A program made the position numbers and the translations under genes. A DNA stretch of 64,000 nucleotides from Catellatospora vulcania. GTDB taxonomy: Bacteria; Actinomycetota; Actinomycetes; Mycobacteriales; Micromonosporaceae. The notes beneath the pieces are model-generated. The model was not told the DNA's origin, searched no databases, and worked only from the letters and a program-made list of their open reading frames with translations. Below, one piece after another: positions 1 to 64,000 of this stretch. The DNA lies in contig NZ_ML769307.1 in the NCBI RefSeq assembly GCF_009720385.1, positions 177,510 to 241,509 of the forward strand, read 5' to 3'. Each line of letters begins with the position of its first letter. Within the stretch, counting starts at the first letter, position 1.

Positions 1-399
1 CACAGCCAGATCAGGAACACCACCACGCCGCCGAGGACACCGTAGGTGGCCGTGTAGGAACCGAAGTTGGCAGCGTAGAAACCAAACGCCACGGACACGA
101 TGATCCACAAGACGACGGCGAGCAGGCCGCCGGGACTGACCCAGCGGAAGCCGCCCTGTCGGGCGTTGGGAGACGCCCAGTACAGGACTGCGAACAGCAG
201 AGCGATCAGTACGACCAGCACCGGCCACTTGGCGATACTCCACACGCCGACCGCTTGATCGGGGACGCCGAGGGCGTTGCCTAGGGCTTCGGCGAGTCTG
301 CCGCTGAGCACTACGATCAGCGTGCTGGCCACCAAAAGCATTCCGGTGAGCATCCGGCGGCGGGGCGCCACTCGTGTCCGGGGTCTTGTTGTCGGCCAT
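1..399 (-). pseudogene. YihY/BrkB-family membrane protein remnant (partial)
   Basis: Reading leftward from about 356, the frame gives several hydrophobic segments typical of the C-terminal half of YihY/BrkB inner-membrane proteins, including KWPVLVVLIALLFAVLYW and the NFGSYTATYG motif. It then runs off the window edge. A plausible native start (ATG at 399, MADNKTPDTSG) lies in a different frame just upstream, so the roughly 150 N-terminal residues expected of the family are missing and the two parts are out of frame. The simplest reading is an internal deletion with frameshift. The family role is poorly defined (envelope or transport). The 3' end is not visible. Confidence 0.6.
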
Positions 400-503
400 G
401 GCTGCTGCGTACCGCTGTCAAATCCAGCGCAAACCCGCTCACGCGCGAGGTCGCGGCGTGTGCCGCAGGCGGGGTAGACCGGTGAGGCGGTTCGCGGACA
501 GCT

Positions 504-536
504 CAGTCGCACCACGGCCCAGCGGTGGTGCGACTG
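504..536 (-). terminator. Stem-loop downstream of SRPBCC gene
   Basis: A perfect 12-bp inverted repeat (CAGTCGCACCAC with its complement) surrounds a 9-nt loop. It lies about 90 bp past the stop of the SRPBCC gene and points away from it, so it probably terminates that transcript. The rest of 400-624 shows no convincing gene. Confidence 0.55.
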
Positions 537-624
537 TTCATCGTCGCGCCGGGACGCACGTGGCACCGCGCGGGCTACCCACCGCCGGCTGCGGCACCAT
601 GGTTCACCTCCACGGCGCTGTTAC

Positions 625-1095
625 TCACGCACGCTTTTCCGGGATGTCGACTTCTCCACGCCACTCGCCGGTTTCGGTGCCGCGCTCTTCGATGAACTCC
701 TTGAACCGCTGCGCATCGGCCTTGACCTGGCGACTGTCTGCGCCGATCGCGCTGCCGACGTTCTCCACGAACCCTTCCGGTTCCCAGTCCAGCTGCACCG
801 TTACCCGTGTGTCGGATTCGCCGAGGCGGTGGAAAGTGACCACACCGGCGTGTTCGGTCTCACCGCTCGTGCTCTTCCAGGCGATCCGCTCATCCGGGTG
901 CTGCTCGGTGATCTCCGTGTCGAACTCCCGCTTGGCCCCGGCCACGTCGACGACCCAATGACTGTGAATGTCATCGATCTGGCGGACCGATTCCACGCCC
1001 TTCATGAAGTGCGGGAAAGACTCGAACTGGGTCCACTGGTTGTATGCCGTGCGAACCGGTACGTGGACATCTACTGACTCAGTCACCGTGCTCAT
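625..1095 (-). CDS. SRPBCC-family (polyketide cyclase/START-like) protein
   Basis: This 156-residue protein has the pattern of the SRPBCC cyclase/dehydrase group. An N-terminal strand (ESVDVHVPVRTAYNQWTQFESFPHFM) is followed by a beta-rich middle and a C-terminal amphipathic helix (DAQRFKEFIEERG). Such proteins form a single hydrophobic ligand pocket; the ligand cannot be told from sequence, and the nearest relatives are annotated only as stress or cyclase-like proteins. The ATG at 1095 follows a GAGGAGGAG ribosome binding site, which fixes the start. It stands alone, between gene remnants on both sides. Family assignment is firm; function is unknown. Confidence 0.9.
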   Translation of the reverse strand: MSTVTESVDVHVPVRTAYNQWTQFESFPHFMKGVESVRQIDDIHSHWVVDVAGAKREFDTEITEQHPDERIAWKSTSGETEHAGVVTFHRLGESDTRVTVQLDWEPEGFVENVGSAIGADSRQVKADAQRFKEFIEERGTETGEWRGEVDIPEKRA

Positions 1096-1180
1096 CGAAC
1101 TCCTCCTCGAAAACTTCGATCAAGATCGCGACATGGGCCGTCTTGGCTTACCCGATTCGTCCAGGTTCAAACCAGCGGGC

Positions 1181-1294
1181 CTGGGCTGACCAGCGGTAGG
1201 CGAGCTCGGACAACGGGAACCGGTCGCGCATCCAGGTGCTCAGCTCAGCGAACCGTTGCTCGACACGACCCTCGCCGGGCTCATAGACCTCGGT
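1181..1294 (-). pseudogene. FAD-dependent oxidoreductase (Rieske-type DAO family) fragment
   Basis: About 38 residues (EVYEPGEGRVEQRFAELSTW... RFPLSELAYRWSAQ) match in style the segment of FAD-dependent oxidoreductases of the DAO/Rieske family that precedes the 'D-G-L-P-F-I-G' motif. Homology is visible on neither side, so this is a relic of a gene of roughly 500 codons. The fragment ends exactly where the opposite-strand DUF6766 fragment begins, at about 1292, which suggests a rearrangement junction. The identification rests on recalled family pattern only. Confidence 0.45.
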
Positions 1295-1545
1295 CGGCGG
1301 AGTCGAAGAAGCCCGACGAGATAGACCGGCCCGAGGACTATCCAGAAAACGCCGGACCGGACGCACCGTCACCCTCGCGACGCAACGGCCTGGTGCAGCT
1401 GCTATACCGCAACAGCCTGGCCGTCGTGCTGCTCGGATTCTTCCTGCTGTCGTTCGTCAGCCATGTGCTCGGCGGGACGGCGGACTACAACGAGCAGCAA
1501 GCCCTGAGCGGACAGCCGTCGCTCAGCGCCGGTAAGGGGCGAGAG
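1291..1545 (+). pseudogene. DUF6766-family membrane protein fragment
   Basis: The frame reads RSAESKKPDEID, then RRNGLVQLLYRNSLAVVLLG, one strongly hydrophobic helix, and GGTADYNEQQALSGQPSLSAG. This is the central part of DUF6766 proteins, which carry two such helices and end with a conserved FQNWQSEF segment. The N-terminal third, the second half after 'QPSLSAG' and a start codon are all missing. The open frame to 1722 after that point is unrelated sequence. No function is known for the family. The stretch from 1546 to 1811 shows no other gene I can support. Confidence 0.55.
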
Positions 1546-1811
1546 GTCGTGGGTTTGGCCCTTCGCGTCGTTGAACGGTCAACCGGAAACCTCGTTGCCA
1601 CAACGCGCCCTGGCAGCAAGCGTCAACTGCTCCTGTCGTATGAGGCACCACACCCCGCCTTAGCCGGCCCAAGCGTCGTGCAGATCGCGGGCGTTTGCGC
1701 TCGACCGTTTAGGGAATTTTGACACCAGTCAGCGCCGCGCCGGGCCACGATGGTCTGGGCAGTCCGCGCAGCGCGGCACGACATGTCGGTGTTCGAAGAG
1801 GAGACGGAACT

Positions 1812-2645
1812 GTGTCCGAGCCACAGCAGCAGCCGCCAGGGACCCTGGCGGCCATGCGCCGCAAACCCGACCACGGCGAGGACTCATACCGCGGTTCAGG
1901 CCGGCTGGCTGGCAAGAAGGCCGTGATCACCGGCGGTGACAGCGGCATCGGCCGCGCGGTGGCCATCGCGTTCGCCCGCGAGGGCGCCGACGTGCTCATC
2001 TCCTACCTCAGTGAGCACGAAGACGCCGAAGACACCGCCAAGCTGGTCGAGGAAGCCGGCCGCAAGGCCGTGCTGGTCGCCGGTGATCTTGCCGTCCGGG
2101 CGCATTGCCAGGCGGTCGTCGACAAGGCCGTCGAGGAGTTCGAAACCATCGACATCCTGGTCAACAACGCCGCATATCAGATGACCCACGAAACAGTCGA
2201 AGAGATCAGCGATGACGAGTGGCTGCACACCTTCGATGTGAACATCACCGCGATGTTCCGTCTTGTCCAGGCCGCCCTTCCGCACCTGGGCGACAAGGCG
2301 TCGATCATCAACACCAGTTCCATCAACGCAGACAAGCCCCGCCCGACGCTGCTGCCTTACGCCACGACCAAGGGCGCGATCGCGAACTTCACGGCCGGAC
2401 TGGCCCAACTACTCGGCGAACGGGGCATCCGCGTCAACGCCGTCGCTCCCGGCCCGATCTGGACCCCGCTGATTCCCTCCACGATGCCACCTGAGCAGGT
2501 CGAAAAGTTCGGCAAGGACACCCCGTTGGGACGAGCCGGCGAGCCCAGAGAAGTCGCGCCCGCGTATGTGCTGCTCGCCTCCGACGAGGCCAGCTACATC
2601 TCCGGCGCGCTCATCCCGGTAACCGGTGGCAAACCCATCCTGTGA
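1812..2645 (+). CDS. Short-chain dehydrogenase/reductase, general-stress type
   Basis: This 277-residue classical SDR has the cofactor motif TGGDSGIG (residues 40-47), the NNAA structural motif and a Y-A-T-T-K active-site pair, followed by the PGPIWTPL substrate-loop segment. The roughly 35-residue N-terminal extension rich in Pro and charged residues is typical of the stress-induced SDR group that includes Bacillus YhdF and YhxD; the substrate is unknown. GTG 1812 is chosen because AGAGGAGACGG lies just upstream. The open frame extends further 5' but has no other good site. It sits beside stress-regulation genes, which suits a role in stress physiology. Confidence 0.9.
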   Translation: MSEPQQQPPGTLAAMRRKPDHGEDSYRGSGRLAGKKAVITGGDSGIGRAVAIAFAREGADVLISYLSEHEDAEDTAKLVEEAGRKAVLVAGDLAVRAHCQAVVDKAVEEFETIDILVNNAAYQMTHETVEEISDDEWLHTFDVNITAMFRLVQAALPHLGDKASIINTSSINADKPRPTLLPYATTKGAIANFTAGLAQLLGERGIRVNAVAPGPIWTPLIPSTMPPEQVEKFGKDTPLGRAGEPREVAPAYVLLASDEASYISGALIPVTGGKPIL

Positions 2646-2751
2646 CGCGCCGCGACCGGCCAAGGACAGCGTCAAGAAGCGTCCGCTGATTGCCGTCGCA
2701 GCGAACGCGGGCTCGTGCTCTTCGTTGACCGACCTGCACGAGGGCCGGCAG

Positions 2752-3996
2752 TCAGGGCTGCTGCACGCCGGATACGCCGAGTGCCATCAGAGCGACGTCG
2801 TCGTCGACACTGTCGCCGAGGTCAGCCAGAACGCTGATGAGGGCAGCGATGACGCCGGGCGCGTTCGCGGTGGCGGCGGTGCTGACGGCTTCCCGTAGCG
2901 CGTCCTGGCCGAACATGGTTTCGGGTCCGCCGCTTCGGGCTTCGATTATCCCGTCGGAGTACAGCAGCAGGGTATCGCCCGGATGCAGAGTCAGCGAGGT
3001 GGCGGTGAAGGCGGCTGCTGGAAGGATCCCGACGATGGGCCCGGTGGTGGTGTCCTGGTAGCTGGTGCCGCCGTCGGAGCGTGTCAGCAGCGCGGCAGGG
3101 TGGCCACCGCCGGCGATGTGGGCCGTGCGGGTGCCGTCGGCCGCGGGGCTGGAAAGAACCCCGAACACGACGGTGCAGTAGCGGTGGCCGCTCGTGCGGT
3201 ACTCCTGGTAGAGCACCGTGTTGAGGTTGCTGATCACAGCAACTGGGTCTGCGTCGTATACGGAGGCGGCCCGCAGCGTGTACCGGGCCAGGGCGGTGAC
3301 GGCGGCGGCCTCGACGCCCTTGCCGCAGACGTCGCCGAGGAAGAATCCCCACCGGTCGCCGTCGAGCGGGTAAAGGTCGTAGAAGTCGCCGCCGACCTGG
3401 TCCGGCGAGGCCATATGGTAATGCGCCGCGGTGGTCATCGCTGGCGGCGTGGGCAGGGAGTGCGGGAGCAGGCTGGCCTGCAGGGCGGAGACCAGGTTCT
3501 GTAGACGTTCGCGGTCCTGCTCGGCGGCCTGGCGGGCGCGCAGCAGCTCCAGCTCGTAAGCGCGCCGGTCACGGGCGTCGAAGACCACGGTGCGGATCAG
3601 CTGCGGCTCGCCGTCGCCGCCGGTTTTGACGGTGGAGGAGACCAGCACCGGTAGCCGGCTTCCGTCTTTGGCCCGTAGCTCCAGGGCGATCCCGGCGATC
3701 TCGCCTTGGAGTGCCAGCAATGGTGCGTAGTGCGTTTCGTGGTAGAGCTTGCCGCCGACGGTGAGCAGGTCGGCGAAGCGGCGAATCCCGACGACTTCGT
3801 CGCGGGTGTAGCCGAGCCACTGCAGCAGGGTCGCATTGATTTTCGCGACGGTGCCGTCGAGCAGGGTGGACAGGTTCCCGCACGGCGCGTTGTCGTAGAG
3901 GTCGTCGATGTTGTCCTCCAGTATCGCCGCAAACGGGGTGTCGGCCGTCTGCTGTCGGACTGGTTTGCTGTTCATTCGGACTGGTTTGCTGTTCAT
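2752..3996 (-). CDS. rsbP: RsbP-like PAS-PP2C serine phosphatase
   Basis: The 414-residue protein has a PAS domain (about 40-150), a short coiled coil (about 150-185) and a SpoIIE/RsbU-type PP2C phosphatase (about 190-410). Metal-binding signatures are visible: GGDFYDLYPLDGDRW, LGDVCGKGVEAA, YSDGIIEAR and DDDVALMAL. In the B. subtilis RsbQ-RsbP pathway this phosphatase dephosphorylates the anti-anti-sigma factor RsbV during energy stress and is activated by the partner hydrolase. Here it directly follows an RsbQ-like gene with an ATGA stop/start overlap, so the two should be co-translated. The start codon lies in an exact 21-bp tandem duplication, giving a second in-frame ATG at 3975. Catalytic features look intact. 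Confidence 0.9.
   Translation of the reverse strand: MNSKPVRMNSKPVRQQTADTPFAAILEDNIDDLYDNAPCGNLSTLLDGTVAKINATLLQWLGYTRDEVVGIRRFADLLTVGGKLYHETHYAPLLALQGEIAGIALELRAKDGSRLPVLVSSTVKTGGDGEPQLIRTVVFDARDRRAYELELLRARQAAEQDRERLQNLVSALQASLLPHSLPTPPAMTTAAHYHMASPDQVGGDFYDLYPLDGDRWGFFLGDVCGKGVEAAAVTALARYTLRAASVYDADPVAVISNLNTVLYQEYRTSGHRYCTVVFGVLSSPAADGTRTAHIAGGGHPAALLTRSDGGTSYQDTTTGPIVGILPAAAFTATSLTLHPGDTLLLYSDGIIEARSGGPETMFGQDALREAVSTAATANAPGVIAALISVLADLGDSVDDDVALMALGVSGVQQP
3955..3996 (-). repeat. 21-bp tandem duplication at rsbP start codon
   Basis: Two exact copies, at 3976-3996 and 3955-3975, each encode MNSKPVR and each begin with an ATG. Either could initiate RsbP. Only the upstream copy overlaps the rsbQ stop codon. 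Confidence 0.95.
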
Positions 3997-4796
3997 GTGG
4001 ACCGGGCGAGAAATCGGCCGATTGCCGAAGCGGTGGCTTCAGGCGCGCTGAGTTGTGGGCAGTGCCCGGTCGCGGGCAGGGTGACCAGCTGGCTGTCCCG
4101 GATGCGCTCGTGGACGTAGGCGCCCACTTCCGGTGGTGCGATGGCGTCGTGGGTGCACTGCAAAATGAGTGTCGGCACCGAGACTTCTGCCAGATCCGCG
4201 CGGTTGTCGGACAGAAATGTGGCTCGGGCGAATATCGCGGCCATGGCGGGGTCGGTGCGGCAGAAGCTGTTGGTCAGCTCGTCGCCCAACTCGGGCCGGT
4301 CGGCATTACCCATGATCACTGGTGCCATGGTGGCTGACCAGCCAAGGTAGTTGCTGTCCAGCGAGGCCAGGAGTTCGTCGATATCATCGCGGGTGAACCC
4401 GCCGTGGTACATGCCGTTGTCGAGGTAACACGGCGAAGGTGTCACCAGCACCAGCGCGGAGAACAGGCTCGGGTTCCTGTTGGCGGCCAGAACTCCGATC
4501 ATCGCGCTGACCGAGTGGCCGACGAACGTCACCGCCTGCAGGTTCAAGCCATCGAGGAGTTGCAGTACGTCGTCGGCATAGCCGTCCAGGGAGGCGTACC
4601 GCGATTCGTCCCACGCGGCAGGGTCGGATCGGCCGGAGCCGACGTGGTCGAACAGCACTATGCGGTTAGTGCGCGACAGCTCCGGCACGATGTGCCGCCA
4701 CATGTTCTGGTCGCAGCCGAACCCGTGTGACAACACGACCATGGGCGCGTCCTGCGGCCCGCTGAAGGTGACGTGGTTTCGCGTACGGACATTCAC
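3993..4796 (-). CDS. rsbQ: RsbQ-like alpha/beta hydrolase, energy-stress activator
   Basis: This 267-residue alpha/beta hydrolase closely follows the RsbQ/KAI2 pattern. The nucleophile is Ser95 in GHSVS, with Asp217 in QCTHDAIAP and His245 in TGHCPQ, which matches the triad spacing of B. subtilis RsbQ (S96/D219/H247). The NGMYHGGF lid region is also present. RsbQ binds a small hydrophobic ligand and activates the PAS domain of RsbP. The GTG start at 4796 lies about 12 bp downstream of a SigB-like -10 element, so the leader must be very short. The next gene is rsbP, overlapping by 4 bp. Role by analogy; the ligand is unknown. Confidence 0.88.
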   Translation of the reverse strand: MNVRTRNHVTFSGPQDAPMVVLSHGFGCDQNMWRHIVPELSRTNRIVLFDHVGSGRSDPAAWDESRYASLDGYADDVLQLLDGLNLQAVTFVGHSVSAMIGVLAANRNPSLFSALVLVTPSPCYLDNGMYHGGFTRDDIDELLASLDSNYLGWSATMAPVIMGNADRPELGDELTNSFCRTDPAMAAIFARATFLSDNRADLAEVSVPTLILQCTHDAIAPPEVGAYVHERIRDSQLVTLPATGHCPQLSAPEATASAIGRFLARST

Positions 4797-4808
4797 TTGG
4801 CGATTGTC

Positions 4809-4833
4809 TCACCCGTCCTGCCTGATCGAAAAC
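4809..4833 (-). promoter_or_regulatory. SigB-like promoter for rsbQP
   Basis: On the minus strand GTTT is followed by 15 bp and GGGTGA, ending about 12 bp before the rsbQ GTG. It fits the GNNT-N15-GGG layout seen at eight other sites in the window. The rest of 4797-5152 shows no gene. Confidence 0.5.
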
Positions 4834-5152
4834 TTATGCGCACCCCGCCTGAGCTGCACTGACTGACATATACACGAATATGATCTTCGTTGTCCGGCCC
4901 CATGCGAGCGTGACGCATGGTATGTGGGCGACTCGCATCTCGGATACAGCGCGGCCACTGCGGGCGAAGCCGGTGACGGGACGCGGCCCCACCGGCGAAG
5001 ATCACGCGCTGATCAATTCCTGCCGGCGGGCCTACCGCACGTTGAGCAAGTGCGTCGAATGACTGCACTGGTCAACGTGGACGATGACCGGCTGCTTCGC
5101 AAGGTGAACGCGGGGCGATGTCGTGCGTGCGGCGGGTTCGGTTGCCAGATGC

Positions 5153-5177
5153 GTTTGCCGCGGCGATGCAGGGGCAG
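5153..5177 (+). promoter_or_regulatory. SigB-like promoter for glsB-type gene
   Basis: GTTT, 15 bp, then GGGCAG, located 39 bp upstream of the start codon at 5216. Same spacing as the other stress-gene candidates in this window. Confidence 0.45.
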
Positions 5178-5215
5178 ATGGACGGCATAAGAACTTCACG
5201 GGTAAGGAGAAGGTC

Positions 5216-5485
5216 ATGACTGTCGCCGGAATCATCTCGGCCCTCATCGTCGGTCTGGTCATCGGCGCGCTCGGCCGGCTCGTGCTGCCCGGCCGCCAGA
5301 GCCTGCCGATCTGGCTGACCATCGTCGTGGGCATCGTCGCCGCGCTGATCGGCACCGCGATCGCGCAGGCTGTGGGCGTGGCCGTCACCGACGGCATCGA
5401 CTGGATCGAACTCGTCTTCCAGGTCGGCCTCGCCGCGCTCGGCGTCGCGCTGCTGTCCGGTTTCCGCGGACGCAGCACCGTCTGA
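5216..5485 (+). CDS. GlsB/YeaQ/YmgE-family stress membrane protein
   Basis: This is an 89-residue, three-helix membrane protein of the transglycosylase-associated/GlsB family. Helix 1 starts directly (MTVAGIISALIVGLVIGALGR), a conserved loop with LPG follows, and two further hydrophobic segments run to the C-terminus. Members are small stress-induced inner-membrane proteins with no proven biochemical role. ATG 5216 follows AAGGAGAAGG at ideal spacing. A SigB-like promoter lies upstream, and a 22-bp perfect palindromic terminator sits directly after the stop, so it is a monocistronic unit next to rsbQP. Confidence 0.9.
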   Translation: MTVAGIISALIVGLVIGALGRLVLPGRQSLPIWLTIVVGIVAALIGTAIAQAVGVAVTDGIDWIELVFQVGLAALGVALLSGFRGRSTV

Positions 5486-5495
5486 GCGACGCCAT

Positions 5496-5539
5496 GAATG
5501 GTGCGGGGCCCGAACTCGAGTTCGGGCCCCGCACCATTC
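5496..5539 (+). terminator. Perfect 44-nt palindromic terminator
   Basis: Two 22-bp arms (GAATGGTGCGGGGCCC...) meet with no spacer, so in RNA the central bases must form the loop. It lies 10 bp past the preceding stop codon. The stretch from 5540 to 5845 shows no gene. Confidence 0.8.
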
Positions 5540-5845
5540 GTTTCTGCGTGATCGACCCGGATCGGTTCGCCGGTGTGATGCACCCGCAGGATCGCCGAAT
5601 ATGAGTCATAGTCGACGAACTGCCACAGGTTGAGCAGGTAAGACGCAGGCTATCGACAAGCCGCAGTTACGCAGTGAGTGGCGCGCCGAGTTTGCAGGTC
5701 ATCCGTTCGGGTAGGTGACTGATAGGACCTTCCGGTCGTTTTCGGAAAGCGCCGTGTCATGGTCTATCGCCGACGGCGCTGTGCCTGAGCCGGGTGGGTA
5801 AGAACTTCGTGCTACGGCGATGATGTCTCGGAGGGCGGAGGAGCC

Positions 5846-6253
5846 ATGCATCTGACCGCAACTCCCATGGGCTCGCCGCCTCCGGTAGCGGCCATGGATT
5901 TTCACTCTGTCGAAGACCTGGCCGCGGTCAGAGAGTTCGTGTGCTCCCAAGCTCAGCAGGTAGGCCTGTCCGATGACCGGATCCCGGCGCTTCGGCTGGC
6001 CGTCTGCGAGGTCGCGACCAACACCCTGCAGCACACCTCGTCGGGGGGTATCGCACGCGTGTGGTCCGAGGACTGCAAAGTGATCACCGAGGTGACCGAC
6101 TTCGGCAGCCTGCCCAGCCGGAAAACACGCCGGACGGATCAAACCGAGGTACCCGGTGGCTGGGGCCTGCGCATAGCCACCGAGATCTGCGATGCCTTCC
6201 ACTGCTTCAGCCAACCGGGACAAACCGTCTGGCGTCTTGTGCTCAACAGATGA
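5846..6253 (+). CDS. RsbW-like ATP-binding anti-sigma/kinase-fold protein
   Basis: This 135-residue stand-alone HATPase_c-type domain is related to the RsbW/SpoIIAB serine kinases. The N-box is E55-VATNTLQH, the G1 box is TDFG (84-87) and the G2 box is GGWGLRIA (104-111). Such proteins bind and inhibit a sigma factor, or phosphorylate a STAS partner. Single-domain forms are abundant in filamentous actinobacteria and often lack a proven partner. A GGAGGGCGGAGGAG site precedes ATG 5846. A close paralogue with the same start segment (DLAAVREFVC) lies at 16911-17324. The nearby STAS protein is a candidate partner. Confidence 0.85.
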   Translation: MHLTATPMGSPPPVAAMDFHSVEDLAAVREFVCSQAQQVGLSDDRIPALRLAVCEVATNTLQHTSSGGIARVWSEDCKVITEVTDFGSLPSRKTRRTDQTEVPGGWGLRIATEICDAFHCFSQPGQTVWRLVLNR

Positions 6254-6374
6254 CGCCGAGCGGGCAGATCGCCGATGCGGCCACTCCGGCGGTGCCAGAG
6301 GGCCATGACCAACCTCGTCGGCATAGCCCCCAAGCAGCCGAGGCGACATGTGCTGCAAGCTGAGTTCGCAGCCG

Positions 6375-6560
6375 TCAATGGGTAAGCTGAACCCGTACCC
6401 TGTCCACGGCTCTGTCCGTCAAAGTGGTCTTGCCGGGCTCGCTGCTAGGCTGAGCGATCACGGCGGGCTCCCCGTCCTGGGTCACCAGCTGGGCAACATA
6501 TGCCTGCACGTCGTCGGCGGTGACGTCCAACTCGCGTGCCAGTTCATCGATCGTCTGCAT
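6375..6560 (-). CDS. Small HTH-like hypothetical protein
   Basis: This predicted protein of 61 residues has an N-terminal helical segment (DELARELDVTADDVQAYVAQL) resembling the short helix-turn-helix found in many small actinobacterial proteins. A tail rich in Asp and Arg follows. GGGAGG lies 5 bp upstream of the ATG, which supports real translation. I do not recognise the family. It is flanked by the RsbW-like gene and by about 260 bp (6561-6820) in which I see nothing except the downstream promoter. Confidence 0.55.
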   Translation of the reverse strand: MQTIDELARELDVTADDVQAYVAQLVTQDGEPAVIAQPSSEPGKTTLTDRAVDRVRVQLTH

Positions 6561-6786
6561 CGGGGCCTCCCATTGTCGATGATCCTTCTATGCCCTGATC
6601 TGCGGAGGCCAAATCCAGCCGGGCTGGGAAGCAGTCCACGGTCCCTGCCTGCACGCTGCTCAACTGCCGCGGTCGGCGGCCACGAACCGCCGGCGCGACG
6701 GGCGTGCTGACGCGGGAGGATCCGGGGTCATCGGCTGCGGGAGCCTGTCCATCGGCTGCCAGAAATCCCTTGCCGCTGGCTGGTGG

Positions 6787-6811
6787 GAATGAATTACCAG
6801 GTCACGGGTAG
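6787..6811 (+). promoter_or_regulatory. SigB-like promoter for DUF4235 gene
   Basis: GAAT, 15 bp, then GGGTAG, ending 9 bp before ATG 6821. The -10 element is a strong match; the -35 fits only GNNT. Confidence 0.4.
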
Positions 6812-6820
6812 CTCCTTGCC

Positions 6821-7088
6821 ATGATTACGCAGAAAATCGTCTACAAGCCGATCGGGATGGCCGGCGGCGTGCTAGCCGGCGCGGTCGCCGGCGCGGCGTT
6901 CAAGCAGATATGGCGACTCGCCTCGGGGGGCGCGTCAAGCGCCGCACGCTACCGATCCGGCCAAGGGATGGCCCGAGATCCTCATGGCGGCGGCGATTCA
7001 GGGAGCAGTCTTCGGCCTGGTCAAGGCAACCGTCGATCGTGGGGGCGCGCACGCGGTCAAGTCGTTGACGGGTCGCTGGCCGGACTGA
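6821..7088 (+). pseudogene. DUF4235 membrane protein, frameshifted
   Basis: The first frame gives the DUF4235 N-terminus (KIVYKPIGMAGGVLAGAVAGAAFKQIWRLASG). From about 6930 the family continues in the +1 frame as ATDPAKGWPEILMAAAIQGAVFGLVKATVDRG..., ending at TGA 7086-7088. The switch falls at or just after a run of six G (6925-6930). Joining the two frames restores a full-length (about 88-residue) two-helix protein with no other lesion. This is therefore either a very recent frameshift, a sequencing error in the G run, or programmed slippage. The gene is normally found beside small membrane-anchored proteins like the next one. Confidence 0.75.
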
Positions 7089-7149
7089 ACGCCCATCGAT
7101 AACGACCTACCCGGCCTGGTCGTGAGAGGGCTTGACGTCGGCCGGGTCG

Positions 7150-7174
7150 GATTAGCGCAGGAAAAGCCGGGTAC
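7150..7174 (+). promoter_or_regulatory. SigB-like promoter for Ala-rich anchored protein
   Basis: GATT, 15 bp, then GGGTAC, which matches the GGGTAY -10 consensus. It ends 35 bp upstream of ATG 7210. Confidence 0.45.
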
Positions 7175-7209
7175 CGGAGTCCTACGCCCGACCCGGAAGG
7201 ACCTGGCTG

Positions 7210-7614
7210 ATGCCTACGAAGAACGACGTCGTTTCGACCACCGTCGACCTGGCAACGAGCAGCACTACGACGGCAGGGCAGTTGTTCACCGACCGTGCCG
7301 AAGAGGCCGGGCATGCCCTTGCCCACGCCGGCCGAGTGGCAACGGACAAGGCGGCGGACGTCGCCCAGGACGCCGGCGCTCAGGCCGGCGCAGCCAAGGA
7401 CACGGCGCTGGAGGCAGCTGCTGCGATCAAGGATCGTGCCGCCGCCACCTTCAACGCCGTGGCCGAGCAGATGCCGCAGACGCCGCAGCAGTGGCGTGCC
7501 GCCGGTCAGCAGCTCACCGACCGTGTGCGCAGCAACCCCCGGCCTTGGCTGATCGGCACTGGTGCGGTACTGCTCGTATGGTGGCTGGGACGGCGCTCCG
7601 CCCGATCAAAGTAA
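7210..7614 (+). CDS. Ala-rich amphipathic protein with C-terminal membrane anchor
   Basis: The first about 100 of 134 residues are a long, Ala/Asp/Lys-rich amphipathic helical region with repeating AxDKAADxAQDAG-like units. It resembles LEA-type or DUF3618-neighbour proteins. One transmembrane helix (PWLIGTGAVLLVWWLG) and a short basic tail (RRSARSK) follow, predicting a cytoplasmic coiled region tethered to the membrane. GGAAGGA precedes the ATG. The protein fits the common actinobacterial cluster with DUF4235 and is probably involved in envelope stress; no activity can be assigned. A strong terminator follows immediately. Confidence 0.75.
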   Translation: MPTKNDVVSTTVDLATSSTTTAGQLFTDRAEEAGHALAHAGRVATDKAADVAQDAGAQAGAAKDTALEAAAAIKDRAAATFNAVAEQMPQTPQQWRAAGQQLTDRVRSNPRPWLIGTGAVLLVWWLGRRSARSK

Positions 7615-7620
7615 AGCCTG

Positions 7621-7659
7621 CGTAGTGGTTGCCCGGCGATTCGCCGAGCAACCACTACG
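7621..7659 (+). terminator. Strong stem-loop terminator
   Basis: CGTAGTGGTTGC pairs perfectly with its complement at the right side, and the inner CGGCG/CGCCG pairs extend the stem to a 3-nt loop. It begins 6 bp after the preceding stop. Confidence 0.75.
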
Positions 7660-7871
7660 TACCGGCCAATCGTCGACCGCCGCGACACCCAGTCAGAACG
7701 GCAAGACATCAGGCTCGTCTGACGCGCCCCGGACGACATCCGGTGAACCTGGTGCCCAGCTCGTGGCCGGGGCGGTCGCGGCAGTCGAACAGAGGACGGC
7801 GCAGCGTCATCAGATGGAGCGTCGGGTGGATACAGCACGGTGCGTCCCCGGAGAACAGGCAGTTGACAAGG

Positions 7872-8198
7872 ATGATGAACACCGAAGGCTCTGCATTCAG
7901 CATCGAGCGGCAGCTCGACGCGACGCGGCTCAGCGTGGTGGTCCACGGCGATCTCGATCTTGCAACGGCTGACCTGCTGCGAGCTGAACTGTGCGATGCG
8001 GTCAAGCAGTCGCCCGAGGTCGCCGTCGATTTCAGCCGCGTGACGTTCCTCGACTCGACTGGCATCCGCGCACTGGTCGAGGGATTTGCAGCCGCGAAGG
8101 AACTCGGCCACGTGATCTACGTGGAGGGGGCTACGGGCTGGGTCGATCGTGTCATGGAGGTGACCGGGATGCGGACCCTGCTCGCCAGGCCGGCCTGA
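7872..8198 (+). CDS. STAS-domain anti-sigma factor antagonist
   Basis: This roughly 108-residue single STAS domain has the phosphoacceptor segment VDFSRVTFLDSTGIRAL, with Ser of D-S-T-G as the likely site. That makes it an RsbV/SpoIIAA-type anti-anti-sigma protein, which in its dephosphorylated form would release a sigma factor from an RsbW-like protein. It is a plausible substrate of the RsbP-like phosphatase 4 kb away, though that link is inference. Starts at ATG 7872 or 7875 have a poor ribosome site; TTG 7863 is better placed behind GGAGAAC and would add three residues. The frame upstream is open but not coding-like. Confidence 0.82.
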   Translation: MMNTEGSAFSIERQLDATRLSVVVHGDLDLATADLLRAELCDAVKQSPEVAVDFSRVTFLDSTGIRALVEGFAAAKELGHVIYVEGATGWVDRVMEVTGMRTLLARPA

Positions 8199-8323
8199 CT
8201 GATATGTCGCGGTCGGCGAGGCCGCCCGCTAGTCACGCAGTAAGCTCGCGCCTGCTACCACCTGGTTGATAAGGTTCGGCGACGACTTGCCCCTACCGAG
8301 TCGCTACGGCTTGGAGGCAACCG

Positions 8324-8758
8324 TTGTCACAGCGCTCCCCATTGCTGATCTTGCTGGTGGAAGATGACGCCGGCGACGCCCTGCTGGTCGCCGACGCACT
8401 CGAAACCGCCGGCATGACCCAGGCGGTCCTCCACGTTGGGGACGGCGACCAGGCGCTCACGTTTCTGCAGGACCCCGCCTCGCCTCGCCCCGACCTGGTG
8501 CTGCTCGATCTGAACATGCCCCGCGTCAGCGGGCACGAGGTCCTGTCCGTGGTGAAGAACGATCTGCACCTGGCGACCATCCCCGTCGTCGTGTTCAGCA
8601 CCTCCCGCAACCCCGACGACGTGCAGGCCAGCTACGGTTCGCACGCCAACGCCTACGTGATCAAACCGCAGGACATCGACGGGTACGACCAGGTCGTCGG
8701 GGCGATCTATCGCTTCTTCGACGAGATCGCCGTACGCAGCCCGGCACTGGCCGCCTGA
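8324..8758 (+). CDS. Stand-alone response regulator receiver (Rcp1-like)
   Basis: The 144-residue single receiver domain carries the acidic pair EDD near residue 14, the phospho-acceptor Asp in LVLLDLNMP, the switch Thr/Ser in VVVFSTS and the conserved Lys in YVIKPQD. The long loop and the C-terminal helix without an output domain match the Rcp1/CheY-like group, usually partnered by phytochrome- or PAS-type histidine kinases. The start is TTG 8324, supported by GGAGG 10 bp upstream. No kinase gene is adjacent; the neighbours are partner-switching proteins, so it may feed into that network. Confidence 0.88.
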   Translation: MSQRSPLLILLVEDDAGDALLVADALETAGMTQAVLHVGDGDQALTFLQDPASPRPDLVLLDLNMPRVSGHEVLSVVKNDLHLATIPVVVFSTSRNPDDVQASYGSHANAYVIKPQDIDGYDQVVGAIYRFFDEIAVRSPALAA

Positions 8759-8996
8759 GCACCGACCCTGATCCGTACCACCGATTGCGCTGCGGGCTGC
8801 CCGCCGCCGGGCCGGTCACGGCGCGGGGCTCCAGCAAGCAGGCGCGGAAGGTCCGGGGCTGAATCGCTCGTGGCGGTGTCCATACTTCCCGCCATCCCGG
8901 GTGAAAGAGCACGTCTGCTGCGGGGAGCTGCTGGAAACGATCCAGTCCGTGCTTGATCAATGCGGTATTTCAGCAGGTGGGGTGAGGAAGGCGGTC

Positions 8997-9269
8997 GTGG
9001 CACTGACTCCCCAGGAGCGCCGGCGGCTGCGCGAGATCGAACAGCAGCTGACGCGCGACGATCCAGAGTTCGTGGCGTCGATGGGCGACCACGACCACCC
9101 GCGTGCCTCGGGACCGAGCCCTCGGTCTTCGTTCTGGTGGGTGCTGGCCGCGGTGGCGATCTCGGTGGCCGTGGCCTTGCCGGCGGGAATCTCCTACGCG
9201 GCGATCCTGATGCTGTTCATGATCGCCGCGAGCGCGTTTATGAAGGTGGGCTCGCGGGGCCGGTGGTGA
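8997..9269 (+). CDS. DUF3040 membrane protein
   Basis: At 90 residues this protein has the DUF3040 signature. The N-terminal cytosolic helix VALTPQERRRLREIEQQLTRDDPEFVASM is followed by a hydrophilic linker and two transmembrane helices. Members of this actinobacterial family have no established function. GTG 8997 is chosen because it sits at the family start and follows AGGAAGG. The open frame reaches 8901 but that part is not family-like. It converges on the photolyase gene 40 bp downstream. Confidence 0.85.
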   Translation: MALTPQERRRLREIEQQLTRDDPEFVASMGDHDHPRASGPSPRSSFWWVLAAVAISVAVALPAGISYAAILMLFMIAASAFMKVGSRGRW

Positions 9270-9310
9270 TGGAGGGACCGCTCGATCGGCGACCCAACCG
9301 CCGGGCGGTC

Positions 9311-10771
9311 TCACGGGGCGCGGGAGCCCCGGTGACGCTCCTGCTCGACGACAGCGTCCAGGTCGGCCAGCCGGTCGAGCTGGCGCAGCGGCTGCGTGAG
9401 CCGGATGTTGCCGTGCAGCCGCTGCCGGTTGCGGTGCAGAAAGGCCCAGTAGCCCGCGGTGTAGGGGCAGGCGTCGTCGCCCAGGCGGTGGCGCGGATCG
9501 TACGGGCAGCCGCCGCAGTAGTCGCTCATCCGGTTGAGGTAGGCGCCACCGGCCGCGTAGGGCTTGGTGGTGATGACACCCGCGTCGGCGTACTGGCTCA
9601 TACCGACGACGTTGGCGGTCATCACCCACTCGTAACCGTCGACGAAGTTGCGGTGGAACCAGTCTGCGAGCTGCGCAGGCTGCCAGCCGCGCTGCAGGGC
9701 GTAGTTGCCCAGCACCATCAGCCGCGGGATGTGGTGGACCCAGCCGCGGTCACGTACCCCGGCGAGTACGTCGGACAGGCAGCGGGCTTGGACGGCGTCG
9801 GCGTCGAGGTCGGCGAACCAGCGGGGCAGGGCCCGGCGGGCGGCGAGCTTGTTGCTGGCGGGGTAGTGCTCGCCGAGGTGCCAGTACAGGTGCCAGATGT
9901 AGTCGCGCCAGCCGATGATCTGCCGGATGAACCCTTCGGCGCTGGCCAGCGGGGCCCGGCCGGCCCGGTAGGCGGCCTCGGCCCGGTGGACGGCGTCGAT
10001 CGGGTCGAGCAGGCCGAGGTTGAGCGGTGCCGACAGCATGCTGTGGGCCAGCCATGGGTCGCCGGCGAGCATGGCGTCCTCGTACGGGCCGAACACGGGC
10101 AGTCGGTGGGTGACGAAATGCCGCAGCCGAGCGGCGGCCTCAGCGTGGGTGACGGGGAACAGCCGTGGCCCGTCGCGTCCGGTGAAGGTGATGCCTTCGT
10201 CCTGCCACCGGTCGAGGTCGGCGCGGACCTGGGCGTCGATGTCGTCCTCGACGGGTATCGGCGGCTCGGCGACGTCGAGGCGGCCGGCGGCCGGTGGCGG
10301 CTCGCGGTTGTCGGTGTCGAGGTTCCATCGGCCGCCCGCGGGTTCGTCGCCGTCCATGAGCACGTCGTGCAGTACGCGGCAGTGGCGGTAGAAGTCCTCC
10401 AGGCGGAGCCTTCGCCTGCCGTCGGCCCAGGCGGTGAACTGGGTCGGGGTGGTGACGAAGCCGCGAGGGTCGTGCACGGTGACGTCCGTGGTGCTCAGCA
10501 GCCGCCGGGCGGCACGCGACGTGGGGTGGCAGGCGTCGAGTGGCTCGCGCACCTGGGTCAGCGCTTCGCGGTAGGTCTCGGTGCGCAGATGCAGCGCCTG
10601 GTCACCCAGTTCGGCGGCGCGGTGGCGAAGCGCGGACAGGACCAGGTGCGCTTTCTGGCGGTGGAAGGCACGGCGGCGGAACACCGCCTTGGACTCCACG
10701 AGCAGCACCGGCTGGTCGGTGGAGTCGAGAAAATGCGGTCCCAGTTGATCGGCGAAAAGCCAGCGGCGCAC
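9311..10771 (-). CDS. phrB: Fe-S bacterial cryptochrome/photolyase ((6-4)-type PhrB)
   Basis: This 486-residue flavoprotein belongs to the FeS-BCP group of photolyases, which repair UV (6-4) photoproducts using FAD, a lumazine antenna and a 4Fe-4S cluster. The cluster ligands are visible as Cys331, Cys419, Cys422 and Cys435; the spacings (88, 3 and 13) equal those in Agrobacterium PhrB (350/438/441/454). The N-terminal LFADQLGPHF antenna-domain start and the FVDGYEWVMTANVVGMSQYADAG flavin-site region are also intact. The GTG start has no clear ribosome site. It converges with the DUF3040 gene and lies among stress genes, which fits UV protection. Confidence 0.92.
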   Translation of the reverse strand: MRRWLFADQLGPHFLDSTDQPVLLVESKAVFRRRAFHRQKAHLVLSALRHRAAELGDQALHLRTETYREALTQVREPLDACHPTSRAARRLLSTTDVTVHDPRGFVTTPTQFTAWADGRRRLRLEDFYRHCRVLHDVLMDGDEPAGGRWNLDTDNREPPPAAGRLDVAEPPIPVEDDIDAQVRADLDRWQDEGITFTGRDGPRLFPVTHAEAAARLRHFVTHRLPVFGPYEDAMLAGDPWLAHSMLSAPLNLGLLDPIDAVHRAEAAYRAGRAPLASAEGFIRQIIGWRDYIWHLYWHLGEHYPASNKLAARRALPRWFADLDADAVQARCLSDVLAGVRDRGWVHHIPRLMVLGNYALQRGWQPAQLADWFHRNFVDGYEWVMTANVVGMSQYADAGVITTKPYAAGGAYLNRMSDYCGGCPYDPRHRLGDDACPYTAGYWAFLHRNRQRLHGNIRLTQPLRQLDRLADLDAVVEQERHRGSRAP

Positions 10772-10960
10772 ATCGCCATTGTCGGGCAGGTCGAGGCCGT
10801 GATCAGGGATTCACACGATCATTTTCTGGGTGGCGTGCAATGTCCGCCACCGGCGGTTTGGGCAGCTGTTGCATGTCTTGCGCGCCTGCCCGCGCACCGG
10901 CCGGCGGATGTCACCCCCGGCCGGTGCCTTCGTCGGACCGTGACCGACGAGCGCGAGCGC

Positions 10961-11182
10961 TCAGCCGGCAGGCGGGAACGGGTCGTCCTGGTAGGTCGAC
11001 TCGTCCTCGATCCGCCCCTCACCGTCGTGGATCACCAACTGGCTCGGCCGGTGGTCACGAGCGGTCTGGCGCGCGGTGTGGACGAGGTCCTCCTTGCGGT
11101 CGTGGGAGGCGACCACCTGGTCGCCCTCGTGCAACTCCCACTTCTGCCCGGCGGGTATCACCCGATACGTGGTGCGCTGCAT
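10961..11182 (-). CDS. DUF2188 small protein
   Basis: This 73-residue protein has the DUF2188 pattern, which is Y-x-V-x-P-x-G-x-W-x-V followed by a Lys/Arg helix and a 'QLVIHDGEGRIEDESTY' end. Relatives are small, soluble and often found in stress or plasmid-linked clusters; the function is unknown. GAGAAGGAGG stands 4-13 bp before the ATG. It is monocistronic, with the photolyase gene downstream on the same strand after about 190 bp. Confidence 0.85.
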   Translation of the reverse strand: MQRTTYRVIPAGQKWELHEGDQVVASHDRKEDLVHTARQTARDHRPSQLVIHDGEGRIEDESTYQDDPFPPAG

Positions 11183-11325
11183 GACAGCCTCCTTCTCTCG
11201 GTTACCGCTACGCCCTACGGATCACCGCTGGCCGCGTCCGCAAACCAGTAACACGAATCGGATGTCATAAGTCCTGGTCATGGCGCTGAAACGGAATCTG
11301 CCGGAGGCTGCGGCCCAGCTGGTTC

Positions 11326-11350
11326 GTTTTCGAGGGGTGGCGATGGGCAT
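11326..11350 (+). promoter_or_regulatory. SigB-like promoter for MscS-like gene
   Basis: GTTT, 15 bp, then GGGCAT, ending 33 bp upstream of ATG 11384. Confidence 0.45.
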
Positions 11351-11383
11351 CGGGGTTGTGACTGACACTGCGAAGGAGTTCCC

Positions 11384-12271
11384 ATGGATCTCGAAAGCGT
11401 GCTGACCGACACCGCTCGGTCGATCGCGCTGTTCCTGCCCAAAGCACTGGCCTTCATCGCCATCCTGGTGGTTGCCTGGCTGGCGGCCGGGGCGCTGAGG
11501 ACGCTCACTGACAAGATCCTTGAACGGGTCGGGTTCGACCGGCTCGCCGAGCGCGGCGGCGTCGCCGCCTGGCTGGCCCGCGGCCGCTACGACGCCTCGG
11601 ACCTGGTCGCACGGCTGGTCTACTACGCGGTGCTGCTGTTCGGTCTGCAGCTGGCGTTCGGGATCTGGGGACCCAACCCGGTCTCCGACCTGATCAACGC
11701 GGTTGTGGCATGGCTGCCGCAGGCGTTCGTCGCGATCCTGATCATCGTCGTCGCCACCGCCATCGCGTCCTGGGTGAAGGACATCGTCACCGCCGCACTG
11801 GGCGGACTGTCGTACGGCCGTACGCTGGGCCGTGTCGCCTCGGTGTTCATCATCGGCCTGGGCGTCATCGCGGCGCTCAACCAGATCGGCGTGGCCACGA
11901 CCGTCACCACCCCGATCCTGATCGCCGCGCTGGCGACCGTCGCCGGCATCCTCATCGTCGGTGTCGGCGGCGGCCTGATCCGGCCCATGCAGTCCCGCTG
12001 GGACTCGTGGCTCGACCGTGCGGGCAGCGAGTACGTCCGCGTCGCCGACCACGCCCGCGCCTACGCAGCCGGACAGGCCGACGCCACGCAGATCGTCGGC
12101 GAACGCACCTCCACGGTGTATCAGTCGGCCGAGGCGCCCGCGGCGCAGCAGGCTGCGATCGTCGCCCCGACCCCGCCTGCGGGCCAGCGTGACGACCGCG
12201 ACGTGCCGGCCGAGGACGACATGACGCAGGTCCTGCCCGGTCCGCGACCGGCGGCCGGGCGCGACGCCTGA
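11384..12271 (+). CDS. MscS-like/conserved-TM-helix membrane protein
   Basis: The protein is 295 residues. Hydrophobic segments near residues 15-36, 78-98, 105-127 and 145-190 are arranged in the repeated pattern of the 'conserved TM helix' (CmpX-like) group related to mechanosensitive channels. The last half is soluble, acidic and Pro/Ala-rich. The MscS pore and beta domain are not recognisable, so channel activity is uncertain. AAGGAG precedes ATG 11384, a SigB-like promoter lies upstream and a stem-loop follows, giving a single-gene unit likely responsive to osmotic or general stress. Confidence 0.82.
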   Translation: MDLESVLTDTARSIALFLPKALAFIAILVVAWLAAGALRTLTDKILERVGFDRLAERGGVAAWLARGRYDASDLVARLVYYAVLLFGLQLAFGIWGPNPVSDLINAVVAWLPQAFVAILIIVVATAIASWVKDIVTAALGGLSYGRTLGRVASVFIIGLGVIAALNQIGVATTVTTPILIAALATVAGILIVGVGGGLIRPMQSRWDSWLDRAGSEYVRVADHARAYAAGQADATQIVGERTSTVYQSAEAPAAQQAAIVAPTPPAGQRDDRDVPAEDDMTQVLPGPRPAAGRDA

Positions 12272-12276
12272 CCCTG

Positions 12277-12309
12277 TGGCGGGTGCGGCAATGGGTGCCG
12301 CACCCGCCA
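12277..12309 (+). terminator. Stem-loop terminator
   Basis: A 14-bp perfect stem (TGGCGGGTGCGGCA and complement) with a 5-nt loop, 6 bp after the stop codon. Confidence 0.75.
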
Positions 12310-12349
12310 TGTCCGAGCGTTGATGACACGACATGTGGAGGTGGACAGC

Positions 12350-12703
12350 ATGCACCTGCGATGCCGCAGCAGTATCGCGTTGACGTCCGACGTGTACGAC
12401 TTCCTCGCCGCCCTGCCGGACGGGCAGTACCAACTGCCCCGGCACGTGGGCTGCGACCTGCAGGACGAACACGACCGCGACCACACCGGCTTCCTGCAGA
12501 GCGTAGGCGAGGCGGAGGAGACGGCGTGGTGGCTGGCATGGGACGACGTCGCCGGAACCCACGCGCTCGTCCAGGTGCCGTACTGCTGCGACGACTGTGT
12601 GTCCGTCGACGCCTGCCTGCTGCCTGAGGGCCACCCGGGCCGCCACAGCTCGGAGTTGACCACCGTGCTCACGCTGCCTGCGGATCGCGTCCTGGTCGGT
12701 TAG
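12350..12703 (+). CDS. Cys/His-rich hypothetical protein
   Basis: This predicted 117-residue soluble protein is rich in Cys, His and Asp. The C-terminal CCDDC...CLLPEGHPGRH pattern resembles the small C-x4-HxGxH putative metal sites common in actinobacterial hypotheticals. ATG 12350 is chosen over 12320 because GGAGGTGG lies 10-17 bp upstream and the extra ten residues are not conserved-looking. I do not recognise a family. It follows the MscS-like gene after a terminator, so it has its own transcript. Confidence 0.7.
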   Translation: MHLRCRSSIALTSDVYDFLAALPDGQYQLPRHVGCDLQDEHDRDHTGFLQSVGEAEETAWWLAWDDVAGTHALVQVPYCCDDCVSVDACLLPEGHPGRHSSELTTVLTLPADRVLVG

Positions 12704-13263
12704 AGGCCGCGCCCCGGTCCCACGAGCAACGTGCGCTTCGGTCACCCGATGGGCTTACCGGCCTCGGGAAAGCTGTCCGACTGCTCGCCATCGGCGAGCG
12801 GTTGTCAGGGCAGCCCGACTGGCAGCACCGGCTCGGGTACGGCGTCGAGGCGGCGGCCGGTCACGCTGGGTAGTTCTGCGAGGTGTCGATATCGCGGGGC
12901 CGAGCCGGCGAGTTCATCCCAGCACCTCCATCGCCACCTGCTCCGCACGCTCGGGCCACCGCCTCGCCGCCGACCCGCACGGCGGTGCGGTCCAGCAGCC
13001 GGGTGGCCCGGCGAGCACGCGTCGCCGGGACAGGCCGCGTTCCTTCAGGTTTCTCACCGGCGTCGCAGGCACCGCCACCGGCTGCAACCTGACGACCCAG
13101 TGCACTTTCGCCCTCATCCAGACCCGGCTCGCGGACGGCGGAGTTCCGGCGACCATCTACACGGCGGCAGTCGGCAAGGGACGCCACTCCATGTGGCCCG
13201 GCCACGCACACTTGTGCCATCGTCTCGCCGGCAAGAGCGCCGCGCCGTAAGACCGCGGCCGGG
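12704..13263. other. 560 bp without a clear gene; possible degraded coding region
   Basis: No frame has both a good start and a recognisable product. One plus frame ending at TAA 13248-13250 reads coherently for about 75 codons before the stop (FLTGVAGTATGCNLTTQCTF, then RLADGGVPATIYTAAVGKGR) but lacks a start. Other open frames here are Arg/Pro-rich shadows. This may be the 3' end of a decayed gene. Confidence 0.3.
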
Positions 13264-13602
13264 CTAGGGGCCGGTGGTCGCCCGCAGCACGACCTCGTCG
13301 ATCGTCGACACCGGCGGGCGCGCACGCGAAGAGTCGTTGTTCGGTGCGGCGTCGCAGATCTGGCGTGCCATGGCCGACACCGACAGGACCCGGACGACGG
13401 CGTGCCCGTCGCCGTCCAAGCCGCAGCCCAGGTGGACGAGCCGTCCGTCGGCCAGCGCCACCAGTGAGTCGTGGATCTGTTCGCGGCTCATTCCGAGCGC
13501 GGCGGCATAGGCAGCCACGTCGACCTGGCCGACCTCGCATTGCGCGTCTGCGACCAGGTGCACCAGTACCTTGCGGTGCTGGGTCTCCCACTTCGTCTGC
13601 AT
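13264..13602 (-). CDS. Winged-helix-like hypothetical regulator
   Basis: The likely product is 112 residues from ATG 13602. Helices (HRKVLVHLVADAQCEVGQVDVAAYAAALGMSREQIHDSLVALADGRLVHLG) alternate in the way a winged-helix DNA-binding domain does, followed by a short strand segment and a disordered tail. The ribosome site is weak, and the open frame extends upstream to 13737. The small intergenic space (13603-13730) is relatively AT-rich and divides it from a divergent SDR gene, so it could regulate that operon. Family not recognised. Confidence 0.55.
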   Translation of the reverse strand: MQTKWETQHRKVLVHLVADAQCEVGQVDVAAYAAALGMSREQIHDSLVALADGRLVHLGCGLDGDGHAVVRVLSVSAMARQICDAAPNNDSSRARPPVSTIDEVVLRATTGP

Positions 13603-13730
13603 GAGGATAACAACGCATTTGTGGTGTTTTAGATGCTGAAGGGGTGGTTCATTCTCCTGCTTGGCTCTACTACTGGTCAATAACGCCCAGTTCCGGCGTA
13701 GACGCTGCTCAGCGCGGGTACTGACCTCGG

Positions 13731-14777
13731 ATGGCATTGACGAGATCGCTGAACGAGTCCACTGTCGTGATCACCGGTGCGTCCAGCGGGATCGGAGCCG
13801 CGACCGCACTGACCCTGGCAGGCCGGGGAACCCGGCTCGTGCTGGCCGCGCGAAGCGAGCGCGGGCTGGCCGAGATAGCCGAGCAGTGCCGTCGGCTGGG
13901 CGCGACGGTGCTGGAGGCGCCGACCGACACCGCCGATCAGGAGGCCGTCGAGCGGCTGGCTGCCGCCGCCGAGGAGAAGTTCGGCCGCATCGACGCGTGG
14001 GTGAACAATGCCGGCGTCGCCGTCTACGGCAGGTTGCTCGACCTGCCGATGGAGCAGGTGCGCCGCACCGTCGAGGTGGACGTATTCGGCTACCTGTACG
14101 GCGTGCGGGCGGCGGTGCCGCGCCTGCGTGCTGCCGGGGGAGGGGTGCTGATCATGGTCGGGTCGGTGCTGTCGGAGACGTCGATTCCGTACCTGGGCGC
14201 GTACAGCATGGCCAAGCACGCGGTGCAGGGCATGGCCGATGCGCTGCGCCAGGAACTTCAAGCCGACGGGGTGGACGAGGTGTCGGTCTGCACCGTTCTG
14301 CCGGCGTCGGTGGACACGCCGCTGTTCGCCTGGGCGGCAAACTACATGGGGCGTGAGGTGATCCCGCCGCGGCCCATGAGCTCGCCGCAGCGGGTGGCCG
14401 ACCGGATCGTGCGGCTGCTGGAGCATCCGCGGCGGCAGAGCCTGGTCGGAACCGCCGGGGCGAGTGTGGTGTGGTCGTGGCGGCTGGCGCCCGCGCTGGC
14501 CGAGCGGCTGATGGTCTGGTATGGCCAGACCGCCCAGTTCGGCCGGGTGGTGCAGTCGTCGGAGGGCAATCTGTTCACGCCGGTGGAGCAGCCCCGCCGG
14601 GTCGACGGCGGGCGGCGCCTGCCCGTGGTCGCGCTGGCGGGTATTCCGGTGGCGGTGCTGGCACAGGTCGGCCGACGCCTGCTCCGCGCGTGGCCGTCGA
14701 CCGGGCACGGTCCGGACCGCACGGCGCCCCGGAGCACGAGCCGTGCGGTGGGCGAGCGGGTGCCCTCGACCAGGTGA
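13731..14777 (+). CDS. Short-chain dehydrogenase with C-terminal extension
   Basis: This 348-residue SDR has the cofactor motif TGASSGIG (15-22), NNAGVAVYG, a Ser in MVGSVLSE and the Y-S-M-A-K active-site pair. About 110 extra residues follow the Rossmann domain. They carry a hydrophobic patch (LPVVALAGIPVAVLAQVG) that may be membrane-associated, as in the extended SDR group often annotated as YqjQ-like. The ribosome site is poor. It begins a three-gene run with an SRPBCC protein and a phytoene-desaturase-like enzyme, which suggests joint action on a hydrophobic substrate. Confidence 0.85.
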   Translation: MALTRSLNESTVVITGASSGIGAATALTLAGRGTRLVLAARSERGLAEIAEQCRRLGATVLEAPTDTADQEAVERLAAAAEEKFGRIDAWVNNAGVAVYGRLLDLPMEQVRRTVEVDVFGYLYGVRAAVPRLRAAGGGVLIMVGSVLSETSIPYLGAYSMAKHAVQGMADALRQELQADGVDEVSVCTVLPASVDTPLFAWAANYMGREVIPPRPMSSPQRVADRIVRLLEHPRRQSLVGTAGASVVWSWRLAPALAERLMVWYGQTAQFGRVVQSSEGNLFTPVEQPRRVDGGRRLPVVALAGIPVAVLAQVGRRLLRAWPSTGHGPDRTAPRSTSRAVGERVPSTR

Positions 14778-14859
14778 ACGCCATGCCGGAGGTGGTGCTG
14801 TCCTAGTTCTTTCATCCTTGCCCGGCGCCGATTCGGGCCCGCCCGAGATGAGGCTGACC

Positions 14860-15297
14860 ATGTCAAGAACCGAACTCACCGTCAACGCGCCGCTGGAAAA
14901 GGTGTTCGACGTGCTCTCCGACGGCTGGAGCTACGCCAACTGGGTCGTGGGCACCGCCCACATCCGCGACGTCGATCGCGAGTGGCCTGCGGCCGGCAGC
15001 AAGCTCCACCACACGGTCGGCATCTGGCCACTGACCCGTGACCACGAAACCGAGGTCCTGGACTGCCAACCGCCGGTGCGGCTGGCCATGAAACCGAAGC
15101 TGTGGCCCTTCGGTGAGCTCACGGCCGTGTTCACCCTCGCCGAGCAGTCGTCGTCGGCGACCCGGGTGGTGCTGGTCGAGGAGTTCAGCGACGGGCCCGC
15201 CCTCGCCCTCCGCAACAAGATCAATGACGTGCTGATGCACGCGCGCAACCGCGAGGCGCTGCGGCGCCTGGCCGACCTGGCCGAGCACCGCCCGTGA
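14860..15297 (+). CDS. SRPBCC-family protein
   Basis: The 145-residue START/SRPBCC fold protein contains an N-terminal strand SRTELTVNAPLEKVFDVLSDGWSYANWVVG, a central beta-sheet with GSKLHHTVG, and a long C-terminal helix (NKINDVLMHARNREALRRLADLAEH). It likely binds a hydrophobic ligand. ATG 14860 is preceded by GAGATGAGG; an upstream in-frame ATG at 14848 is possible. Its stop overlaps the start of the next oxidoreductase by 4 bp, so it may deliver ligand to, or act on the same substrate as, that enzyme. Confidence 0.85.
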   Translation: MSRTELTVNAPLEKVFDVLSDGWSYANWVVGTAHIRDVDREWPAAGSKLHHTVGIWPLTRDHETEVLDCQPPVRLAMKPKLWPFGELTAVFTLAEQSSSATRVVLVEEFSDGPALALRNKINDVLMHARNREALRRLADLAEHRP

Positions 15298-16895
15298 GCA
15301 CCCCGGTCGCCGACGCCGTGGTTATCGGCGCCGGGCCCAACGGGCTGGTCGCCGCCAACCTGCTCGCCGACGCGGGCTGGGACGTCGTGCTCCTGGAGGC
15401 CGCGACCACGCCGGGCGGCGCGGTACGCAGTGCCGACATCGCCGCACCGGGCTTTCGCGCCGACCTGTGCAGCGCGTTCTACCCGTTCGCAGCCGCCTCA
15501 CCCGTGATCTCCGGGCTGCAGCTGACCGACTACGGCCTGCGCTGGCTGCGCGCCGACGCGGTGCTCGCGCACGCGCTGCCCGACGGACGGGCCGCACTAA
15601 TGTGGGGCGACCCCGAGCGCACCGCCGAGTCGGTCGCCTCGTTCCACTCCCGCGACGGCAGACGTTGGCTGGCCGCATACCGAAGCTGGCTTGCCGCCGA
15701 GAAGGACCTCGTAGCGGCCATGTTCACTCCGTTCCCGCCGGTGCGGGCCGCCACCCGGCTGCTGGGCCGCAGCGGTGTCGGGGGCAGCCTGCGGGCCGCC
15801 AGACAGGCCGGGTTGTCGATCCGGGACCTGGCCGAGGAGTCCTTCGCCGGCGAGGGCGCGCGGCTGCTGCTGTACGGCTGCGCCCTGCACGCCGATGTCG
15901 GCCCGGAAAGCGCGGGCTCCGGCGCGTACGGCTGGCTGCTGGCAATGCTCGGCCAGCACCACGGCTTCCCCGCCGCCGAAGGCGGAGCACAGTCGCTGAC
16001 CGACGCCATGGTGCGGCGGCTGACCGCCCGCGGAGGAGTGCTGTGCTGCCAGGCCAACGCCGACCGGATCATCGTCGGCGGAGGGCGCGCGCTCGGCGTC
16101 GTCTGCGCCGACGGGCGTGCCTGGCGCGCCCGACGCGCCGTGCTCGCCGACGTCGACGCCCCCTACCTCTACCGTCACCTGGTCGGCCCGGGTCACCTGC
16201 CCGGCCAGCTGCTGACCGACCTGCGCCGCTTCCGCTACGACCGGCCCACCGTGAAGGTGGACTGGGCGCTACGCGAGCCGGTGCCCTGGACCAACCCCGA
16301 CGTACGGCTCGCCGGAACGGTGCACCTGGGCGGCGACACCGCCCAGCTGTCGCGGACCGCGGCGGCCGTAGCGGGCGGCGACGACCCGCCCGTGCCTTTC
16401 GTGCTGATGGGGCAGATGAGCCGCGCCGACCCCACGAGATCACCGGCCGGGACGGAGACCGCGTGGGCATACACCCACCTGCCCTACCGCTACGCCAGCC
16501 GCGGGAGCGACGACGCCGGAATCCGGGCGTACGTGGACCGCATCGAAGAGATGATCGACAAATTGGCGCCCGGGTTCGGGGAACTGGTGGTCGGCCGCCG
16601 CGTGCAAGGCCCGCAAGACCTGGTCAACGAGAACGCCAACATGAGCGGCGGCGCGCTGGGCGGCGGCACGGCGGCGATCACCCAGCAACTGGTGCTGCGG
16701 CCGACCCCGGGACTCGGCCGCGCCGACACCGTGATCGACCGGCTCTTCCTGGCCAGCGCCTCAGCTCACCCCGGCCCGGGTGTGCACGGGGGACCTGGCG
16801 CCAACGCCGCTCGCGCCGCGCTGCATCGCGACCGGGCCGTCACCGGCGCAATGTACCGGGCGGCAGTCGCGGCCGCGTACCGGCTGATCTATTGA
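15294..16895 (+). CDS. FAD-dependent phytoene-desaturase-like oxidoreductase
   Basis: This 533-residue NAD(P)/FAD-binding amine-oxidase/CrtI-like enzyme begins with the dinucleotide motif VIGAGPNGLVAANLLADAGW and its acidic partner LLEA. It ends with the typical AHPGPGVHGGPGANAARAAL flavin-contact segment. GTG 15294 overlaps the preceding TGA. The CrtI-like group includes carotenoid desaturases but also many uncharacterised actinobacterial enzymes, and no other carotenoid genes are nearby. I therefore assign only the fold and chemistry (flavin-dependent oxidation or isomerisation of a hydrophobic substrate). Last gene of the SDR-SRPBCC operon. Confidence 0.88.
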   Translation: MSTPVADAVVIGAGPNGLVAANLLADAGWDVVLLEAATTPGGAVRSADIAAPGFRADLCSAFYPFAAASPVISGLQLTDYGLRWLRADAVLAHALPDGRAALMWGDPERTAESVASFHSRDGRRWLAAYRSWLAAEKDLVAAMFTPFPPVRAATRLLGRSGVGGSLRAARQAGLSIRDLAEESFAGEGARLLLYGCALHADVGPESAGSGAYGWLLAMLGQHHGFPAAEGGAQSLTDAMVRRLTARGGVLCCQANADRIIVGGGRALGVVCADGRAWRARRAVLADVDAPYLYRHLVGPGHLPGQLLTDLRRFRYDRPTVKVDWALREPVPWTNPDVRLAGTVHLGGDTAQLSRTAAAVAGGDDPPVPFVLMGQMSRADPTRSPAGTETAWAYTHLPYRYASRGSDDAGIRAYVDRIEEMIDKLAPGFGELVVGRRVQGPQDLVNENANMSGGALGGGTAAITQQLVLRPTPGLGRADTVIDRLFLASASAHPGPGVHGGPGANAARAALHRDRAVTGAMYRAAVAAAYRLIY

Positions 16896-16910
16896 GAACC
16901 AGGTCGGTGG

Positions 16911-17324
16911 TCAACCGACGTTCAAGCTGATCACCAGCCGCCACACGGTCCTGCCTGGACAGCTGTAGAGATCGAACCGGTCGCAGACCTCGTCCGCGAT
17001 CCGCAGGCCCCACCCGCCCGCCGAGCCCGGTTCCGCCGGACAGTCGCTGCTGTCGAAGGTTCCGCTGTCGGTGAGCTCGCTGATCACCGTGTCCAGGTCC
17101 GCCCACACCCGCACGGTGCCGCCTGAACAGGTATGGCGCAACGTGTTCGTGGCGACCTCGCTGATCGCCACGCTCAGCCCTGCCAGACGATCGGCGGGCA
17201 GGCCCACGGCTCGCGCGCACTCACACACGAACTCGCGCACCGCCGCCAGGTCGGTCGGACTGTCGAAGGACAGAACCGGCACGCCACGAGGACACGGTTC
17301 GAAGGGTGCGGTCAGCTGACGCAC
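16911..17324 (-). CDS. RsbW-like ATP-binding protein (paralogue)
   Basis: The product is 137 residues and the domain has the same layout as the protein at 5846-6253. E56-VATNTLRH forms the N-box, TDSG the G1 box and GGWGLRIADEVCDRF the G2 box, with the shared start segment DLAAVREFVC. GTG 17324 is chosen because GGGAGGGAGG lies directly upstream; the open frame goes on to 17705 but overlaps the divergent promoters. It carries the best SigB-like promoter in the window (GTTT-N15-GGGTAC). An anti-sigma protein made from a SigB-type promoter would give negative feedback. The target sigma factor is not in view. Confidence 0.85.
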   Translation of the reverse strand: MRQLTAPFEPCPRGVPVLSFDSPTDLAAVREFVCECARAVGLPADRLAGLSVAISEVATNTLRHTCSGGTVRVWADLDTVISELTDSGTFDSSDCPAEPGSAGGWGLRIADEVCDRFDLYSCPGRTVWRLVISLNVG

Positions 17325-17379
17325 GGCCCGCCTCCCTCCCGCGCCCAGAGGGAGCCTGAGTCGGCAGTAGATGTCAGTC

Positions 17380-17404
17380 GTACCCCTGTGGGGGTCGGTG
17401 AAAC
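17380..17404 (-). promoter_or_regulatory. SigB-like promoter for RsbW-like paralogue
   Basis: Minus strand GTTT, 15 bp, then GGGTAC: a full match to GTTT/GGGTAY, ending 55 bp before the GTG. Confidence 0.55.
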
Positions 17405-17480
17405 CTGCACGCCTGCTGCCCGTGCCGGATGTGGACGCGCAGCACATGTCGACGCCCTGCCTGGGCCGCCGTGTCTGCAC

Positions 17481-17505
17481 GTTTGCCGAGGCAGGAACAG
17501 GGAAC
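17481..17505 (+). promoter_or_regulatory. SigB-like promoter for alcohol dehydrogenase
   Basis: GTTT, 15 bp, then GGGAAC. The expected transcription start falls only a few bases before an in-frame ATG at 17514. Confidence 0.45.
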
Positions 17506-17576
17506 AGACAAATATGACAAAATGCTGCTCGCAGGGTGGCGGCAGCTCGACCGGTGAGCAGAAGGGCGGCGCCCTC

Positions 17577-18758
17577 ATGAAGGCAGTGGTGTGGCACGGC
17601 AAGCGCGACGTACGCGTGGACACGGTCGCTGATCCCGTGATCCAGGAACCCACCGACGCGGTCATCAAGGTGACCTCTACCGGCATCTGCGGCTCCGACC
17701 TGCATCTATACGAGGTCCTGGCGCCGTTCATGACCGCCGGTGACATCATCGGTCACGAGCCGATGGGCATCGTGGAAGAAGTCGGCTCCGCGGTGACCCG
17801 GCTCAAGCCCGGCGACCGGGTGGTGGTTCCGTTCCAGATCGCCTGCGGCTCCTGCTTCATGTGCGACCAGAACCTGCAGACCCAGTGCGAGACGACCCAG
17901 GTGCGCTCCGAAGGGATGGGCGCTGCCCTGTTCGGCTACACACGCCTGTACGGGCAGGTCCCCGGCGGGCAGGCAGAGTACCTGCGGGTGCCGCAGGCCC
18001 AGTACGGCCCGATCACTGTGCCGGCCGGGCCGCCCGACGACCGGTTCGTGTACCTGTCCGACGTGCTGCCCACCTCGTGGCAGGCCGTCGAGTACGCGGC
18101 GGTGCCACCGGGCGGCACGCTGCTGGTACTGGGCCTCGGCCCGATCGGCGACATGTCGTGCCGGATCGCGCTGCACCACGGCGCAGGCAGGGTTATCGGC
18201 GTCGACCCGGTCGCCGAGCGGCGCGACCGGGCCATGGCCCGCGGTGTGGAGGTCCTCGACCTGGATGACCAGGACGCACTGGTCGCCCGGATCCGGGACA
18301 TGACCGGCGGCCGCGGACCCGACTCGGTCATCGACGCGGTCGGCATGGAGGCGCACGGCTCGCCGATCGCCAAGGCGATGCAGCAGATGACCGGCGTCCT
18401 GCCGGACGCCTGGGCCGCCAAGCTCATGGAGACCGCCGGCATCGACCGCCTCGCCGCGCTGAACCTCGCCATCGAGGCCGTCCGCCGCGGCGGCACCATC
18501 TCGATCATCGGCGTGTACGGCGGCATGACCGACCCGCTGCCCATGATGACCCTGTTCGACAAGCAGATCCAGATCCGGATGGGTCAGGCCAACGTACGCC
18601 GCTGGGTCGACGACATCCTGCCCCTGCTCACCGACGCCGACCCGCTCGGCGTGGCCGGCTTCGCCAGCCACCGGCTGCCACTGGCCGACGCGCCCGCGGC
18701 ATACCAGCAGTTCCAGGAGAAGAAGGACGGCTTCATCAAGGTACTGCTGCAACCGTGA
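17577..18758 (+). CDS. Zinc-dependent medium-chain alcohol dehydrogenase
   Basis: This 393-residue MDR enzyme of the formaldehyde/threonine-dehydrogenase-like group has the catalytic-zinc residues in TGICGSDLHLY and GHEPMGIVEEVG. The structural-zinc region is CGSCFMCDQNLQTQC and the nucleotide site is LGLGPIGDM. It oxidises an alcohol or hydroxyl-thiol adduct with NAD(P); the substrate is unknown. ATG 17577 is the usual family start and has AGAAGGG upstream. An in-frame ATG at 17514 would add a Cys-containing tail (MTKCCSQGGGSS) and lies close to the predicted transcription start, so a second, near-leaderless form is possible. Monocistronic. Confidence 0.9.
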   Translation: MKAVVWHGKRDVRVDTVADPVIQEPTDAVIKVTSTGICGSDLHLYEVLAPFMTAGDIIGHEPMGIVEEVGSAVTRLKPGDRVVVPFQIACGSCFMCDQNLQTQCETTQVRSEGMGAALFGYTRLYGQVPGGQAEYLRVPQAQYGPITVPAGPPDDRFVYLSDVLPTSWQAVEYAAVPPGGTLLVLGLGPIGDMSCRIALHHGAGRVIGVDPVAERRDRAMARGVEVLDLDDQDALVARIRDMTGGRGPDSVIDAVGMEAHGSPIAKAMQQMTGVLPDAWAAKLMETAGIDRLAALNLAIEAVRRGGTISIIGVYGGMTDPLPMMTLFDKQIQIRMGQANVRRWVDDILPLLTDADPLGVAGFASHRLPLADAPAAYQQFQEKKDGFIKVLLQP

Positions 18759-18917
18759 CACCACTGCGGGACTTCACGCACGACACGCTCCGGGCAGTAC
18801 GAGATCCCCGTAGCAGTGCAGCGCCATGGATCATGGCAGGAGCACTCACCATGAGCGCGGTAGCCTTCCTGGTCCGCCAACCGTGAGCCTGACGGGCCGG
18901 CTTCCGGACGACGTCGG

Positions 18918-18942
18918 GTTTAGACGACCGCGCTGCGGGAAG
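18918..18942 (+). promoter_or_regulatory. SigB-like promoter for DksA-like gene
   Basis: GTTT, 15 bp, then GGGAAG, ending 35 bp before ATG 18978. Confidence 0.45.
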
Positions 18943-18977
18943 AAGGGGCGCGACGGTGACTGCGTAGGAGGAACACC

Positions 18978-19349
18978 ATGACCGCTGTAGCGGAGAGTGT
19001 AGACACGGCTTCGATCGGCCGGCTGCTTCAGCAGCGTCACGACGAGGCCGCCGAGCAGGTGCGACGCCTGCAGGACCAGACCGAATCGATGCGTGGTTCC
19101 CACGACGCCGGCGCGGGTGACGCCGCAGACGTCGGCACGCTCGCGCTGGAAGCGGCCGAGCAGGCGATGGTGACCATGGCGCTGCAGGAGCAGATGACCC
19201 GCCTGCAGGCCGCGCTGAAGCGGCTCGACGACGGCACCCTCGGCGTGTGCCAGCGCTGCAGTACGCAGATCCCGGTGACCCGGCTGCAGGTGATGCCGTG
19301 GGCCACGCACTGCGTGCCCTGCCAGAGCATCGTGGACCGCTACCGCTGA
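18978..19349 (+). CDS. DksA/TraR-type zinc-finger protein
   Basis: This 123-residue protein has a long helical N-terminal region (a coiled-coil finger: LLQQRHDEAAEQVRRLQDQ ... ALKRLDDGTLGVC). A C4 zinc finger formed by CQRC and CVPC follows. DksA/TraR proteins insert a coiled coil into the RNA polymerase secondary channel and tune promoter response to ppGpp. The acidic tip motif is not obvious, so the mode here is uncertain. GTAGGAGGAACACC precedes the ATG, a SigB-like promoter lies upstream and a strong shared terminator follows. Confidence 0.88.
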   Translation: MTAVAESVDTASIGRLLQQRHDEAAEQVRRLQDQTESMRGSHDAGAGDAADVGTLALEAAEQAMVTMALQEQMTRLQAALKRLDDGTLGVCQRCSTQIPVTRLQVMPWATHCVPCQSIVDRYR

Positions 19350-19356
19350 ACAGCTG

Positions 19357-19395
19357 CGAAACCGGGGGCGGACGTGTCGTCCGCCCCCGGTTTCG
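19357..19395. terminator. Bidirectional terminator
   Basis: An 18-bp near-perfect stem (CGAAACCGGGGGCGGACG with its complement) around a 3-nt loop, placed between the convergent DksA-like and glycosyltransferase genes. Confidence 0.8.
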
Positions 19396-19398
19396 TGT

Positions 19399-20550
19399 CT
19401 ACCGCGCGAGATAGGCCGGCAGACTGAACGATGCCAACGCGCGGCGGTAGGCACGCGCGTAACCGAGAGCCATGGCCGTGGCGCTGAAGTTGCGCACCAC
19501 GTGGGAGCGACAGTCACGCGGGTCGAGTTGGGTCACGTCCTTCAGCGCCTGCGGCAGCTCGCCGGGATCGTCGCAGATCAGCCCGGTGACGCCGTGCCGC
19601 AGCACCTCCGGCACCGCCCCGGCGCGCAGCGCCACGACAGGGGTGCCGCAGACCATCGACTCGATCATCACCATCCCGAACGGCTCCTCCCACTGCACCG
19701 GGAACAGCAGGCAGCGCGCGTTGCTGAACAGTCGGCGCTTCAGCGTCGCGTCGGCCGGCCCGATCATCTTGTCGTGCGGTCCGAGCAGCGGCTCGACCTG
19801 TTCGGCGAAGTAGCGCCGCTCCGGCGGCTCGTTGCACTTGCCGGCCAGGATCAGCGGCAGGCCGGCCTCGCGTGCGGCGAGCACCGCCGTGTGCGCTCCC
19901 TTGTCCGGGCTGAACCTGCCCAGGAACAGCGCGTAGTCGCCCTTGGTCGGCTGGAAGGGCCAGTCGGCCGGGTCCAGGCCGTTGTGCACGGTGTCGATCC
20001 AGTTCAGTTCCGGAGCCAGTGCGCGCTGCCTGCCGCTGATCGCGATGAGCGGCAGGTCGGCGCCCATGGCGCGGTAGTACTCCCGCAGCTCGCTGTCTGC
20101 CGGCCCGTGGACCGTGGCCACGGTGGGCAGGTCCAGCCGCGCGTAGGCAGGGGCGTTGAGGGGGCCGGCGAAGGTGTGGTCGTGGACGATGTCGACCTGG
20201 CCTTCGGCGGCGAGCTGCTCGACCACGCGTCGTGCCTGCACGGCATAGATGATCTCGGGCCCCGGTTCGCCCAGCCGCTCCGGGACGGACCTGTCCCACA
20301 CGGCGCGGAAGCCGGCTCGGGTGCCGTTGCGTCCAGCCGCGACGAGGGTCACCTGATGCCCGGCGCTGACCAGGGCGTTGCTGAGGTCGGCCAGGACGGC
20401 TTCGATGCCGCCGTAGCCTGCCGGGGGAATGTCGAAATATGGCGGCGCGACCATCGCGATCTTGAGCTGTCTGGGGTCGCCCGTGGATTCCTCGGGAATG
20501 CCCGGTGAGGCGATGGCCGGCCCGGTGCCGCGTATGGCGGTGGTTGTCAT
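19399..20550 (-). CDS. Family 4 glycosyltransferase (GT-B fold)
   Basis: The 383-residue GT4 enzyme has the N-terminal loop PPAGYGGIEAVLADLSNALVSAGHQVTLVA. A central ALFLGRFSPDKG follows, then the C-terminal E-x7-E motif in EEPFGMVMIESMVCGTPVVALRAGAVPEV. These transferases move a sugar from a nucleotide donor to a lipid, trehalose or polysaccharide acceptor. The donor and acceptor are unknown; similar stand-alone GT4 genes occur in stress regions with compatible-solute roles. GGGGTAT lies 10 bp upstream of the ATG, another possible -10 element with a very short leader. Single gene. Confidence 0.88.
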   Translation of the reverse strand: MTTTAIRGTGPAIASPGIPEESTGDPRQLKIAMVAPPYFDIPPAGYGGIEAVLADLSNALVSAGHQVTLVAAGRNGTRAGFRAVWDRSVPERLGEPGPEIIYAVQARRVVEQLAAEGQVDIVHDHTFAGPLNAPAYARLDLPTVATVHGPADSELREYYRAMGADLPLIAISGRQRALAPELNWIDTVHNGLDPADWPFQPTKGDYALFLGRFSPDKGAHTAVLAAREAGLPLILAGKCNEPPERRYFAEQVEPLLGPHDKMIGPADATLKRRLFSNARCLLFPVQWEEPFGMVMIESMVCGTPVVALRAGAVPEVLRHGVTGLICDDPGELPQALKDVTQLDPRDCRSHVVRNFSATAMALGYARAYRRALASFSLPAYLAR

Positions 20551-20686
20551 GGCGCCCGTATACCCCGTTCGGCTGAACGTTCACTTGCACGCCGCCCGGA
20601 GCGTGCGGCGCCGACGTGGGTTCGTGCGCGGCCTGGCGGGGTAGTGGCGTGCAGATACGGGCACCGGCCCGGGTGGAGGAGCGTCA

Positions 20687-21052
20687 GTGAAACCGAGGAC
20701 TGGACATACCCGCAACGCGATCTCGAATGCGGCGCGGCAGGTCGTGGACTGGGCCGGTTCGGCGTGGGCGGCCGCGGCGGCGGTCGTGCTGGCGCTGCTG
20801 TGGGTGGCCGGCGGCCTGTTCGGCGGCTTCACCGAGCACTGGATCTACGTGCTGCACGCGGTGACCAGCGTGTTCACCTTCATCATGGTGTTCTTCGTGC
20901 AGCACACCACGGGTCGGGAGTCGCGGGCGATCCTGCTCAAGCTCGACGAGCTGGTGCGGGCCACCAGCGGCGCGCGTGACGAGCTCATCGCCGCCGAGCA
21001 GCGGCCGCTGCACGAGCAGGAACAGATCGAGAGCCAGGTGTCACGGCGGTGA
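20687..21052 (+). CDS. Low-affinity iron permease family membrane protein
   Basis: This 121-residue protein has two hydrophobic helices (AWAAAAAVVLALLWVAGGLFGGF and YVLHAVTSVFTFIMVFFVQH). The conserved NT(T)GR-x-LLKLDEL(V/I)RA segment typical of the bacterial low-affinity iron permease/FET4-like family follows. Transport activity has not been shown for these short bacterial members. GTG 20687 is supported by GGTGGAGGAG. Its neighbour downstream is convergent. Confidence 0.85.
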   Translation: MKPRTGHTRNAISNAARQVVDWAGSAWAAAAAVVLALLWVAGGLFGGFTEHWIYVLHAVTSVFTFIMVFFVQHTTGRESRAILLKLDELVRATSGARDELIAAEQRPLHEQEQIESQVSRR

Positions 21053-21054
21053 CG

Positions 21055-21085
21055 CGTGCCGGGGGGCGACGGCCCGCCCGGCACG
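21055..21085. terminator. Stem-loop between convergent genes
   Basis: CGTGCCGGG pairs with CCCGGCACG around a GC-rich loop, 2 bp after the permease stop and about 40 bp before the end of the opposite gene. Confidence 0.6.
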
Positions 21086-21123
21086 CCTGTCGCAGTGGAC
21101 GCCGACGCGCAACGGTCGGGCGG

Positions 21124-22020
21124 CTAGGGGATCGGCTCGAAACACCAGGCCACTCCCTTGTCGCCGGCCTTGCCGTACCAGAACTGGACCTCGGTGGTGG
21201 GGTGGGCGGTGCAGGGATCCTGGGCCTGGGCGCCAGCTTGGGTCAGATGGGTGAACTGAGCGATGATCTGGTATTTGGCGTCCGTCGCGTCGCAGCCGAC
21301 GACCTTGACAGAGTCGCCGTCGTCGCCGGTCATGGTCACGCACGTGCCGACCTCCGCGGTGCTGAGATCACCGGTCGCGCGCAACCAGAGCTGGATGCCC
21401 ACGACAAGGACGACGACGACGCCGGTCCAGACGGCCACCCGCTTGAGCAGACGCTTCACTCTGCTCGGTCCCGTCGTGGCGTCCGGCAAAGACGTGATCT
21501 CCAGCGCCGGGTGGTGGGCACGCATCGCGGTCAGGATCTCGGCGAGCGGATGCTTCCGGCCGAGCGGGGCGATGTTGAGCGGGCTGAACCCCAGGGCCAT
21601 GTTGGCGCGGGCGGCCAAGGCCGTCGATCGGTTCATGCGGGTGGCGACGGCGACCGATCCGCTGGTGCCGGCGACATAGTCGTCCGGGTCGTGCAGCACC
21701 ACCTCGATCAGTTCCTTGCGCGTCCCGTGGCTTTCGACGGTGCGGATGCCGACACTGCGAACGTCCGCCCATCGGACCGGCGGCGCGCCGGCCACCTGCA
21801 GACCGTCATGGCTGATGATCAGCTCGGGCTCACCCCGAAGCAGACGCTGTACCGTCACCGCGGCGCAAAAGCCGAAGAACAGCACCGACAGCGCACCACC
21901 GATGACCTGCTCGACCGTGCCGTGCTCGTAGACCATCACCGCGCCGACGGCGACGAACGCCAGCGAACCCAGCAGGATACTCAGCCAGCGGGTCTTCGCG
22001 AACGGGATGACGGTCGGCAC
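21124..22020 (-). CDS. STM3941-like membrane protein fused to LppU-like domain
   Basis: In this 298-residue protein the first about 165 residues match the STM3941 family: two N-terminal helices, then a PH-like domain with an ISHDGLQV...RWADVRSVGIRT segment. A third membrane helix (AVWTGVVVVLVVGIQLWL) leads to an extracytoplasmic domain with paired cysteines (VGTCVTM, VVGCDATDAKYQII, DPCTAHP, VAWCFEP), typical of LppU/SCO3897-type actinobacterial lipoproteins. The combination of cytosolic PH-like and external Cys domains suggests an envelope-sensing or scaffold role. AAGGAG precedes the ATG. Function unknown. Confidence 0.75.
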   Translation of the reverse strand: MPTVIPFAKTRWLSILLGSLAFVAVGAVMVYEHGTVEQVIGGALSVLFFGFCAAVTVQRLLRGEPELIISHDGLQVAGAPPVRWADVRSVGIRTVESHGTRKELIEVVLHDPDDYVAGTSGSVAVATRMNRSTALAARANMALGFSPLNIAPLGRKHPLAEILTAMRAHHPALEITSLPDATTGPSRVKRLLKRVAVWTGVVVVLVVGIQLWLRATGDLSTAEVGTCVTMTGDDGDSVKVVGCDATDAKYQIIAQFTHLTQAGAQAQDPCTAHPTTEVQFWYGKAGDKGVAWCFEPIP

Positions 22021-22142
22021 GATGGTGCTCCTTGTTTCTGCTGCTCGGCGCGTCGGCGGCAGAAACTAGCAGCGGCCCGGCGACCTGTGCAACCGGCCGT
22101 GAGCACCGATCAGGCACAGGCAGGCTGCTCCATCGGGATGGC

Positions 22143-23180
<1,038 letters not shown>

Positions 23181-23321
23181 TGCCGAAGCTCGCCTGAGCG
23201 CAGGTCACGGCCGCTTTCGGCCACAGCTCGCCGTAGCGCCGACCTGCCCGTGCCGGTTGCGCCACACGCGCGACCTGCACGTACGGGGTTGTGACCGCAC
23301 CCGGGTGGGTAGGCGTCGATT

Positions 23322-24938
23322 ATGCGCACCCCCGCTGAAGGTTCCTGGCGTTCGGGCACCCTGATCGACGACCGCTACCTGCTGACGACGCCGGTCGGCA
23401 GCGGCGGCACGGCGACGGTCTGGCACGCCCGCGACGAACGGCTCGGCCGGATGGTCGCGGTGAAGCTGCTCAGCCCCGCCATGCTCACCGACGACCTGGC
23501 AGTGCAGCGCCTGGGGGTGGAGGCGCAGGCGCTGGCCCGGCTGCGGCACCGCCACATCGCCGAGGTGTACGACTACGGCGTGAACCGCCAGGACGGCCAG
23601 ACCGTGGCGGCATACCTGGTCATGGAGCTGATCGACGGAGCGGCGGTGCGTCAGGCCGTGGCCGAGGGTGGTCGGCTCCCATGGCCGCAGGCCGTCCGGA
23701 TCGCCGCTCAGACCGCCGACGGGCTCGCTGCCGCGCACGCGCGCGGCATCGTCCACCGCGACATCGCACCGGGCAACGTGCTGCTCACCGCCGACGGCGT
23801 GAAGATCATCGACTTCGGGTTGTGCGCCTCGGCCGGCAGCGAAGAGCTCGACGCCGACGGCAACCTGATCGGCACCCCGGCCTACCTCGCCCCCGAGCGC
23901 GTCGACAACCAGCCCGTGCAGCCGCCTGCCGACGTGTACGCCGTCGGCGTGCTGCTGTACCGCATGCTCAGCGGCGGGCTGCCCTGGCAGGCCGACACCC
24001 CGGTCGGCCTGCTCACCGCGCCGCACCTGCGCCCGCCTGAGCCGCTGCCCGACATCGCCGGCCTGCCCGCGACCGTCGCCGACATCGTCATCGCCTGCCT
24101 GGACCTGGATCCCGCCGTGCGGCCGACCGCCGCGCAACTGGCCGACGTACTGGCCGCCGCAGCCGCCGCAGCCGAGGGGGCCGACAGCCCGGCACTGTCT
24201 GCCCTGCCGTACCCGGACGCCGGCACCGTGACCCACATCCTGCCCTGGCGGCAACCGCCCGCACCGGCCCGCGCCCGCCGCCCTGCCCCTTCGGTCATCG
24301 CGGCAGCGGTGATCGTCGGCGGCGTCGCCGTCAGCGCAGGGTTGTGGGCCTTCGGCGGCGACCCGCAGTCGCCACCGGCTGCCGCCGGACCGGCCGGCAG
24401 CATGCAGCCGGCGTGCGCGGCGGTGTTCCAGTTGCAGTCCGACACCGGCGCCCGCTTCGCGGCCACCATCACCGTCACCAACTCCACCACGGACACCCGC
24501 AGCCCGGCCCAGGTCTCGTTCGACCTGCCCGGGGATCAGCGGATCGTCACCGGGGCGCACTGGCGGCAGACCGCGCGCACGGTGACCGACACCGGCACCC
24601 GGACTCTGGACCCCGGCGCCCGGCTGAGCCTGCCCGTCGCGGGGACCTACCGGGACACCAATCCGCTGCCCACCGCCTTCCGGCTCGACGGTCTGGCATG
24701 CGCGGCCACCCTGCTCGGGCCCTCCGGAGCCACCATCTCCCCGCCGCCGGGCACGCCCACGGCATCGGTCGCCGCGACAGGACCGGGCGACCTCACCCCC
24801 GGGCCGCAGCAGAGCCCGCCGACCGGTCCCGATCCCGACCCGCCCAGCCCGGACACCAGTCCGAGCAGCGAGCCGAGCCCGCCGCCTGCGGCCTCACCTT
24901 CGCCGGCAGCAGCCGACGAGCGACCCGAAGGCGAGTGA
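23322..24938 (+). CDS. Membrane Ser/Thr protein kinase with CBM2-like ectodomain
   Basis: This 538-residue Hanks-type kinase has a Gly loop (GSGGTATV), the ATP Lys48 in VAVKLL, Glu68, the catalytic loop HRDIAPGN (145-152), DFG (164-166) and the APE-like APER. The Lys usual in HRDxKPxN is Ala149. A single membrane helix (about 325-344) is followed by an external beta-sandwich domain (about 365-467, with Cys365 and Cys460) that resembles carbohydrate-binding module family 2. A disordered Pro/Ser tail ends the protein. It may sense cell-wall or external glycans. The ribosome site is weak. A two-hairpin terminator region follows. Confidence 0.88.
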   Translation: MRTPAEGSWRSGTLIDDRYLLTTPVGSGGTATVWHARDERLGRMVAVKLLSPAMLTDDLAVQRLGVEAQALARLRHRHIAEVYDYGVNRQDGQTVAAYLVMELIDGAAVRQAVAEGGRLPWPQAVRIAAQTADGLAAAHARGIVHRDIAPGNVLLTADGVKIIDFGLCASAGSEELDADGNLIGTPAYLAPERVDNQPVQPPADVYAVGVLLYRMLSGGLPWQADTPVGLLTAPHLRPPEPLPDIAGLPATVADIVIACLDLDPAVRPTAAQLADVLAAAAAAAEGADSPALSALPYPDAGTVTHILPWRQPPAPARARRPAPSVIAAAVIVGGVAVSAGLWAFGGDPQSPPAAAGPAGSMQPACAAVFQLQSDTGARFAATITVTNSTTDTRSPAQVSFDLPGDQRIVTGAHWRQTARTVTDTGTRTLDPGARLSLPVAGTYRDTNPLPTAFRLDGLACAATLLGPSGATISPPPGTPTASVAATGPGDLTPGPQQSPPTGPDPDPPSPDTSPSSEPSPPPAASPSPAAADERPEGE

Positions 24939-24975
24939 CCTGGAGACAGGTCCCTCCCACGTCAGGCGGAACAGG

Positions 24976-25007
24976 TCCGGACCGGCCCGTGTCGCGGCCG
25001 GTCCGGA
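24976..25007 (+). terminator. Stem-loop terminator after kinase
   Basis: A perfect 12-bp stem (TCCGGACCGGCC and complement) with an 8-nt loop, about 40 bp after the stop. Confidence 0.7.
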
Positions 25008-25035
25008 TGTCGCCGCCCGTGGGTGCTCACAGTGC

Positions 25036-25073
25036 GGCCGGCGGTCGCTCACCCCCGTTAGCGACCGCCGGCC
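25036..25073. terminator. Second stem-loop
   Basis: A perfect 14-bp stem (GGCCGGCGGTCGCT and complement) with a 10-nt loop, 28 bp after the first. From here to 25496 I see no gene. The segment 25262-25330 is notably AT-rich and may hold the promoter of the diguanylate cyclase. Confidence 0.65.
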
Positions 25074-25496
25074 TTCACTGTCCGGGTGGACGCCGTCCCC
25101 CAACGGCATCTGTCCACCCATCCCCCTGTGCACTTCGCTCGGCGCCGTCAGCCGGAAAACGAGTTCTCCGGCCGGGCCGGCCCGCTGTGACCCCTGGGGC
25201 CTTCATCGAGCGTCGCGCCACTTGCCGAAACGCTACGTCGCCTGACCTGCGGCGTCCAGGGTTAGACCAGGATTTTTTCACTCCAAGTAGTCAGGCCTTC
25301 TACAAAGAGTGGCAAGAACGGGGCTGGAGTGACCACTGATGCCTGAGCGCAACACCGCCATCCGCCGGCGGGGCAAGCCGACCTCCCCTTGCGGTTAGAG
25401 TTGGCGGTGTGCGCCCATGGCGCGCGTCCGGCGCAGGCGCCCGCCGCGCCGGTATCCGGGAGAAAGGTCTGCCGGGTCGCTCGTCGACGCCCGGCG

Positions 25497-26834
25497 ATGA
25501 TGGGTTTCCGACGCCGTCCCAGCAACGTCCAGCCACCGCAACCGCAGCCGGAGGCCGATCGGGGCCGCCTTGCCCGGGTCGGCACCCGCCTCGCGGTGGC
25601 CTTCATCCTGGTCGCGGCACTGCTGCCGCTGATCGGGCTGCTGGCGGAGCGGCACCAGCGGACGGCCGTCGCCCGCGATGCCGACATCCAGGCCCGACGC
25701 CTGGCCGGGGTGATCGCACACGAGGTCGGCGCCGAGGTCGAGCAAGGCCGCGCCCTGGACCACGAGCAGCTGCAGCGCCGACTCGATGAGCTGCGCCGCC
25801 ACATCGGCGGGGACGTGGAGATCCTCGACCTGCGCCGGGACATCGTGGCGAATACCATGCCCGCCGCGTTGGCGCGCCGGGTCGTGACCGATCCGGAAGG
25901 CCGGATCGCGGCGACGCTTCGCGACGGAGAGATCCGCACCGTCAATGTCAGCGCGGACGCGGCGGGCGAAGCCATGAGACTGGCCGTGGTGCCCATCCGT
26001 ACCCCGGAGGGCATCGTCGGGGCACTCCTGCTGGATTACACCGACCTGCACGCGCAGCTGCTCAACTCCAGCGCCCCCATCCGGCGATCCACCCTGGGCG
26101 CCGCGATGGCCGGCATGGCGGTGTCACTGGCCCTGGCCTACCTGCTGTCACGCGGCCTCATCCGCGACATCCGGCACCTGACCTTCACCGCCGAACAGCT
26201 TGCCGGTGGCGACTACGCCGCTCGGGCCACGGTGACCTCCCGCGGCGAACTGCGGCAGCTGGCCACGGCGTTCAACCAGATGGCTGACCGCATCGCCGAG
26301 CGCAGGGCGGAGCTGACGGACCTGGCCGTCACGGATGCGCTGACCGAGCTGCCGAACCGGCGCCACATGCGGTCCAGTCTGACCCGCGAACTGCAACGCG
26401 CTCGCCGTGAGGGCCGCCCGCTGGGCCTGGTCATTCTGGATCTCGACCACTTCAAGGCCGTCAACGACGAGTACGGCCACCTCGCCGGCGACGCCGTGCT
26501 GCGCCGCGTCGGTGAGGTGCTGAAACGGGAGCTGAGATCGTCGGACGTGGCCGGGCGGCCGGGCGGTGAGGAGTTCGCCGTGCTGCTGCCCGACACGGGA
26601 CGTGACGCGGCGATGGCCATCGCCGAGCGGCTGCGGGCGGCGCTGGCCAAGGAGACGGTCAGGCACCGGGACCGTACGGTCACGTTCACGGCGAGTTTCG
26701 GTGTCGTCAGCTTCCCCGACGACGGCCAGGACGCGGAGGCGCTGGTGCAGCGCGCCGACGACGCCCTCTACGCCGCCAAACGCGCCGGGCGCGACCAGGT
26801 GCAGGCCCCGCCGGTCGATCGGCCCGGACTCTGA
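25497..26834 (+). CDS. Membrane diguanylate cyclase (HAMP-GGDEF)
   Basis: This 445-residue receptor-type enzyme makes c-di-GMP. Membrane helix 1 (about 30-51) and an extracytoplasmic sensor of about 145 residues are followed by helix 2 (LGAAMAGMAVSLALAYLLS), HAMP and a GGDEF domain. The active-site motif is GGEEF; the RSSD inhibitory site lies five residues upstream, so product feedback is expected. The substrate-binding DxLT-x-L-x-NRR and DLDHFKAVND motifs are complete. The start at ATG 25497 is chosen for the positively charged N-terminus; the ribosome site is poor and the open frame reaches 25389. c-di-GMP controls development in filamentous actinobacteria. Confidence 0.88.
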   Translation: MMGFRRRPSNVQPPQPQPEADRGRLARVGTRLAVAFILVAALLPLIGLLAERHQRTAVARDADIQARRLAGVIAHEVGAEVEQGRALDHEQLQRRLDELRRHIGGDVEILDLRRDIVANTMPAALARRVVTDPEGRIAATLRDGEIRTVNVSADAAGEAMRLAVVPIRTPEGIVGALLLDYTDLHAQLLNSSAPIRRSTLGAAMAGMAVSLALAYLLSRGLIRDIRHLTFTAEQLAGGDYAARATVTSRGELRQLATAFNQMADRIAERRAELTDLAVTDALTELPNRRHMRSSLTRELQRARREGRPLGLVILDLDHFKAVNDEYGHLAGDAVLRRVGEVLKRELRSSDVAGRPGGEEFAVLLPDTGRDAAMAIAERLRAALAKETVRHRDRTVTFTASFGVVSFPDDGQDAEALVQRADDALYAAKRAGRDQVQAPPVDRPGL

Positions 26835-26847
26835 GCCGGGCCACGGG

Positions 26848-26882
26848 CGGTCCGGGTGCGGCCGTCGCACACACCCGGACCG
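26848..26882. terminator. Stem-loop between convergent genes
   Basis: CGGTCCGGGTG pairs with CACCCGGACCG around a 13-nt loop, between the cyclase stop and the end of the secreted-protein gene. Confidence 0.65.
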
Positions 26883-26895
26883 TTCCGGCATCGGC

Positions 26896-27765
26896 TCAGG
26901 CCGCGCGGGCCAGCAGCACCTGTGCGGTGGAGTCGGCGGGGGAGTTGTAGTGCTTGACGGTCAGCCAGAACTCGCGCTCGGTGCTGCCGTTGGTGTTGAT
27001 GCGCTGGAGGTACCACTTGCGCTCGATGCTGAAGTAGCGGCCGTCCTGGTTCGGGTTGAGCGTGACCGTGTGGACGGCGGTGAGCGGGTTGGCGTTGTTC
27101 CAGCGCCAGGTCTTGGTGGTCATCGGCGTCATGGTGCCGGTGGACCAGGAGGAGCTGGACGCGACCGGGGCGACCCGCACGGTGACCGAGCAGGTGATGG
27201 CTCCGACGTTGGTGACGGTGATCCCGTGGCGGCGCTCGCCCGAGGAGACGACGACCTGCATGTGCTCTATCTCGTACTGGCACGGGTCGGCCGACGTGCC
27301 GCCGCTGGGGATGAGCGCGACCGTGATGGCGGTGCTCGCCGGCGCCGGGTCGTAGTAGTACCAGGTGCCGGCGGTTTTGCCGGGTGCCGCGGACAGGGCC
27401 GGCATGGCGCCGCTCGTGCTGTTCCAGGCCAGCGTCACGTCGGCGGTGCAGGTGATCGCGCCGACGTTCTTGACGGTGAACCAGAACTCGATCTCGCTGG
27501 CCGAGCCGTTGAGGCGCTGGGCGTACCAGTCGCGGACGACCTCGAATTCGCACGTCGAGGCGGCGGTCGCGCCCCGCGGCGACAGGCCGACCTCGTAGGC
27601 GTTGCCGGTGCCGGCGTTGTTCCAGCCCCAGGTCTGGGAGCTGCCCGCGGCCATGGAGCCGGTGTTGAACGTGTACTGGCCGGTCGCCGCGTGGGCCGGG
27701 CTGGGCAGCATGAGCACGGAGCCCAGCAGGCATAGCGCGGCCAGGCCGCGAAGGAATCGACGCAT
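26896..27765 (-). CDS. Secreted three-repeat protein
   Basis: At 289 residues this protein has a clear signal peptide (basic MRR, hydrophobic core, cleavage after AHA at about 26). Three diverged repeats of roughly 80-90 residues follow. Repeats 1 and 3 share TWGWNNA/TWRWNNA, a WYAQRLNGSASEIEFWFTVK/WYLQRINTNGSTEREFWLTVK element and a terminal strand; repeat 2 is more diverged (TWYYYDP...ITVTNVGAITC). Paired Cys residues suggest disulfides outside the cell. The repeats look like beta-sandwich lectin or adhesin modules, but I recognise no family. The first 60 bp upstream are AT-rich. Probably exported by Sec. Confidence 0.75.
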   Translation of the reverse strand: MRRFLRGLAALCLLGSVLMLPSPAHAATGQYTFNTGSMAAGSSQTWGWNNAGTGNAYEVGLSPRGATAASTCEFEVVRDWYAQRLNGSASEIEFWFTVKNVGAITCTADVTLAWNSTSGAMPALSAAPGKTAGTWYYYDPAPASTAITVALIPSGGTSADPCQYEIEHMQVVVSSGERRHGITVTNVGAITCSVTVRVAPVASSSSWSTGTMTPMTTKTWRWNNANPLTAVHTVTLNPNQDGRYFSIERKWYLQRINTNGSTEREFWLTVKHYNSPADSTAQVLLARAA

Positions 27766-27830
27766 GGACCTGAGTTAAATAGTAAACATACCTAACTGGC
27801 AATGGGCCGAGTGGCCTGTCGCGCCCGGCG

Positions 27831-28583
27831 CTACTCCACCGGCCAGCGGTACACGAGCTGGTAGCGATCGGCGGCCAGCACGATGTCGGCCGTCTCCACG
27901 GCTGTGCCGGCCGCCAGATAGGTGCGCTCGACGACCATCATGAGCGCGCCGCCGGCGGGCAGGCGCAGCAGTGCGATCTCCTCCGGGTGTGCGGCGCGGG
28001 CGATGACCGCCTCGACGCACTCGTCGATGTGCACGCCGATGGCGTCCATGCGGGCCACGACCCCGACCGCGGAGCCGTCCTCGGGCAGTTCCACCGGCGT
28101 GCCGCGGGTGACCGACAGTGGCTCGTAGCTGGTCGCGAGCTGAACGGGCACCCCGTCGGCCAGGTAGCGGTAGCGGGTGCGCATCACGGCCGCGCCGGGC
28201 TCGACGCCCAGCCGTGCGGCGATCGTCTCGGGGCATGCGATTTCGCCGGAGTCGTGCTCCCAGGAGGCCTGCTGCCCGGAGGAGGCGACGTCGCGGGCGA
28301 ACGGCGATGTCGATCCGGGCTGGGTCCGCTGCCCGCGGCCCTGGGAGTCGCGCACCACCCGGCGCACCTGCCGCACGTACACCCCGGAACCGTGGCGGCC
28401 CTCGACGAGTCCCTCGGCCTTGAGCACCGCGACGGCCCGCTTTGTGACCGTATTGGACACACCGAACTGTGCCATCAATCGGCTCTCGCTGGGCAGCTTC
28501 GCGCCGGGCGCGAGTTCACCGGAGACGATGCGGCCACGCAGGTCCGCGGCGATCTGCAGGTAGGCGGGGGGCTCGGCGGGCAT
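27831..28583 (-). CDS. GntR-family regulator, HutC/UTRA type
   Basis: This 250-residue repressor has an N-terminal winged helix (YLQIAADLRGRIVSGELAPGAKLPSESRLMAQFGVSNTVTKRAVAVLKAEGLVEGRHGSGVYV) and a C-terminal UTRA ligand domain ending in DIVLAADRYQLVYRWPVE. Such proteins bind a small effector and autoregulate. The gene is divergent from a pair of tiny genes, and the space between holds a perfect 10-bp inverted repeat likely to be its operator. The insertion after the winged helix (GRGQRTQPGSTSPFARD) is longer than usual. Confidence 0.9.
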   Translation of the reverse strand: MPAEPPAYLQIAADLRGRIVSGELAPGAKLPSESRLMAQFGVSNTVTKRAVAVLKAEGLVEGRHGSGVYVRQVRRVVRDSQGRGQRTQPGSTSPFARDVASSGQQASWEHDSGEIACPETIAARLGVEPGAAVMRTRYRYLADGVPVQLATSYEPLSVTRGTPVELPEDGSAVGVVARMDAIGVHIDECVEAVIARAAHPEEIALLRLPAGGALMMVVERTYLAAGTAVETADIVLAADRYQLVYRWPVE

Positions 28584-28632
28584 GGGGGTGCCGTCCTTCC
28601 GATGAGTGCGCTACCAGTAGATCACTCATCAG

Positions 28633-28676
28633 GTTAGGGCACTAGGTTCTTGCGCCCGGAAAGTTGGTGCCCTAAC
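28633..28676. promoter_or_regulatory. Inverted-repeat operator (GntR)
   Basis: GTTAGGGCAC and GTGCCCTAAC form perfect arms spaced 24 bp apart, so the centres are 34 bp or about three helix turns apart. They sit between the GntR gene and the small-gene pair, which it would control in both directions. Confidence 0.55.
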
Positions 28677-28830
28677 TTGGAGTCGTGGTTGGACGGTCAA
28701 TGTCGATCGACACGGGAAGGGGATCGCCGACCATGCGAGCCGGCTCGCGGGCGACAGTCCGCAAGTGCCGCGAAGCCCGGCGCCGCAGCGGTGGCGAACC
28801 CGTCATGCCAGGCCGCCTGGGGAGGGCGCT

Positions 28831-28992
28831 GTGCACGGACATGGGGAACGGAGAGCGACCGAGGCGCACGACGAGGTGACCCGCGTGATGCGGCGGGTCC
28901 GGGAACTGAACAGGAAGCACCGGTGGGTATGCCCGCCCGAGGTGCTGCGCGTCATCGCCGACCGGCTGCGCGGAGACGGCGATGAAAAGTAG
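28831..28992 (+). CDS. Small basic hypothetical protein
   Basis: The predicted product has 53 residues from GTG 28831 and is highly charged, with a helical core (EVTRVMRRVRELNRKHRWVCPPEVLRVIADRLRG). GGGGAGGG lies 6-13 bp upstream of the GTG and marks the start; the frame is open to 28765 but less coding-like. Its 3' end overlaps the next gene by 11 bp. Family not recognised. With its partner it is divergent from a GntR gene across an inverted repeat, so the pair is probably GntR-controlled. Confidence 0.6.
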   Translation: MHGHGERRATEAHDEVTRVMRRVRELNRKHRWVCPPEVLRVIADRLRGDGDEK

Positions 28993-29197
28993 GCCGACCA
29001 GCTGGGTCACCGCCGGTGGCGAGGAGGTGTTCGCCGGCGACCACGTCGCGCTGGCCCGCAACCGCGACGCCGTGGGCCGGATCGTCGGCGCGGCCGACGC
29101 CGACGAACTGCTGTGCGTCGAGCTGGTGGAAGGCCCCGAGCGGGGCAGGACCGTGCTGGTGGATCCCGCCGAAATGCTGATCAAGGTGTGGCGTTGA
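28982..29197 (+). CDS. Small beta-rich hypothetical protein
   Basis: At 71 residues the product alternates strands and turns (SWVTAGGEEVFAGDHVALARNRDAVGRIVGAADADELLCVELVEG), giving a compact SH3/KOW-like beta-barrel appearance. The ATG lies inside the end of the preceding gene, so translation is likely coupled. The arrangement of a tiny helical protein followed by a tiny barrel behind a GntR operator recalls regulatory or toxin-antitoxin-like pairs, but no motif supports a specific function. Confidence 0.6.
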   Translation: MKSRPTSWVTAGGEEVFAGDHVALARNRDAVGRIVGAADADELLCVELVEGPERGRTVLVDPAEMLIKVWR

Positions 29198-29220
29198 ACC
29201 CGCGCTCGGCGTCGGCGGTG

Positions 29221-29643
29221 TCACCGCGACTGAACGGACACCCGATAGTTGATCTCGACCAGGTCGTGGGAGTAGACCGCCGTCCGGAAGGTGAGCCGCA
29301 GCCAGCGGTGCTCGCCTCCGCGCGGGTCGTCGGCCACCTCGACACGCTCGTCGCAGGCGCCGATGTGCACCGCCCCGGGGTTGCCGGTGCTGCGGAACCG
29401 CCGCACGCTCAGCTCCACCGACAGCGCCAGCGGCGGCTGGGGGTACGGCAGGCTGTCGGGCAGGAAGACCGTGATCTCCTGCAGGTCGTCCAGGCGCACC
29501 GCGCCCCGGAAGCCCGCCCGGCGCGCCAGGCAGAGGTATCCGCTGTAGACGGTCGAGCGCACCTGCTCGCCGGTGGCCGGATCGACACCGGCGTGGTAGG
29601 CGCGCGGGCCGGGCACGACGGCGCGCAGCTCCAGGAAGTCCAC
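29221..29643 (-). CDS. Hypothetical protein, beta-rich
   Basis: This 140-residue protein of unknown family consists mainly of beta strands (RSTVYSGYLCLARRAG, VRLDDLQEITVFLPD, LALSVELSVRRFRS, HRWLRLTFRTAVYSHDLVEINYRV), suggesting a single sandwich or lipocalin-like fold. The start is set at the ATG at 29643. It begins 10 bp after the wHTH gene ends, so it is likely the last gene of the swivelling-domain operon. Confidence 0.6.
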   Translation of the reverse strand: MDFLELRAVVPGPRAYHAGVDPATGEQVRSTVYSGYLCLARRAGFRGAVRLDDLQEITVFLPDSLPYPQPPLALSVELSVRRFRSTGNPGAVHIGACDERVEVADDPRGGEHRWLRLTFRTAVYSHDLVEINYRVSVQSR

Positions 29644-29653
29644 GCCCGGAACA

Positions 29654-30241
29654 CTAGCGGGCGACGCCCAGCGACGCGACGAGGTCCTCGTGCAGCTCGA
29701 ACCAGACGCGGTGGCAGGAGTCGACCTCCACGCCGGTGATCCACGCCGGATCGTCGGCGGCGCGGTCGAGTGCCGCCGCGAAGCGCCGATGGTAGCCGCC
29801 GAACCGGGACAGGTGAGCGGTCAGCCGGTGTTCGAGCGGGCGTAGTCGTTGCGCGAGCTGCCTGAGGATGTCTCCGGTCGCCGCAGGGGCGCCGGAGTCG
29901 AGCGTCCGGAGCTGCCAGGACGTGAACGACTGGGTCGCCTGGGCGTTGAGCGGCAGGAAGTCGTCGTGGACGGCGGTGACGGCGTCGCGGGCGGCGACGC
30001 CGTCGAGCTCGTCGCGCAGTTGGGATTCGTTGTGGCGGCGGCCGGCTTCGGTCAGCGACCAGCCGGTCAGCCCGGCGAAGGCGACCCGGGTGACCCGGCC
30101 GTACGCCTCGGCGTCGAGCAGGTCCTCGTGGGTCTGCTCGGGGTCGAGGCCGAAGCGGGCGGCGACGGCGCCGGTCCCGGCGAATCCCGTCAACCGGACG
30201 GCGTGTAGCACCAGGAGCTCGGCGGGGGACCGGTGGGCCAT
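29654..30241 (-). CDS. Winged-helix-like hypothetical protein
   Basis: This 195-residue protein starts with a wHTH-like segment (ELLVLHAVRLTGFAGTGAVAARFGL, with a YGRVTRVAFAGLTGWSLTEAGRRHN wing) and continues with a helical domain of unknown type. ATG 30241 overlaps the stop of the preceding swivelling-domain gene (ATGA), so the two should be made in fixed ratio. It may read out the phosphorylation state of that partner as a DNA-binding regulator, but this is inference from order alone. Confidence 0.65.
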   Translation of the reverse strand: MAHRSPAELLVLHAVRLTGFAGTGAVAARFGLDPEQTHEDLLDAEAYGRVTRVAFAGLTGWSLTEAGRRHNESQLRDELDGVAARDAVTAVHDDFLPLNAQATQSFTSWQLRTLDSGAPAATGDILRQLAQRLRPLEHRLTAHLSRFGGYHRRFAAALDRAADDPAWITGVEVDSCHRVWFELHEDLVASLGVAR

Positions 30242-30585
30242 CAGCGGCCCGCGTCCGCCGCCGCGGTGACGGTGCCGAGGGCGCCGTCGACGGTGACCGG
30301 TGCCCCGTCGTCCAGCCGCGACATCGCGTCGGCCGCGCCGACGACGGCGGGGATCCGGTACTCCCGGGCGACGATCGCCGCGTGGCAGAGCAGCCCGCCG
30401 GTCTCGGTGACCACCGCGGCGGCGAGCCGGAACAAGGGTGTCCAGGCAGGATCGGTGGTCCGGCACACGAGCACGTCGCCGGGCCGCATGCGGCCGAAGT
30501 CGTCGACGGAGCGCACCACCCTCGCGGGGCCGTATGCCCGGCCGGGGCTGCTCGGCACCCCGGTGACGACGGTGGGCCCGGTCAT
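30241..30585 (-). CDS. Stand-alone PEP-utilising phosphohistidine (swivelling) domain
   Basis: This 114-residue protein consists only of the mobile histidine domain found in PEP synthase and pyruvate phosphate dikinase. The catalytic element TETGGLLCHAAIVAREYRIP, with the phospho-accepting His, is complete, as is the preceding GDVLVCRTTDPAWTPLF. The ATP-grasp and PEP-binding (TIM-barrel) domains that normally supply the phosphoryl groups are absent and not encoded nearby. The start overlaps the HTH gene upstream, and the stop overlaps the wHTH gene downstream. It might act as a phospho-relay switch for its neighbours or serve a kinase encoded elsewhere. Confidence 0.85.
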   Translation of the reverse strand: MTGPTVVTGVPSSPGRAYGPARVVRSVDDFGRMRPGDVLVCRTTDPAWTPLFRLAAAVVTETGGLLCHAAIVAREYRIPAVVGAADAMSRLDDGAPVTVDGALGTVTAAADAGR

Positions 30586-30968
30586 GCGTCCTCGCCGAGT
30601 CGTGCCGTCACCCGGTCGTGGCGCTGCTGTGCCGCCTGGGCGCTGCGCAGGCCCAGCGCGTCGGCGATCTGCGCCCAGGTCAGGCCCTCGGCGCGGGCGG
30701 CGAACAGCACGCCCGCTTCGAGCTGGTCCAGCTCGCTGCGCGCCGCGGACAGCAGCGTGACGGTGGCGAGCAGATCGTCGGTCAGCTCCGGCGAGCGCCG
30801 TTCGGTGTTGGCCCGCCACAGGGCCTGCCGGACCAGGGTGACCGCGTCGTGCGGCTGGCCGGCGGCCAGCCACGGCAGCCGAGGCAGCTCACCGCCGCGT
30901 GCGGTGAGCCGGGCACGTGCCCGGCTCTCGGCCTCGGCTGCCGCGTGGTCGTCCGACGATCCGGTCAT
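30582..30968 (-). CDS. HTH protein of swivelling-domain operon
   Basis: In this 128-residue protein a helical core is followed by a C-terminal HTH of the sigma region-4/LuxR-like kind (AARAEGLTWAQIADALGLRSAQAAQQRHDRV). The middle (TLLSAARSELDQLEAGVLFAAR) also resembles the small HTH proteins paired with accessory genes. ATG 30968 is the first gene of the operon and lies 20 bp from a tandem palindrome likely to be its own operator. Stop and next start overlap by 4 bp. Confidence 0.7.
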   Translation of the reverse strand: MTGSSDDHAAAEAESRARARLTARGGELPRLPWLAAGQPHDAVTLVRQALWRANTERRSPELTDDLLATVTLLSAARSELDQLEAGVLFAARAEGLTWAQIADALGLRSAQAAQQRHDRVTARLGEDA

Positions 30969-30987
30969 GCTGGGAGCATGGCTTTTC

Positions 30988-31013
30988 AACAAACTGTTTG
31001 TCAACAGACTGTT
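30988..31013 (-). promoter_or_regulatory. Tandem AACA-N3-TGTT palindromes
   Basis: Two 11-bp sites, AACAAACTGTT and AACAGACTGTT, each an AACA-N3-TGTT palindrome, are spaced 15 bp centre to centre just upstream of the HTH gene. A TTGACA sequence overlaps them on the minus strand. They look like an operator for the operon's own HTH protein. Confidence 0.55.
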
Positions 31014-31017
31014 GAAG

Positions 31018-32541
31018 TCACGCCTTCTGCTGCATGCTCGTCCGGGCGGGATTGGCCTGCTGGGCGGCCTTGGGATCCTTCTCGCCCTGCTTGGCCCGCA
31101 CACCGGCCTCGATCCGGTCGCCCAGTGACTTGTCGACGTTGTGCCAGTACTGGAACGCCCGCTCCAGCACCGGCTCGCTCACCCCGTTGAGCAGGTGGCC
31201 GACGATGTTGTCGACCAGGCGCTGCCGCGCGTCGTCGTCCAGCACCTCACGGACCATCGTGCCGGCCTGTCCCCAGTCGTCGTCGTCGGGACGCAGCGTG
31301 TACGCCGCGCGGACCATCTCGCCGTCGGAGTACCACAGGCCGCCGTCGTCGGTCAGCTCCGGACGGGCCTGCGGGCCGCCGTAGGAGTTCGGCGCGTACA
31401 CCGGGTCGCTGACATTGACGACGCGCATCGCGCCGTCCTTGGAGTAGCTGTGCACCGGCGCCTTGGGCGCGTTGACCGGGATCTGCCTGTAGTTCACCCC
31501 GAGCCTGGCCCGGTGCGCGTCGGAGTAGCTGAACCCGCGGGCCAGCAGCATCTTGTCCGGCGACAGCCCGGTCCCGGCGACCAGGTTGTTCGGCTCGAAC
31601 GCGGCCTGCTCGATCTCGGTGTGGTAGTCGGTGACGTTGCGGTTCAGGGTCATCCGGCCCACCTCGTGCAGCGGGTAGTCGCCGTGCGGCCACACCTTGG
31701 TCAGGTCGAACGGGTTGAACCGGTAGGTCTTGGCGTCCTCGAACGGCATGATCTGCACGTGCAGGGTCCAGCTCGGGAACTGCCCGGCCGCGATGTGCTC
31801 GTAGAGGTCGCGCTGGTGGTAGTCGGTGTCCGCGGACGCCATCTGGTCGCCCTCGTCCTGGGTGAAGAACTCGATGCCCTGGTCGGTCTTGAAGTGGTAC
31901 TTGACCCAGCACCGCTCACCCTGCGCGTTGATCCACATGTAGGTGTGGCTGCCGTACCCGTTCATGTGCCGCCAGCTGCGCGGGATGCCCCGGTCGCCCA
32001 TCAGCCAGGTGACCTGGTGGGCCGACTCCGGCGACAGCGTCCAGAAGTCCCACTGCATGTCGTGGTCGCGCAGGTTGTTGTCCGCCCGGCGCTTCTGCGA
32101 GCGGATGAAGTGCTGGAACTTGAGCGGGTCCCGGATGAAGAACACGGGCGTGTTGTTGCCGACGATGTCCAGGTTGCCTTCACCGGTGTAGAACTTGACC
32201 GCGAACCCGCGCGGATCACGCCACGTGTCGGGGCTGCCGCGCTCACCGGCCACGGTGGAGAACCGGATCAGCACATCGGTCTTCGCGCCCGGCTGGAACA
32301 CCGCCGCCCGGGTATGGGCGCTGTGGTCCGCGGTCACCTCGAACGTGCCGAACGCACCGCCGCCCTTGGCGTGCGGCTGGCGCTCCGGGATGCGCTCGCG
32401 GTTGAAGTTGGCCATCTGCTCCAGCAGGTAGTGGTCCTGCAGGAGCAGGGGACCGTCCGGGCCGACGGTCAGCGAGTGCTCGTCGCTGGCAACGGGGATA
32501 CCGGCATCCGTCGTCGTGGGACGGCGGTCCTGTGCAGTCAT
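31018..32541 (-). CDS. katA: Monofunctional haem catalase
   Basis: This 507-residue catalase decomposes hydrogen peroxide. The distal His lies in [15 protein letters not shown], and the proximal haem Tyr in [14 protein letters not shown]; the [10 protein letters not shown] and DTDYHQRDL segments complete the core. The length matches small-subunit clade catalases. ATG 32541 follows GGAAAGGAAAAC; the open frame runs on to 32628 but the conserved N-terminus begins at MTAQDRRP. A SigB-like promoter (GCAT-N15-GGGTAA) lies about 80 bp upstream, matching the SigB dependence of catalase in Streptomyces. Confidence 0.95.
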
Positions 32542-32620
32542 CGAGAGTTTTCCTTTCCTCGCGGACGCTCGCGTCACCACCTGGGCGCGCAGCTGCTCCG
32601 GGGATCTTCCCGACCCTCGT

Positions 32621-32645
32621 TTACCCATTTTGCCCTAGATGATGC
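32621..32645 (-). promoter_or_regulatory. SigB-like promoter for catalase
   Basis: Minus strand GCAT, 15 bp, then GGGTAA, with the same spacing as the other candidates; leader of about 75 bp. Confidence 0.45.
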
Positions 32646-32690
32646 GTCTCCGAAGTCGCACGACGGAGATCGCCGGGCCGGTGCGGCGGA

Positions 32691-33287
32691 TCACCCGATG
32701 AGCAGGCCGGCCGCGATCAGCGCCATCGTCACCGCGATCACACCGTCGAGCACCCGCCAGGTCACCGGGCGGGCCAGCACCGGCGCCAGCCGTCGCGCGC
32801 CCGCGCCGAGCGCGGTGAACCAGACCACGCTGGCCAGCGCCGCGCCCGCCGCGAACAGCCACCGGCTGGGGTCGCGCACCGCCAGCCCGCCGAGCAGCAG
32901 CACCGTGTCGAGGTACACGTGCGGGTTGAGGAACGTGAACGCCAGGCAGGTCAGCAGCGTGGCCCGCAGCGGCGTGGCCACCCCGTCACGCGCGTCGAGG
33001 CGACCCGGTCGCAGCGCGCGCCGCGCCGCCAGCACGGCGTATCCGAGCAGGAACGCCGCCCCGCCCCACCGGATCGCCGCCAGCAGGCCGGGCCGGTCGG
33101 CCACGAGCGAGCCGAGCCCGCCGACCCCCGCCGCGATCAGCAGCGCATCTGCGGTCGCGCACGTCACCACGACCGGCAGCACGTGCTCGCGGCGCAGCCC
33201 CTGGCGCAGCACGAACGCGTTCTGGCTGCCGATGGCGACGATCAGGGCCAGCGACGAGGTGAAACCGGCGAGAACCGAAGTGATCAT
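32691..33287 (-). CDS. lysE: LysE/ArgO-type amino acid exporter
   Basis: This 198-residue membrane protein has six predicted helices. The LysE/ArgO signature GSQNAFVLRQGLRREHVLPVV lies in the first loop and FTFLNPHVYLDTV in the middle. It exports basic amino acids (Lys/Arg), preventing toxic build-up when peptides are degraded. It is divergent from a LysG/ArgP-type activator, the usual pairing, so expression should respond to cytosolic Lys or Arg. Confidence 0.92.
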   Translation of the reverse strand: MITSVLAGFTSSLALIVAIGSQNAFVLRQGLRREHVLPVVVTCATADALLIAAGVGGLGSLVADRPGLLAAIRWGGAAFLLGYAVLAARRALRPGRLDARDGVATPLRATLLTCLAFTFLNPHVYLDTVLLLGGLAVRDPSRWLFAAGAALASVVWFTALGAGARRLAPVLARPVTWRVLDGVIAVTMALIAAGLLIG

Positions 33288-33323
33288 GTCTGCGACGCTA
33301 CGGGCGGCGGTGCCGCCACTCCA

Positions 33324-33349
33324 GCTAATGTTTCTTACCGACCATTAGC
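33324..33349. promoter_or_regulatory. LysG/ArgP operator candidate
   Basis: GCTAATG and CATTAGC, perfect 7-bp arms with a 12-bp AT-richer spacer, sit in the divergent lysE/lysG region 9 bp before lysG. Confidence 0.55.
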
Positions 33350-33358
33350 ATCGCTTAC

Positions 33359-34246
33359 GTGAGCCTGGACTCGGCACAGCTGGAGACGTTCGCCGCCGTC
33401 GTCCGCGAGGGCAGCTTCGACGCCGCCGCTCGCGTGCTCAACCTGACCCCGTCCGCGGTCAGCCAGCGCATCAAAGCCCTCGAACAGGCCGCCGGGCAGG
33501 TCCTGGTCCGCCGGGCCAAACCGTGCCAGGCCACCGAGGCGGGCGAACCGCTGCTGCGCCTGGCCGCGCAGATCGCACTGCTCGAACGCGAAGCCCTCGA
33601 CGCCGCCCGCGGCTCCCGCGCCGGAACCTGGACCAGGGCCGCGGTAGTCGTCAACGCCGACTCCCTGGCCACCTGGTTCCTGCCCGCGCTGGCCGCCGTG
33701 CCGGCGCGGCTGCGGCTGCTGTTCGACGTGTACACCGACGACCAGGACCACACCGCCGAACTGCTGCGCAGCGGCACCGTGATGGCCGCGGTCACCGCAC
33801 AGAACGTGCCCGTGCAGGGCTGCCGCGTACAGCGGCTGGGCGCGATGGGCTACCGGGCCGTCGCCGCACCCGCCATGTACGACACCTGGTTCGCCGGCGG
33901 CGTCACCCCGCAGGCGCTCGCGGACACGCCGATGCTGGTCCTGAACCGTAAGGACCGGCTGCAGCACCGCTTCCTGCGTACCCTGACCCGCCGGGACCTG
34001 CACCCGCCGACGCACTACGTGCCGTCGGTGACCGCGTTCGACGAGGCCATCCGCCTCGGGCTCGGCTGGGGCATGGTGCCTGACCTGGTCGCCGACGCCG
34101 ACCTGGCCGCGGGTCGCTACCGGGAGCTCGCGCCGGGCACCGGGCTGAGCGTCCCGCTGTACTGGCAGCACTGGCGGCTGGAGGCGCAGGCCCTGACCGC
34201 GCTCACCGAAGCGGTGCGGACGGCCGCGGCCGGCGCCCTGCGCTGA
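33359..34246 (+). CDS. lysG: LysR-family activator LysG/ArgP
   Basis: This 295-residue LysR regulator has the N-terminal HTH (LDSAQLETFAAVVREGSFDAAARVLNLTPSAVSQRIKALEQAAGQVLVRR), and the C-terminal effector domain has the ArgP-type segment AVTAQNVPVQGCRV. LysG/ArgP senses Lys/Arg and activates the divergent exporter gene. The start is GTG 33359, without a strong ribosome site, so the mRNA may be leaderless or nearly so. The operator candidate lies just upstream. Confidence 0.92.
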   Translation: MSLDSAQLETFAAVVREGSFDAAARVLNLTPSAVSQRIKALEQAAGQVLVRRAKPCQATEAGEPLLRLAAQIALLEREALDAARGSRAGTWTRAAVVVNADSLATWFLPALAAVPARLRLLFDVYTDDQDHTAELLRSGTVMAAVTAQNVPVQGCRVQRLGAMGYRAVAAPAMYDTWFAGGVTPQALADTPMLVLNRKDRLQHRFLRTLTRRDLHPPTHYVPSVTAFDEAIRLGLGWGMVPDLVADADLAAGRYRELAPGTGLSVPLYWQHWRLEAQALTALTEAVRTAAAGALR

Positions 34247-34262
34247 CCGGGTAGGCGGATGA

Positions 34263-34466
34263 GGCAAGACGACCTATGCGGTGACATCGGCGAACCTCGA
34301 CTCGGTGCAGGCGCTGCTCATCGACCTGGTCGGCGCCGGGGCGTCGGAGAACGACGCGGTGGAGTTCGACGTGACCGGCAAGAAGGAACTGCGCGACGAG
34401 GCCAGGGAGCGGGCCGTCGAAGCGGAACAGGTTGAGCCGGCCTGGCCTGCCCGACTCCTGCGATGA
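34263..34466 (+). pseudogene. SIMPL-domain protein fragment
   Basis: About 50 residues (KTTYAVTSANLDSVQALLID, then GASENDAVEFDVTGKKELRDEARERAVEAE) match the middle of SIMPL/DUF541 periplasmic proteins, whose usual continuation is a Lys-rich helix and more strands. A stop codon stands directly upstream in frame, no proper start exists and the similarity ends before 34466. This is a relic lying between the LysG gene and a convergent small gene. Confidence 0.55.
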
Positions 34467-34484
34467 CTGCCAGACGGTGTCAGA

Positions 34485-34775
34485 TCAGCTGTCTCCGGCG
34501 CAGGCGGCGTCGAAACGGTCGGCCAGCGCGAGGAACTGTTCACCCCAGCCGCTGGACAGTGCGACCTCCTGGATCGGGCCGGTAGCGGCGAACAGCACCC
34601 CCAGTGCGAACGGCGCCCGGCCCTCGGCCCGCACCCGCGCCGTCAGCTCGTCGATCTCGGCCAGCGCCGCGTCGGCATCGAGGAACGACGACCAGGAGTA
34701 GTCGCTGTCGGGCCGCGCGAGCAGCTCCCGGACCTCACCCAGCACCGTCACGAGCGCACCCACGTCGACATCCAC
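34485..34775 (-). CDS. Small hypothetical protein
   Basis: The predicted 96-residue helical protein (VGALVTVLGEVRELLARPDSDYSWSSFLDADAALAEIDELTARVRAEG... and a C-terminal FLALADRFDAACAGDS) has good coding character and a plausible ATG. The stretch GVLFAATGPIQEVALSSGWGEQFLALADRF resembles helical tail regions of uncharacterised actinobacterial proteins. I do not recognise a family. It lies downstream of and co-oriented with the LLM oxidoreductase gene, 21 bp past its end, so it is not in the same operon order as a regulator. Confidence 0.6.
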   Translation of the reverse strand: MDVDVGALVTVLGEVRELLARPDSDYSWSSFLDADAALAEIDELTARVRAEGRAPFALGVLFAATGPIQEVALSSGWGEQFLALADRFDAACAGDS

Positions 34776-34796
34776 CCACCGAGTGTGTCCGGCCCG

Positions 34797-35831
34797 TCAA
34801 GCAGCGAGCAGCTCGCGGACGCGGGGGACGACCTGCCCGCCGTACAGGCCGATCGAGGTCATCAGGTGGTCGTGGGGCAGCGTGCCGGCGCTGTACTTCA
34901 GTTCGAAGCGGTGCACACCCAGCGTGCGTACCGTGGCGGCGATCTTCTGCGCGACGGTCTCGGGTGAGCCGACGTAGAGCGAGCCCTCGTCGGCCTCGGC
35001 CTCGAACCGCTCCCGATTGGTGGGCGGCCAGCCGCGCTCGCGGCCGATCCGGTCGATCATCTTGCGGTAGTGCGGCCACAGCTGCTCGCGGGCGACCGCG
35101 TCGGTCTCGGCCAGGTGGCCGGGGGAGTGCACGCCGACGGGCAGCCGCGCCACCTCCATCTGCGCGAGCGCGCGGTGGTACAGGTCGACATAGGGCGCGA
35201 AGCGCTCCGGCCGGCCGCCGATGATCGCGAGCATGAGCGGCATCTGGTACGCGGCGGCGCGCACCACCGACTCCGGGCTGCCCCCGACACCGATCCAGGT
35301 GCGGATGCGCCCCGACTCGGTCTTCGGATACACGTGCTGGTCGGTCAGCCCGGCCCGCAGGTTGCCCTGCCAGGTCACCGGCCCCTCGCCGAGCAGGTGC
35401 GCCAGCAGGTCCAGCTTCTCCTCGAACAGCTCGTTGTACTGCGCCAGGTCGAAGCCGAACAGCGGGAACGACTCGGTGAACGAGCCCCGCCCCAGAATGA
35501 TCTCGGCCCGCCCGCGGGAGACCGCGTCGAGGGTGGCGAACCGCTCGAACACCCGCACCGGGTCGTCGGAGCTGAGCACGGTCACCGCGGTGCCGAGCCG
35601 GATCCGCTCGGTGCGCGACGCGATCGCCGCCAGCACGATCTCCGGCGCGGTGACGGCGAAGTCCTCGCGGTGGTGCTCGCCGATGCCGAACGCGTCCACG
35701 CCGAGGCTGTCGGCCAGCACGGCCTGCTCGACCACGTTGCGGATGACCTGCGCGTACGGCACGGTGCCGCCGGTGTCGTCGACGGTGACGTCGCCGAACG
35801 TGTCGAGCGCGAACTCCAGCGGTGCGGACAT
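34797..35831 (-). CDS. LLM-class flavin-dependent oxidoreductase
   Basis: This 344-residue luciferase-like monooxygenase has an intact TIM-barrel pattern. The FGIGEHHREDFAVTAPEIVLAAIASRTERIRLGTAVTVLSSDDPVRVFERFATLDAVS segment with the conserved EHH is present, followed by GRGSFTESFPLFG and IGVGGSPESVVRAA. It uses FMNH2 or F420H2, and the substrate cannot be inferred. ATG 35831 is chosen because GGGAGAGGCCGGG precedes it; the GTG five codons upstream is less likely. Confidence 0.9.
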   Translation of the reverse strand: MSAPLEFALDTFGDVTVDDTGGTVPYAQVIRNVVEQAVLADSLGVDAFGIGEHHREDFAVTAPEIVLAAIASRTERIRLGTAVTVLSSDDPVRVFERFATLDAVSRGRAEIILGRGSFTESFPLFGFDLAQYNELFEEKLDLLAHLLGEGPVTWQGNLRAGLTDQHVYPKTESGRIRTWIGVGGSPESVVRAAAYQMPLMLAIIGGRPERFAPYVDLYHRALAQMEVARLPVGVHSPGHLAETDAVAREQLWPHYRKMIDRIGRERGWPPTNRERFEAEADEGSLYVGSPETVAQKIAATVRTLGVHRFELKYSAGTLPHDHLMTSIGLYGGQVVPRVRELLAA

Positions 35832-35969
35832 CCCGGCCTCTCCCACTCCACAGGCACCGTCAAGCGTAGTCAGCCATGGTCATCCATGACGGGTCCGGGG
35901 TGCCTTGCCACCGGACCCGGCGGCCGAACGGGGGACAGCGTAAGCATGATCGCGTACCCATGATGGCGC

Positions 35970-36592
35970 GATGACACGAAGGTCACCTTCCGGCGCGACG
36001 ATGCGCTGGTTGCCGTCCAGCACCGCATGGTGCCTACTCGTCGCTGGCGGGTGTTCACCGCCGCCGGGATCGGCGCCAACATCGGCGCCGGTCTGACTGG
36101 CACCTGGTCGACGACGAGGTGCACCACCACTTCAACGCGCTGCTCGCCCCGATGGGCGCGTTCCTGGACGGGCGCGTCACCTACGAGATGATGGCCGACT
36201 ACTGGCCGACCGCCGACGAGGATCCGGCGAACGCCGGGCCGATGGCGGAGTTCGCCCGCATCTGGCGGGACATGCCGAAGTACGTCTTCTCCCGCACGCT
36301 CGACCGTGCGGACTGGAACACCACGGTGCTGCGTGAGGTGGTGCCCGACGACATCCGCAACCTCGTCGAACTGCACGGCGGCGACGTCGCCGTCGGCGGG
36401 GCGGAGCTGGCGGCGTCGTTTCTCGAACACGACCTGATCGACGAGATCCGCCTGTACGTGCACCCGGTGGTCCTGGGCCGCGGCCGTCCGCTGTTCCGGC
36501 CGTCCGACCGCCGCCACGACCTGCGCCTGGCCCGCACCCGCACGTTCGGCAACGGCGTCGCGCTGCTCCACTACGTGCGCCCGACCCGGTGA
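35970..36592 (+). pseudogene. DHFR/RibD-family reductase with degenerate N-terminus
   Basis: From about 36098 the frame encodes WHLVDDEVHHHFNALLAPMG AFLDGRVTYEMMADYW and continues through VAVGGAELAASFLEHDLIDE to the stop, which is most of a dihydrofolate-reductase-like (RibD C-terminal) protein. Upstream, where the conserved KVT...SLDG-(F/Y) strand and cofactor loop should be, only scattered similarity remains in different frames and no sound start or ribosome site is present. The only in-frame candidate start, GTG 36119, would omit the first strand. The gene is probably inactive. Confidence 0.6.
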
Positions 36593-36596
36593 CGGC

Positions 36597-36633
36597 GGCG
36601 GGCGGCGCCTCGGTCCGCGAGGCGCCGCCCGCC
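36597..36633. terminator. Strong GC stem-loop
   Basis: A perfect 16-bp stem (GGCGGGCGGCGCCTCG and complement) with a 5-nt loop, directly after the DHFR-like stop and before the 3' end of the convergent chitinase gene. Confidence 0.8.
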
Positions 36634-36686
36634 GGCGGTGGTGCGGCGTCGTGCCGGGCATGCCGCCGCCGCGCCACCGGGTCCGG

Positions 36687-37757
36687 TCAGCAGTACAGGT
36701 TGGCGCCGGGCGTGGTGCCCAGGATCGCGACGAACTGCTGGTAGGAGTTGACCCGGCTCTGGACCTGCGCCGGGTTGCCGCCGTTGCACTCGATGGATCC
36801 GTTGATGCTGCGGATCGTCTGCCCGAAGCCCGCCCCGTTGACCATGGCGTTGTGCGCGGTCATCGTGCCCGGGCCGTTCTGGGTCATCCAGTACCACAGG
36901 CCCGTGCGCCAGGCGACCGACGCGTCGTTCTGCACCAGCCATGGGTTGGTCAGCAGCGGCAGCCCGAGGGCGTCGCCGGCGGCCTTGTAGTTGAAGTTCC
37001 AGCTCAGCTGGATCGGACCGCGGCCGTAGTAGGCGGCCTGCCCGGCCGGGCACCCGTAGGGCTGGCCCGCGTCGCAGTAGTGCGGGTAGTTGGCGGTGTT
37101 CTGCTCCACGATGTGCACCAGGCCGCCGGTCTCGTGGTTGACGTTGGCCAGGAACGCCGCGGCCTCCTGGCGGCGGACGGTGTCGCTGCCGGTGGTGGCG
37201 AACGACGGGTAGGCGGACAGCGCCGCGATCAGGCCCTGGTACGTGTAGAACGAGTTGCGGCCCGGGAACATCTGGTTGAAGGCCGCCTCGGAGACGACGA
37301 AGCCGCCCGGGTTGGTCGGCGGGGTCGAGGGGGGCGTGCCGCTGCAGGTGTACGGGTCCCAGTACCAGGTGCTGATCGTCGGGTCGTAGCCCGGGTTGTC
37401 GTGCTCGGCGATGTAGTACAGGCCGTTGGTGTAGCGCACGATGGTCCCGGTGGTGTACCAGGTGCCCGCGGCCCAGTTGGGGTGGTTGCAGGTGCCGCCG
37501 GGCGGGGGCGTGGTGCCGCCGCAGGTGCCCTGGTCGGTCCAGACCTCGTTGGTGCCGGGCGCCTGGTTCTGGGTCCACCAGCGGGCCAGCCAGTTGTGGC
37601 CGTTGTAGGAGGCGGTCATGCCTCCGGTGTAGACGGATGACGACTGCCACGCGGCGACGCAGTTCGCGGCGTTCGCGGAGGCCGAGGGCAGGATGACGGC
37701 GAGCGCGGCGACGATCGCCAGCACTGCGGTCAACGCCAGGGAACGTTGTCGGGTCAT
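36687..37757 (-). CDS. Secreted family 19 chitinase with two CBM5/12-like modules
   Basis: The 356-residue exported enzyme has a signal peptide (about 1-30), two small aromatic-rich chitin-binding modules (about 32-80 and 90-138, with WQSSSVYTGGMTASYNGHNWLARWW and YYIAEHDNPGYDPT) and a GH19 catalytic domain (about 152-356). Catalytic Glu209 lies in VNHETGGL with Glu218 nearby, and the GRGPIQLSWNFNY substrate-site segment is intact. It cleaves chitin endo-fashion. GAGAGGAG precedes ATG 37757. A 18-bp LacI/CebR-like palindrome about 50 bp upstream suggests repression relieved by chito- or cello-oligosaccharides. Confidence 0.95.
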   Translation of the reverse strand: MTRQRSLALTAVLAIVAALAVILPSASANAANCVAAWQSSSVYTGGMTASYNGHNWLARWWTQNQAPGTNEVWTDQGTCGGTTPPPGGTCNHPNWAAGTWYTTGTIVRYTNGLYYIAEHDNPGYDPTISTWYWDPYTCSGTPPSTPPTNPGGFVVSEAAFNQMFPGRNSFYTYQGLIAALSAYPSFATTGSDTVRRQEAAAFLANVNHETGGLVHIVEQNTANYPHYCDAGQPYGCPAGQAAYYGRGPIQLSWNFNYKAAGDALGLPLLTNPWLVQNDASVAWRTGLWYWMTQNGPGTMTAHNAMVNGAGFGQTIRSINGSIECNGGNPAQVQSRVNSYQQFVAILGTTPGANLYC

Positions 37758-37804
37758 GGGGACTCCTCTCCGCGGCGCGACGCCCGCGGATCGTCGATGA
37801 CGGA

Positions 37805-37822
37805 TGAGAGAGCGCTCACTCA
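37805..37822 (-). promoter_or_regulatory. LacI/CebR-like operator of chitinase gene
   Basis: TGAG-N-GAGCGCTC-N-CTCA is an 18-bp palindrome with the GAGCGCTC core used by CebR-type LacI repressors in Streptomyces. It is 47 bp upstream of the chitinase start. Confidence 0.5.
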
Positions 37823-37920
37823 CGGAGAAGACTATCAATAAATAAAGCTTCCTAACAGTAGGTGTCCTGATTCGGCCCGGTACCATGGGTTTCCGAGGCG
37901 TGAGTCGTGAAAGGACGGAT

Positions 37921-38445
37921 GTGGCGCAGCTGCACATCGCCGCACTGGGACCGCTCGGGGTGGCCCTGGCGGGGCGGCCGGTGCGGCTGGGCCCACGGCT
38001 GGTGAGGCTGCTGTCCGCGCTCGTCATGCAGGCTGGGCAGCACGTCCCGGCAGGTCGGCTCATCGAGATGCTGTGGGGCGTCGACGCGCCCGACAGCGCC
38101 GCCACGACCCTGCGCAGCCACGTGGCGCACCTCCGGCGAGCCCTGTCGGCCGGGACCTCCCATTCCGGCCAGGCCATCGTGACCGTCGGCAGCGCCACCG
38201 GCGTCGGCTACCGCCTCGACCTCGACACCGGCCAGCTCGACGTGACGACGTTCGAACAGCTGTCTGCCGAGGGGGCCGGACTGCTGGCCGACAGCCTCGG
38301 CCATGCCGAGCAGGCTGCCCGGACCCTGGCCGCCGGCCTTGCGCTGTGGCGCGGACCCGCCTACGCCGACGTGGCCGAGCACGCCTTCGCGCTGCCGCAC
38401 ATCAGCCGCCTCAACGCGCTGCGCTGGTCTGCCCGGCGGCAGGAC
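37921..38445 (+). pseudogene. SARP/AfsR-type regulator, truncated
   Basis: The start at GTG 37921 (AAGGACGG upstream) gives an intact OmpR-like winged helix (LGPLGVALAGRPVRLGPRLVRLL ... LRSHVAHLRRALSAG) and the first helix of a BTAD domain (FEQLSAEG ... LAAGLALWRGPAYADVAEHAFALPHISRLNALRW). Homology stops at about 38440, where an oppositely oriented secreted-protein gene begins. The frame stays open only as its shadow. The BTAD domain and any ATPase module are lost, so the protein probably cannot activate transcription in the normal way. Confidence 0.65.
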
Positions 38446-38805
38446 TCAGCCGTTGCTGCAGTGGATCTGCGATCCGCCGTCGCTGAGGTACCCGTCCCAC
38501 ACCCAGCCGTACTTGGTGGTGGCGGTGCGCAGGTAGGTCCAGGTCTCCCAGTTCGCGTCGTAGACGAAACAGTGGTAGTCCACGGAGTTGTTGATCGTCG
38601 CCGTGTCGGTGACGTCGCACTGCCAATCGGGACCATTGCGCAGGCTCACGCTCCGGGTGAACTTCTTGCCGTACGCCGACTGGTCGACGTCCGGGCCGCT
38701 GACGCCGCACGGCAGCGCGGCTGCCGGCGAAGACTGGCCGACCACGGCCAGCGTGGCCGCAGCGGTCGTCAGCACCATGCCTCGTGCGATCATTCCTCGC
38801 TTCAT
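38446..38805 (-). CDS. Small secreted protein
   Basis: At 119 residues the product has a signal peptide (MKRGMIARGMVLTTAAATLAVVGQSSPAAA) and a mature part of about 88 residues with four Cys, likely forming two disulfides, and a Trp/Tyr-rich sheet (WETWTYLRTATTKYGWVWDGYLS). It resembles small actinobacterial extracellular proteins of SH3-like fold, but no family is recognised. Its 3' end overlaps the breakpoint of the truncated SARP gene, so insertion of this gene may have caused that truncation. Confidence 0.7.
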   Translation of the reverse strand: MKRGMIARGMVLTTAAATLAVVGQSSPAAALPCGVSGPDVDQSAYGKKFTRSVSLRNGPDWQCDVTDTATINNSVDYHCFVYDANWETWTYLRTATTKYGWVWDGYLSDGGSQIHCSNG

Positions 38806-38976
38806 GTTCGTTCCCTTCCGCAGACTTCCGGCACGTTCGAGGGCGTGGCGCCACGGTCGTGGCTGCGGATCGGCTCGGGGATCGCCGCCGTCCGGCCCCT
38901 GGTGCGCAACACTTCCAGCGGAGCGTGGAAACCCCGTGGAAGATCGCCGGCGCCGGGAACGGCGCGGGATGCGGCG

Positions 38977-40209
38977 TCAGGCCGCCGTGCCCGGCAGGGC
39001 GGTCGCCCCGAGCGGGTTGGCCAGCAGGTCGGCGAAGGCCAGCTCGGCCGCGCCGAGCAGGGTCGTGTCGTCGTCGAAGGCCGACACGGACAGCCGCACC
39101 CGCTCCCGTGACACGGGCAGCACGTGGTCGGCGATGCGCTTGCGGATCTGCGGCTCCGCGCCCGCGTACACGTCGCGCATCATGCCGCCGAACACCAGCA
39201 TGCCGGGGTTGAACAGGTTGATCAGGTTCGCGACGCCGATGCCGAGCCAGTCGCCGATCCGCGCGAGGGCCCGCTGCGCGGCGGGGTCGCCGCGCCCGGC
39301 GTCGGCGACGACGGCACGCACCGCGTCGCGCCCGAACAACCCGTCCGGGCGGCCCGCCTCGGCCAGCAGCGCCCGCTCGCCTACCTCCGCCTCCAGGCAG
39401 CCACGGGCCCCGCACGAGCAGGGCCGCCCACCATGCGGGTTGACCAGCATGTGCCCGACCTCGCAGCCGTAGCCTGCCTCCCCGTCGAGCACCTCGCCGC
39501 CGACGATGATGCCGCCGCCCACCCCGACATCGCCGTGCAGGTAGATGAGGTTCTGCACGCCGACGCCCGCGCCGCGGCCGTGTTCGGCCAGCGCGCCCAG
39601 GTGGGCCTCGTTGCCGACGGGCACCGGCAGCCCCAGACCGAGCTGCTCGCCGAGTTCGGCCCCGAACGCCTGGTCCACCCAGCCCAGGTACGGGCCGTAG
39701 CGGACCATGCCGTCGCCAGGGCGGATCATGCCGCAGTAGGACGCGCCGGCGCCCGCGCAGACCGCACCCGGCGGCGCGTTGCGGTGCAGGTCCCGGCCGA
39801 ACCCAGCCAGCACGGCGACGACGGCGTCCAGGTCGGGGCCCGAACGTGAGCGCTTCGCAACCCGGCGTTCGAGGATCTCGCCGCCCAGCGCCACGCGGGC
39901 GGCGACCAGCCGGTCCACGGCGACGTCGAACGCGAGCACGTACACCCGGTCCGCGGCCGGGGTGACCACCAGCGAGGGCCGCCCGGACCGGCCCGCGGCG
40001 GCGGGCTGCCGCTCGCGTACCAGGCCGGCGGCACTGAGCCGGGTGGTCAGCGCCATGATCGTGCTGCGGTTGAGGTTCATCCGCTCGGCCAGCTCGGCGC
40101 GCGACAGCGGGCCGGACAGGTGGACGTGCCGCAGCAGCGCGCCGAGGTTCTGCCGCGGGCCTTCGTCCGGTGCGTACTCGGCCCCGGGCGCGGACGAGCT
40201 GGTCAGCAT
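38977..40209 (-). CDS. ROK-family transcriptional repressor
   Basis: The 410-residue repressor has an N-terminal winged helix (LLRHVHLSGPLSRAELAERMNLNRSTIMALTTRLSAAGLVRE) and a ROK sugar-kinase-like domain. The zinc motif CSCGARGCLE and the phosphate/sugar-binding segments (GDVGVGGGIIVGG, EVGHMLV) are complete. It resembles XylR/NagC-like regulators of sugar uptake; the sugar is unknown, but the chitinase 1.2 kb away makes N-acetylglucosamine or chito-oligomers attractive. An inverted repeat lies just upstream of its start. Confidence 0.9.
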   Translation of the reverse strand: MLTSSSAPGAEYAPDEGPRQNLGALLRHVHLSGPLSRAELAERMNLNRSTIMALTTRLSAAGLVRERQPAAAGRSGRPSLVVTPAADRVYVLAFDVAVDRLVAARVALGGEILERRVAKRSRSGPDLDAVVAVLAGFGRDLHRNAPPGAVCAGAGASYCGMIRPGDGMVRYGPYLGWVDQAFGAELGEQLGLGLPVPVGNEAHLGALAEHGRGAGVGVQNLIYLHGDVGVGGGIIVGGEVLDGEAGYGCEVGHMLVNPHGGRPCSCGARGCLEAEVGERALLAEAGRPDGLFGRDAVRAVVADAGRGDPAAQRALARIGDWLGIGVANLINLFNPGMLVFGGMMRDVYAGAEPQIRKRIADHVLPVSRERVRLSVSAFDDDTTLLGAAELAFADLLANPLGATALPGTAA

Positions 40210-40235
40210 GGGCAGAGACCTTGTGGGCTGGGTAC

Positions 40236-40251
40236 GGTTGAGACTTCAACC
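40236..40251 (-). promoter_or_regulatory. Inverted repeat upstream of ROK gene
   Basis: GGTTGA and TCAACC, spaced 4 bp, lie 27 bp before the ROK start and probably mediate autoregulation. Confidence 0.4.
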
Positions 40252-40300
40252 ATACGTGAAACGGTAGGCCCCGCCGCGCTGCGGCCCGGGGCGGGTCCGA

Positions 40301-40897
40301 TCAGGACGCCTTCAAGCCGGCCAGCACGAAGTCGGCGAGTTCGCGGGCGATCGTCTCGGCGGGCTTGGGGCCGTCCGGGCGGAACCAGGTGTGCAGGGAG
40401 TTGGTCACCCCGAAGATCGACCAGGAGACCACCTCCGGCGAGGCGACCGGGCTGAACACCCCGTCGCGCTGCGCCTGCCGGATCAGCGCCCGCACCGCCT
40501 CCTGGTAGCGCCGCCAGTCGGCCTGCAGCCGCTGGGTGCGCCCGCTGTCCATGGTGGCCAGCTCCCGCGACACGGCCGCCGACTCCTGCCGCATCGCGGC
40601 CGTGCCGACCACGATGTCGTCGATGATCGCCCGCAGCGTCCACTCCGGATCGCGGCCCTGGGCCAGGATCGCGTCCAGGGCCGTGAGCCGCTCGCTGAAG
40701 ATCGCCCGGTACATCTCGACGAGCAGGTCCTCCTTGGCCCCGAAGTAGTGGTACAGGCCGCCCTTGGTGACCCCGGCGCGGTCGACGACCTGCTGCACCG
40801 ACGTGGCGTCATAGCCCTGCTCGGCGAACAGCCCGGTCGCCGCGGCCAGGATGCGCTCGCGCACCCCGGCCCCGCCGTCGGCTTTAGAACGCCCCAT
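40301..40897 (-). CDS. TetR-family regulator (fatty-acid/acyl-CoA linked)
   Basis: This 198-residue TetR protein has the HTH at about 15-60 ([47 protein letters not shown]) and a helical ligand domain. The start overlaps the end of the acyl-CoA dehydrogenase gene by 14 bp. Two palindromes typical of TetR operators precede that gene, so this protein likely controls the dehydrogenase, itself and the divergent SDR in response to an acyl-CoA ligand. Inference from context. Confidence 0.88.
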
Positions 40898-42698
40898 CCG
40901 GGATCTCCATCAGCGCGTTGTCGGTGGTCTCCAGCACCCGGCGGCGCGCGGTCAGCTCCGGCAGCACGGTACGCGCGAAGAACCGCGCCACCGCCAGCTT
41001 GCCCTGGTAGAAGCCCACGTCGTCGCCGGACGCGCCGTCCAGGGCGGCCAGCGCGACCGCGGCCTGGCGGATCAGCAGCCAGCCGATCAGCAGGTCGCCG
41101 ACGCTCATCAGCAGCCGGGTGGTGTTCTGGCCGACCTTGTACACCTCGGTGACGTCGTCACCGGCGGCCTTCTGCCAGCCGAACATGGTCGCCACCATGC
41201 CGCGCACGTCGGCGATCGCCTCGCGCAGCGACTCGCACTCCAGCTTCAGCCCGTCGGTGGACTCGTTGGCGTCGCAGAACTCCTCCATCTCGCCGACGAG
41301 CAGGTCCAGCGCCACCGACCGGTCCCGGACGATCTTGCGGAAGAAGAAGTCCTGGCCCTGGATCGCGGTGGTGCCCTCGTACAGGGTGTCGATCTTCGTG
41401 TCCCGGATGTACTGCTCCATCGGGTAGTCCTGCAGGTAACCCGACCCGCCCAGGGTCTGCAGCGACAGGGCCAGCATCTCGTAGGAGCGCTCCGAGCCGA
41501 CGCCCTTCACGATCGGCAGCAGCAGGTCGTTGACGTTCGCGCCCTGCGGGTGGTCGCGGTCCAGCCAGCCGGCCGTGTACAGGTAGGTGGCGCGCAGGCC
41601 CTCGGCGTACGCCTTCTGCAGCATCAGGATGCGCCGCACGTCGGGGTGCCGGTCGATGGTGACCCGCGGCGCGGTCTTGTCCGCCGCCCGGGTCAGGTCC
41701 GGGCCCTGCACGCGCTGGCGGGCGTAGTCGAGGGCGTTGAGGTAGCCGGTCGACAGCGTCGCGATCGCCTTCACGCCGACCTGCATCCGCGCCGACTCGA
41801 TCACCTTGAACATCTGCGCGATGCCGTCGTGCACCTCGCCGACCAGCCAGCCCTTCGCCGGGACACCGTGCTGGCCGAACGTCAGCTCGCAGGTGCTGGA
41901 CACCTTCAGGCCCATCTTCTTCTCGACGTTGGTGGCGTACACGCCGTTGCGCTCGCCGAGCTGCCCGGACTCGTGGTCGAAGTGGAACTTCGGCACCAGG
42001 AACATCGACAGGCCCTTGGTGCCCGGCCCGCCCGCGCCGGGCGTGTCCACCGGCCGGGCCAGCACGAAGTGCATGATGTTCTCGCTCAGGTCGTGCTCGC
42101 CCGAGGTGATGAAACGCTTGACGCCCTCCAGATGCCACGAGCCGTCGGCCTGCGGCACCGCCCGGGTGCGGCCCGCGCCGACGTCGGAGCCCGCGTCGGG
42201 CTCGGTGAGCACCATGGTCGCGCCCCACTGGCGGTCGATCATGATCTCGGCGATGCGCTGCTGCGGCTCGGTGCCCATGCGGTGCAGCAGGCCGCCGAAG
42301 CCGGGGCCGCCACCGTACATGTACACCGGCGCCTGCGCGCCCTGGACCAGCTCGATCAGCGCCCACCACAGCGCCCGCGGGGCGACCACGCCGCCGGCCT
42401 CGGCGGGCATGTCCAGCCGCCACCACTCGGCGTCCATCCACGCCTGGTACGACCGTCGGAAGCTCTCGGGCATGGTCACCGAGTGGGTCTGCGGGTCGTA
42501 GACGGGCGGGTGACGGTCCACGTCGGCGTACGACGCCGCGATCGGCCCGACCGACAGCCGCTCCACCTCTGCGAGCATGTGCTCGACGGTGTCGGTGTCC
42601 AGCTCGGCGAAGCGTCCCGTGCCCAGCTTGTCGCCGAGGCCGAACACCTCGAACAGATTGAACCGCAGGTCACGCAGGTTGCTCCGGTAGTGGCTCAT
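40884..42698 (-). CDS. Acyl-CoA dehydrogenase (FadE-like, about 600 residues)
   Basis: This is a 604-residue enzyme of the large FadE/AcdA group. The FAD region is [15 protein letters not shown]...[16 protein letters not shown], and the catalytic Glu lies in [11 protein letters not shown]. The C-terminal extension (about 480-604) is typical of the long actinobacterial form. It carries out the first step of beta-oxidation of long or branched acyl-CoA. It forms an operon with the TetR gene downstream, and is divergent from an SDR across two TetR sites. Confidence 0.93.
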
Positions 42699-42781
42699 GC
42701 CCAGCCTTCCCCCATGGCGCTCCAGCCGAGCGCCGACGTGTCGAGGTGCCCATGACAGCGCGGCGGCGGCCCCGCTGTCAA

Positions 42782-42797
42782 TACCGACCGGTTGGTA
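42782..42797. promoter_or_regulatory. TetR-type operator 1
   Basis: TACCGACCGGTTGGTA, a 16-bp palindrome with one mismatch, in the divergent region of the acyl-CoA dehydrogenase and SDR genes. Confidence 0.65.
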
Positions 42798-42817
42798 TGT
42801 TGCTTGGCGCCGGGGCC

Positions 42818-42833
42818 TACCGACCGGTCGGTC
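42818..42833. promoter_or_regulatory. TetR-type operator 2
   Basis: TACCGACCGGTCGGTC, the same motif as operator 1 with its centre 36 bp away, so two dimers could bind with control in both directions. Confidence 0.65.
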
Positions 42834-42894
42834 TGCTCGCTAAGGTATCCGCACATCGACTGCAACAACAAACGACTGACAAGGGGCGAAAGCT

Positions 42895-43665
42895 GTGCGC
42901 ACAGGTCTGGAAGGTCGTACCGCGCTGGTCACCGGCGCGTCCCGCGGCATCGGCAAGGCCACCGCGGCCGCCCTGGCCGCCGAGGGCTGCAACGTCGTGC
43001 TGACCTCCCGGCGCCAGGACGCGCTGGACGCGGTCGCCGCGGAGTTCCGCGAGGCGTACCCGAAGGTCGGCTTCCTCGCCAAGGCCGCGCACGTGGGGGA
43101 GAAGGACCAGGCCGACGCCTGCGTCGCCGCCGCGGTGGCCGAGTTCGGCTCCGTCGACGTGCTCGTCAACAACGCCGGCACCAACCCGTACTTCGGCCCC
43201 ATGGTCGACCTCGACGTGTCCCGCGCGGAGAAGACCGTGCAGGTCAACCAGCTGTCCATCGTGCTGTGGACGCAGGCCGCCTGGCACGCCTCGATGGCGG
43301 CCAACGGCGGCGCCATCGTCAACATCGCCTCCGTCGGCGGCCTGGCCACCGAGCTGGGCATCGGCTACTACAACGCCACCAAGGCCGCCGTCATCCACCT
43401 GACCCGGCAGTTCGCCGCCGAACTGGCCCCGAAGGTGCGGGTCAACGGCATCGCGCCCGGCATCGTACGCACCAAGCTCGCCCAGGCCCTGTGGGAGAAC
43501 AACGAAGAGGCGATCAACCAGCACACCCCGCTGGGCCGCATCGGCGAACCCGAGGACATCGCCAACGCCGTCGTCTTCCTCGCCGGCCAGACCTCCTCCT
43601 GGATGACCGGCCAGACCCTCGTCGTCGACGGCGGCTCCCTCATCCGCCATTCCTTCGCCGCCTGA
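42895..43665 (+). CDS. SDR-family oxidoreductase (FabG-like)
   Basis: This 256-residue SDR has TGASRGIG, NNAGTNPYFG, a Ser in NIASVGG and YYNATK, plus the C-terminal GGSLIRHSF. It most resembles 3-oxoacyl reductases of beta-oxidation or polyketide-type chemistry. It is divergent from the acyl-CoA dehydrogenase with shared TetR palindromes, which supports joint use in fatty acid degradation. GTG 42895 is the start (AGGGGCGAAAGC upstream). Confidence 0.9.
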   Translation: MRTGLEGRTALVTGASRGIGKATAAALAAEGCNVVLTSRRQDALDAVAAEFREAYPKVGFLAKAAHVGEKDQADACVAAAVAEFGSVDVLVNNAGTNPYFGPMVDLDVSRAEKTVQVNQLSIVLWTQAAWHASMAANGGAIVNIASVGGLATELGIGYYNATKAAVIHLTRQFAAELAPKVRVNGIAPGIVRTKLAQALWENNEEAINQHTPLGRIGEPEDIANAVVFLAGQTSSWMTGQTLVVDGGSLIRHSFAA

Positions 43666-43691
43666 CCCGCGCCCGCCTTGTGCGGCGTCAG

Positions 43692-43743
43692 TTTCGGGGA
43701 AACTGCAGGAATCGCGCTTCCGATTCGCGCAGTTTCCCCGAAA
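43692..43743. terminator. Nested hairpin terminator
   Basis: TTTCGGGGAAACTGC pairs with its complement over 15 bp; inside, GAATCG/CGATTC form a second stem. The structure sits 27 bp after the SDR stop and may serve both strands. Confidence 0.7.
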
Positions 43744-43789
43744 GCGCAGCAGGGCTCCCGCGACGCCTCGCGGTCGGTAGCGTGGGGGC

Positions 43790-44353
43790 ATGGCGGCAGA
43801 GTTGTGGGTGCTCAATGCGGGGTATGTCGGTGAGCGGGTAGCGAGCACCGTCGCGCTGCTGCGGGACGGGGACACCACCGTGGTCGTCGACCCGGGGATG
43901 GTCGCCGACCGGCAGCAGATCCTCGGGCCGATGGCCGACCTCGGCGTCGACCCGGAGTCCGTCACGGATGTGATCTTCAGTCACCATCACCCCGACCACA
44001 CGATCAACGCGGCACTGTTCCGCAACGCCCGCTACCACGACCACTGGGCGTACTACGTCGACGACCAGTGGGTCAGCCGCGACGCCGAGGGCTTCGCGCT
44101 CTCCGACGCGATCCGGCTGATCCGCACGCCGGGGCACACGGCCGAGGACATCACGACCCTGGTCGACACCGCCGCCGGGCTCGTCGCCCTCACCCACGTC
44201 TGGTGGCACGCCGAAGGGCCGCCGAAGGACCCGTTCGCCACCGATGCCGTCGCACTGGCAGCGTCCCGTGCCCGGGTGCTCGCGCTGAACCCGGTCCAGA
44301 TCGTGCCAGGCCATGGCCCCGCTTTCACGCCGGACCCGACGACCCCTCGCTGA
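43790..44353 (+). CDS. MBL-fold metallo-hydrolase (MBLAC1-like)
   Basis: The protein has 187 residues. Metal ligands are visible in SHHHPDHTINAALF (HxHxDH), the downstream His in TPGHTAEDI and another in VPGHGPAF; an Asp precedes the last strand. The short, single-domain form resembles MBLAC1-like thioesterases/hydrolases. No adjacent gene suggests a substrate. The start has no strong ribosome site but is the first in-frame ATG after the terminator. Confidence 0.88.
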   Translation: MAAELWVLNAGYVGERVASTVALLRDGDTTVVVDPGMVADRQQILGPMADLGVDPESVTDVIFSHHHPDHTINAALFRNARYHDHWAYYVDDQWVSRDAEGFALSDAIRLIRTPGHTAEDITTLVDTAAGLVALTHVWWHAEGPPKDPFATDAVALAASRARVLALNPVQIVPGHGPAFTPDPTTPR

Positions 44354-44507
44354 CGGTTCGACGTACGCGGCGACGCTGTGGGTAGGCGAAGTGGACCGTC
44401 CGCACCCGCTCGGGGCTGCGCACGGACGGCCGGTCCGGGATCATCGGCTGTTGTGATCACCCGTCGGCACGACCGGACGGCGCACCGACGATGGGACGGA
44501 CCCGCAG

Positions 44508-45734
44508 ATGGCAAGTGAGCGCCGGCGCTGGCAGATGCTGATCGTCGGCACGCTGGCGATGACCGCGGGCAGCACGTTCCAGTACGGGCTGGCCTACCTG
44601 ATCCCGGCGTTCCGGGACGAGGGCCTGACCCTGGAACAGGCCGGCGCGCTGGTCGCCTGCCCCACCATCGGCGTGGTGCTCACCCTCATCGCCTGGGGCG
44701 CCGCGGCCGACCGGTGGGGCGAGCGCGTGGTGCTGTCCACCGGTCTCGGGCTGCAGGGCCTCATCCTGATCGCCGCACAGTGGGCGTCCGGCACCGCGGG
44801 CCTCGCCGTGTGCCTGGTGCTGGCCGGTGCGGCAGGCGGCTCGGTGCTGGCCGGCGGCCGGCTCATCCTCGGCTGGTTCGCGCGGCACGAGCGCGCTCTG
44901 GCGATGGGCATCAGGCAGAGCGCCGCGCCGCTGGGCCTCGCCCTGGCCGCCCTCACGCTGCCCTCCCTCGCCGACCGCGGCACGGGCGGGCCGCTGCTGT
45001 TCCTCGCGGTGCTGTTCCTGGCCGTGGCGACAGCGGCATTCGTGTTCGTACGCGACCCGGCCCCGCAGCCGTCCGACACGAACCGGGAGGCACCGCAACA
45101 GAAGCCGACGTCGCCGTACCGCACCTCCGGCTTGTGGCGTATCCACGCCGCCAGCGCGCTGCTGGTCATCCCGCAGTTCACGGTCACCACGTTCGCGCTG
45201 GTCTTCCTCGTCGAGGTCCATGGCTGGACGGCGGTCGGCGCCGGGCAGCTGCTGGCCGGAGGGCAGGTGTGCGGCGCCCTGGCCCGTCTCGGAGCGGGCT
45301 ACTGGTCCGACCGCACGGGCAGCCGGCTCAAGCCCATGCGGATCATCGCGATCTCGACCGGCTTGGGAATGCTGGCGCTGGCCGCGCTCGCCGGAACGAG
45401 GCTGGCGGTGCCCGTGCTGCTGTTCATGGCGGTGGTCGCGGTGACCAGCAACGTGCTGTCGTTCACCGCCGTCGCCGAATACGCGGGTTCGGCGTGGGCG
45501 GGCCGTGCCCTCGGCATCCAGACCACCGGCCAGAACGCGCTGGCGGCTGCCACACCGCCGGTGATGGCCATGGCGATCGGAGCGGCGGACTTCGCACCGA
45601 GTTTCGCCGTGGTGGCCGCGTTTCCGCTGATCGCCGCCGTTATCGTGCCGGTCGCTGCAGAGCGGGCCGCCATCGCCGCCCAGGCAGACCAGACGGTCCC
45701 GCCGGTCGCGGCAGCTCAGCGCATCCGTTCCTAG
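44508..45734 (+). CDS. MFS transporter
   Basis: This 408-residue membrane protein has 12 predicted helices in two halves. The MFS loop motif between helices 2 and 3 is present (GAAADRWGERVVLS) along with its repeat (GAGYWSDRTGSRLKP). It is annotated as an efflux or nitrate/cyanate-like porter from pattern alone; the substrate is unknown. It is convergent with the inositol-phosphatase gene, ending 7 bp from it. Confidence 0.85.
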   Translation: MASERRRWQMLIVGTLAMTAGSTFQYGLAYLIPAFRDEGLTLEQAGALVACPTIGVVLTLIAWGAAADRWGERVVLSTGLGLQGLILIAAQWASGTAGLAVCLVLAGAAGGSVLAGGRLILGWFARHERALAMGIRQSAAPLGLALAALTLPSLADRGTGGPLLFLAVLFLAVATAAFVFVRDPAPQPSDTNREAPQQKPTSPYRTSGLWRIHAASALLVIPQFTVTTFALVFLVEVHGWTAVGAGQLLAGGQVCGALARLGAGYWSDRTGSRLKPMRIIAISTGLGMLALAALAGTRLAVPVLLFMAVVAVTSNVLSFTAVAEYAGSAWAGRALGIQTTGQNALAAATPPVMAMAIGAADFAPSFAVVAAFPLIAAVIVPVAAERAAIAAQADQTVPPVAAAQRIRS

Positions 45735-45741
45735 ACCGGGC

Positions 45742-46515
45742 TCACCGCGAGCGGGGCCGCGCCGGGTATTGGAGCACGGTCAGCAGCCGGCTGTGCAGGT
45801 CGGCGTTCGAGTACAGGCCACCGCCTCGATCGCCGGCGTTACCTCCGGTCCGGTCGGTGAAACAGCCGCCCGCCTCCTCGACGAGCAGGATCCATGGCGC
45901 GTGATCCCAGACGTGGTAGCCCTCGACCAGGAAAGCGTCGGTTTCGCCGCGGACCAGCTCGACGAGCGGGAGCGCGCCGGCCGGTGTGCGGGCCACGCTC
46001 GGTGGCAGGCGGGCTCTGGACGCGTCGTCCAGCGCATCGAGCTGAGCCTCGGCCAGCGTCGAAGTGGTGCTGACGGCGAGGCGCCGCGACTCGCCCTGTC
46101 CGCGTGGCCAGGACGACTCGAAGGAACCGCCGCCTCGGGTCGCCCACCAGCAGCGTCGCAGCGCGGGCGCGGTGACGACCGCGAGCTCGGTGCGCCCGGC
46201 GACCTCCAGCGCGAGGTGGACTCGCCAGTTCGGGTCACCGCGGCTGAAGAACGACGTGCCGTCGATCGGGTCGATGATCCAGACCCGATCGGACTCACCG
46301 ACCCGGCCAAGTTCCTCGCCGAGGAGCGCATCCTGCGGCCTCGCCGTCGACAGCGTCTCGCGAATCGACCGTTCGACCGCCCGGTCGGCTTCGGTGACCG
46401 GTGTGCCGTCCGCCTTCAGCGTCGCCGCAACGCCGGACTCGAAGTAAGCGAGGGCGAGGTCTGCTGCCAGATCCGACGTGTCGAACGCGAGACGCAGGTC
46501 ATCAGCGCTGTCCAC
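45742..46515 (-). CDS. Inositol monophosphatase-family phosphatase (HisN/SuhB-like)
   Basis: This 257-residue enzyme has the metal motifs of the family: LLGEELG, WIIDPIDGTSFFSRG and, near the C-terminus, YHVWDHAPWILLVEEAGG. Members dephosphorylate histidinol phosphate, inositol phosphates or related sugar phosphates; sequence alone does not separate these. GTG 46515 gives the usual family length; its ribosome site is weak. It follows the small hypothetical gene at 46545 by 29 bp and could be co-transcribed. Confidence 0.85.
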   Translation of the reverse strand: MDSADDLRLAFDTSDLAADLALAYFESGVAATLKADGTPVTEADRAVERSIRETLSTARPQDALLGEELGRVGESDRVWIIDPIDGTSFFSRGDPNWRVHLALEVAGRTELAVVTAPALRRCWWATRGGGSFESSWPRGQGESRRLAVSTTSTLAEAQLDALDDASRARLPPSVARTPAGALPLVELVRGETDAFLVEGYHVWDHAPWILLVEEAGGCFTDRTGGNAGDRGGGLYSNADLHSRLLTVLQYPARPRSR

Positions 46516-46544
46516 GACCGACGACGCTATCAGCCGACGATCCC

Positions 46545-46856
46545 TCAGAGACCGAAGGCCTGGTACACCTCGTCGATGCTCTCCCAGTCGGCCTGGCTCG
46601 ACCGGCGCAGGTCCGCGGGGACCGGCTGCGGGAACACCAGCAGCGAACCCTGTGCCCGGCCGTCGGCGCCGATGTGCAGGTCGGTGGCGGGGGAGAACCA
46701 CGCCTCTCCGTCGCCCATGGTGCTCCAGTAATCGATTCTGAACACCCGGCCCTGTGCGAGGGCCTCCCGCAGCTCGTCAGTGCTCAACGAATGGCCCGCG
46801 ACGGGCTGCCCGCCCTCGGCGAGCAGCCCGTCGACCAGGTCCTGGCTCCAGATCAC
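46545..46856 (-). CDS. Hypothetical protein coupled to GT87 gene
   Basis: At 103 residues the product is acidic, with a helical start (WSQDLVDGLLAEGGQPVAGHSLSTDELREALAQ) and a beta-rich end (RVFRIDYWSTMGDGEAWFSPATDLHIGADGR). It begins 2 bp after the stop of the GT87 gene, so translation is likely coupled. No family recognised. The tight spacing suggests it assists the glycosyltransferase or its envelope product. Confidence 0.6.
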   Translation of the reverse strand: MIWSQDLVDGLLAEGGQPVAGHSLSTDELREALAQGRVFRIDYWSTMGDGEAWFSPATDLHIGADGRAQGSLLVFPQPVPADLRRSSQADWESIDEVYQAFGL

Positions 46857-46858
46857 GG

Positions 46859-48451
46859 TCAGGCCGGGTTCAGGGAGTCGGTGAAGACGGCGAGCACCTC
46901 GCCGCCGGGCCCGTACGCGACGAGCCGCCCGGCGGCGATGTTGGCCAGCCGGAACGAGAACGTCCGCTGCCCGGGGAACATCTCCACCAGCGGGATCTCC
47001 CGTGGCGGCCCGCCTGGCGCGCTGGTGAACTCCAGCCGCGCGACGCTGCCGTCGACCACGCCGTTGACGCGCACCTTGGTCGGCTCCCGGAACGTGCCGA
47101 AGTGGACCGGCCCGCCGGCGGCCGCGTCGGCGCAGCTCTGCGCGGTGCGGCAGTAGAAGAAGTAGCGCGGGTTGACGGTGTCGGCGAGGTCGTACGCCTT
47201 GAACGTCGGATCGGCGCCGGCGGGCAGCGGCAGGATCGCGATGCAGGCCAGTGCGGCCGAGGCCGTGGTGGCGGTGCGCAGCCAGACCCGGGCCGAGCCG
47301 GGTCGTGCCGAGCGCGCCGTCGCCACGGCCAGTCCGCCGACCCCGGCGAGGCAGACCGCCACGACCCCGAGCGAGCGCGCATTCTCGAACACGAACTGCA
47401 CGCCGGGCCGCATCGACACTGCGCCGAGCAGGCTGCCCAGCGACAGCACCATGACCACCAGCAGGACTCCGCCGGCGACGCGGCGCGCCACGCCGTTGGC
47501 GGCGATCATCAGCATCGCGGCCAGCACGGTCCACAGCTGGTGGTGGGTCCAGGAGACCGGGGAGGCGGCGACGGTGGCGCAGCCGACGAGCACCGCCGCG
47601 CGAACCGGCTCGCCGTCCAGCGCGATGCGCCGCGCCCGCAGCAGGGCGACCCCGCAGATCAGCGCGACCAGGGCCGCCCACAGCAGCGGCAGCGTCTCCG
47701 GCGACATCCCGGCTCGCATGAGCATGCCGTGCAGCGACTGGTTGCCCAGCGAGGCCAGATTGCCGATGCGGGAGGTCTGCAGCATGGTGCCGGTCCAGTA
47801 GGTCCAGCTGTCGGCGGGCAGGAACGCCGCCCCGGCGAGGGCGCAGGCGGCGAAGGTCGCCACGGCGCGGGCCGCGTCCCGGGGGCGTTTGGCGACCAGC
47901 AGGAACACCACGAACAGCAGCGGTGTCAACTTGATCGCCGCGGCCAGGCCGATCAGGACGCCGCGGTGGCGGGCCGGGGTCAGCCCGATCGCGTCGACCA
48001 GTGCCAGCAGCACGATGAACACGCTGACCTGGCCGAAGCGCAGGTTGCTCTGCGCCGGTGCGGACAGCAGCAGCGCGCACGCGGCCACCGCCACCAGCAG
48101 CGGCCGCCGGTCGGTGACGGTGGTGAACGCGCCCCCGGCCGCCGCCGCGATCGCCGCGATCGCGGCGACGGTCAGCGCGAGCCACAGCAGCCGCAGCGTC
48201 GGCTCGGCCAGCAGCGTCATAGGCTGCATCAGCAGCGCGGCGAACGGCGGGTACGTGAACGGGCCGCCGTTCTCGGCGACGTAGCCGTACAGCGGCTGCC
48301 CGTGCTGGACGGTCTCGATCGCGCCGTAGTAGATGTGCAGGTCGGACAGCCGGTCGTCCGGGGGCCGCCGCAGCACCAGCACCGAGGAGACCAGGGCGAC
48401 CGCCCCGAACACCGACCACACCGCACCGACCCGGCGATCAACCATCGACAC
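46859..48451 (-). CDS. GT87/DUF2029-type polyprenyl-linked glycosyltransferase
   Basis: This 530-residue, roughly 11-helix membrane protein has the DUF2029/GT87 layout. An N-terminal helix is followed by the DLHIYYGAIETVQHGQPLYGY segment containing the conserved Asp and by FTYPPFAALLMQP; helices then run to about residue 380. An external domain of about 130 residues completes it, ending FPGQRTFSFRLANIAAGR. GT87 proteins transfer mannose from polyprenyl phosphate to envelope lipids. The C-terminal external domain is longer than usual. The GTG start overlaps poor alternatives; GTG 48451 fits best. Confidence 0.85.
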   Translation of the reverse strand: MSMVDRRVGAVWSVFGAVALVSSVLVLRRPPDDRLSDLHIYYGAIETVQHGQPLYGYVAENGGPFTYPPFAALLMQPMTLLAEPTLRLLWLALTVAAIAAIAAAAGGAFTTVTDRRPLLVAVAACALLLSAPAQSNLRFGQVSVFIVLLALVDAIGLTPARHRGVLIGLAAAIKLTPLLFVVFLLVAKRPRDAARAVATFAACALAGAAFLPADSWTYWTGTMLQTSRIGNLASLGNQSLHGMLMRAGMSPETLPLLWAALVALICGVALLRARRIALDGEPVRAAVLVGCATVAASPVSWTHHQLWTVLAAMLMIAANGVARRVAGGVLLVVMVLSLGSLLGAVSMRPGVQFVFENARSLGVVAVCLAGVGGLAVATARSARPGSARVWLRTATTASAALACIAILPLPAGADPTFKAYDLADTVNPRYFFYCRTAQSCADAAAGGPVHFGTFREPTKVRVNGVVDGSVARLEFTSAPGGPPREIPLVEMFPGQRTFSFRLANIAAGRLVAYGPGGEVLAVFTDSLNPA

Positions 48452-48577
48452 AGGTTAGCGCCCGCCGCGCGGTGCGGCCGTCCACCCGTCCAAGATTCGT
48501 CGACCTGCCCGGCACCTGGGCGTATACGGGTTCAAGATACGCACAGGCGCCGGGCGAGTCCGACGATCACGGAGCGG

Positions 48578-49867
48578 TCAGGAGGAGTGGCTGCGGTCGT
48601 GGTTGCGGACCAGGCGCAGGCGGAGCTGGGTGATGCTGCGGCCGTCGATCTCGGTGACCTCGGCGGTGAAGCCGGGGGCCTTGACCGTCTCACCGGTCTT
48701 GGTGGGGATGTGGCCGAGCTTGTCCAGCACCAGGCCGGCGACCGTGGTGTAGTCCATCTCGCCCAGCCGGTTCAGGTCGATGCCCAGGTCCGGCAGGTCG
48801 TGCAGCGGGAACGAGCCCGGCACCAGGAACACGTCGTCGGCCTCGCGGACCACCGAGACCACGTCCCGGTCGGTCTCGTCGTAGATCTCGCCGACGACCT
48901 CCTCGACGAGGTCCTCCATCGTGATGATGCCGTCGATGGAGCCGTGCTCGTCGACCACCAGGGCGAACTGCTCGCGCTGGTTGCGCAGCTGGCGCATGGC
49001 GTCCGACACCGACAGCGTCTCCGGCAGGAAGATCGCGGTGCGGGCGCGCTCGCCGACCGGGCCGCCCGCGCCGAGCAGGTCGCGCAGGTGCACCACGCCG
49101 ACCACGGAGTCAAGGTCGCCGTCGCCGACGACAGGGGCCCGGCTGTGGCCGGTCTCGGCCAGCATGGCCAGCCCTTCCTCCGCGGACATGTCCGCGGGCA
49201 GGGTGACGACCTCGCGGCGGGGGATGAGGATGTCGCGGATGTCGCGCTCGCTGATCTCGAACGCCCCGGAGATGATCTCGCGCTGCTCGGCGGTGAAGCT
49301 GCGCTGCGCGACGACCAGGTCGCGGATCTCCTCGGCGGAGATCTCCTCGCGGCCCGCGCGGGGGTCCACCCCGGCGATCCGGACGATCATGTCGGTGGAC
49401 TTGCCGAGCAGCCACACGAACGGTCGCGACGCGGTGGCCATCCAGTCCAGCGGCCGTGCGGCGACAAGCGCCCAGCCCTCCGCGCGCTGCATGGCGATGC
49501 GCTTGGGGGCCAGCTCGCCGACCACCAGCGTGAGGAAGGTCAGCACCAGGGTGACGATGATGATGGCGGCGGGCTCGGCCGCCGAGCCCAGGAAGGCCAG
49601 CGCCGGCACCAGCGGCTTGGCCAGCGACGTCGCCGCGAAGGCCGAGGCCAGGAAGCCGGCCAGGGTGATGCCGATCTGGATGGTGGCGAGGAACCGGTTG
49701 GGGTCCCGGGACAGGCGGGCCAGCACCCTGCCGCCGGAGGAGGAGCGCTCGAGCCGCTGGATCTGCGACTCGCGCAGCGAGATGAGAGCCATCTCGCTGC
49801 CCGACAGCGCTCCGTTGATCAACATCAGGACAAGCACCAGCAGAACCTGGGTGCCGTAGCCGCCCAC
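48578..49867 (-). CDS. CNNM/CorC-type hemolysin family protein
   Basis: This 429-residue protein comprises a DUF21 membrane domain (four helices, about 1-180), a CBS pair (about 195-325) and a CorC_HlyC domain (about 340-425). Signatures include SGSEMALISLRESQIQRLE, VGELAPKRIAMQRAEGWALV and IDGIITMEDLVEEVVGEIYDE. The family is linked to magnesium/cobalt efflux and membrane stability. GTG 49867 starts the DUF21 segment as usual. The gene lies downstream of gnd after a terminator, with 138 bp between them. Confidence 0.9.
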   Translation of the reverse strand: MGGYGTQVLLVLVLMLINGALSGSEMALISLRESQIQRLERSSSGGRVLARLSRDPNRFLATIQIGITLAGFLASAFAATSLAKPLVPALAFLGSAAEPAAIIIVTLVLTFLTLVVGELAPKRIAMQRAEGWALVAARPLDWMATASRPFVWLLGKSTDMIVRIAGVDPRAGREEISAEEIRDLVVAQRSFTAEQREIISGAFEISERDIRDILIPRREVVTLPADMSAEEGLAMLAETGHSRAPVVGDGDLDSVVGVVHLRDLLGAGGPVGERARTAIFLPETLSVSDAMRQLRNQREQFALVVDEHGSIDGIITMEDLVEEVVGEIYDETDRDVVSVVREADDVFLVPGSFPLHDLPDLGIDLNRLGEMDYTTVAGLVLDKLGHIPTKTGETVKAPGFTAEVTEIDGRSITQLRLRLVRNHDRSHSS

Positions 49868-49948
49868 GGGCGTTCACTCCTCGACATGTTCAAGACAGAA
49901 CCCACACCGTAGCGGGTCCGCCTGAAGATCCTGCACAGGGCGGCACGG

Positions 49949-49993
49949 ACAAAGCTCCGTTCATGCACCACAGCGGCATGAACGGAGCTTTGT
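49949..49993 (-). terminator. 18-bp perfect stem-loop after gnd
   Basis: ACAAAGCTCCGTTCATGC pairs with its complement around a 9-nt loop, 13 bp after the gnd stop. Confidence 0.8.
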
Positions 49994-50005
49994 TCGCGAA
50001 ATGCG

Positions 50006-51433
50006 TCAGTCCTGCTTGACCTCGGTCTTGTCGCCCGACCACAGCGTGTGGAAGGTGCCGTCGGCGTCCACCCGCTTGTAGGTGTGCGCGCCGAACAGGT
50101 CCCGCAGGCCCTGGGTGAGCGCGGCGGGCAGCCGCTCGCGGCGCAGGCCGTCGTAGTACGCCAGGGACGACGAGAACACCGGGGCGGGGATGCCCAGCTG
50201 TGCGGCGGTGGCCACCACGCGGCGCCAGGCCGGCACGGCCGCCCCGATCGCCTCGGTGAACGCGGGTGCGAACAGCAGGTTCGCCGGGGGCTCCGAGCCC
50301 TGGTACGCGGCGGTGATGTCGCGCAGCAGCGAAGCCCGGATGATGCAGCCCGCCCGCCACAGCGATGCGATCGCCGCCAGGTCCAGGTCCCAGCCGTACT
50401 CCTTGGACGCCGACACCAGCATGTCCAGGCCCTGCGCGTAGCTGACCAGCTTGGACGCGTACAGCGCCTGGCGCACGTCCTCGACGAACGTGTCGGGCAG
50501 GTCCACCTTGACCTCGTGACCGCCCAGCAGCCCCTGCGCGACCGGGCGCTGCGCCGCCTGCGACGACAGCGCGCGGGCGAACACCGACTCGCCGATGCCG
50601 GTGACCGGCGAACCCAGCTCCAGGGCCGCCATCACGGTCCAGCCGCCGGTGCCCTTCATGCCCGCGGCGTCGACGACGACGTCGACGAACGGCTTGCCGG
50701 TCTTCGCGTCGACGTGGCCGAGCACCTCGGCGGTGATCTCGATGAGGAACGACGACAGGTCGCCCTTGTTCCACTCGGCGAAGATCTTCGACTGCTCGGC
50801 CGGCTCCAGGCCCGCGCCGGAGCGCAGCAGGTCGTACGCCTCGCCGATGACCTGCATGTCGGCGTACTCGATGCCGTTGTGGACCATCTTCACGAAGTGG
50901 CCGGCACCGTCGGTGCCGATCCAGGAGCAGCACGGCTCGCCGTCCACGTGCGCGGAGATCTTCTCCAGCATGGGCCCGAGCGACTCGTACGACTTCTTCG
51001 ACCCGCCCGGCATGATCGACGGGCCCTTGAGCGCGCCCTCCTCGCCGCCGGACACGCCCACGCCCACGAAGTGCAGGCCCTTCTCGGCCAGCGCGGCCTC
51101 GCGGCGGCGGGTGTCGGTGAAGTGGGAGTTGCCCGCGTCGATGATGATGTCGTCGGCGTCGAGCAGCGGCACCAGCTCGGCGATCACGTCGTCGACCGGC
51201 TTGCCGGCCTTGACCATGATCAGTACGCGGCGCGGCTTCTCCAGCGCGCCGACCAGCTCGGCCATCGTCTCGGTCGCGACGAAGTCGCCGTCGCCACCGT
51301 GCTCGGCGATCAGCGCGTCGGTGCGGGCGCGGCTGCGGTTGTGCACCGCCACGGTGTAGCCGTTGCGGGCCAGGTTGCGGGCGAGGTTGGCGCCCATCAC
51401 CGCCAGCCCGGTGACACCGATCTGTGCTGCCAT
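50006..51433 (-). CDS. gnd: 6-phosphogluconate dehydrogenase (decarboxylating)
   Basis: This 475-residue enzyme of the oxidative pentose phosphate pathway makes ribulose-5-phosphate and NADPH. The N-terminal dinucleotide motif is GLAVMGANLARNLA, the substrate site is VGVGVSGGEEGALKGPSIMPGG and the catalytic region is KMVHNGIEYADMQ. The C-terminal helical tail (AHTYKRVDADGTFHTLWSGDKTEVKQD) completes the fold. AGGAG precedes ATG 51433. The neighbouring sthA gene suits NADPH/NADH balancing. Confidence 0.96.
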   Translation of the reverse strand: MAAQIGVTGLAVMGANLARNLARNGYTVAVHNRSRARTDALIAEHGGDGDFVATETMAELVGALEKPRRVLIMVKAGKPVDDVIAELVPLLDADDIIIDAGNSHFTDTRRREAALAEKGLHFVGVGVSGGEEGALKGPSIMPGGSKKSYESLGPMLEKISAHVDGEPCCSWIGTDGAGHFVKMVHNGIEYADMQVIGEAYDLLRSGAGLEPAEQSKIFAEWNKGDLSSFLIEITAEVLGHVDAKTGKPFVDVVVDAAGMKGTGGWTVMAALELGSPVTGIGESVFARALSSQAAQRPVAQGLLGGHEVKVDLPDTFVEDVRQALYASKLVSYAQGLDMLVSASKEYGWDLDLAAIASLWRAGCIIRASLLRDITAAYQGSEPPANLLFAPAFTEAIGAAVPAWRRVVATAAQLGIPAPVFSSSLAYYDGLRRERLPAALTQGLRDLFGAHTYKRVDADGTFHTLWSGDKTEVKQD

Positions 51434-51643
51434 GGTGTGACTCCTGGTCGTGAAAGCTCGATGTTTGCGGCCGCCCCGGTGCGTCCCTTCCACCTCATAC
51501 CCCACCACGCCGGGCACGGGTGCGCACGCCCGGGGCGGCGCTGTCCTAGTGATCGAGAAGCTACGTCGGATTCGTGGTCGACTCCAGGTTCCGCGGCCTC
51601 CATCCTGCCCCAAGACGCGGCATGGCGAGAGCGCTTCGCAGGG

Positions 51644-52654
51644 TCAGAACCGGATGCGGGCCGCCACCGGCAGGTGGTCGCTGCCGGTGCGGGGCAGCGA
51701 CCAGACGCGGGTGACCGTGGCCGCGCGGGCCAGCACGTGGTCGATGCGGGCCAGCGGCGCCTGCGCGGGCCAGCTGAACGCGAAGTCGGACCGGTCCGAG
51801 CCCAGCCGCGAGGTGACCGGGTCCAGCCCGCGGTCGTCCAGGGTGCCGTTGAGGTCGCCCAGCAGCAGCACCCGCTGCTGCGGTTCGGCGGCCAGCGCCG
51901 CGCCCAGCTTCTCGGCGCTGCCGTCGCGCCGGGTGGAGCCGAAGCCGTCGGTCCAGCCCAGACGCAGCGACGGCAGGTGGGCCACGTACACCGCGACGTC
52001 GCCCTGCGGCAGCGCCACGGTGGCGCGCATGCCGCGGCTCCAGTCGTCCACGATGGCGCGCGGCCGGATCTCGACCACCCGCACGTCGGTGACCGGGTAT
52101 TTGGACCACAGCCCGACCGTGCCCTGCACCGCCGCGTGCGGGTAGAGCGGCGCGAGCGCGGCCGCGTACTCGGCCATGGCCTGCTCGGTGACCTCTTCCA
52201 GCGCGACGAGGTCGGGCGACACGGCCAGCAGCGCCCCGATCGTGCCCGCCGGGTCGGGGTTCTCGTCGCTGACGTTGTGCTGCACGACGGTGAGGTCGAA
52301 CGGCTCGTCGGCGTGCGGGGCCAGCACCCCGGCGAACAGGCCGAACCAGGCGGCCACGGGAAGCGGCAGGGCGATCAGGGCGAGCTTCGAGCGGCGCAGC
52401 AGCGCGAGACCGAGCAGCGGCGGGACGCCCAGGCCCAGCCAGGGCAGGAACGACTCCAGCAGGCTGCCCAGGTGCCCGAGCGTGTTCGGCACCGCGGCGT
52501 GCAGCACCAGCAGGCCCGCGACGAGCACCGACAGCGCCGCCGTCACCAGCCCCGGCGTCCGCCCGACGGGCACGCGGCCGCCGTCGCTCCGCCGGGGGAA
52601 CGGCAGCCGTCGCTCGCTCGTGGCGCCCGTAGCCGGCGCCGTCAAGGTGTCCAC
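51644..52654 (-). CDS. Membrane endonuclease/exonuclease/phosphatase-family protein
   Basis: At 336 residues the protein begins with three membrane helices (about 35-112), then an EEP domain with the family motifs TVVQHNV, LVALEEVTEQ, LLLGDLNGTLDD and SDHLPVAARI. Such membrane-anchored EEP proteins hydrolyse phosphodiesters or phosphates of unknown nature. It starts 5 bp after the sthA stop and probably shares its transcript. Confidence 0.88.
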   Translation of the reverse strand: MDTLTAPATGATSERRLPFPRRSDGGRVPVGRTPGLVTAALSVLVAGLLVLHAAVPNTLGHLGSLLESFLPWLGLGVPPLLGLALLRRSKLALIALPLPVAAWFGLFAGVLAPHADEPFDLTVVQHNVSDENPDPAGTIGALLAVSPDLVALEEVTEQAMAEYAAALAPLYPHAAVQGTVGLWSKYPVTDVRVVEIRPRAIVDDWSRGMRATVALPQGDVAVYVAHLPSLRLGWTDGFGSTRRDGSAEKLGAALAAEPQQRVLLLGDLNGTLDDRGLDPVTSRLGSDRSDFAFSWPAQAPLARIDHVLARAATVTRVWSLPRTGSDHLPVAARIRF

Positions 52655-52659
52655 CAGGT

Positions 52660-54063
52660 TCAGTCTCGCAGGTTGGCGATGTGCCTCATCTTGTTGGTCG
52701 CGTCCAGCGCCGCGACCTTGTACGACTCGGCCAGCGTGGGGTAGTTGAACACCGCCTCGACCAGGTAGTCGACCGTGCCGCCGCAGCCCATCACGGACTG
52801 CCCGATGTGGAGCAGCTCGGTCGCGCCGGTGCCGAACACGTGCACGCCGAGCAGCTTGCGGTCCTCCGGCGACACCAGGATCTTCAGCATGCCGTGCGAG
52901 TCGCCGATGATCTGGCCGCGGGCCAGCTCGCGGTAGCGGGACACGCCGACCTCGAACGGCACCCGCTGGTCGGTCAGCTCGTCCTCGGTGCGGCCCACGT
53001 AGCTGATCTCGGGGATGGTGTAGATCCCGATCGGCTGCAGCGCCGAGATCGGGCCCAGCGGCTGCCCGCAGGCATGGTGGGCGGCCAGCCGGCCCTGCTC
53101 CATCGAGGTGGCGGCCAGCGCCGGGAAGCCGATGATGTCGCCGACGGCGTAGATGTGCGGCACGGCGGTGCGGAAGTTCTCGTCCACGGTGATGCGCCCG
53201 CGTTCGTCGGCGGCCAGCCCGGCGGCCTCCAGGGCCAGGGCGTCGCCCATGCCCTGCCGCCCGGCCGAGTACATGACCGTGTCAGCGGCGATGGTCTTGC
53301 CGCTCTCCAGCACCGCGATGGCGCCCCTGGGGTGCTTCTCGACGGCGGCGACGGCCTCGCTCAACCGGAATGTCACGGCCAGTTCACGCAGGTGGTACTT
53401 CAGCGCCTCGACGACCTCCAGGTCGCAGAAGTCCAGCATGCGGCTGCGCCGTTCCACGACGGTGACCTTGGTGCCCAGGGCGGCGAACATCGAGGCGTAC
53501 TCGATGCCGATCACGCCCGCGCCGACCACCACCATCGAACGCGGCACCCGGTCGAGCTTGAGGATGCCGTCGGAGTCGATGATGGTCAGGTCGTCGAACT
53601 CGACGGTGGCCGGTCGCGCCGGACGGCTGCCCGCCGCGATGACGATGTTGTCGGCGGTGATCGAGAAGTCGCGCCCGCGCTCGCCGGTCACGTGCACGGT
53701 GTGCGGGTCGGAGAACCGGGCCGTGCCGGCGTGCAGCCGGACCCCGTTGCGGGCGAGCTGCCCGCGTACCACGTCGACCTCGCGGCTGATCACGTGTTCG
53801 GTGCGGGCGGTCAGGTCCGCGACGGTGATGTCCTCCTTGAGCCGGTAGCTCTGGCCGTAGAGCTCGCGCTGGCTCAGGCCGGTGAGGTAGACGACGGCTT
53901 CGCGCAGGGTCTTCGACGGGATGGTGCCGGTGTTGACGCTGACCCCGCCGATCATGTCGCCGCGTTCCACCATGGCCACCCGGCGGCCCAGCTTGGCGGC
54001 CGCGATGGCGGCCTTCTGGCCGCCGGGCCCGGATCCGATGACGAGGACGTCCACATCACGCAT
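52660..54063 (-). CDS. sthA: Soluble pyridine nucleotide transhydrogenase
   Basis: This 467-residue flavoprotein disulfide-reductase-fold enzyme lacks the redox-active Cys pair (VNTGTIPSK in place of CxxxxC), which identifies the energy-independent transhydrogenase SthA rather than a disulfide reductase. The FAD motif [19 protein letters not shown] and the NAD motif [19 protein letters not shown] are intact. It interconverts NADPH and NADH; with gnd next door this may be one redox-balance unit. Start ATG 54063. Confidence 0.93.
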
Positions 54064-54183
54064 GTCGCATACCTTGGCACGGCAACGTTAACGGCGGGCA
54101 CCCGCCGAACGGCGGTCATCGCGCGCCACCGGCGGCTACGGCAGCGGGCCACCCGAAGATCGGGAGATTGGTATGGTCGCGGC

Positions 54184-55539
54184 GTGCGCAGGAGCGTGTC
54201 GGCGGTCGTGCTCGATCAGTTCCACCACCCGACGCAGGTGATCGTCGGGGGGTTCGCGGCAGCTGCTCTCGTCGGCACGGGGCTGCTGTCGCTGCCGATC
54301 GCCACCGAGTCCGGCGAGCCCGCCCGGTTCCTCGACGCGCTGTTCACGGCGACCTCGGCGGTCTGCCTGACCGGCCTGATCCTGGTCGACAGCGAGACCC
54401 ACTGGTCCGTGGCCGGTGAGCTCATCATCATGGCGCTGATCCAGGCCGGCGGGCTGGGCATCATGACCATGGCGACCCTGTTCGCGGTCGCGCTGTCGGG
54501 CCGGATGGGCCTGCGGGCCCGGATGCTCGTGCAGGCCGAGACCAGAGCGCTGCAGATGACCGACCTGCGCCGGGTGGTCCGCAACGTGGTGCTGCTCAGC
54601 CTGGGCGTGGAGGCGATCCTCGCGGTGCTGCTCGCGGGCCGGTTCATGCTGGCCTACGGGGAGTCGTTCGGGCGGTCGGTTTACCTGGGCGTGTTCCATT
54701 CGATCTCGGCGTTCAACAACGCGGGGTTCGCACTGTGGCCCGACAGCGTGGTCCGGTTCAACACCGACCCGTGGATCTGCCTGACGCTCGCCGTGGGCGT
54801 CATCGTCGGCGGGCTGGGCTTCCCGGTGCTGTTCGAGCTGCGCCACTCCTGGCGCCGGCCGAGCCGCTGGTCGGTGCTGACCCGGCTCACCCTCACCCTC
54901 AGCGCGGTGCTGCTGGTCGGGGGCACGGTCCTGCTGCTGGCCACCGAAGGCCGCAACCCGAGCACGCTGGGCGACATGTCGGGTGCGGACCAGCTGCTCA
55001 ACGCGTTCTTCGGCGCGGTGATGCCGCGCAGCGGCGGATTCAACTCGATCGACATCGCGGCGATGTACCCGTCGAGCTGGCTCGCGTACGACGTGCTCAT
55101 GTTCATCGGCGGCGGCAGCGCGGGCACCGCCGGCGGCATCAAGGTCACCACGTTCGGGCTGCTGGCCTACGTGATCTGGGCGGAGCTGCGCGGGGAGCCG
55201 TCGGTCAACGTCGGCCGCCGCCGGATCCCCGAGCAGCTGCACCGGCAGGCGCTCACCATCGCGCTGGTCGGCGTCGGCATCGTGGCGGGCTCGACGTACC
55301 TGCTGCTGGTGCTCAACCCGCACCCCTTGGACCAGGTGCTGTTCGAGGTCATCTCGGCGTTCGCGACCGTCGGGGTGTCCACCGGCATCACCGCCGAGCT
55401 CGACGCGGCCAGCCACGGCCTGCTCGCGATCCTGATGTTCGTGGGCCGGGTCGGGCCGCTGACCCTGGGCACCGCGCTGGCGCTGCGCGCCAGGACCCGC
55501 CACTACGAGCTTCCCGAGGAGCGTCCCCTTGTCGGCTGA
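54184..55539 (+). CDS. ktrB: KtrB/TrkH-type potassium channel subunit
   Basis: This 451-residue membrane protein has the four-fold M-P-M repeat of Trk/Ktr/HKT channels. Filter segments are TSAVCLTGL, SAFNNAGFA, MPRSGGFNSI and SAFATVGVSTG. It forms the pore for K+ uptake; length and partner size indicate the Ktr rather than the Trk type. GTG 54184 is chosen for the cytosolic basic N-terminus; its ribosome site is weak. The gene overlaps ktrA, with a TTG start inside its end. Confidence 0.92.
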   Translation: MRRSVSAVVLDQFHHPTQVIVGGFAAAALVGTGLLSLPIATESGEPARFLDALFTATSAVCLTGLILVDSETHWSVAGELIIMALIQAGGLGIMTMATLFAVALSGRMGLRARMLVQAETRALQMTDLRRVVRNVVLLSLGVEAILAVLLAGRFMLAYGESFGRSVYLGVFHSISAFNNAGFALWPDSVVRFNTDPWICLTLAVGVIVGGLGFPVLFELRHSWRRPSRWSVLTRLTLTLSAVLLVGGTVLLLATEGRNPSTLGDMSGADQLLNAFFGAVMPRSGGFNSIDIAAMYPSSWLAYDVLMFIGGGSAGTAGGIKVTTFGLLAYVIWAELRGEPSVNVGRRRIPEQLHRQALTIALVGVGIVAGSTYLLLVLNPHPLDQVLFEVISAFATVGVSTGITAELDAASHGLLAILMFVGRVGPLTLGTALALRARTRHYELPEERPLVG

Positions 55540-56194
55540 GAACGGCAACGACCCGGTCGTCGTCATCGGACTGGGCAGGTTCGGCAGCTCGCTGGCCCTG
55601 GAGCTGATGCGTCGCGGCACCGAGGTGCTGGCCATCGACCACCGGCCCAAGGTCGTGCAGAGCCTGGCGGGGGAGCTCACCCACGTGGTGACCGCCGACG
55701 CCACCGACCTGGAGGCGCTGCGCCAGCTCGGCGTCGCCGAGTTCGGCCGGGCGGTGGTGGCCATCGGCTCCGACCTGGAGGCCAGCATCCTGGCCACGTC
55801 GCTGCTGGTGGAACTGGAGGTCGCCGACATCTGGGCGAAGGCGGTCAGCCGCCAGCACGGCCGCATCCTGGAGCGCATCGGGGCGGGCCACATCGTGCTG
55901 CCCGAGCACGACATGGGCGAGCGGGTGGCGCACCTGGTGTCGGGCCGGATGCTCGACTACATGGAGATCGACTCGAACTTCGCGCTGGTCAAGACCCGGC
56001 CCCCGCACGAGTACGTGGGCGTGCCGCTGGGCGAGACCCGGCTGCGGCGCAAGCACGGCGTCACCATCGTCTGCGTGAAGACGCCCGGCAACGAGTTCAC
56101 CTACGCCGACGCGACGACCGTGCTGCAGTACGGCGACATCATCGTGGTCGCCGGGCCGGTGGACCGGGTGGAGCGCTTCGCCGAACTGCCCTGA
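55529..56194 (+). CDS. ktrA: KtrA-type RCK regulatory subunit
   Basis: The 221-residue RCK protein has an N-terminal Rossmann domain (VVVIGLGRFGSSLALELMRRGTEVLAID) and a C-terminal RCK-C half. Octameric KtrA gates KtrB in response to ATP/ADP and c-di-AMP. TTG 55529 is the start, supported by GAGGAG 8 bp upstream, and overlaps the ktrB stop by 11 bp, ensuring coupled synthesis. Confidence 0.93.
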   Translation: MSAENGNDPVVVIGLGRFGSSLALELMRRGTEVLAIDHRPKVVQSLAGELTHVVTADATDLEALRQLGVAEFGRAVVAIGSDLEASILATSLLVELEVADIWAKAVSRQHGRILERIGAGHIVLPEHDMGERVAHLVSGRMLDYMEIDSNFALVKTRPPHEYVGVPLGETRLRRKHGVTIVCVKTPGNEFTYADATTVLQYGDIIVVAGPVDRVERFAELP

Positions 56195-56240
56195 GCGCCG
56201 CACCGCGTTTTGATCATTCGGGGACCGGGAACGGAGGAGG

Positions 56241-56291
56241 ATGAAGAAAGCGGGCGCCGGTGCCCGCTCGGTCCCGGGAGGCAGCCCATGA
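56241..56291 (+). CDS. Possible 16-codon leader ORF coupled to APC permease
   Basis: ATG 56241, preceded by GGAGGAGG at very short spacing, opens a 16-codon frame (MKKAGAGARSVPGGSP). Its TGA overlaps the ATG of the permease gene (ATGA). A 7-bp outer (GGGACCG) and a 6-bp inner (GCGGGC) inverted repeat fold the region so that the permease's GGGAGG site lies just outside the stem. Translation of the mini-ORF could open or block that site. Coding status is uncertain. Confidence 0.35.
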   Translation: MKKAGAGARSVPGGSP

Positions 56292-57682
56292 CCGCCGACG
56301 TCTCGGCCCCAGCACCGCAGCCGCAGCGCGACGACCCGCACGAGCTGCGCCGGGTGATCACCCGGCCGATGCTGATCTTCTTCATCCTGGGCGACATCCT
56401 CGGGGCCGGCATCTACTCGCTGACCGGTCAAGTCGGCGCGGAGGTAGGCGGGGCGATCTGGGCGTCGTTCCTGGTCGCGTTCGTGCTCGCGTTCCTGACC
56501 GCGTTCGCGTACATGGAGCTGGTCACGAAATACCCGCAGGCCGCCGGCGGCGCGCTGTACTGCGACCGGGCGTACCAGATCAAGTTCTTGAGCTTCCTGG
56601 TCACCTTCGCGATCATGGCGTCCGGCGTGACCTCGGCGAGCTTCGCCGCCACCCGGGTCGGCGGGCGCTACTTCAGCGGCCTGACCGGGGTGGAAAACCC
56701 GCCCACGATTCTCATCGGCACGCTGGCGATCCTGCTGGTCGCGGCGGTGAACTTCTGGGGCGTGTCCGAGTCCATCAAGGTCAACATTGTGATCACCTGC
56801 ATCGAGCTGGCCGGGCTGCTGTTCGTCATCGGCGTCGGGGCCAGCGTGCTGGCCAAGGGCTCCGGCGACCCGGCCGCCGCCTTCACCTTCTCCGGGCAGG
56901 GCTTCGGCGTCGTCACCGGCATCATGGCCGGTGCCGCCACCGCCTTCTACGCCTTCCTGGGCTTCGAGGACTCGGTGAACCTCGCTGAGGAGACGAAGGA
57001 GCCGTCACGCGACTTCCCGCCCGCCATGATCACCGGACTGCTCGGCGCCGTCGTCGTCTACCTGCTCGTCGCCTTCACCGCGGCCATGGTGGTGCCGCTG
57101 GACGTGCTCACCACCTCCAGCGGGCCGCTGCTGGAAGTAGTCAAGATCGGCGCGCCCGACCTGCCCGTCTCGGAGATCTTCTCCGCCGTGTCGATGGTCG
57201 CCGTCTCCAACACCATGCTGATCAACATGCTGATGGCGTCCCGCCTGCTCTACGGCATGGCCCGGCGCGACGTGCTGCCGCGACCCTTCGCGGTGCTGTC
57301 GGTCAAACGCACCCCGTGGATCGCAATCGCGTTCACCACCGCGCTGTCGATCCTGCTCATGGCTACCGTCAACGACCTGACCGACCTGTCCGACACCACC
57401 GTGCTGCTGCTGACCGCCGTGTTCCTGCTGGTCAACATCGCCGCCCTGGTGCTGCGCCGCGACCAGGTCCAGCACCGGCACTTCCGCGCCCCCACCGTCA
57501 TCCCCGTCCTCGGCGCGATCGTGTCCGCGGTGTTCCTGCTGCCCTTCGTCCGCGAGGCCGGCATCTACCTGCTCGCGTTCTGGCTGCTGCTCGGCGGCGT
57601 CGCCCTGTGGGCGGTGAACCGCCTGGTCACCCGGCGCATGCCGCCCCGCGACGGCTCAGCCGCCGCCCCGCCGTCGAGGTGA
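56288..57682 (+). CDS. APC-family amino acid permease
   Basis: This 464-residue protein has 12 predicted helices. The first conserved segment, FFILGDILGAGIYSLTGQVG, holds the substrate-site Gly-rich break, and GFEDSVNLAEETKEPSRDFP follows in helix 6 and its loop. The basic N-terminal segment (RRVITRP) starts the membrane part. It imports or exchanges amino acids or amines; the substrate is unknown. GGGAGG lies 7 bp upstream. It may share the transcript with ktrBA, whose last stop is about 95 bp before. Confidence 0.9.
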   Translation: MTADVSAPAPQPQRDDPHELRRVITRPMLIFFILGDILGAGIYSLTGQVGAEVGGAIWASFLVAFVLAFLTAFAYMELVTKYPQAAGGALYCDRAYQIKFLSFLVTFAIMASGVTSASFAATRVGGRYFSGLTGVENPPTILIGTLAILLVAAVNFWGVSESIKVNIVITCIELAGLLFVIGVGASVLAKGSGDPAAAFTFSGQGFGVVTGIMAGAATAFYAFLGFEDSVNLAEETKEPSRDFPPAMITGLLGAVVVYLLVAFTAAMVVPLDVLTTSSGPLLEVVKIGAPDLPVSEIFSAVSMVAVSNTMLINMLMASRLLYGMARRDVLPRPFAVLSVKRTPWIAIAFTTALSILLMATVNDLTDLSDTTVLLLTAVFLLVNIAALVLRRDQVQHRHFRAPTVIPVLGAIVSAVFLLPFVREAGIYLLAFWLLLGGVALWAVNRLVTRRMPPRDGSAAAPPSR

Positions 57683-57808
57683 CCCTCCGCCAACCGACGG
57701 TTGCGCAAGTTTTCCTCAAGGCTGCCGCAGGGATGTTCCGCGCGGGCGCGTGCGCCCGTCACTGTGGGTACACCATCCGCACCACGACGTCGACGACGGG
57801 AGCTCACC

Positions 57809-58468
57809 ATGCGGTCCACCCTCGAGCTGCTGCCCGCCGCCGCGGTGGGCGAGCCGGTCGCCCGGCTCGACCGCTCCCGGCTGACGGACGCGTTCGAGCT
57901 GGCCTGTCTGGTGCGGGCGACGTCGCTGACGCCCGACGGGGGAGTGCGGGTGGGTCATCCCCGCCGCCCGGCCACACCGGCCGGGACGGTCGAGTTCAGC
58001 GCCGAGCACGCCGCCCGCCGGATGGGGCAGCTGATGCGGGCACTGGAGCTGCCGTACACGCACCAGACCGCCGAGGCGGGTCTGCGCCGCCGCTACCTGC
58101 TGCACCGGGTCAGCGTGCCCGGCGAGCACCACGCCGCATACCTGGAGATCAGCGACGGAGCCTGGCGGCAGGGCCGGGCGGCCGTGCTGAGCACGGCGTT
58201 CGTCGGCGGTTCGGCTCCCGCGCACGCCGACCGGCTGCGGCTGGCCGGTTCCGCCTGGCGCGGCGTGCTCCTGGCCGCCGGCCGCCACATGCGCAAACAC
58301 ATCCTGGGCGTACGCGTCACCGACCAGGACCTCGCCGCGATCCTGGTCCGGGGCGCACACCTGCTCGGGGCACAGGCCACCCTCGCCCGCCAGGCCGGCA
58401 GCCTGCTCGTCAGCGTCCCCGCCGGCACCGCGCACCGCGTCCTGCACGGTGCAGGGATCCCGCACTGA
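57809..58468 (+). CDS. WhiA-like LAGLIDADG-type protein lacking the C-terminal HTH
   Basis: This 219-residue protein follows the order of the first two thirds of the sporulation regulator WhiA. An ELACLVRATSL-like start and a strand-rich half (about 28-100, with RRRYLLHRV) precede the repeat AGSAWRGVLLAAGRHMRKHI LGVRVTDQDLAAILVRGAHLLG (about 147-187), with SAWRG at 148-152. WhiA normally continues with a DNA-binding HTH, which is absent here because the protein ends at 219. It could be a paralogue that binds DNA weakly, modulates WhiA, or serves another role. GGGAGC precedes ATG 57809. The match is by motif and order, not alignment. Confidence 0.6.
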   Translation: MRSTLELLPAAAVGEPVARLDRSRLTDAFELACLVRATSLTPDGGVRVGHPRRPATPAGTVEFSAEHAARRMGQLMRALELPYTHQTAEAGLRRRYLLHRVSVPGEHHAAYLEISDGAWRQGRAAVLSTAFVGGSAPAHADRLRLAGSAWRGVLLAAGRHMRKHILGVRVTDQDLAAILVRGAHLLGAQATLARQAGSLLVSVPAGTAHRVLHGAGIPH

Positions 58469-58543
58469 CGGTGGTCGCGCTTTCGTGAACGGCGCAACTG
58501 GGCGGGCTGGCCTCTGCGGCACCTATGGCTCAGACTGCTGCCT

Positions 58544-58996
58544 GTGGAGATCATCCCTGGCGTCGGCGTCGAACCTGCCAAGATCGGTGACCGCCGGGAG
58601 GCGGTCGAGCAACGGCTCGGCCCGCCGGTTCATCAGGACCTGAGCCGCCATGCCGTCTACGCGTCGGACCCGATGCTATCCGTCACCTACGACCTCGACG
58701 GCATCGTGGAACTCGTCGACGCCGCCTACAGCGGTCACCACGGCGGCGAGGAGCTGTTCCTTCGCGGCGTGCAACTGACCTATCGGTTCATGGACGACGT
58801 GGTCGCCGACCTTGCGGCGATGGGGCTGATCGGCGTCCCGTACGACATCGGGGTCGACTACGAGGCGGACGGCTTCGCCGTCTACTCCAACTCGTCGCTG
58901 TCGGCACAAGAACTGGACCCCGACGCCGATGTCAATGATGAGCGCCGGATCGTCGAGGGCGTGTCGATCGCACCCCGCGCCAACCTGGAGCGGTGA
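58544..58996 (+). CDS. Hypothetical protein
   Basis: The predicted 150-residue acidic, mixed alpha/beta protein has the N-terminal MEIIPGVGVEPAKIGDRREAVEQRLGPPV turn motif seen in small immunity-like or regulatory proteins of actinobacteria, but no named family is certain. GTG 58544 has a weak site. It stands alone, flanked by the WhiA-like gene upstream and an internally deleted APH gene on the other strand. Confidence 0.65.
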   Translation: MEIIPGVGVEPAKIGDRREAVEQRLGPPVHQDLSRHAVYASDPMLSVTYDLDGIVELVDAAYSGHHGGEELFLRGVQLTYRFMDDVVADLAAMGLIGVPYDIGVDYEADGFAVYSNSSLSAQELDPDADVNDERRIVEGVSIAPRANLER

Positions 58997-59036
58997 CCAC
59001 CGGGCCGCGCATCGTGCGGATCGACGACCGGTGCGA

Positions 59037-59594
59037 TCAGCACGGACCGACACCCAGTGTGCCGAGCCGTGCGGTCAGGTCGTCGGTCCACTCAGCGGGC
59101 ATACGGCCGTCCGGCAGCGGGACACCTGCCGCACACCGCCATAGCGCGTCGCTCAGCACGCTGCGCACGTGCCACGCCATCACCCGCGCGAGGTCGACCT
59201 CGCGGCCCGACTCGCGCTCGTAGTGCGCAGCGGTCGCGCGCAGCAGCTCGACGCCCGAGCCGATGCCCGGTAGCAGCCGCAGGTCGTACTCGGGCTGGGC
59301 CCACCCGGCGGTCTCGAAGTCGACCACCAGTCGTAGGTCACCGCCGGACCACACCTGATTGTCACCGTGCAGGTCGCTGTGGCAGAGCACCGGCACCACC
59401 CGCCGAGCGGCCGGCTCGGACCACGCGAACTTCACGACGTACGCGTCGCCCAGCAACGCGCTCGACGCCTGCCACAGCGGCTCGTCCCGGCCATCGACCT
59501 CGCGGAGCGACAACGGCAGGCCGTGGGTGTCGAGGCCGGCCGCGCGCACCGCTTCACGCACCGCGGCCGGCGAAGGTTCGGGCAACCAGCGCAT
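59037..59594 (-). pseudogene. Aminoglycoside phosphotransferase-like gene with internal deletion
   Basis: The 185-residue frame keeps the APH N-lobe start (MRWLPEPSPAAVREAV ... AYVVKFAWSEPAARR) and jumps straight to the catalytic loop CHSDLHGDNQVW and VVDFETAGWAQPEYDL. APH proteins are usually 260-290 residues and have about 90 residues between these parts, including the hinge and the alpha helices of the core. The deletion is in frame. Without the core helices the fold should not form. Start ATG 59594 or 59603. Confidence 0.65.
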
Positions 59595-59692
59595 GACGGC
59601 CATCAGACCACACCGACCACTGGATGCCGTCAGGGTCGCCGGGCAGGCCCGGTCGTTCATCAGCTCGTGCGGGCGGTGTTAGCTTCGCCGGC

Positions 59693-60322
59693 ATGACTGA
59701 GCAGATCACGGCCGGGCAGTTCCACGCGGGCGCCGATGTCGAGGACTGGCGCTGCCTGTACCACCTGGTCTCGGCCCATTTCCGGACCGGCTCGCTGGCT
59801 GAGGGCATCGCGCTCGTCGACGAGATCGGCCGGCTCGCCGACGGCGCCGAGCAGCAGTACCTCAACGTCGACCTGCGTCACACCGGCGTGACGGTGAGCC
59901 TGAAGGTAAGAGACGTCGCCCTGGCCCGGCGGATCTCGGCAGCCGCCAGGCGACTGGGCATCCCGGCCGACCCGACCGCCGTGCAGCTCGTCAACGTCAC
60001 CCTCGACGCGCTCGTCGACGCGGACGTGCTGCCGTTCTGGCGCGCGCTGCTCGGTTACCGCCAGATCGGTGACGACTACCTGTCCGACCCGGCCGGCCGC
60101 GGCCCCGGCTTCGGGCTGCAGCAGCTGAATGCCCCACGCCCCCAGCGCAACCGCATGCACCTCGATGTCGCCGTTCCCCATGATCAGGCCGAGGCCCGCA
60201 TCGCCGCCGCCCTGGCTGCGGGCGGACGCCTGGTGTCGGACGCGCACGCCCCGAAGTGGTGGGTCCTGGCCGACGCCGAGGGCAATGAGGCATGCGTCGC
60301 CACCTGGGTCGGCCGCGAATAG
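59693..60322 (+). CDS. Fusion of pterin dehydratase-like and VOC domains
   Basis: This 209-residue protein starts with a pterin-4a-carbinolamine-dehydratase-like domain (about 1-100, GVTVSLKVRDVALARRISAAARRLGI), with the RHTGVTV turn. A glyoxalase/VOC domain follows (about 105-209, VTLDALVDADVLPFWRALLGYRQIGDDYL ... NRMHLDVAVPHDQAEARIAAALAAGG). This pairing is frequent in actinobacteria, but the reaction is unknown. ATG 59693 is chosen from the domain boundary. Confidence 0.8.
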   Translation: MTEQITAGQFHAGADVEDWRCLYHLVSAHFRTGSLAEGIALVDEIGRLADGAEQQYLNVDLRHTGVTVSLKVRDVALARRISAAARRLGIPADPTAVQLVNVTLDALVDADVLPFWRALLGYRQIGDDYLSDPAGRGPGFGLQQLNAPRPQRNRMHLDVAVPHDQAEARIAAALAAGGRLVSDAHAPKWWVLADAEGNEACVATWVGRE

Positions 60323-60437
60323 GGTCCGCGGGTCGGGTCATCCATCACTTGCTCGCGGCGGCGGCCACCACCGGCGACCCTCCGGCGTGGTCCGAATTCG
60401 ATTGACGGGATCGTCGAGCGGGTTCTACGGTCGCGCG

Positions 60438-61322
60438 ATGCGTCCCGGAGAGATCATCGTTGCTGTTGAGCAGGTGCGCGACCTGATCGACGAGCAGTTC
60501 CCCGAGTGGGCGGACCTGCCGATCGTCGCGCAGTTGCTGAACGGCACCGACAACGCGCTGTTCCGGCTGGGCGATTCCCTGACGGCGCGGCTGCCGCGGG
60601 CGCAGTGGGCGGTCGACCAGGTGGCGACCGACGCGACCTGGCTGCCGCGGCTGGCACCGCACCTGCCGGTGCCGGTGCCGGTGCCGATCGCGGTCGGCCG
60701 GCCGGGCGGGGACTATCCGTGGCCGTGGACGGTCGTCCCGTGGCTGGACGGGCGTAATCCGGAGGCCGGGCAGGATCTCGTCGACCTCGCCGTCGACGTC
60801 GCCGGTTTCGTGCGGGCGATGATCGCGATCGACCCGATGGACGGGCCCGTCAAGGAGGGCATCCAGCGCGGCGTGCCTCTGGTGCAGCGGGACGAACTGA
60901 CCCGCCGGTCGATCGCGGAGCTGGGCGACCGGATCGACGGGCGGGCGGTGACCGCGGCGTGGGACGAGGCGATGGCGGTCGACGAGTGGCCCGGACCGCC
61001 GGTTTGGCTGCACGGTGACCTCCTGGAAGGCAACCTGCTGGTCGACCGGGGCAGGCTCACCGGGGTGATCGATTTCGGCGGTCTGGGCCGCGGCGATCCG
61101 GCGGTCGAGGTGCGGCCGGGCTGGAGCCTGTTCGACGCCCGCGCACGGGCCGCCTACCAGGAGGCCCTCGGGTTCGACGAGGCGACCTGGGTACGCGGGT
61201 GGGCCTGGCAGCTGTCGGGCTCGCTCTACTGGCTGGCGGACCTGTGGGACTCGATCGGCGAGGCGGACCGCGATGACACGATCCGCTACCTCGACTACAT
61301 CGTGCGTCATCGCCACGACTGA
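60438..61322 (+). CDS. Aminoglycoside/macrolide phosphotransferase-family protein
   Basis: This 294-residue APH-fold protein has the Brenner motif WLHGDLLEGNLLV, the metal-binding VIDFGGLGRGDPAVE and an N-lobe with LLNGTDNALFRLGDSLTARLPR. It resembles macrolide 2'-phosphotransferase-like proteins. The host substrate is not known and may be a sugar or metabolite rather than an antibiotic. It has no link to the deleted APH gene upstream. Confidence 0.88.
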   Translation: MRPGEIIVAVEQVRDLIDEQFPEWADLPIVAQLLNGTDNALFRLGDSLTARLPRAQWAVDQVATDATWLPRLAPHLPVPVPVPIAVGRPGGDYPWPWTVVPWLDGRNPEAGQDLVDLAVDVAGFVRAMIAIDPMDGPVKEGIQRGVPLVQRDELTRRSIAELGDRIDGRAVTAAWDEAMAVDEWPGPPVWLHGDLLEGNLLVDRGRLTGVIDFGGLGRGDPAVEVRPGWSLFDARARAAYQEALGFDEATWVRGWAWQLSGSLYWLADLWDSIGEADRDDTIRYLDYIVRHRHD

Positions 61323-61525
61323 CCATTAGGCAGGTGGGCCGCCAGAACCTGTCCTCCTCTTCGGCTGTGCCCGTGTCCGCGCGTCCGAGCCCCGGCTGCT
61401 GCCGTGGCGTAGGAAACTCGTCGCAGAAATCTCGGCGGACCGTGTCGGTCCGTGGCGGCGGCGTTCGTAGCAGGGGTGATAGGCGGCTCCAGGGAGCAGC
61501 CACACGACGACAGGAGATGACCCCG

Positions 61526-61858
61526 ATGGCGCAGTACCTGATTTCGGTGCTCCACGACTCGACCGAACTGGCCACCGACGAGGAGATGGCCGCGATCGAT
61601 GTCTTCAACGAACGGCTCCAGGCGCAGGGCCACTGGGTCTTCGCCGGGGGCCTGGCCTCGCCCGAATCGGCCACCGTCGTCGACGGCAGGCACGGCGAGC
61701 CGATCTTCACCGACGGTCCCTATCTGGAGTCGAAGGAGTACATCGTCGGTTTCTGGATCATCGAGGCCGCCGACCTCGATGTGGCGCTCAGGCTCGCCGC
61801 GGACGGTTCGAAGCACTGCAACCGCAGGGTCGAGCTGAAGCCGTTCCTGAGCGAATGA
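61526..61858 (+). CDS. YCII/DGPF-domain protein partner of ECF42 sigma factor
   Basis: The 110-residue single YCII-related (DGPF) domain starts MAQYLISVLHDSTE, with the DGPYLESKEYIVGFWIIEAADLDVALRLA core. Such proteins are the constant neighbours of ECF42 sigma factors and are thought to be their regulators or targets. ATG 61526 follows AGGAG at good spacing. Stop and sigma-factor start overlap (ATGA). Confidence 0.9.
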   Translation: MAQYLISVLHDSTELATDEEMAAIDVFNERLQAQGHWVFAGGLASPESATVVDGRHGEPIFTDGPYLESKEYIVGFWIIEAADLDVALRLAADGSKHCNRRVELKPFLSE

Positions 61859-63075
61859 TCGACGTCGGCGACGTGATCGCCCGGGTCCACCGCGCGGAGT
61901 GGGCCCGGGTGGTCGCCGCCCTGGCCAGGCGCTTCGGCGACCTCGACGTCGCCGAGGAGATGGCCGCCGAGGCGTTCGCGGCCGCCGTCGAGCGCTGGCC
62001 GGTCGACGGCGTGCCACCCAATCCCGGCGGGTGGATCACCACGACCGCCTACCGCAGAGCCGTCGACCGGCTCAGGCGTGAGGTCAGGCGCGAGGAGAAG
62101 CACAGGGAGGCGCTGATGCTGGCCGACACCCCGGAGCCGCTGGGCGCCATCGACGACGACCGGCTCCGCCTCGTCTTCACCTGCTGCCATCCCGCGCTGG
62201 CCATGGAGGCGCGGGTCGCGCTGACCCTGCGGATGGTCGGCGGGCTCACCGTGCCCGAGATCGCGCGTGCGTTCCTGGTCCAGGTGCCCGCCCTGGGCCA
62301 GCGGATCACCCGCGCGAAGATGAAGATCAAGGCAGCCCGGATCCCGTATCGCGTACCGGACCGCGAAGACCTCCCCGCCCGGGTCACCGGCGTGCTCGCC
62401 GTCCTTTACCTGATCTTCAACGAGGGCTATCTGGCCTCGGACCCCGAGCAGGAGTCGGTCCGCGGCGACCTGACCGCCGAGGCGATCCGGCTGACCCGGC
62501 TGGTCCGTGACCTGATGCCGGCAGACGGCGAGGTCGTCGGTCTCCTGGCGCTGATGCTGCTGACGGAGGCCCGCCGGACCGCGCGGGTGTCGGCGAGCGG
62601 TGAGCTCGTCACCCTCGGCGAGCAGGACCGCGGCGCGTGGGACCGTGAGCTGATCGCCGAGGGCCATGCCCTGGTCCGCGCACGACTGGCCGCCCGGCAA
62701 GCGCCGGGGCGCTACCAGATCCTTGCCGCGATCAACGCCGTGCACACCGACGCGCCCGACATCCGCGACACCGACTGGTCGCAGGTCGTCGCGTTGTACG
62801 ACCAGCTGGTCCGCCTGGACCCGTCGCCGATCGTGCGGCTCAACCGGGCGATCGCGGTCGCCGAGCTCGACGGCCCGCAGGTCGCGCTGGCGGAGGTCGA
62901 CGGTCTGCCGCTGGAGGGCTACCACGCCTTCCACGCGACCCGCGCCGACCTGCTGCGTCGGATGGGCCGCAGCGAGCAGGCGCGGGCGGCGTACGACCGG
63001 GCCATCGGGCTGGCCGGCAACGCCGCCGAGACGTTGTACCTCACCCGGCGCCGTGACCAGCTGACCGGCCCGTGA
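61855..63075 (+). CDS. ECF42-type RNA polymerase sigma factor with C-terminal TPR-like extension
   Basis: This 406-residue ECF sigma factor has region 2 (AAALARRFGDLDVAEEMAAEAFAAAVERWP ... RAVDRLRRE), region 4 (LTLRMVGGLTVPEIARAFLVQVPALGQRITRAKMKI) and a long C-terminal helical extension (about 190-406) containing the DUF6596/TPR-like repeats typical of ECF42, with the hallmark LVFTCCHPAL. No anti-sigma factor is known for this group; control is thought to come through the C-terminal domain and DGPF proteins. It is coupled to the DGPF gene upstream. Confidence 0.92.
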   Translation: MIDVGDVIARVHRAEWARVVAALARRFGDLDVAEEMAAEAFAAAVERWPVDGVPPNPGGWITTTAYRRAVDRLRREVRREEKHREALMLADTPEPLGAIDDDRLRLVFTCCHPALAMEARVALTLRMVGGLTVPEIARAFLVQVPALGQRITRAKMKIKAARIPYRVPDREDLPARVTGVLAVLYLIFNEGYLASDPEQESVRGDLTAEAIRLTRLVRDLMPADGEVVGLLALMLLTEARRTARVSASGELVTLGEQDRGAWDRELIAEGHALVRARLAARQAPGRYQILAAINAVHTDAPDIRDTDWSQVVALYDQLVRLDPSPIVRLNRAIAVAELDGPQVALAEVDGLPLEGYHAFHATRADLLRRMGRSEQARAAYDRAIGLAGNAAETLYLTRRRDQLTGP

Positions 63076-63156
63076 CAGCCCCGGATCCACCGGCTTCGTG
63101 CTCTGCCGTCGGCGTAAAGCGCGCTGATCGCACGATTGTCAGGCTAGCCTGACGGG

Positions 63157-63531
63157 ATGACCACCCCTGACGCGCTCGAACGCGAACACACCCTCCAGAC
63201 GGCCGTCACCCGCTACAACGACCTGCGTATGCGAGAAGCGCTCGGCGAGGCCGGCCTCAGCGCCGAGGAGTCCCTCCAGCTGCTGGCCCTCGGCGAGCTG
63301 ATCATCCGGAAGGCGGGCTACGGCCGGCAGCTGTCGGTGCGCGGCGCTCGCAGCTCCGGGGCGTCGTGGGCGCAGATCGGCGCGGCGCTGGGCATGACCC
63401 GCCAGTCGGCCTGGGAGGCCCACACCCGCTGGATCAACGACCAGGCCGAGCAGTTCCGCAGCACCGGCATCTCCGGCTTCGACGCCGAGCAGGAGGCGAA
63501 AGCCCGGGACCTGGCCGGCGACAGCGACTGA
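63157..63531 (+). CDS. HTH-type hypothetical protein
   Basis: The 124-residue protein has a helical N-terminal part (REALGEAGLSAEESLQLLALGELIIRKAGYGRQ) and a C-terminal HTH of the sigma-like or MerR-adjacent type (SSGASWAQIGAALGMTRQSAWEAHTRWI). The partial match to the 128-residue HTH protein of the swivelling operon (TWAQIADALGL) is in the HTH only. Orphan regulator of unknown target. Start ATG 63157. Confidence 0.7.
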   Translation: MTTPDALEREHTLQTAVTRYNDLRMREALGEAGLSAEESLQLLALGELIIRKAGYGRQLSVRGARSSGASWAQIGAALGMTRQSAWEAHTRWINDQAEQFRSTGISGFDAEQEAKARDLAGDSD

Positions 63532-63596
63532 CCCAGGCAGCGCACGCGGACGAGCGGCCGGGCAGGATGCGGCAACCGTCGGGTAGGTTCTGCGCC

Positions 63597-64000
63597 GTGG
63601 TCCGTCTGCGAGTGCCGTCGGCTGCCGCGCTGGTCGTGGCGGTCCTGCTCGGCATGGCCGCCTGCACCGAACCCGCACCCGAGCCGGTACGCCTGGACAT
63701 CGCGACCGGCAGCCCCACCGGGGTCTACTACGTCTTCGGGCAGGCGTACGCGGCGATCGTCAACCGCGAGCTGCCGCACGTGCACGCCGAGGCGCTGGTG
63801 ACGACGGCGTCGGCGGAGAACGTGCGGCTCGTGGGCGAGGGGCGGGTGCAGCTCGGCTTCACCCAGGCCGACATCCTGCCCACCACCGGCAACCAGGTGC
63901 GTGCCGTGGCCCGCGTCTACGACGACCTGCTGCACCTGGTGGTACGCGCCGACGGCCCCGTGCGCCGCCTCGCCGACCTGCGCGGGCGCACCGTGTCGGT
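63597..64000 (+). CDS. TAXI-type solute-binding lipoprotein (partial)
   Basis: The frame from GTG 63597 runs to the window end. It shows a lipoprotein signal (hydrophobic run ending LLGMAAC, Cys about 23) and the first 110 residues of a TAXI-type TRAP substrate-binding protein (LDIATGSPTGVYYVFGQAYAAIVNRELPH, then TTASAENVRLVGEGRVQLGFTQAD). Such proteins bind glutamate or similar acids for a TRAP transporter or a sensor kinase. The rest of the gene lies outside. Confidence 0.85.
   Translation, partial: MVRLRVPSAAALVVAVLLGMAACTEPAPEPVRLDIATGSPTGVYYVFGQAYAAIVNRELPHVHAEALVTTASAENVRLVGEGRVQLGFTQADILPTTGNQVRAVARVYDDLLHLVVRADGPVRRLADLRGRTVS

What the first reader, a model, noticed from the sequence alone, without database searches (positions are those of the whole stretch)
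4809..32645. Nine stress-gene promoters share an exact GNNT-N15-GGG layout
rsbQP, the GlsB-type gene, the DUF4235 gene, the Ala-rich anchored protein, the MscS-like gene, the RsbW-like paralogue, alcohol dehydrogenase, DksA-like protein and catalase are each preceded by a GNNT element and a GGG-starting -10, always spaced 15 bp, at 4809-4833, 5153-5177, 6787-6811, 7150-7174, 11326-11350, 17380-17404, 17481-17505, 18918-18942 and 32621-32645. This matches the Streptomyces SigB consensus (GNNT-N14-16-GGGTAY). The gene products are stress functions, and two regulators of the pathway carry the promoter themselves. A constant spacing over nine units is unlikely by chance, though I searched by eye.
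Basis: partly seen in the sequence, partly recalled or inferred. Interest (0 to 1): 0.75.

Follow-up and report, generated by a model that had tools for sequence, protein, structure and literature searches.

The report
SigB-type stress promoters clustered in actinomycete
A 24-kb stretch of a soil actinomycete genome carries about ten stress genes that each have the same kind of stress-sigma-factor switch in front, a known kind of switch that here is unusually dense and unusually uniform in its spacing.

Summary
The nine sites are present as described, each GNNT-N15-GGG, but the motif as written is loose (64 hits in the window). With an independent matrix from 24 published S. coelicolor SigB-homologue promoters, six of nine score at least 12 bits. 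Three do not (rsbQ, DUF4235, catalase), and four better sites were missed (1172-, 1693+, 5690+, 20584-). In 1-24 kb, 10 of 27 genes have a strong site, against 5 of 284 in other stretches of the genome. GTTT-N15-GGG ranks first of 53,816 four-plus-three dyads. Relatives keep the promoter: MscS 79 of 80, GlsB 26 of 30, alcohol dehydrogenase 24 of 29. So do own-genome paralogues (8 of 10 examined at 12 bits, 10 of 10 at 10). The rsbQ site is not conserved (0 of 8). Exact N15 is not a property of the promoter class (MscS and GlsB relatives mostly use N16); it is a local uniformity (10 of 10 strong sites). Best reading: an auxiliary general-stress island of duplicated genes, read by one or more of five SigB/F/G-family sigma factors encoded elsewhere. 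The promoter type is already known, including from Actinoplanes sigma-H. Ordinary in kind; the uniform spacing is unexplained.

The parts
1148..1172 (-).
   Evidence: score 16.9; gene family; 14 of 29 relatives have a site; own paralogue on C7 has one
625..1095 (-). SRPBCC-type (PF03364) gene
1693..1717 (+). SigB-type site GTTTGC-N13-GGGAAT (missed) before SDR gene 1812-2645(+)
   Evidence: score 15.5; not tested in relatives
1812..2645 (+). short-chain dehydrogenase
2752..3975 (-). RsbP-like PAS + SpoIIE phosphatase
   Evidence: PF13426, PF07228
3993..4796 (-). RsbQ-like alpha/beta hydrolase
   Evidence: best PDB match is RsbQ 1wom, E 3.3e-82
   Evidence: score 9.2; no site of 10 or more in 8 relatives
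5153..5177 (+). SigB-type site GTTTGC-N13-GGGCAG before the GlsB-type gene
   Evidence: score 12.5; 26 of 30 relatives, one of them the own-genome C1 paralogue
   Evidence: no Pfam hit; NF007771 far below cut-off; widespread in the family
5690..5714 (+). SigB-type site GTTTGC-N13-GGGTAG (missed) before RsbW-like gene 5846-6253
   Evidence: score 14.1, 132 bp upstream
5846..6253 (+). RsbW-like HATPase_c_2 protein
   Evidence: PF13581
6787..6811 (+). weak site GAATGA-N13-GGGTAG before DUF4235 gene
   Evidence: score 7.7; paralogue on C11 has GATTGA-N13-GGGTAT
6821..7102 (+). DUF4235 gene, reading frame apparently broken after about 40 residues
   Evidence: Pfam match covers only profile positions 1-30 of 77
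7150..7174 (+). SigB-type site GATTAG-N13-GGGTAC before Ala-rich membrane-anchored protein
   Evidence: score 12.7; GATTAG-N13-GGGTAT before the homologue in Catellatospora locus L045
7210..7614 (+). Ala-rich protein with C-terminal hydrophobic segment
   Evidence: translation; no Pfam hit
7875..8198 (+). RsbV-like STAS anti-sigma antagonist, 58% identical to the STAS protein in the sigma operon on C5; no site of 10 bits or more listed upstream
11326..11350 (+). SigB-type site GTTTTC-N13-GGGCAT before MscS-like gene
   Evidence: score 14.2; 79 of 80 related loci
11384..12271 (+). MscS-like channel protein (PF05552)
17380..17404 (-). SigB-type site GTTTCA-N13-GGGTAC before second RsbW-like gene
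   Evidence: score 16.0; paralogue on C4 has a site with N17; paralogue on C11 only 10.7
16911..17324 (-). RsbW-like HATPase_c_2 protein, likely GTG start at 17324
   Evidence: PF13581; start codon scan; NF041045 below cut-off
17481..17505 (+). SigB-type site GTTTGC-N13-GGGAAC before alcohol dehydrogenase
   Evidence: score 13.9; 24 of 29 relatives; 96%-identical paralogue on C7 keeps it
17577..18758 (+). zinc-type alcohol dehydrogenase family protein
   Evidence: below every listed cut-off, so family level only
18918..18942 (+). SigB-type site GTTTAG-N13-GGGAAG before DksA-like gene
   Evidence: score 15.3; three nearest relatives L167 (N17), L168 (N15), L169 (N16); paralogue on C16 (N16)
18978..19349 (+). 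DksA/TraR zinc-finger protein
   Evidence: PF01258
20560..20584 (-). site GTGAAC-N13-GGGTAT (missed) 10 bp before glycosyltransferase gene 19399-20550(-)
   Evidence: score 13.1; GGGTAT also lies just before the start of the L045 orthologue (best 11.0, N17) and of the own paralogue on C1 (10.4, N16)
32621..32645 (-). weak site GCATCA-N13-GGGTAA before catalase 31018-32541(-)
   Evidence: score 10.2; 6 of 16 relatives, inconsistent spacing

Best explanation
Window 1-24 kb (plus a few kb to its left) is a cluster of general-stress genes, about ten of which start at their own SigB-type promoter (GTTT or GATT/GTGA, 15 bp, GGG[TAC]A). RNA polymerase carrying one or more of the five SigB/F/G-family sigma factors encoded elsewhere in this genome would read them. 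Partner switching would control the sigma: STAS antagonist, HATPase anti-sigma and SpoIIE phosphatases. Some partner-switch parts (RsbP/RsbQ-like, STAS, two RsbW-like) lie in the island, and the two RsbW-like genes carry the promoter, so feedback is likely. Many island genes have further copies elsewhere in the genome, mostly with the same promoter type. Shown: the sites, their enrichment, position and conservation, the presence of the sigma and partner-switch genes, and the paralogy. Inferred: that they are transcribed, by which sigma, under which stress, and the feedback.
For: Independent S. coelicolor matrix: 10 of 27 genes in 1-24 kb have a site of 12 bits or more within 200 bp, against 5 of 284 in 320 kb of arbitrarily placed stretches of the same genome (6 of 284 there with wrong spacers, so chance level), 3 of 43 in the rest of the window and 2 of 68 in the C13 flanks (4 of the 27 genes were added by hand, 3 of them carry a site). 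Sharp peak at one spacer: 10 hits, all upstream of genes, other spacers 0-2. GTTT-N15-GGG first of 53,816 four-plus-three dyads. Shuffles 0 of 300. Genome: GTTTN14-16GGGTA 41 against 8 reversed; 5 of the 41 in 23 kb, P 1.5e-4 by simulation. Relatives: MscS 79 of 80 (reversed control 6 of 80), GlsB 26 of 30 (6 of 30), ADH 24 of 29 (1 of 30), SRPBCC 14 of 29 (3 of 30). Own-genome paralogues of site-bearing genes in the fetched stretches: 8 of 10 reach 12 bits and 10 of 10 reach 10, against 27 of 284 genes at 10. Five SigBFG sigma factors over the NCBIfam cut-off, one in a STAS-HATPase-sigma operon. In Actinoplanes SE50/110, same family, sigma-H gives [GC]GTTT[AC] - 14.6 nt - GGGTA and its expression raises DUF4235 and BrkB/YihY genes (PMC11205660); both families are in this island.
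Against: No expression data. rsbQ site not conserved (0 of 8; reversed control 1 of 9) and catalase site weak (6 of 16; control 1 of 17). RsbW-family relatives are not above control (4 of 28; control 3 of 29) and DksA-family relatives mostly lack sites (9 of 29; control 1 of 30), though most of both sets are distant. Two paralogues fall below 12 bits (RsbW on C11 10.7, glycosyltransferase on C1 10.4). No site of 10 bits upstream of the STAS gene and none of 11 bits directly upstream of any of the five sigma genes, although neighbours of three of them have one. Two island genes look broken (DUF4235; BrkB match starts at profile position 123), so part of the island may be decaying. Relatives are not independent: most MscS loci are from Micromonospora.
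Confidence: 0.85

Rival explanations
1. The sites are chance matches to a loose motif in a 70% G+C genome, noticed because the reader looked only at stress genes.
Against: Shuffles 0 of 300, four-plus-three dyad search, background rate 5 of 284 genes, footprints in relatives and paralogues.
Confidence: 0.03
2. The elements are real promoters but are read by a different sigma class (housekeeping, FliA-type or an ECF sigma), not the SigB/F/G family.
For: The genome has 96 Sigma70_r2 matches; no sigma of the SigBFG family lies in the island.
Against: Both boxes match SigB-homologue promoters of S. coelicolor and sigma-H of Actinoplanes; partner-switch genes are in the island.
Confidence: 0.07
3. 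The uniform N15 spacing is a chance run: sites with N14-N17 work alike and ten in a row happened to be N15.
For: N15 is the commonest spacing in the rest of the genome (18 of 44 listed hits with N14-17); ADH orthologues are mostly N15. Like for like, the five strict GTTT-GGGTA sites of the island all being N15 has P 0.023 only.
Against: 10 of 10 strong island sites against 3 of 8 in paralogues (Fisher 0.0065; matched eight pairs 8 of 8 against 3 of 8, 0.013); about 5e-4 for ten matrix sites against the background-corrected share 0.47 of the strict pattern, which mixes two definitions.
Confidence: 0.6

Closest known systems
SigB-homologue promoters of Streptomyces coelicolor (nine SigB homologues), PMC8346170 (passages seen)
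   Same: GTTT/GNNT, GGG[TCA]A, 14-17 nt between GTTT and GGG; stress genes; the matrix built from them finds the sites.
   Different: Those promoters vary in spacer (12-15 between hexamers, 14 commonest); the island's strong ones are all 13. Sigma assignment was tested there, not here.
sigma-H regulon of Actinoplanes sp. SE50/110, PMC11205660 (passages and table rows seen)
   Same: Same family, Micromonosporaceae; [GC]GTTT[AC]-14.6 nt-GGGTA; raises DUF4235 and BrkB/YihY genes, families also found in this island.
   Different: The other listed targets are not shown to match; the terms alcohol dehydrogenase, catalase and RsbW do not occur in that paper's main text.
SigB general-stress regulon of Bacillus subtilis with RsbQ-RsbP input (PMC9847131, passages seen; 1wom)
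   Same: GTTT..GGG promoters; RsbQ- and RsbP-like pair present.
   Different: No sigB operon in the island, several SigB/F/G-family paralogues in the genome, and the rsbQ gene lacks a conserved SigB-type site.

Membership tests
SigB-type promoter | -35 GTTT (or GNNT) and -10 GGG[TAC]A | tested here: met
SigB-type promoter | 14-16 bp between GTTT and GGG | tested here: met
   all ten strong sites N15; N14-N17 in paralogues
SigB-type promoter | conserved upstream of orthologues | tested here: met
   MscS 79 of 80, GlsB 26 of 30, ADH 24 of 29, SRPBCC 14 of 29; not met for rsbQ (0 of 8), inconclusive for catalase (6 of 16), DksA (9 of 29) and RsbW2 (4 of 28, not above control); SDR and RsbW1 sites not tested in relatives
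SigB-type promoter | a SigB/F/G-family sigma factor is encoded | tested here: met
   five over the TIGR02980 cut-off
SigB-type promoter | transcription start 6-10 bp after the -10 and dependence on that sigma | not testable with these tools
   needs 5' mapping and sigma mutants
RsbQ-RsbP energy-stress module | RsbQ-like hydrolase next to PAS + PP2C (SpoIIE) phosphatase | tested here: met
   1wom E 3.3e-82; the pair is kept in 4 congeners
RsbQ-RsbP energy-stress module | acts on an RsbV-RsbW pair controlling a sigma | not testable with these tools
   candidates present (STAS 7875, RsbW-like 5846 and 17324) but no interaction data

The most novel reading that the evidence does not exclude
The island's duplicated stress genes have been retuned to one spacing (GTTT-N15-GGG) while their own-genome paralogues keep N14-N17. 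This would mark a sub-regulon read preferentially by one of the five SigB/F/G-family paralogues, spacer length being a discriminator where the S. coelicolor study reported no distinguishing sequence features between sigma groups.
Probability: 0.13. Interest if true: 0.6.

Novelty: new member of a known kind. Interest (0 to 1): 0.36.

Why it matters
It gives a compact, testable set of about ten stress promoters in a family (Micromonosporaceae) where the searches I ran showed one SigB-homologue motif, that of Actinoplanes sigma-H. It also offers matched promoter pairs, island copy against paralogue, that differ by 0-2 bp of spacer, suited to asking whether spacer length separates the overlapping SigB paralogues of actinomycetes.

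Tried and rejected
Rejected: exact N15 as a feature of the promoter class (a site of 12 bits at spacer 14, that is N16, in 66 of 80 MscS loci and 23 of 30 GlsB loci). Rejected: rsbQP as a member. In 4 congeners (75-89% identity) no site reaches 10 bits; a different conserved block lies just before the start, which may be a leaderless promoter (by eye). Rejected: whole-island synteny. RsbQP is kept in G001, G002, G003 and G009, but in the 40-80 kb fetched around it no other island gene was found at 45% identity or more, apart from a 54% STAS match in G001.

Led nowhere: PDB search with the RsbW-like protein gave 0 hits. Literature searches for the island or for spacer-based sigma choice gave nothing specific (listings seen; passages read only in PMC8346170, PMC11205660, PMC9847131, PMC3184153). 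One search took upstream DNA without regard to strand and is superseded.

Dropped rows and limits: MscS relatives are the best 80 of 263. RsbQ counts use L125-L133 only, 9 of the 30 loci fetched, because the rest are at most about 42% identical. RsbW2 used 29 of 30 (L251 gave no alignment). Counts quoted as 'of 29', 'of 28', 'of 16' and 'of 8' leave out the window's own copy, which the call outputs include; the reversed controls are of all rows. GlsB's 30 include the own-genome paralogue on C1. For GlsB, DksA, ADH and SRPBCC I had one locus per genome for 30 of 52, 48, 43 and 46 genomes with matches. Of own-genome paralogues I examined only those in fetched stretches: for GlsB one of six further matches, for DksA one of two; a 36-residue RsbW remnant on C7 (7.0-7.7 bits) was left out. 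The four-plus-four and three-plus-four dyad searches were topped by other words. The listing shows 100 of 113 places, so the spacing table lacks 13 rows; it also reports the site C13:171524 with a shorter spacing. The background stretches were placed arbitrarily, not drawn at random. Gene calls come from my own simple codon-usage caller; four window genes were added by hand. The SDR (1693) and RsbW1 (5690) sites were not checked in dedicated relative searches. The organism's genus is not established; nearest named MscS relatives are Catellatospora.
Full report
Setting. The window is C13:177510-241509 of an 8.83-Mb genome in 36 contigs. The nearest named relatives of its MscS-like protein are Catellatospora species, 71-77% identical, so this is a Micromonosporaceae-type actinomycete; I did not establish the genus.

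The observation. All nine sequences are present with 15 bases between GNNT and GGG. Six have GTTT; 6787, 7150 and 32645(-) have GAAT, GATT and GCAT. The pattern is loose (64 hits in the window), so I built a matrix from the 24 promoters shown for S. coelicolor SigB homologues in Table 2 of PMC8346170 (passages read). It owes nothing to this genome. Six of the nine score 12 bits or more. Three do not: rsbQ 9.2, DUF4235 7.7, catalase 10.2. Four better sites were missed: 1172(-) before an SRPBCC gene (16.9), 1693(+) before an SDR (15.5), 5690(+) before an RsbW-like gene (14.1) and 20584(-) before a glycosyltransferase (13.1).

More than chance. With any spacer from 6 to 21 allowed, hits of 12 bits or more in 1-24 kb number 10 at spacer 13 (= N15), all ten within 200 bp upstream of a gene; other spacers give 0-2. 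No such peak exists in 320 kb of arbitrarily placed stretches. Per gene: 10 of 27 in 1-24 kb, 3 of 43 in the rest of the window, 5 of 284 in those stretches, 2 of 68 in the C13 flanks. With wrong spacers (7-10) the counts are 1 of 27, 0 of 43, 6 of 284 and 2 of 68 (four of the 27 genes were added by hand, three of which carry a site). With no prior motif, GTTT-N15-GGG ranks first of 53,816 four-plus-three dyads in the 27 upstream regions (8 regions against 0.5 expected from other spacings, p 6e-8, about 0.003 after correction for that search). In the four-plus-four and three-plus-four searches other words came first, with shifted forms of the same motif (GGTT-N17-GGTA, GTT-N16-GGGT) among the top ten. 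In the whole genome GTTTN14-16GGGTA occurs 41 times against 8 for the reversed pattern. Five of the 41 fall in 23 kb around this island (P 1.5e-4 in 20,000 simulations), two of them left of the window.

Conservation. A site of 10 bits or more lies within about 220 bp upstream in 79 of 80 MscS loci (reversed-sequence control 6 of 80), 26 of 30 GlsB relatives (6 of 30), 24 of 29 ADH relatives (1 of 30) and 14 of 29 SRPBCC relatives (3 of 30). For DksA it is 9 of 29 (1 of 30), including the three nearest, L167-L169. For RsbW2 it is 4 of 28 (3 of 29, so not above control), for catalase 6 of 16 with inconsistent spacing (1 of 17), for rsbQ 0 of 8 (1 of 9). These rows are related to each other, so they are not independent events. 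Within the genome I could examine ten paralogues of site-bearing or reader-listed genes in the fetched stretches. Eight carry sites of 12 bits or more: GlsB on C1 (100% identical protein), MscS and RsbW on C4, ADH (96%) and SRPBCC (82%) on C7, DUF4235 and the Ala-rich protein on C11, DksA on C16. Two fall below: RsbW on C11 (10.7) and the glycosyltransferase on C1 (10.4). All ten reach 10 bits, against 27 of 284 genes in the background. In the Catellatospora locus L045 the Ala-rich homologue keeps GATTAG-N13-GGGTAT. The glycosyltransferase there keeps GGGTAT just before its start, with an ambiguous -35 (best 11.0 at N17; GTGATC-N13 by eye).

Spacing. N15 is not a fixed property of this promoter type. 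MscS relatives mostly have N16 (66 of 80 at 12 bits), as do GlsB relatives (23 of 30). The eight strong own-genome paralogue sites have N14 once, N15 three times, N16 three times and N17 once. Yet the island's ten strong sites are all N15. Against the paralogues this gives Fisher p 0.0065, or 0.013 for the eight matched pairs. Against the background-corrected genome share of N15 (0.47, from 100 of 113 listed places) ten in a row would have P about 5e-4. That mixes matrix sites with a strict pattern; like for like, five of five strict sites have P 0.023. The comparison is small and post hoc. Chance is still the likeliest account, and specialisation to one sigma paralogue is the bold one.

Mechanism. 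The genome has five sigma factors over the SigBFG cut-off, none on C13. The one on C5 sits in a STAS-HATPase-sigma operon, divergent from an ANTAR-GAF-SpoIIE gene that itself has a SigB-type site (12.9). No sigma gene has a site of 11 bits directly upstream, but the genes just upstream of the C9 and C15 sigmas do (12.3 and 13.7). The island's own STAS protein (7875-8198) is 58% identical to the STAS of the C5 operon, which makes the C5 sigma a candidate; this is inference. The island also has RsbP- and RsbQ-like genes and two RsbW-like genes, the last two with strong sites. The simplest model is: stress signal, phosphatase, dephosphorylated STAS protein, HATPase released from sigma, transcription of the island, with feedback through the RsbW-like genes. 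Only the parts list is shown here; the order of steps is recalled from the B. subtilis system.

Known or new. The promoter type is known in Streptomyces (PMC8346170, passages) and in the same family: sigma-H of Actinoplanes SE50/110 gave [GC]GTTT[AC], 14.6 +/- 1.9 nt, GGGTA from 178 upstream sequences, and its expression raised DUF4235 and BrkB/YihY genes (PMC11205660, passages and table rows). Both families occur in this island, though both copies look broken. The finding is therefore a new member of a known kind, with an unusual density and a local spacing uniformity that deserve a test.

Noticed in passing
window 6821-7102: The DUF4235 gene looks broken: the Pfam match stops at profile position 30 of 77 and the remainder appears by eye to lie in another frame. 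It may be a decayed gene or an assembly error.
   Followed up: partly
window 1-353 (-): A BrkB/YihY-family gene whose open frame matches only from profile position 123 on; the in-frame stretch upstream (to 620) does not look BrkB-like by eye.
   Followed up: partly
L333 (own C7:60001-80000): Second stress cluster with near-identical ADH (96%), an SRPBCC paralogue (82%) and a short C-terminal RsbW-like piece, with SigB-type sites of mixed spacing.
   Followed up: partly
L346 6030-10604 (own C5): STAS-HATPase-sigma operon divergent from an ANTAR-GAF-SpoIIE gene with a SigB-type site: candidate sigma for the island.
   Followed up: partly
L350 4075-8145 (own C1): A 76%-identical paralogue of the island's glycosyltransferase lies about 3 kb from another SigB/F/G-family sigma gene.
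   Followed up: no
window 4790-4833 (-): In four congeners the DNA just before the rsbQ start shares a different short block (ggtgrgaYmatSg-like), suggesting a leaderless, non-SigB promoter (by eye).
   Followed up: partly
window 9311-10699 (-): Photolyase/cryptochrome-related protein (PF04244) inside the stress island, without a strong SigB-type site.
   Followed up: no
window 61855-63075: Sigma70 region 2 match (E 1e-6), probably an ECF-type sigma factor, at the right end of the window.
   Followed up: no
L342 (own C4:400001-420000): A second MscS-RsbW locus resembling the Catellatospora loci L047 and L048, including a GATTA-type site before a small membrane protein; a SigB/F/G-family sigma gene lies within about 16 kb.
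   Followed up: partly
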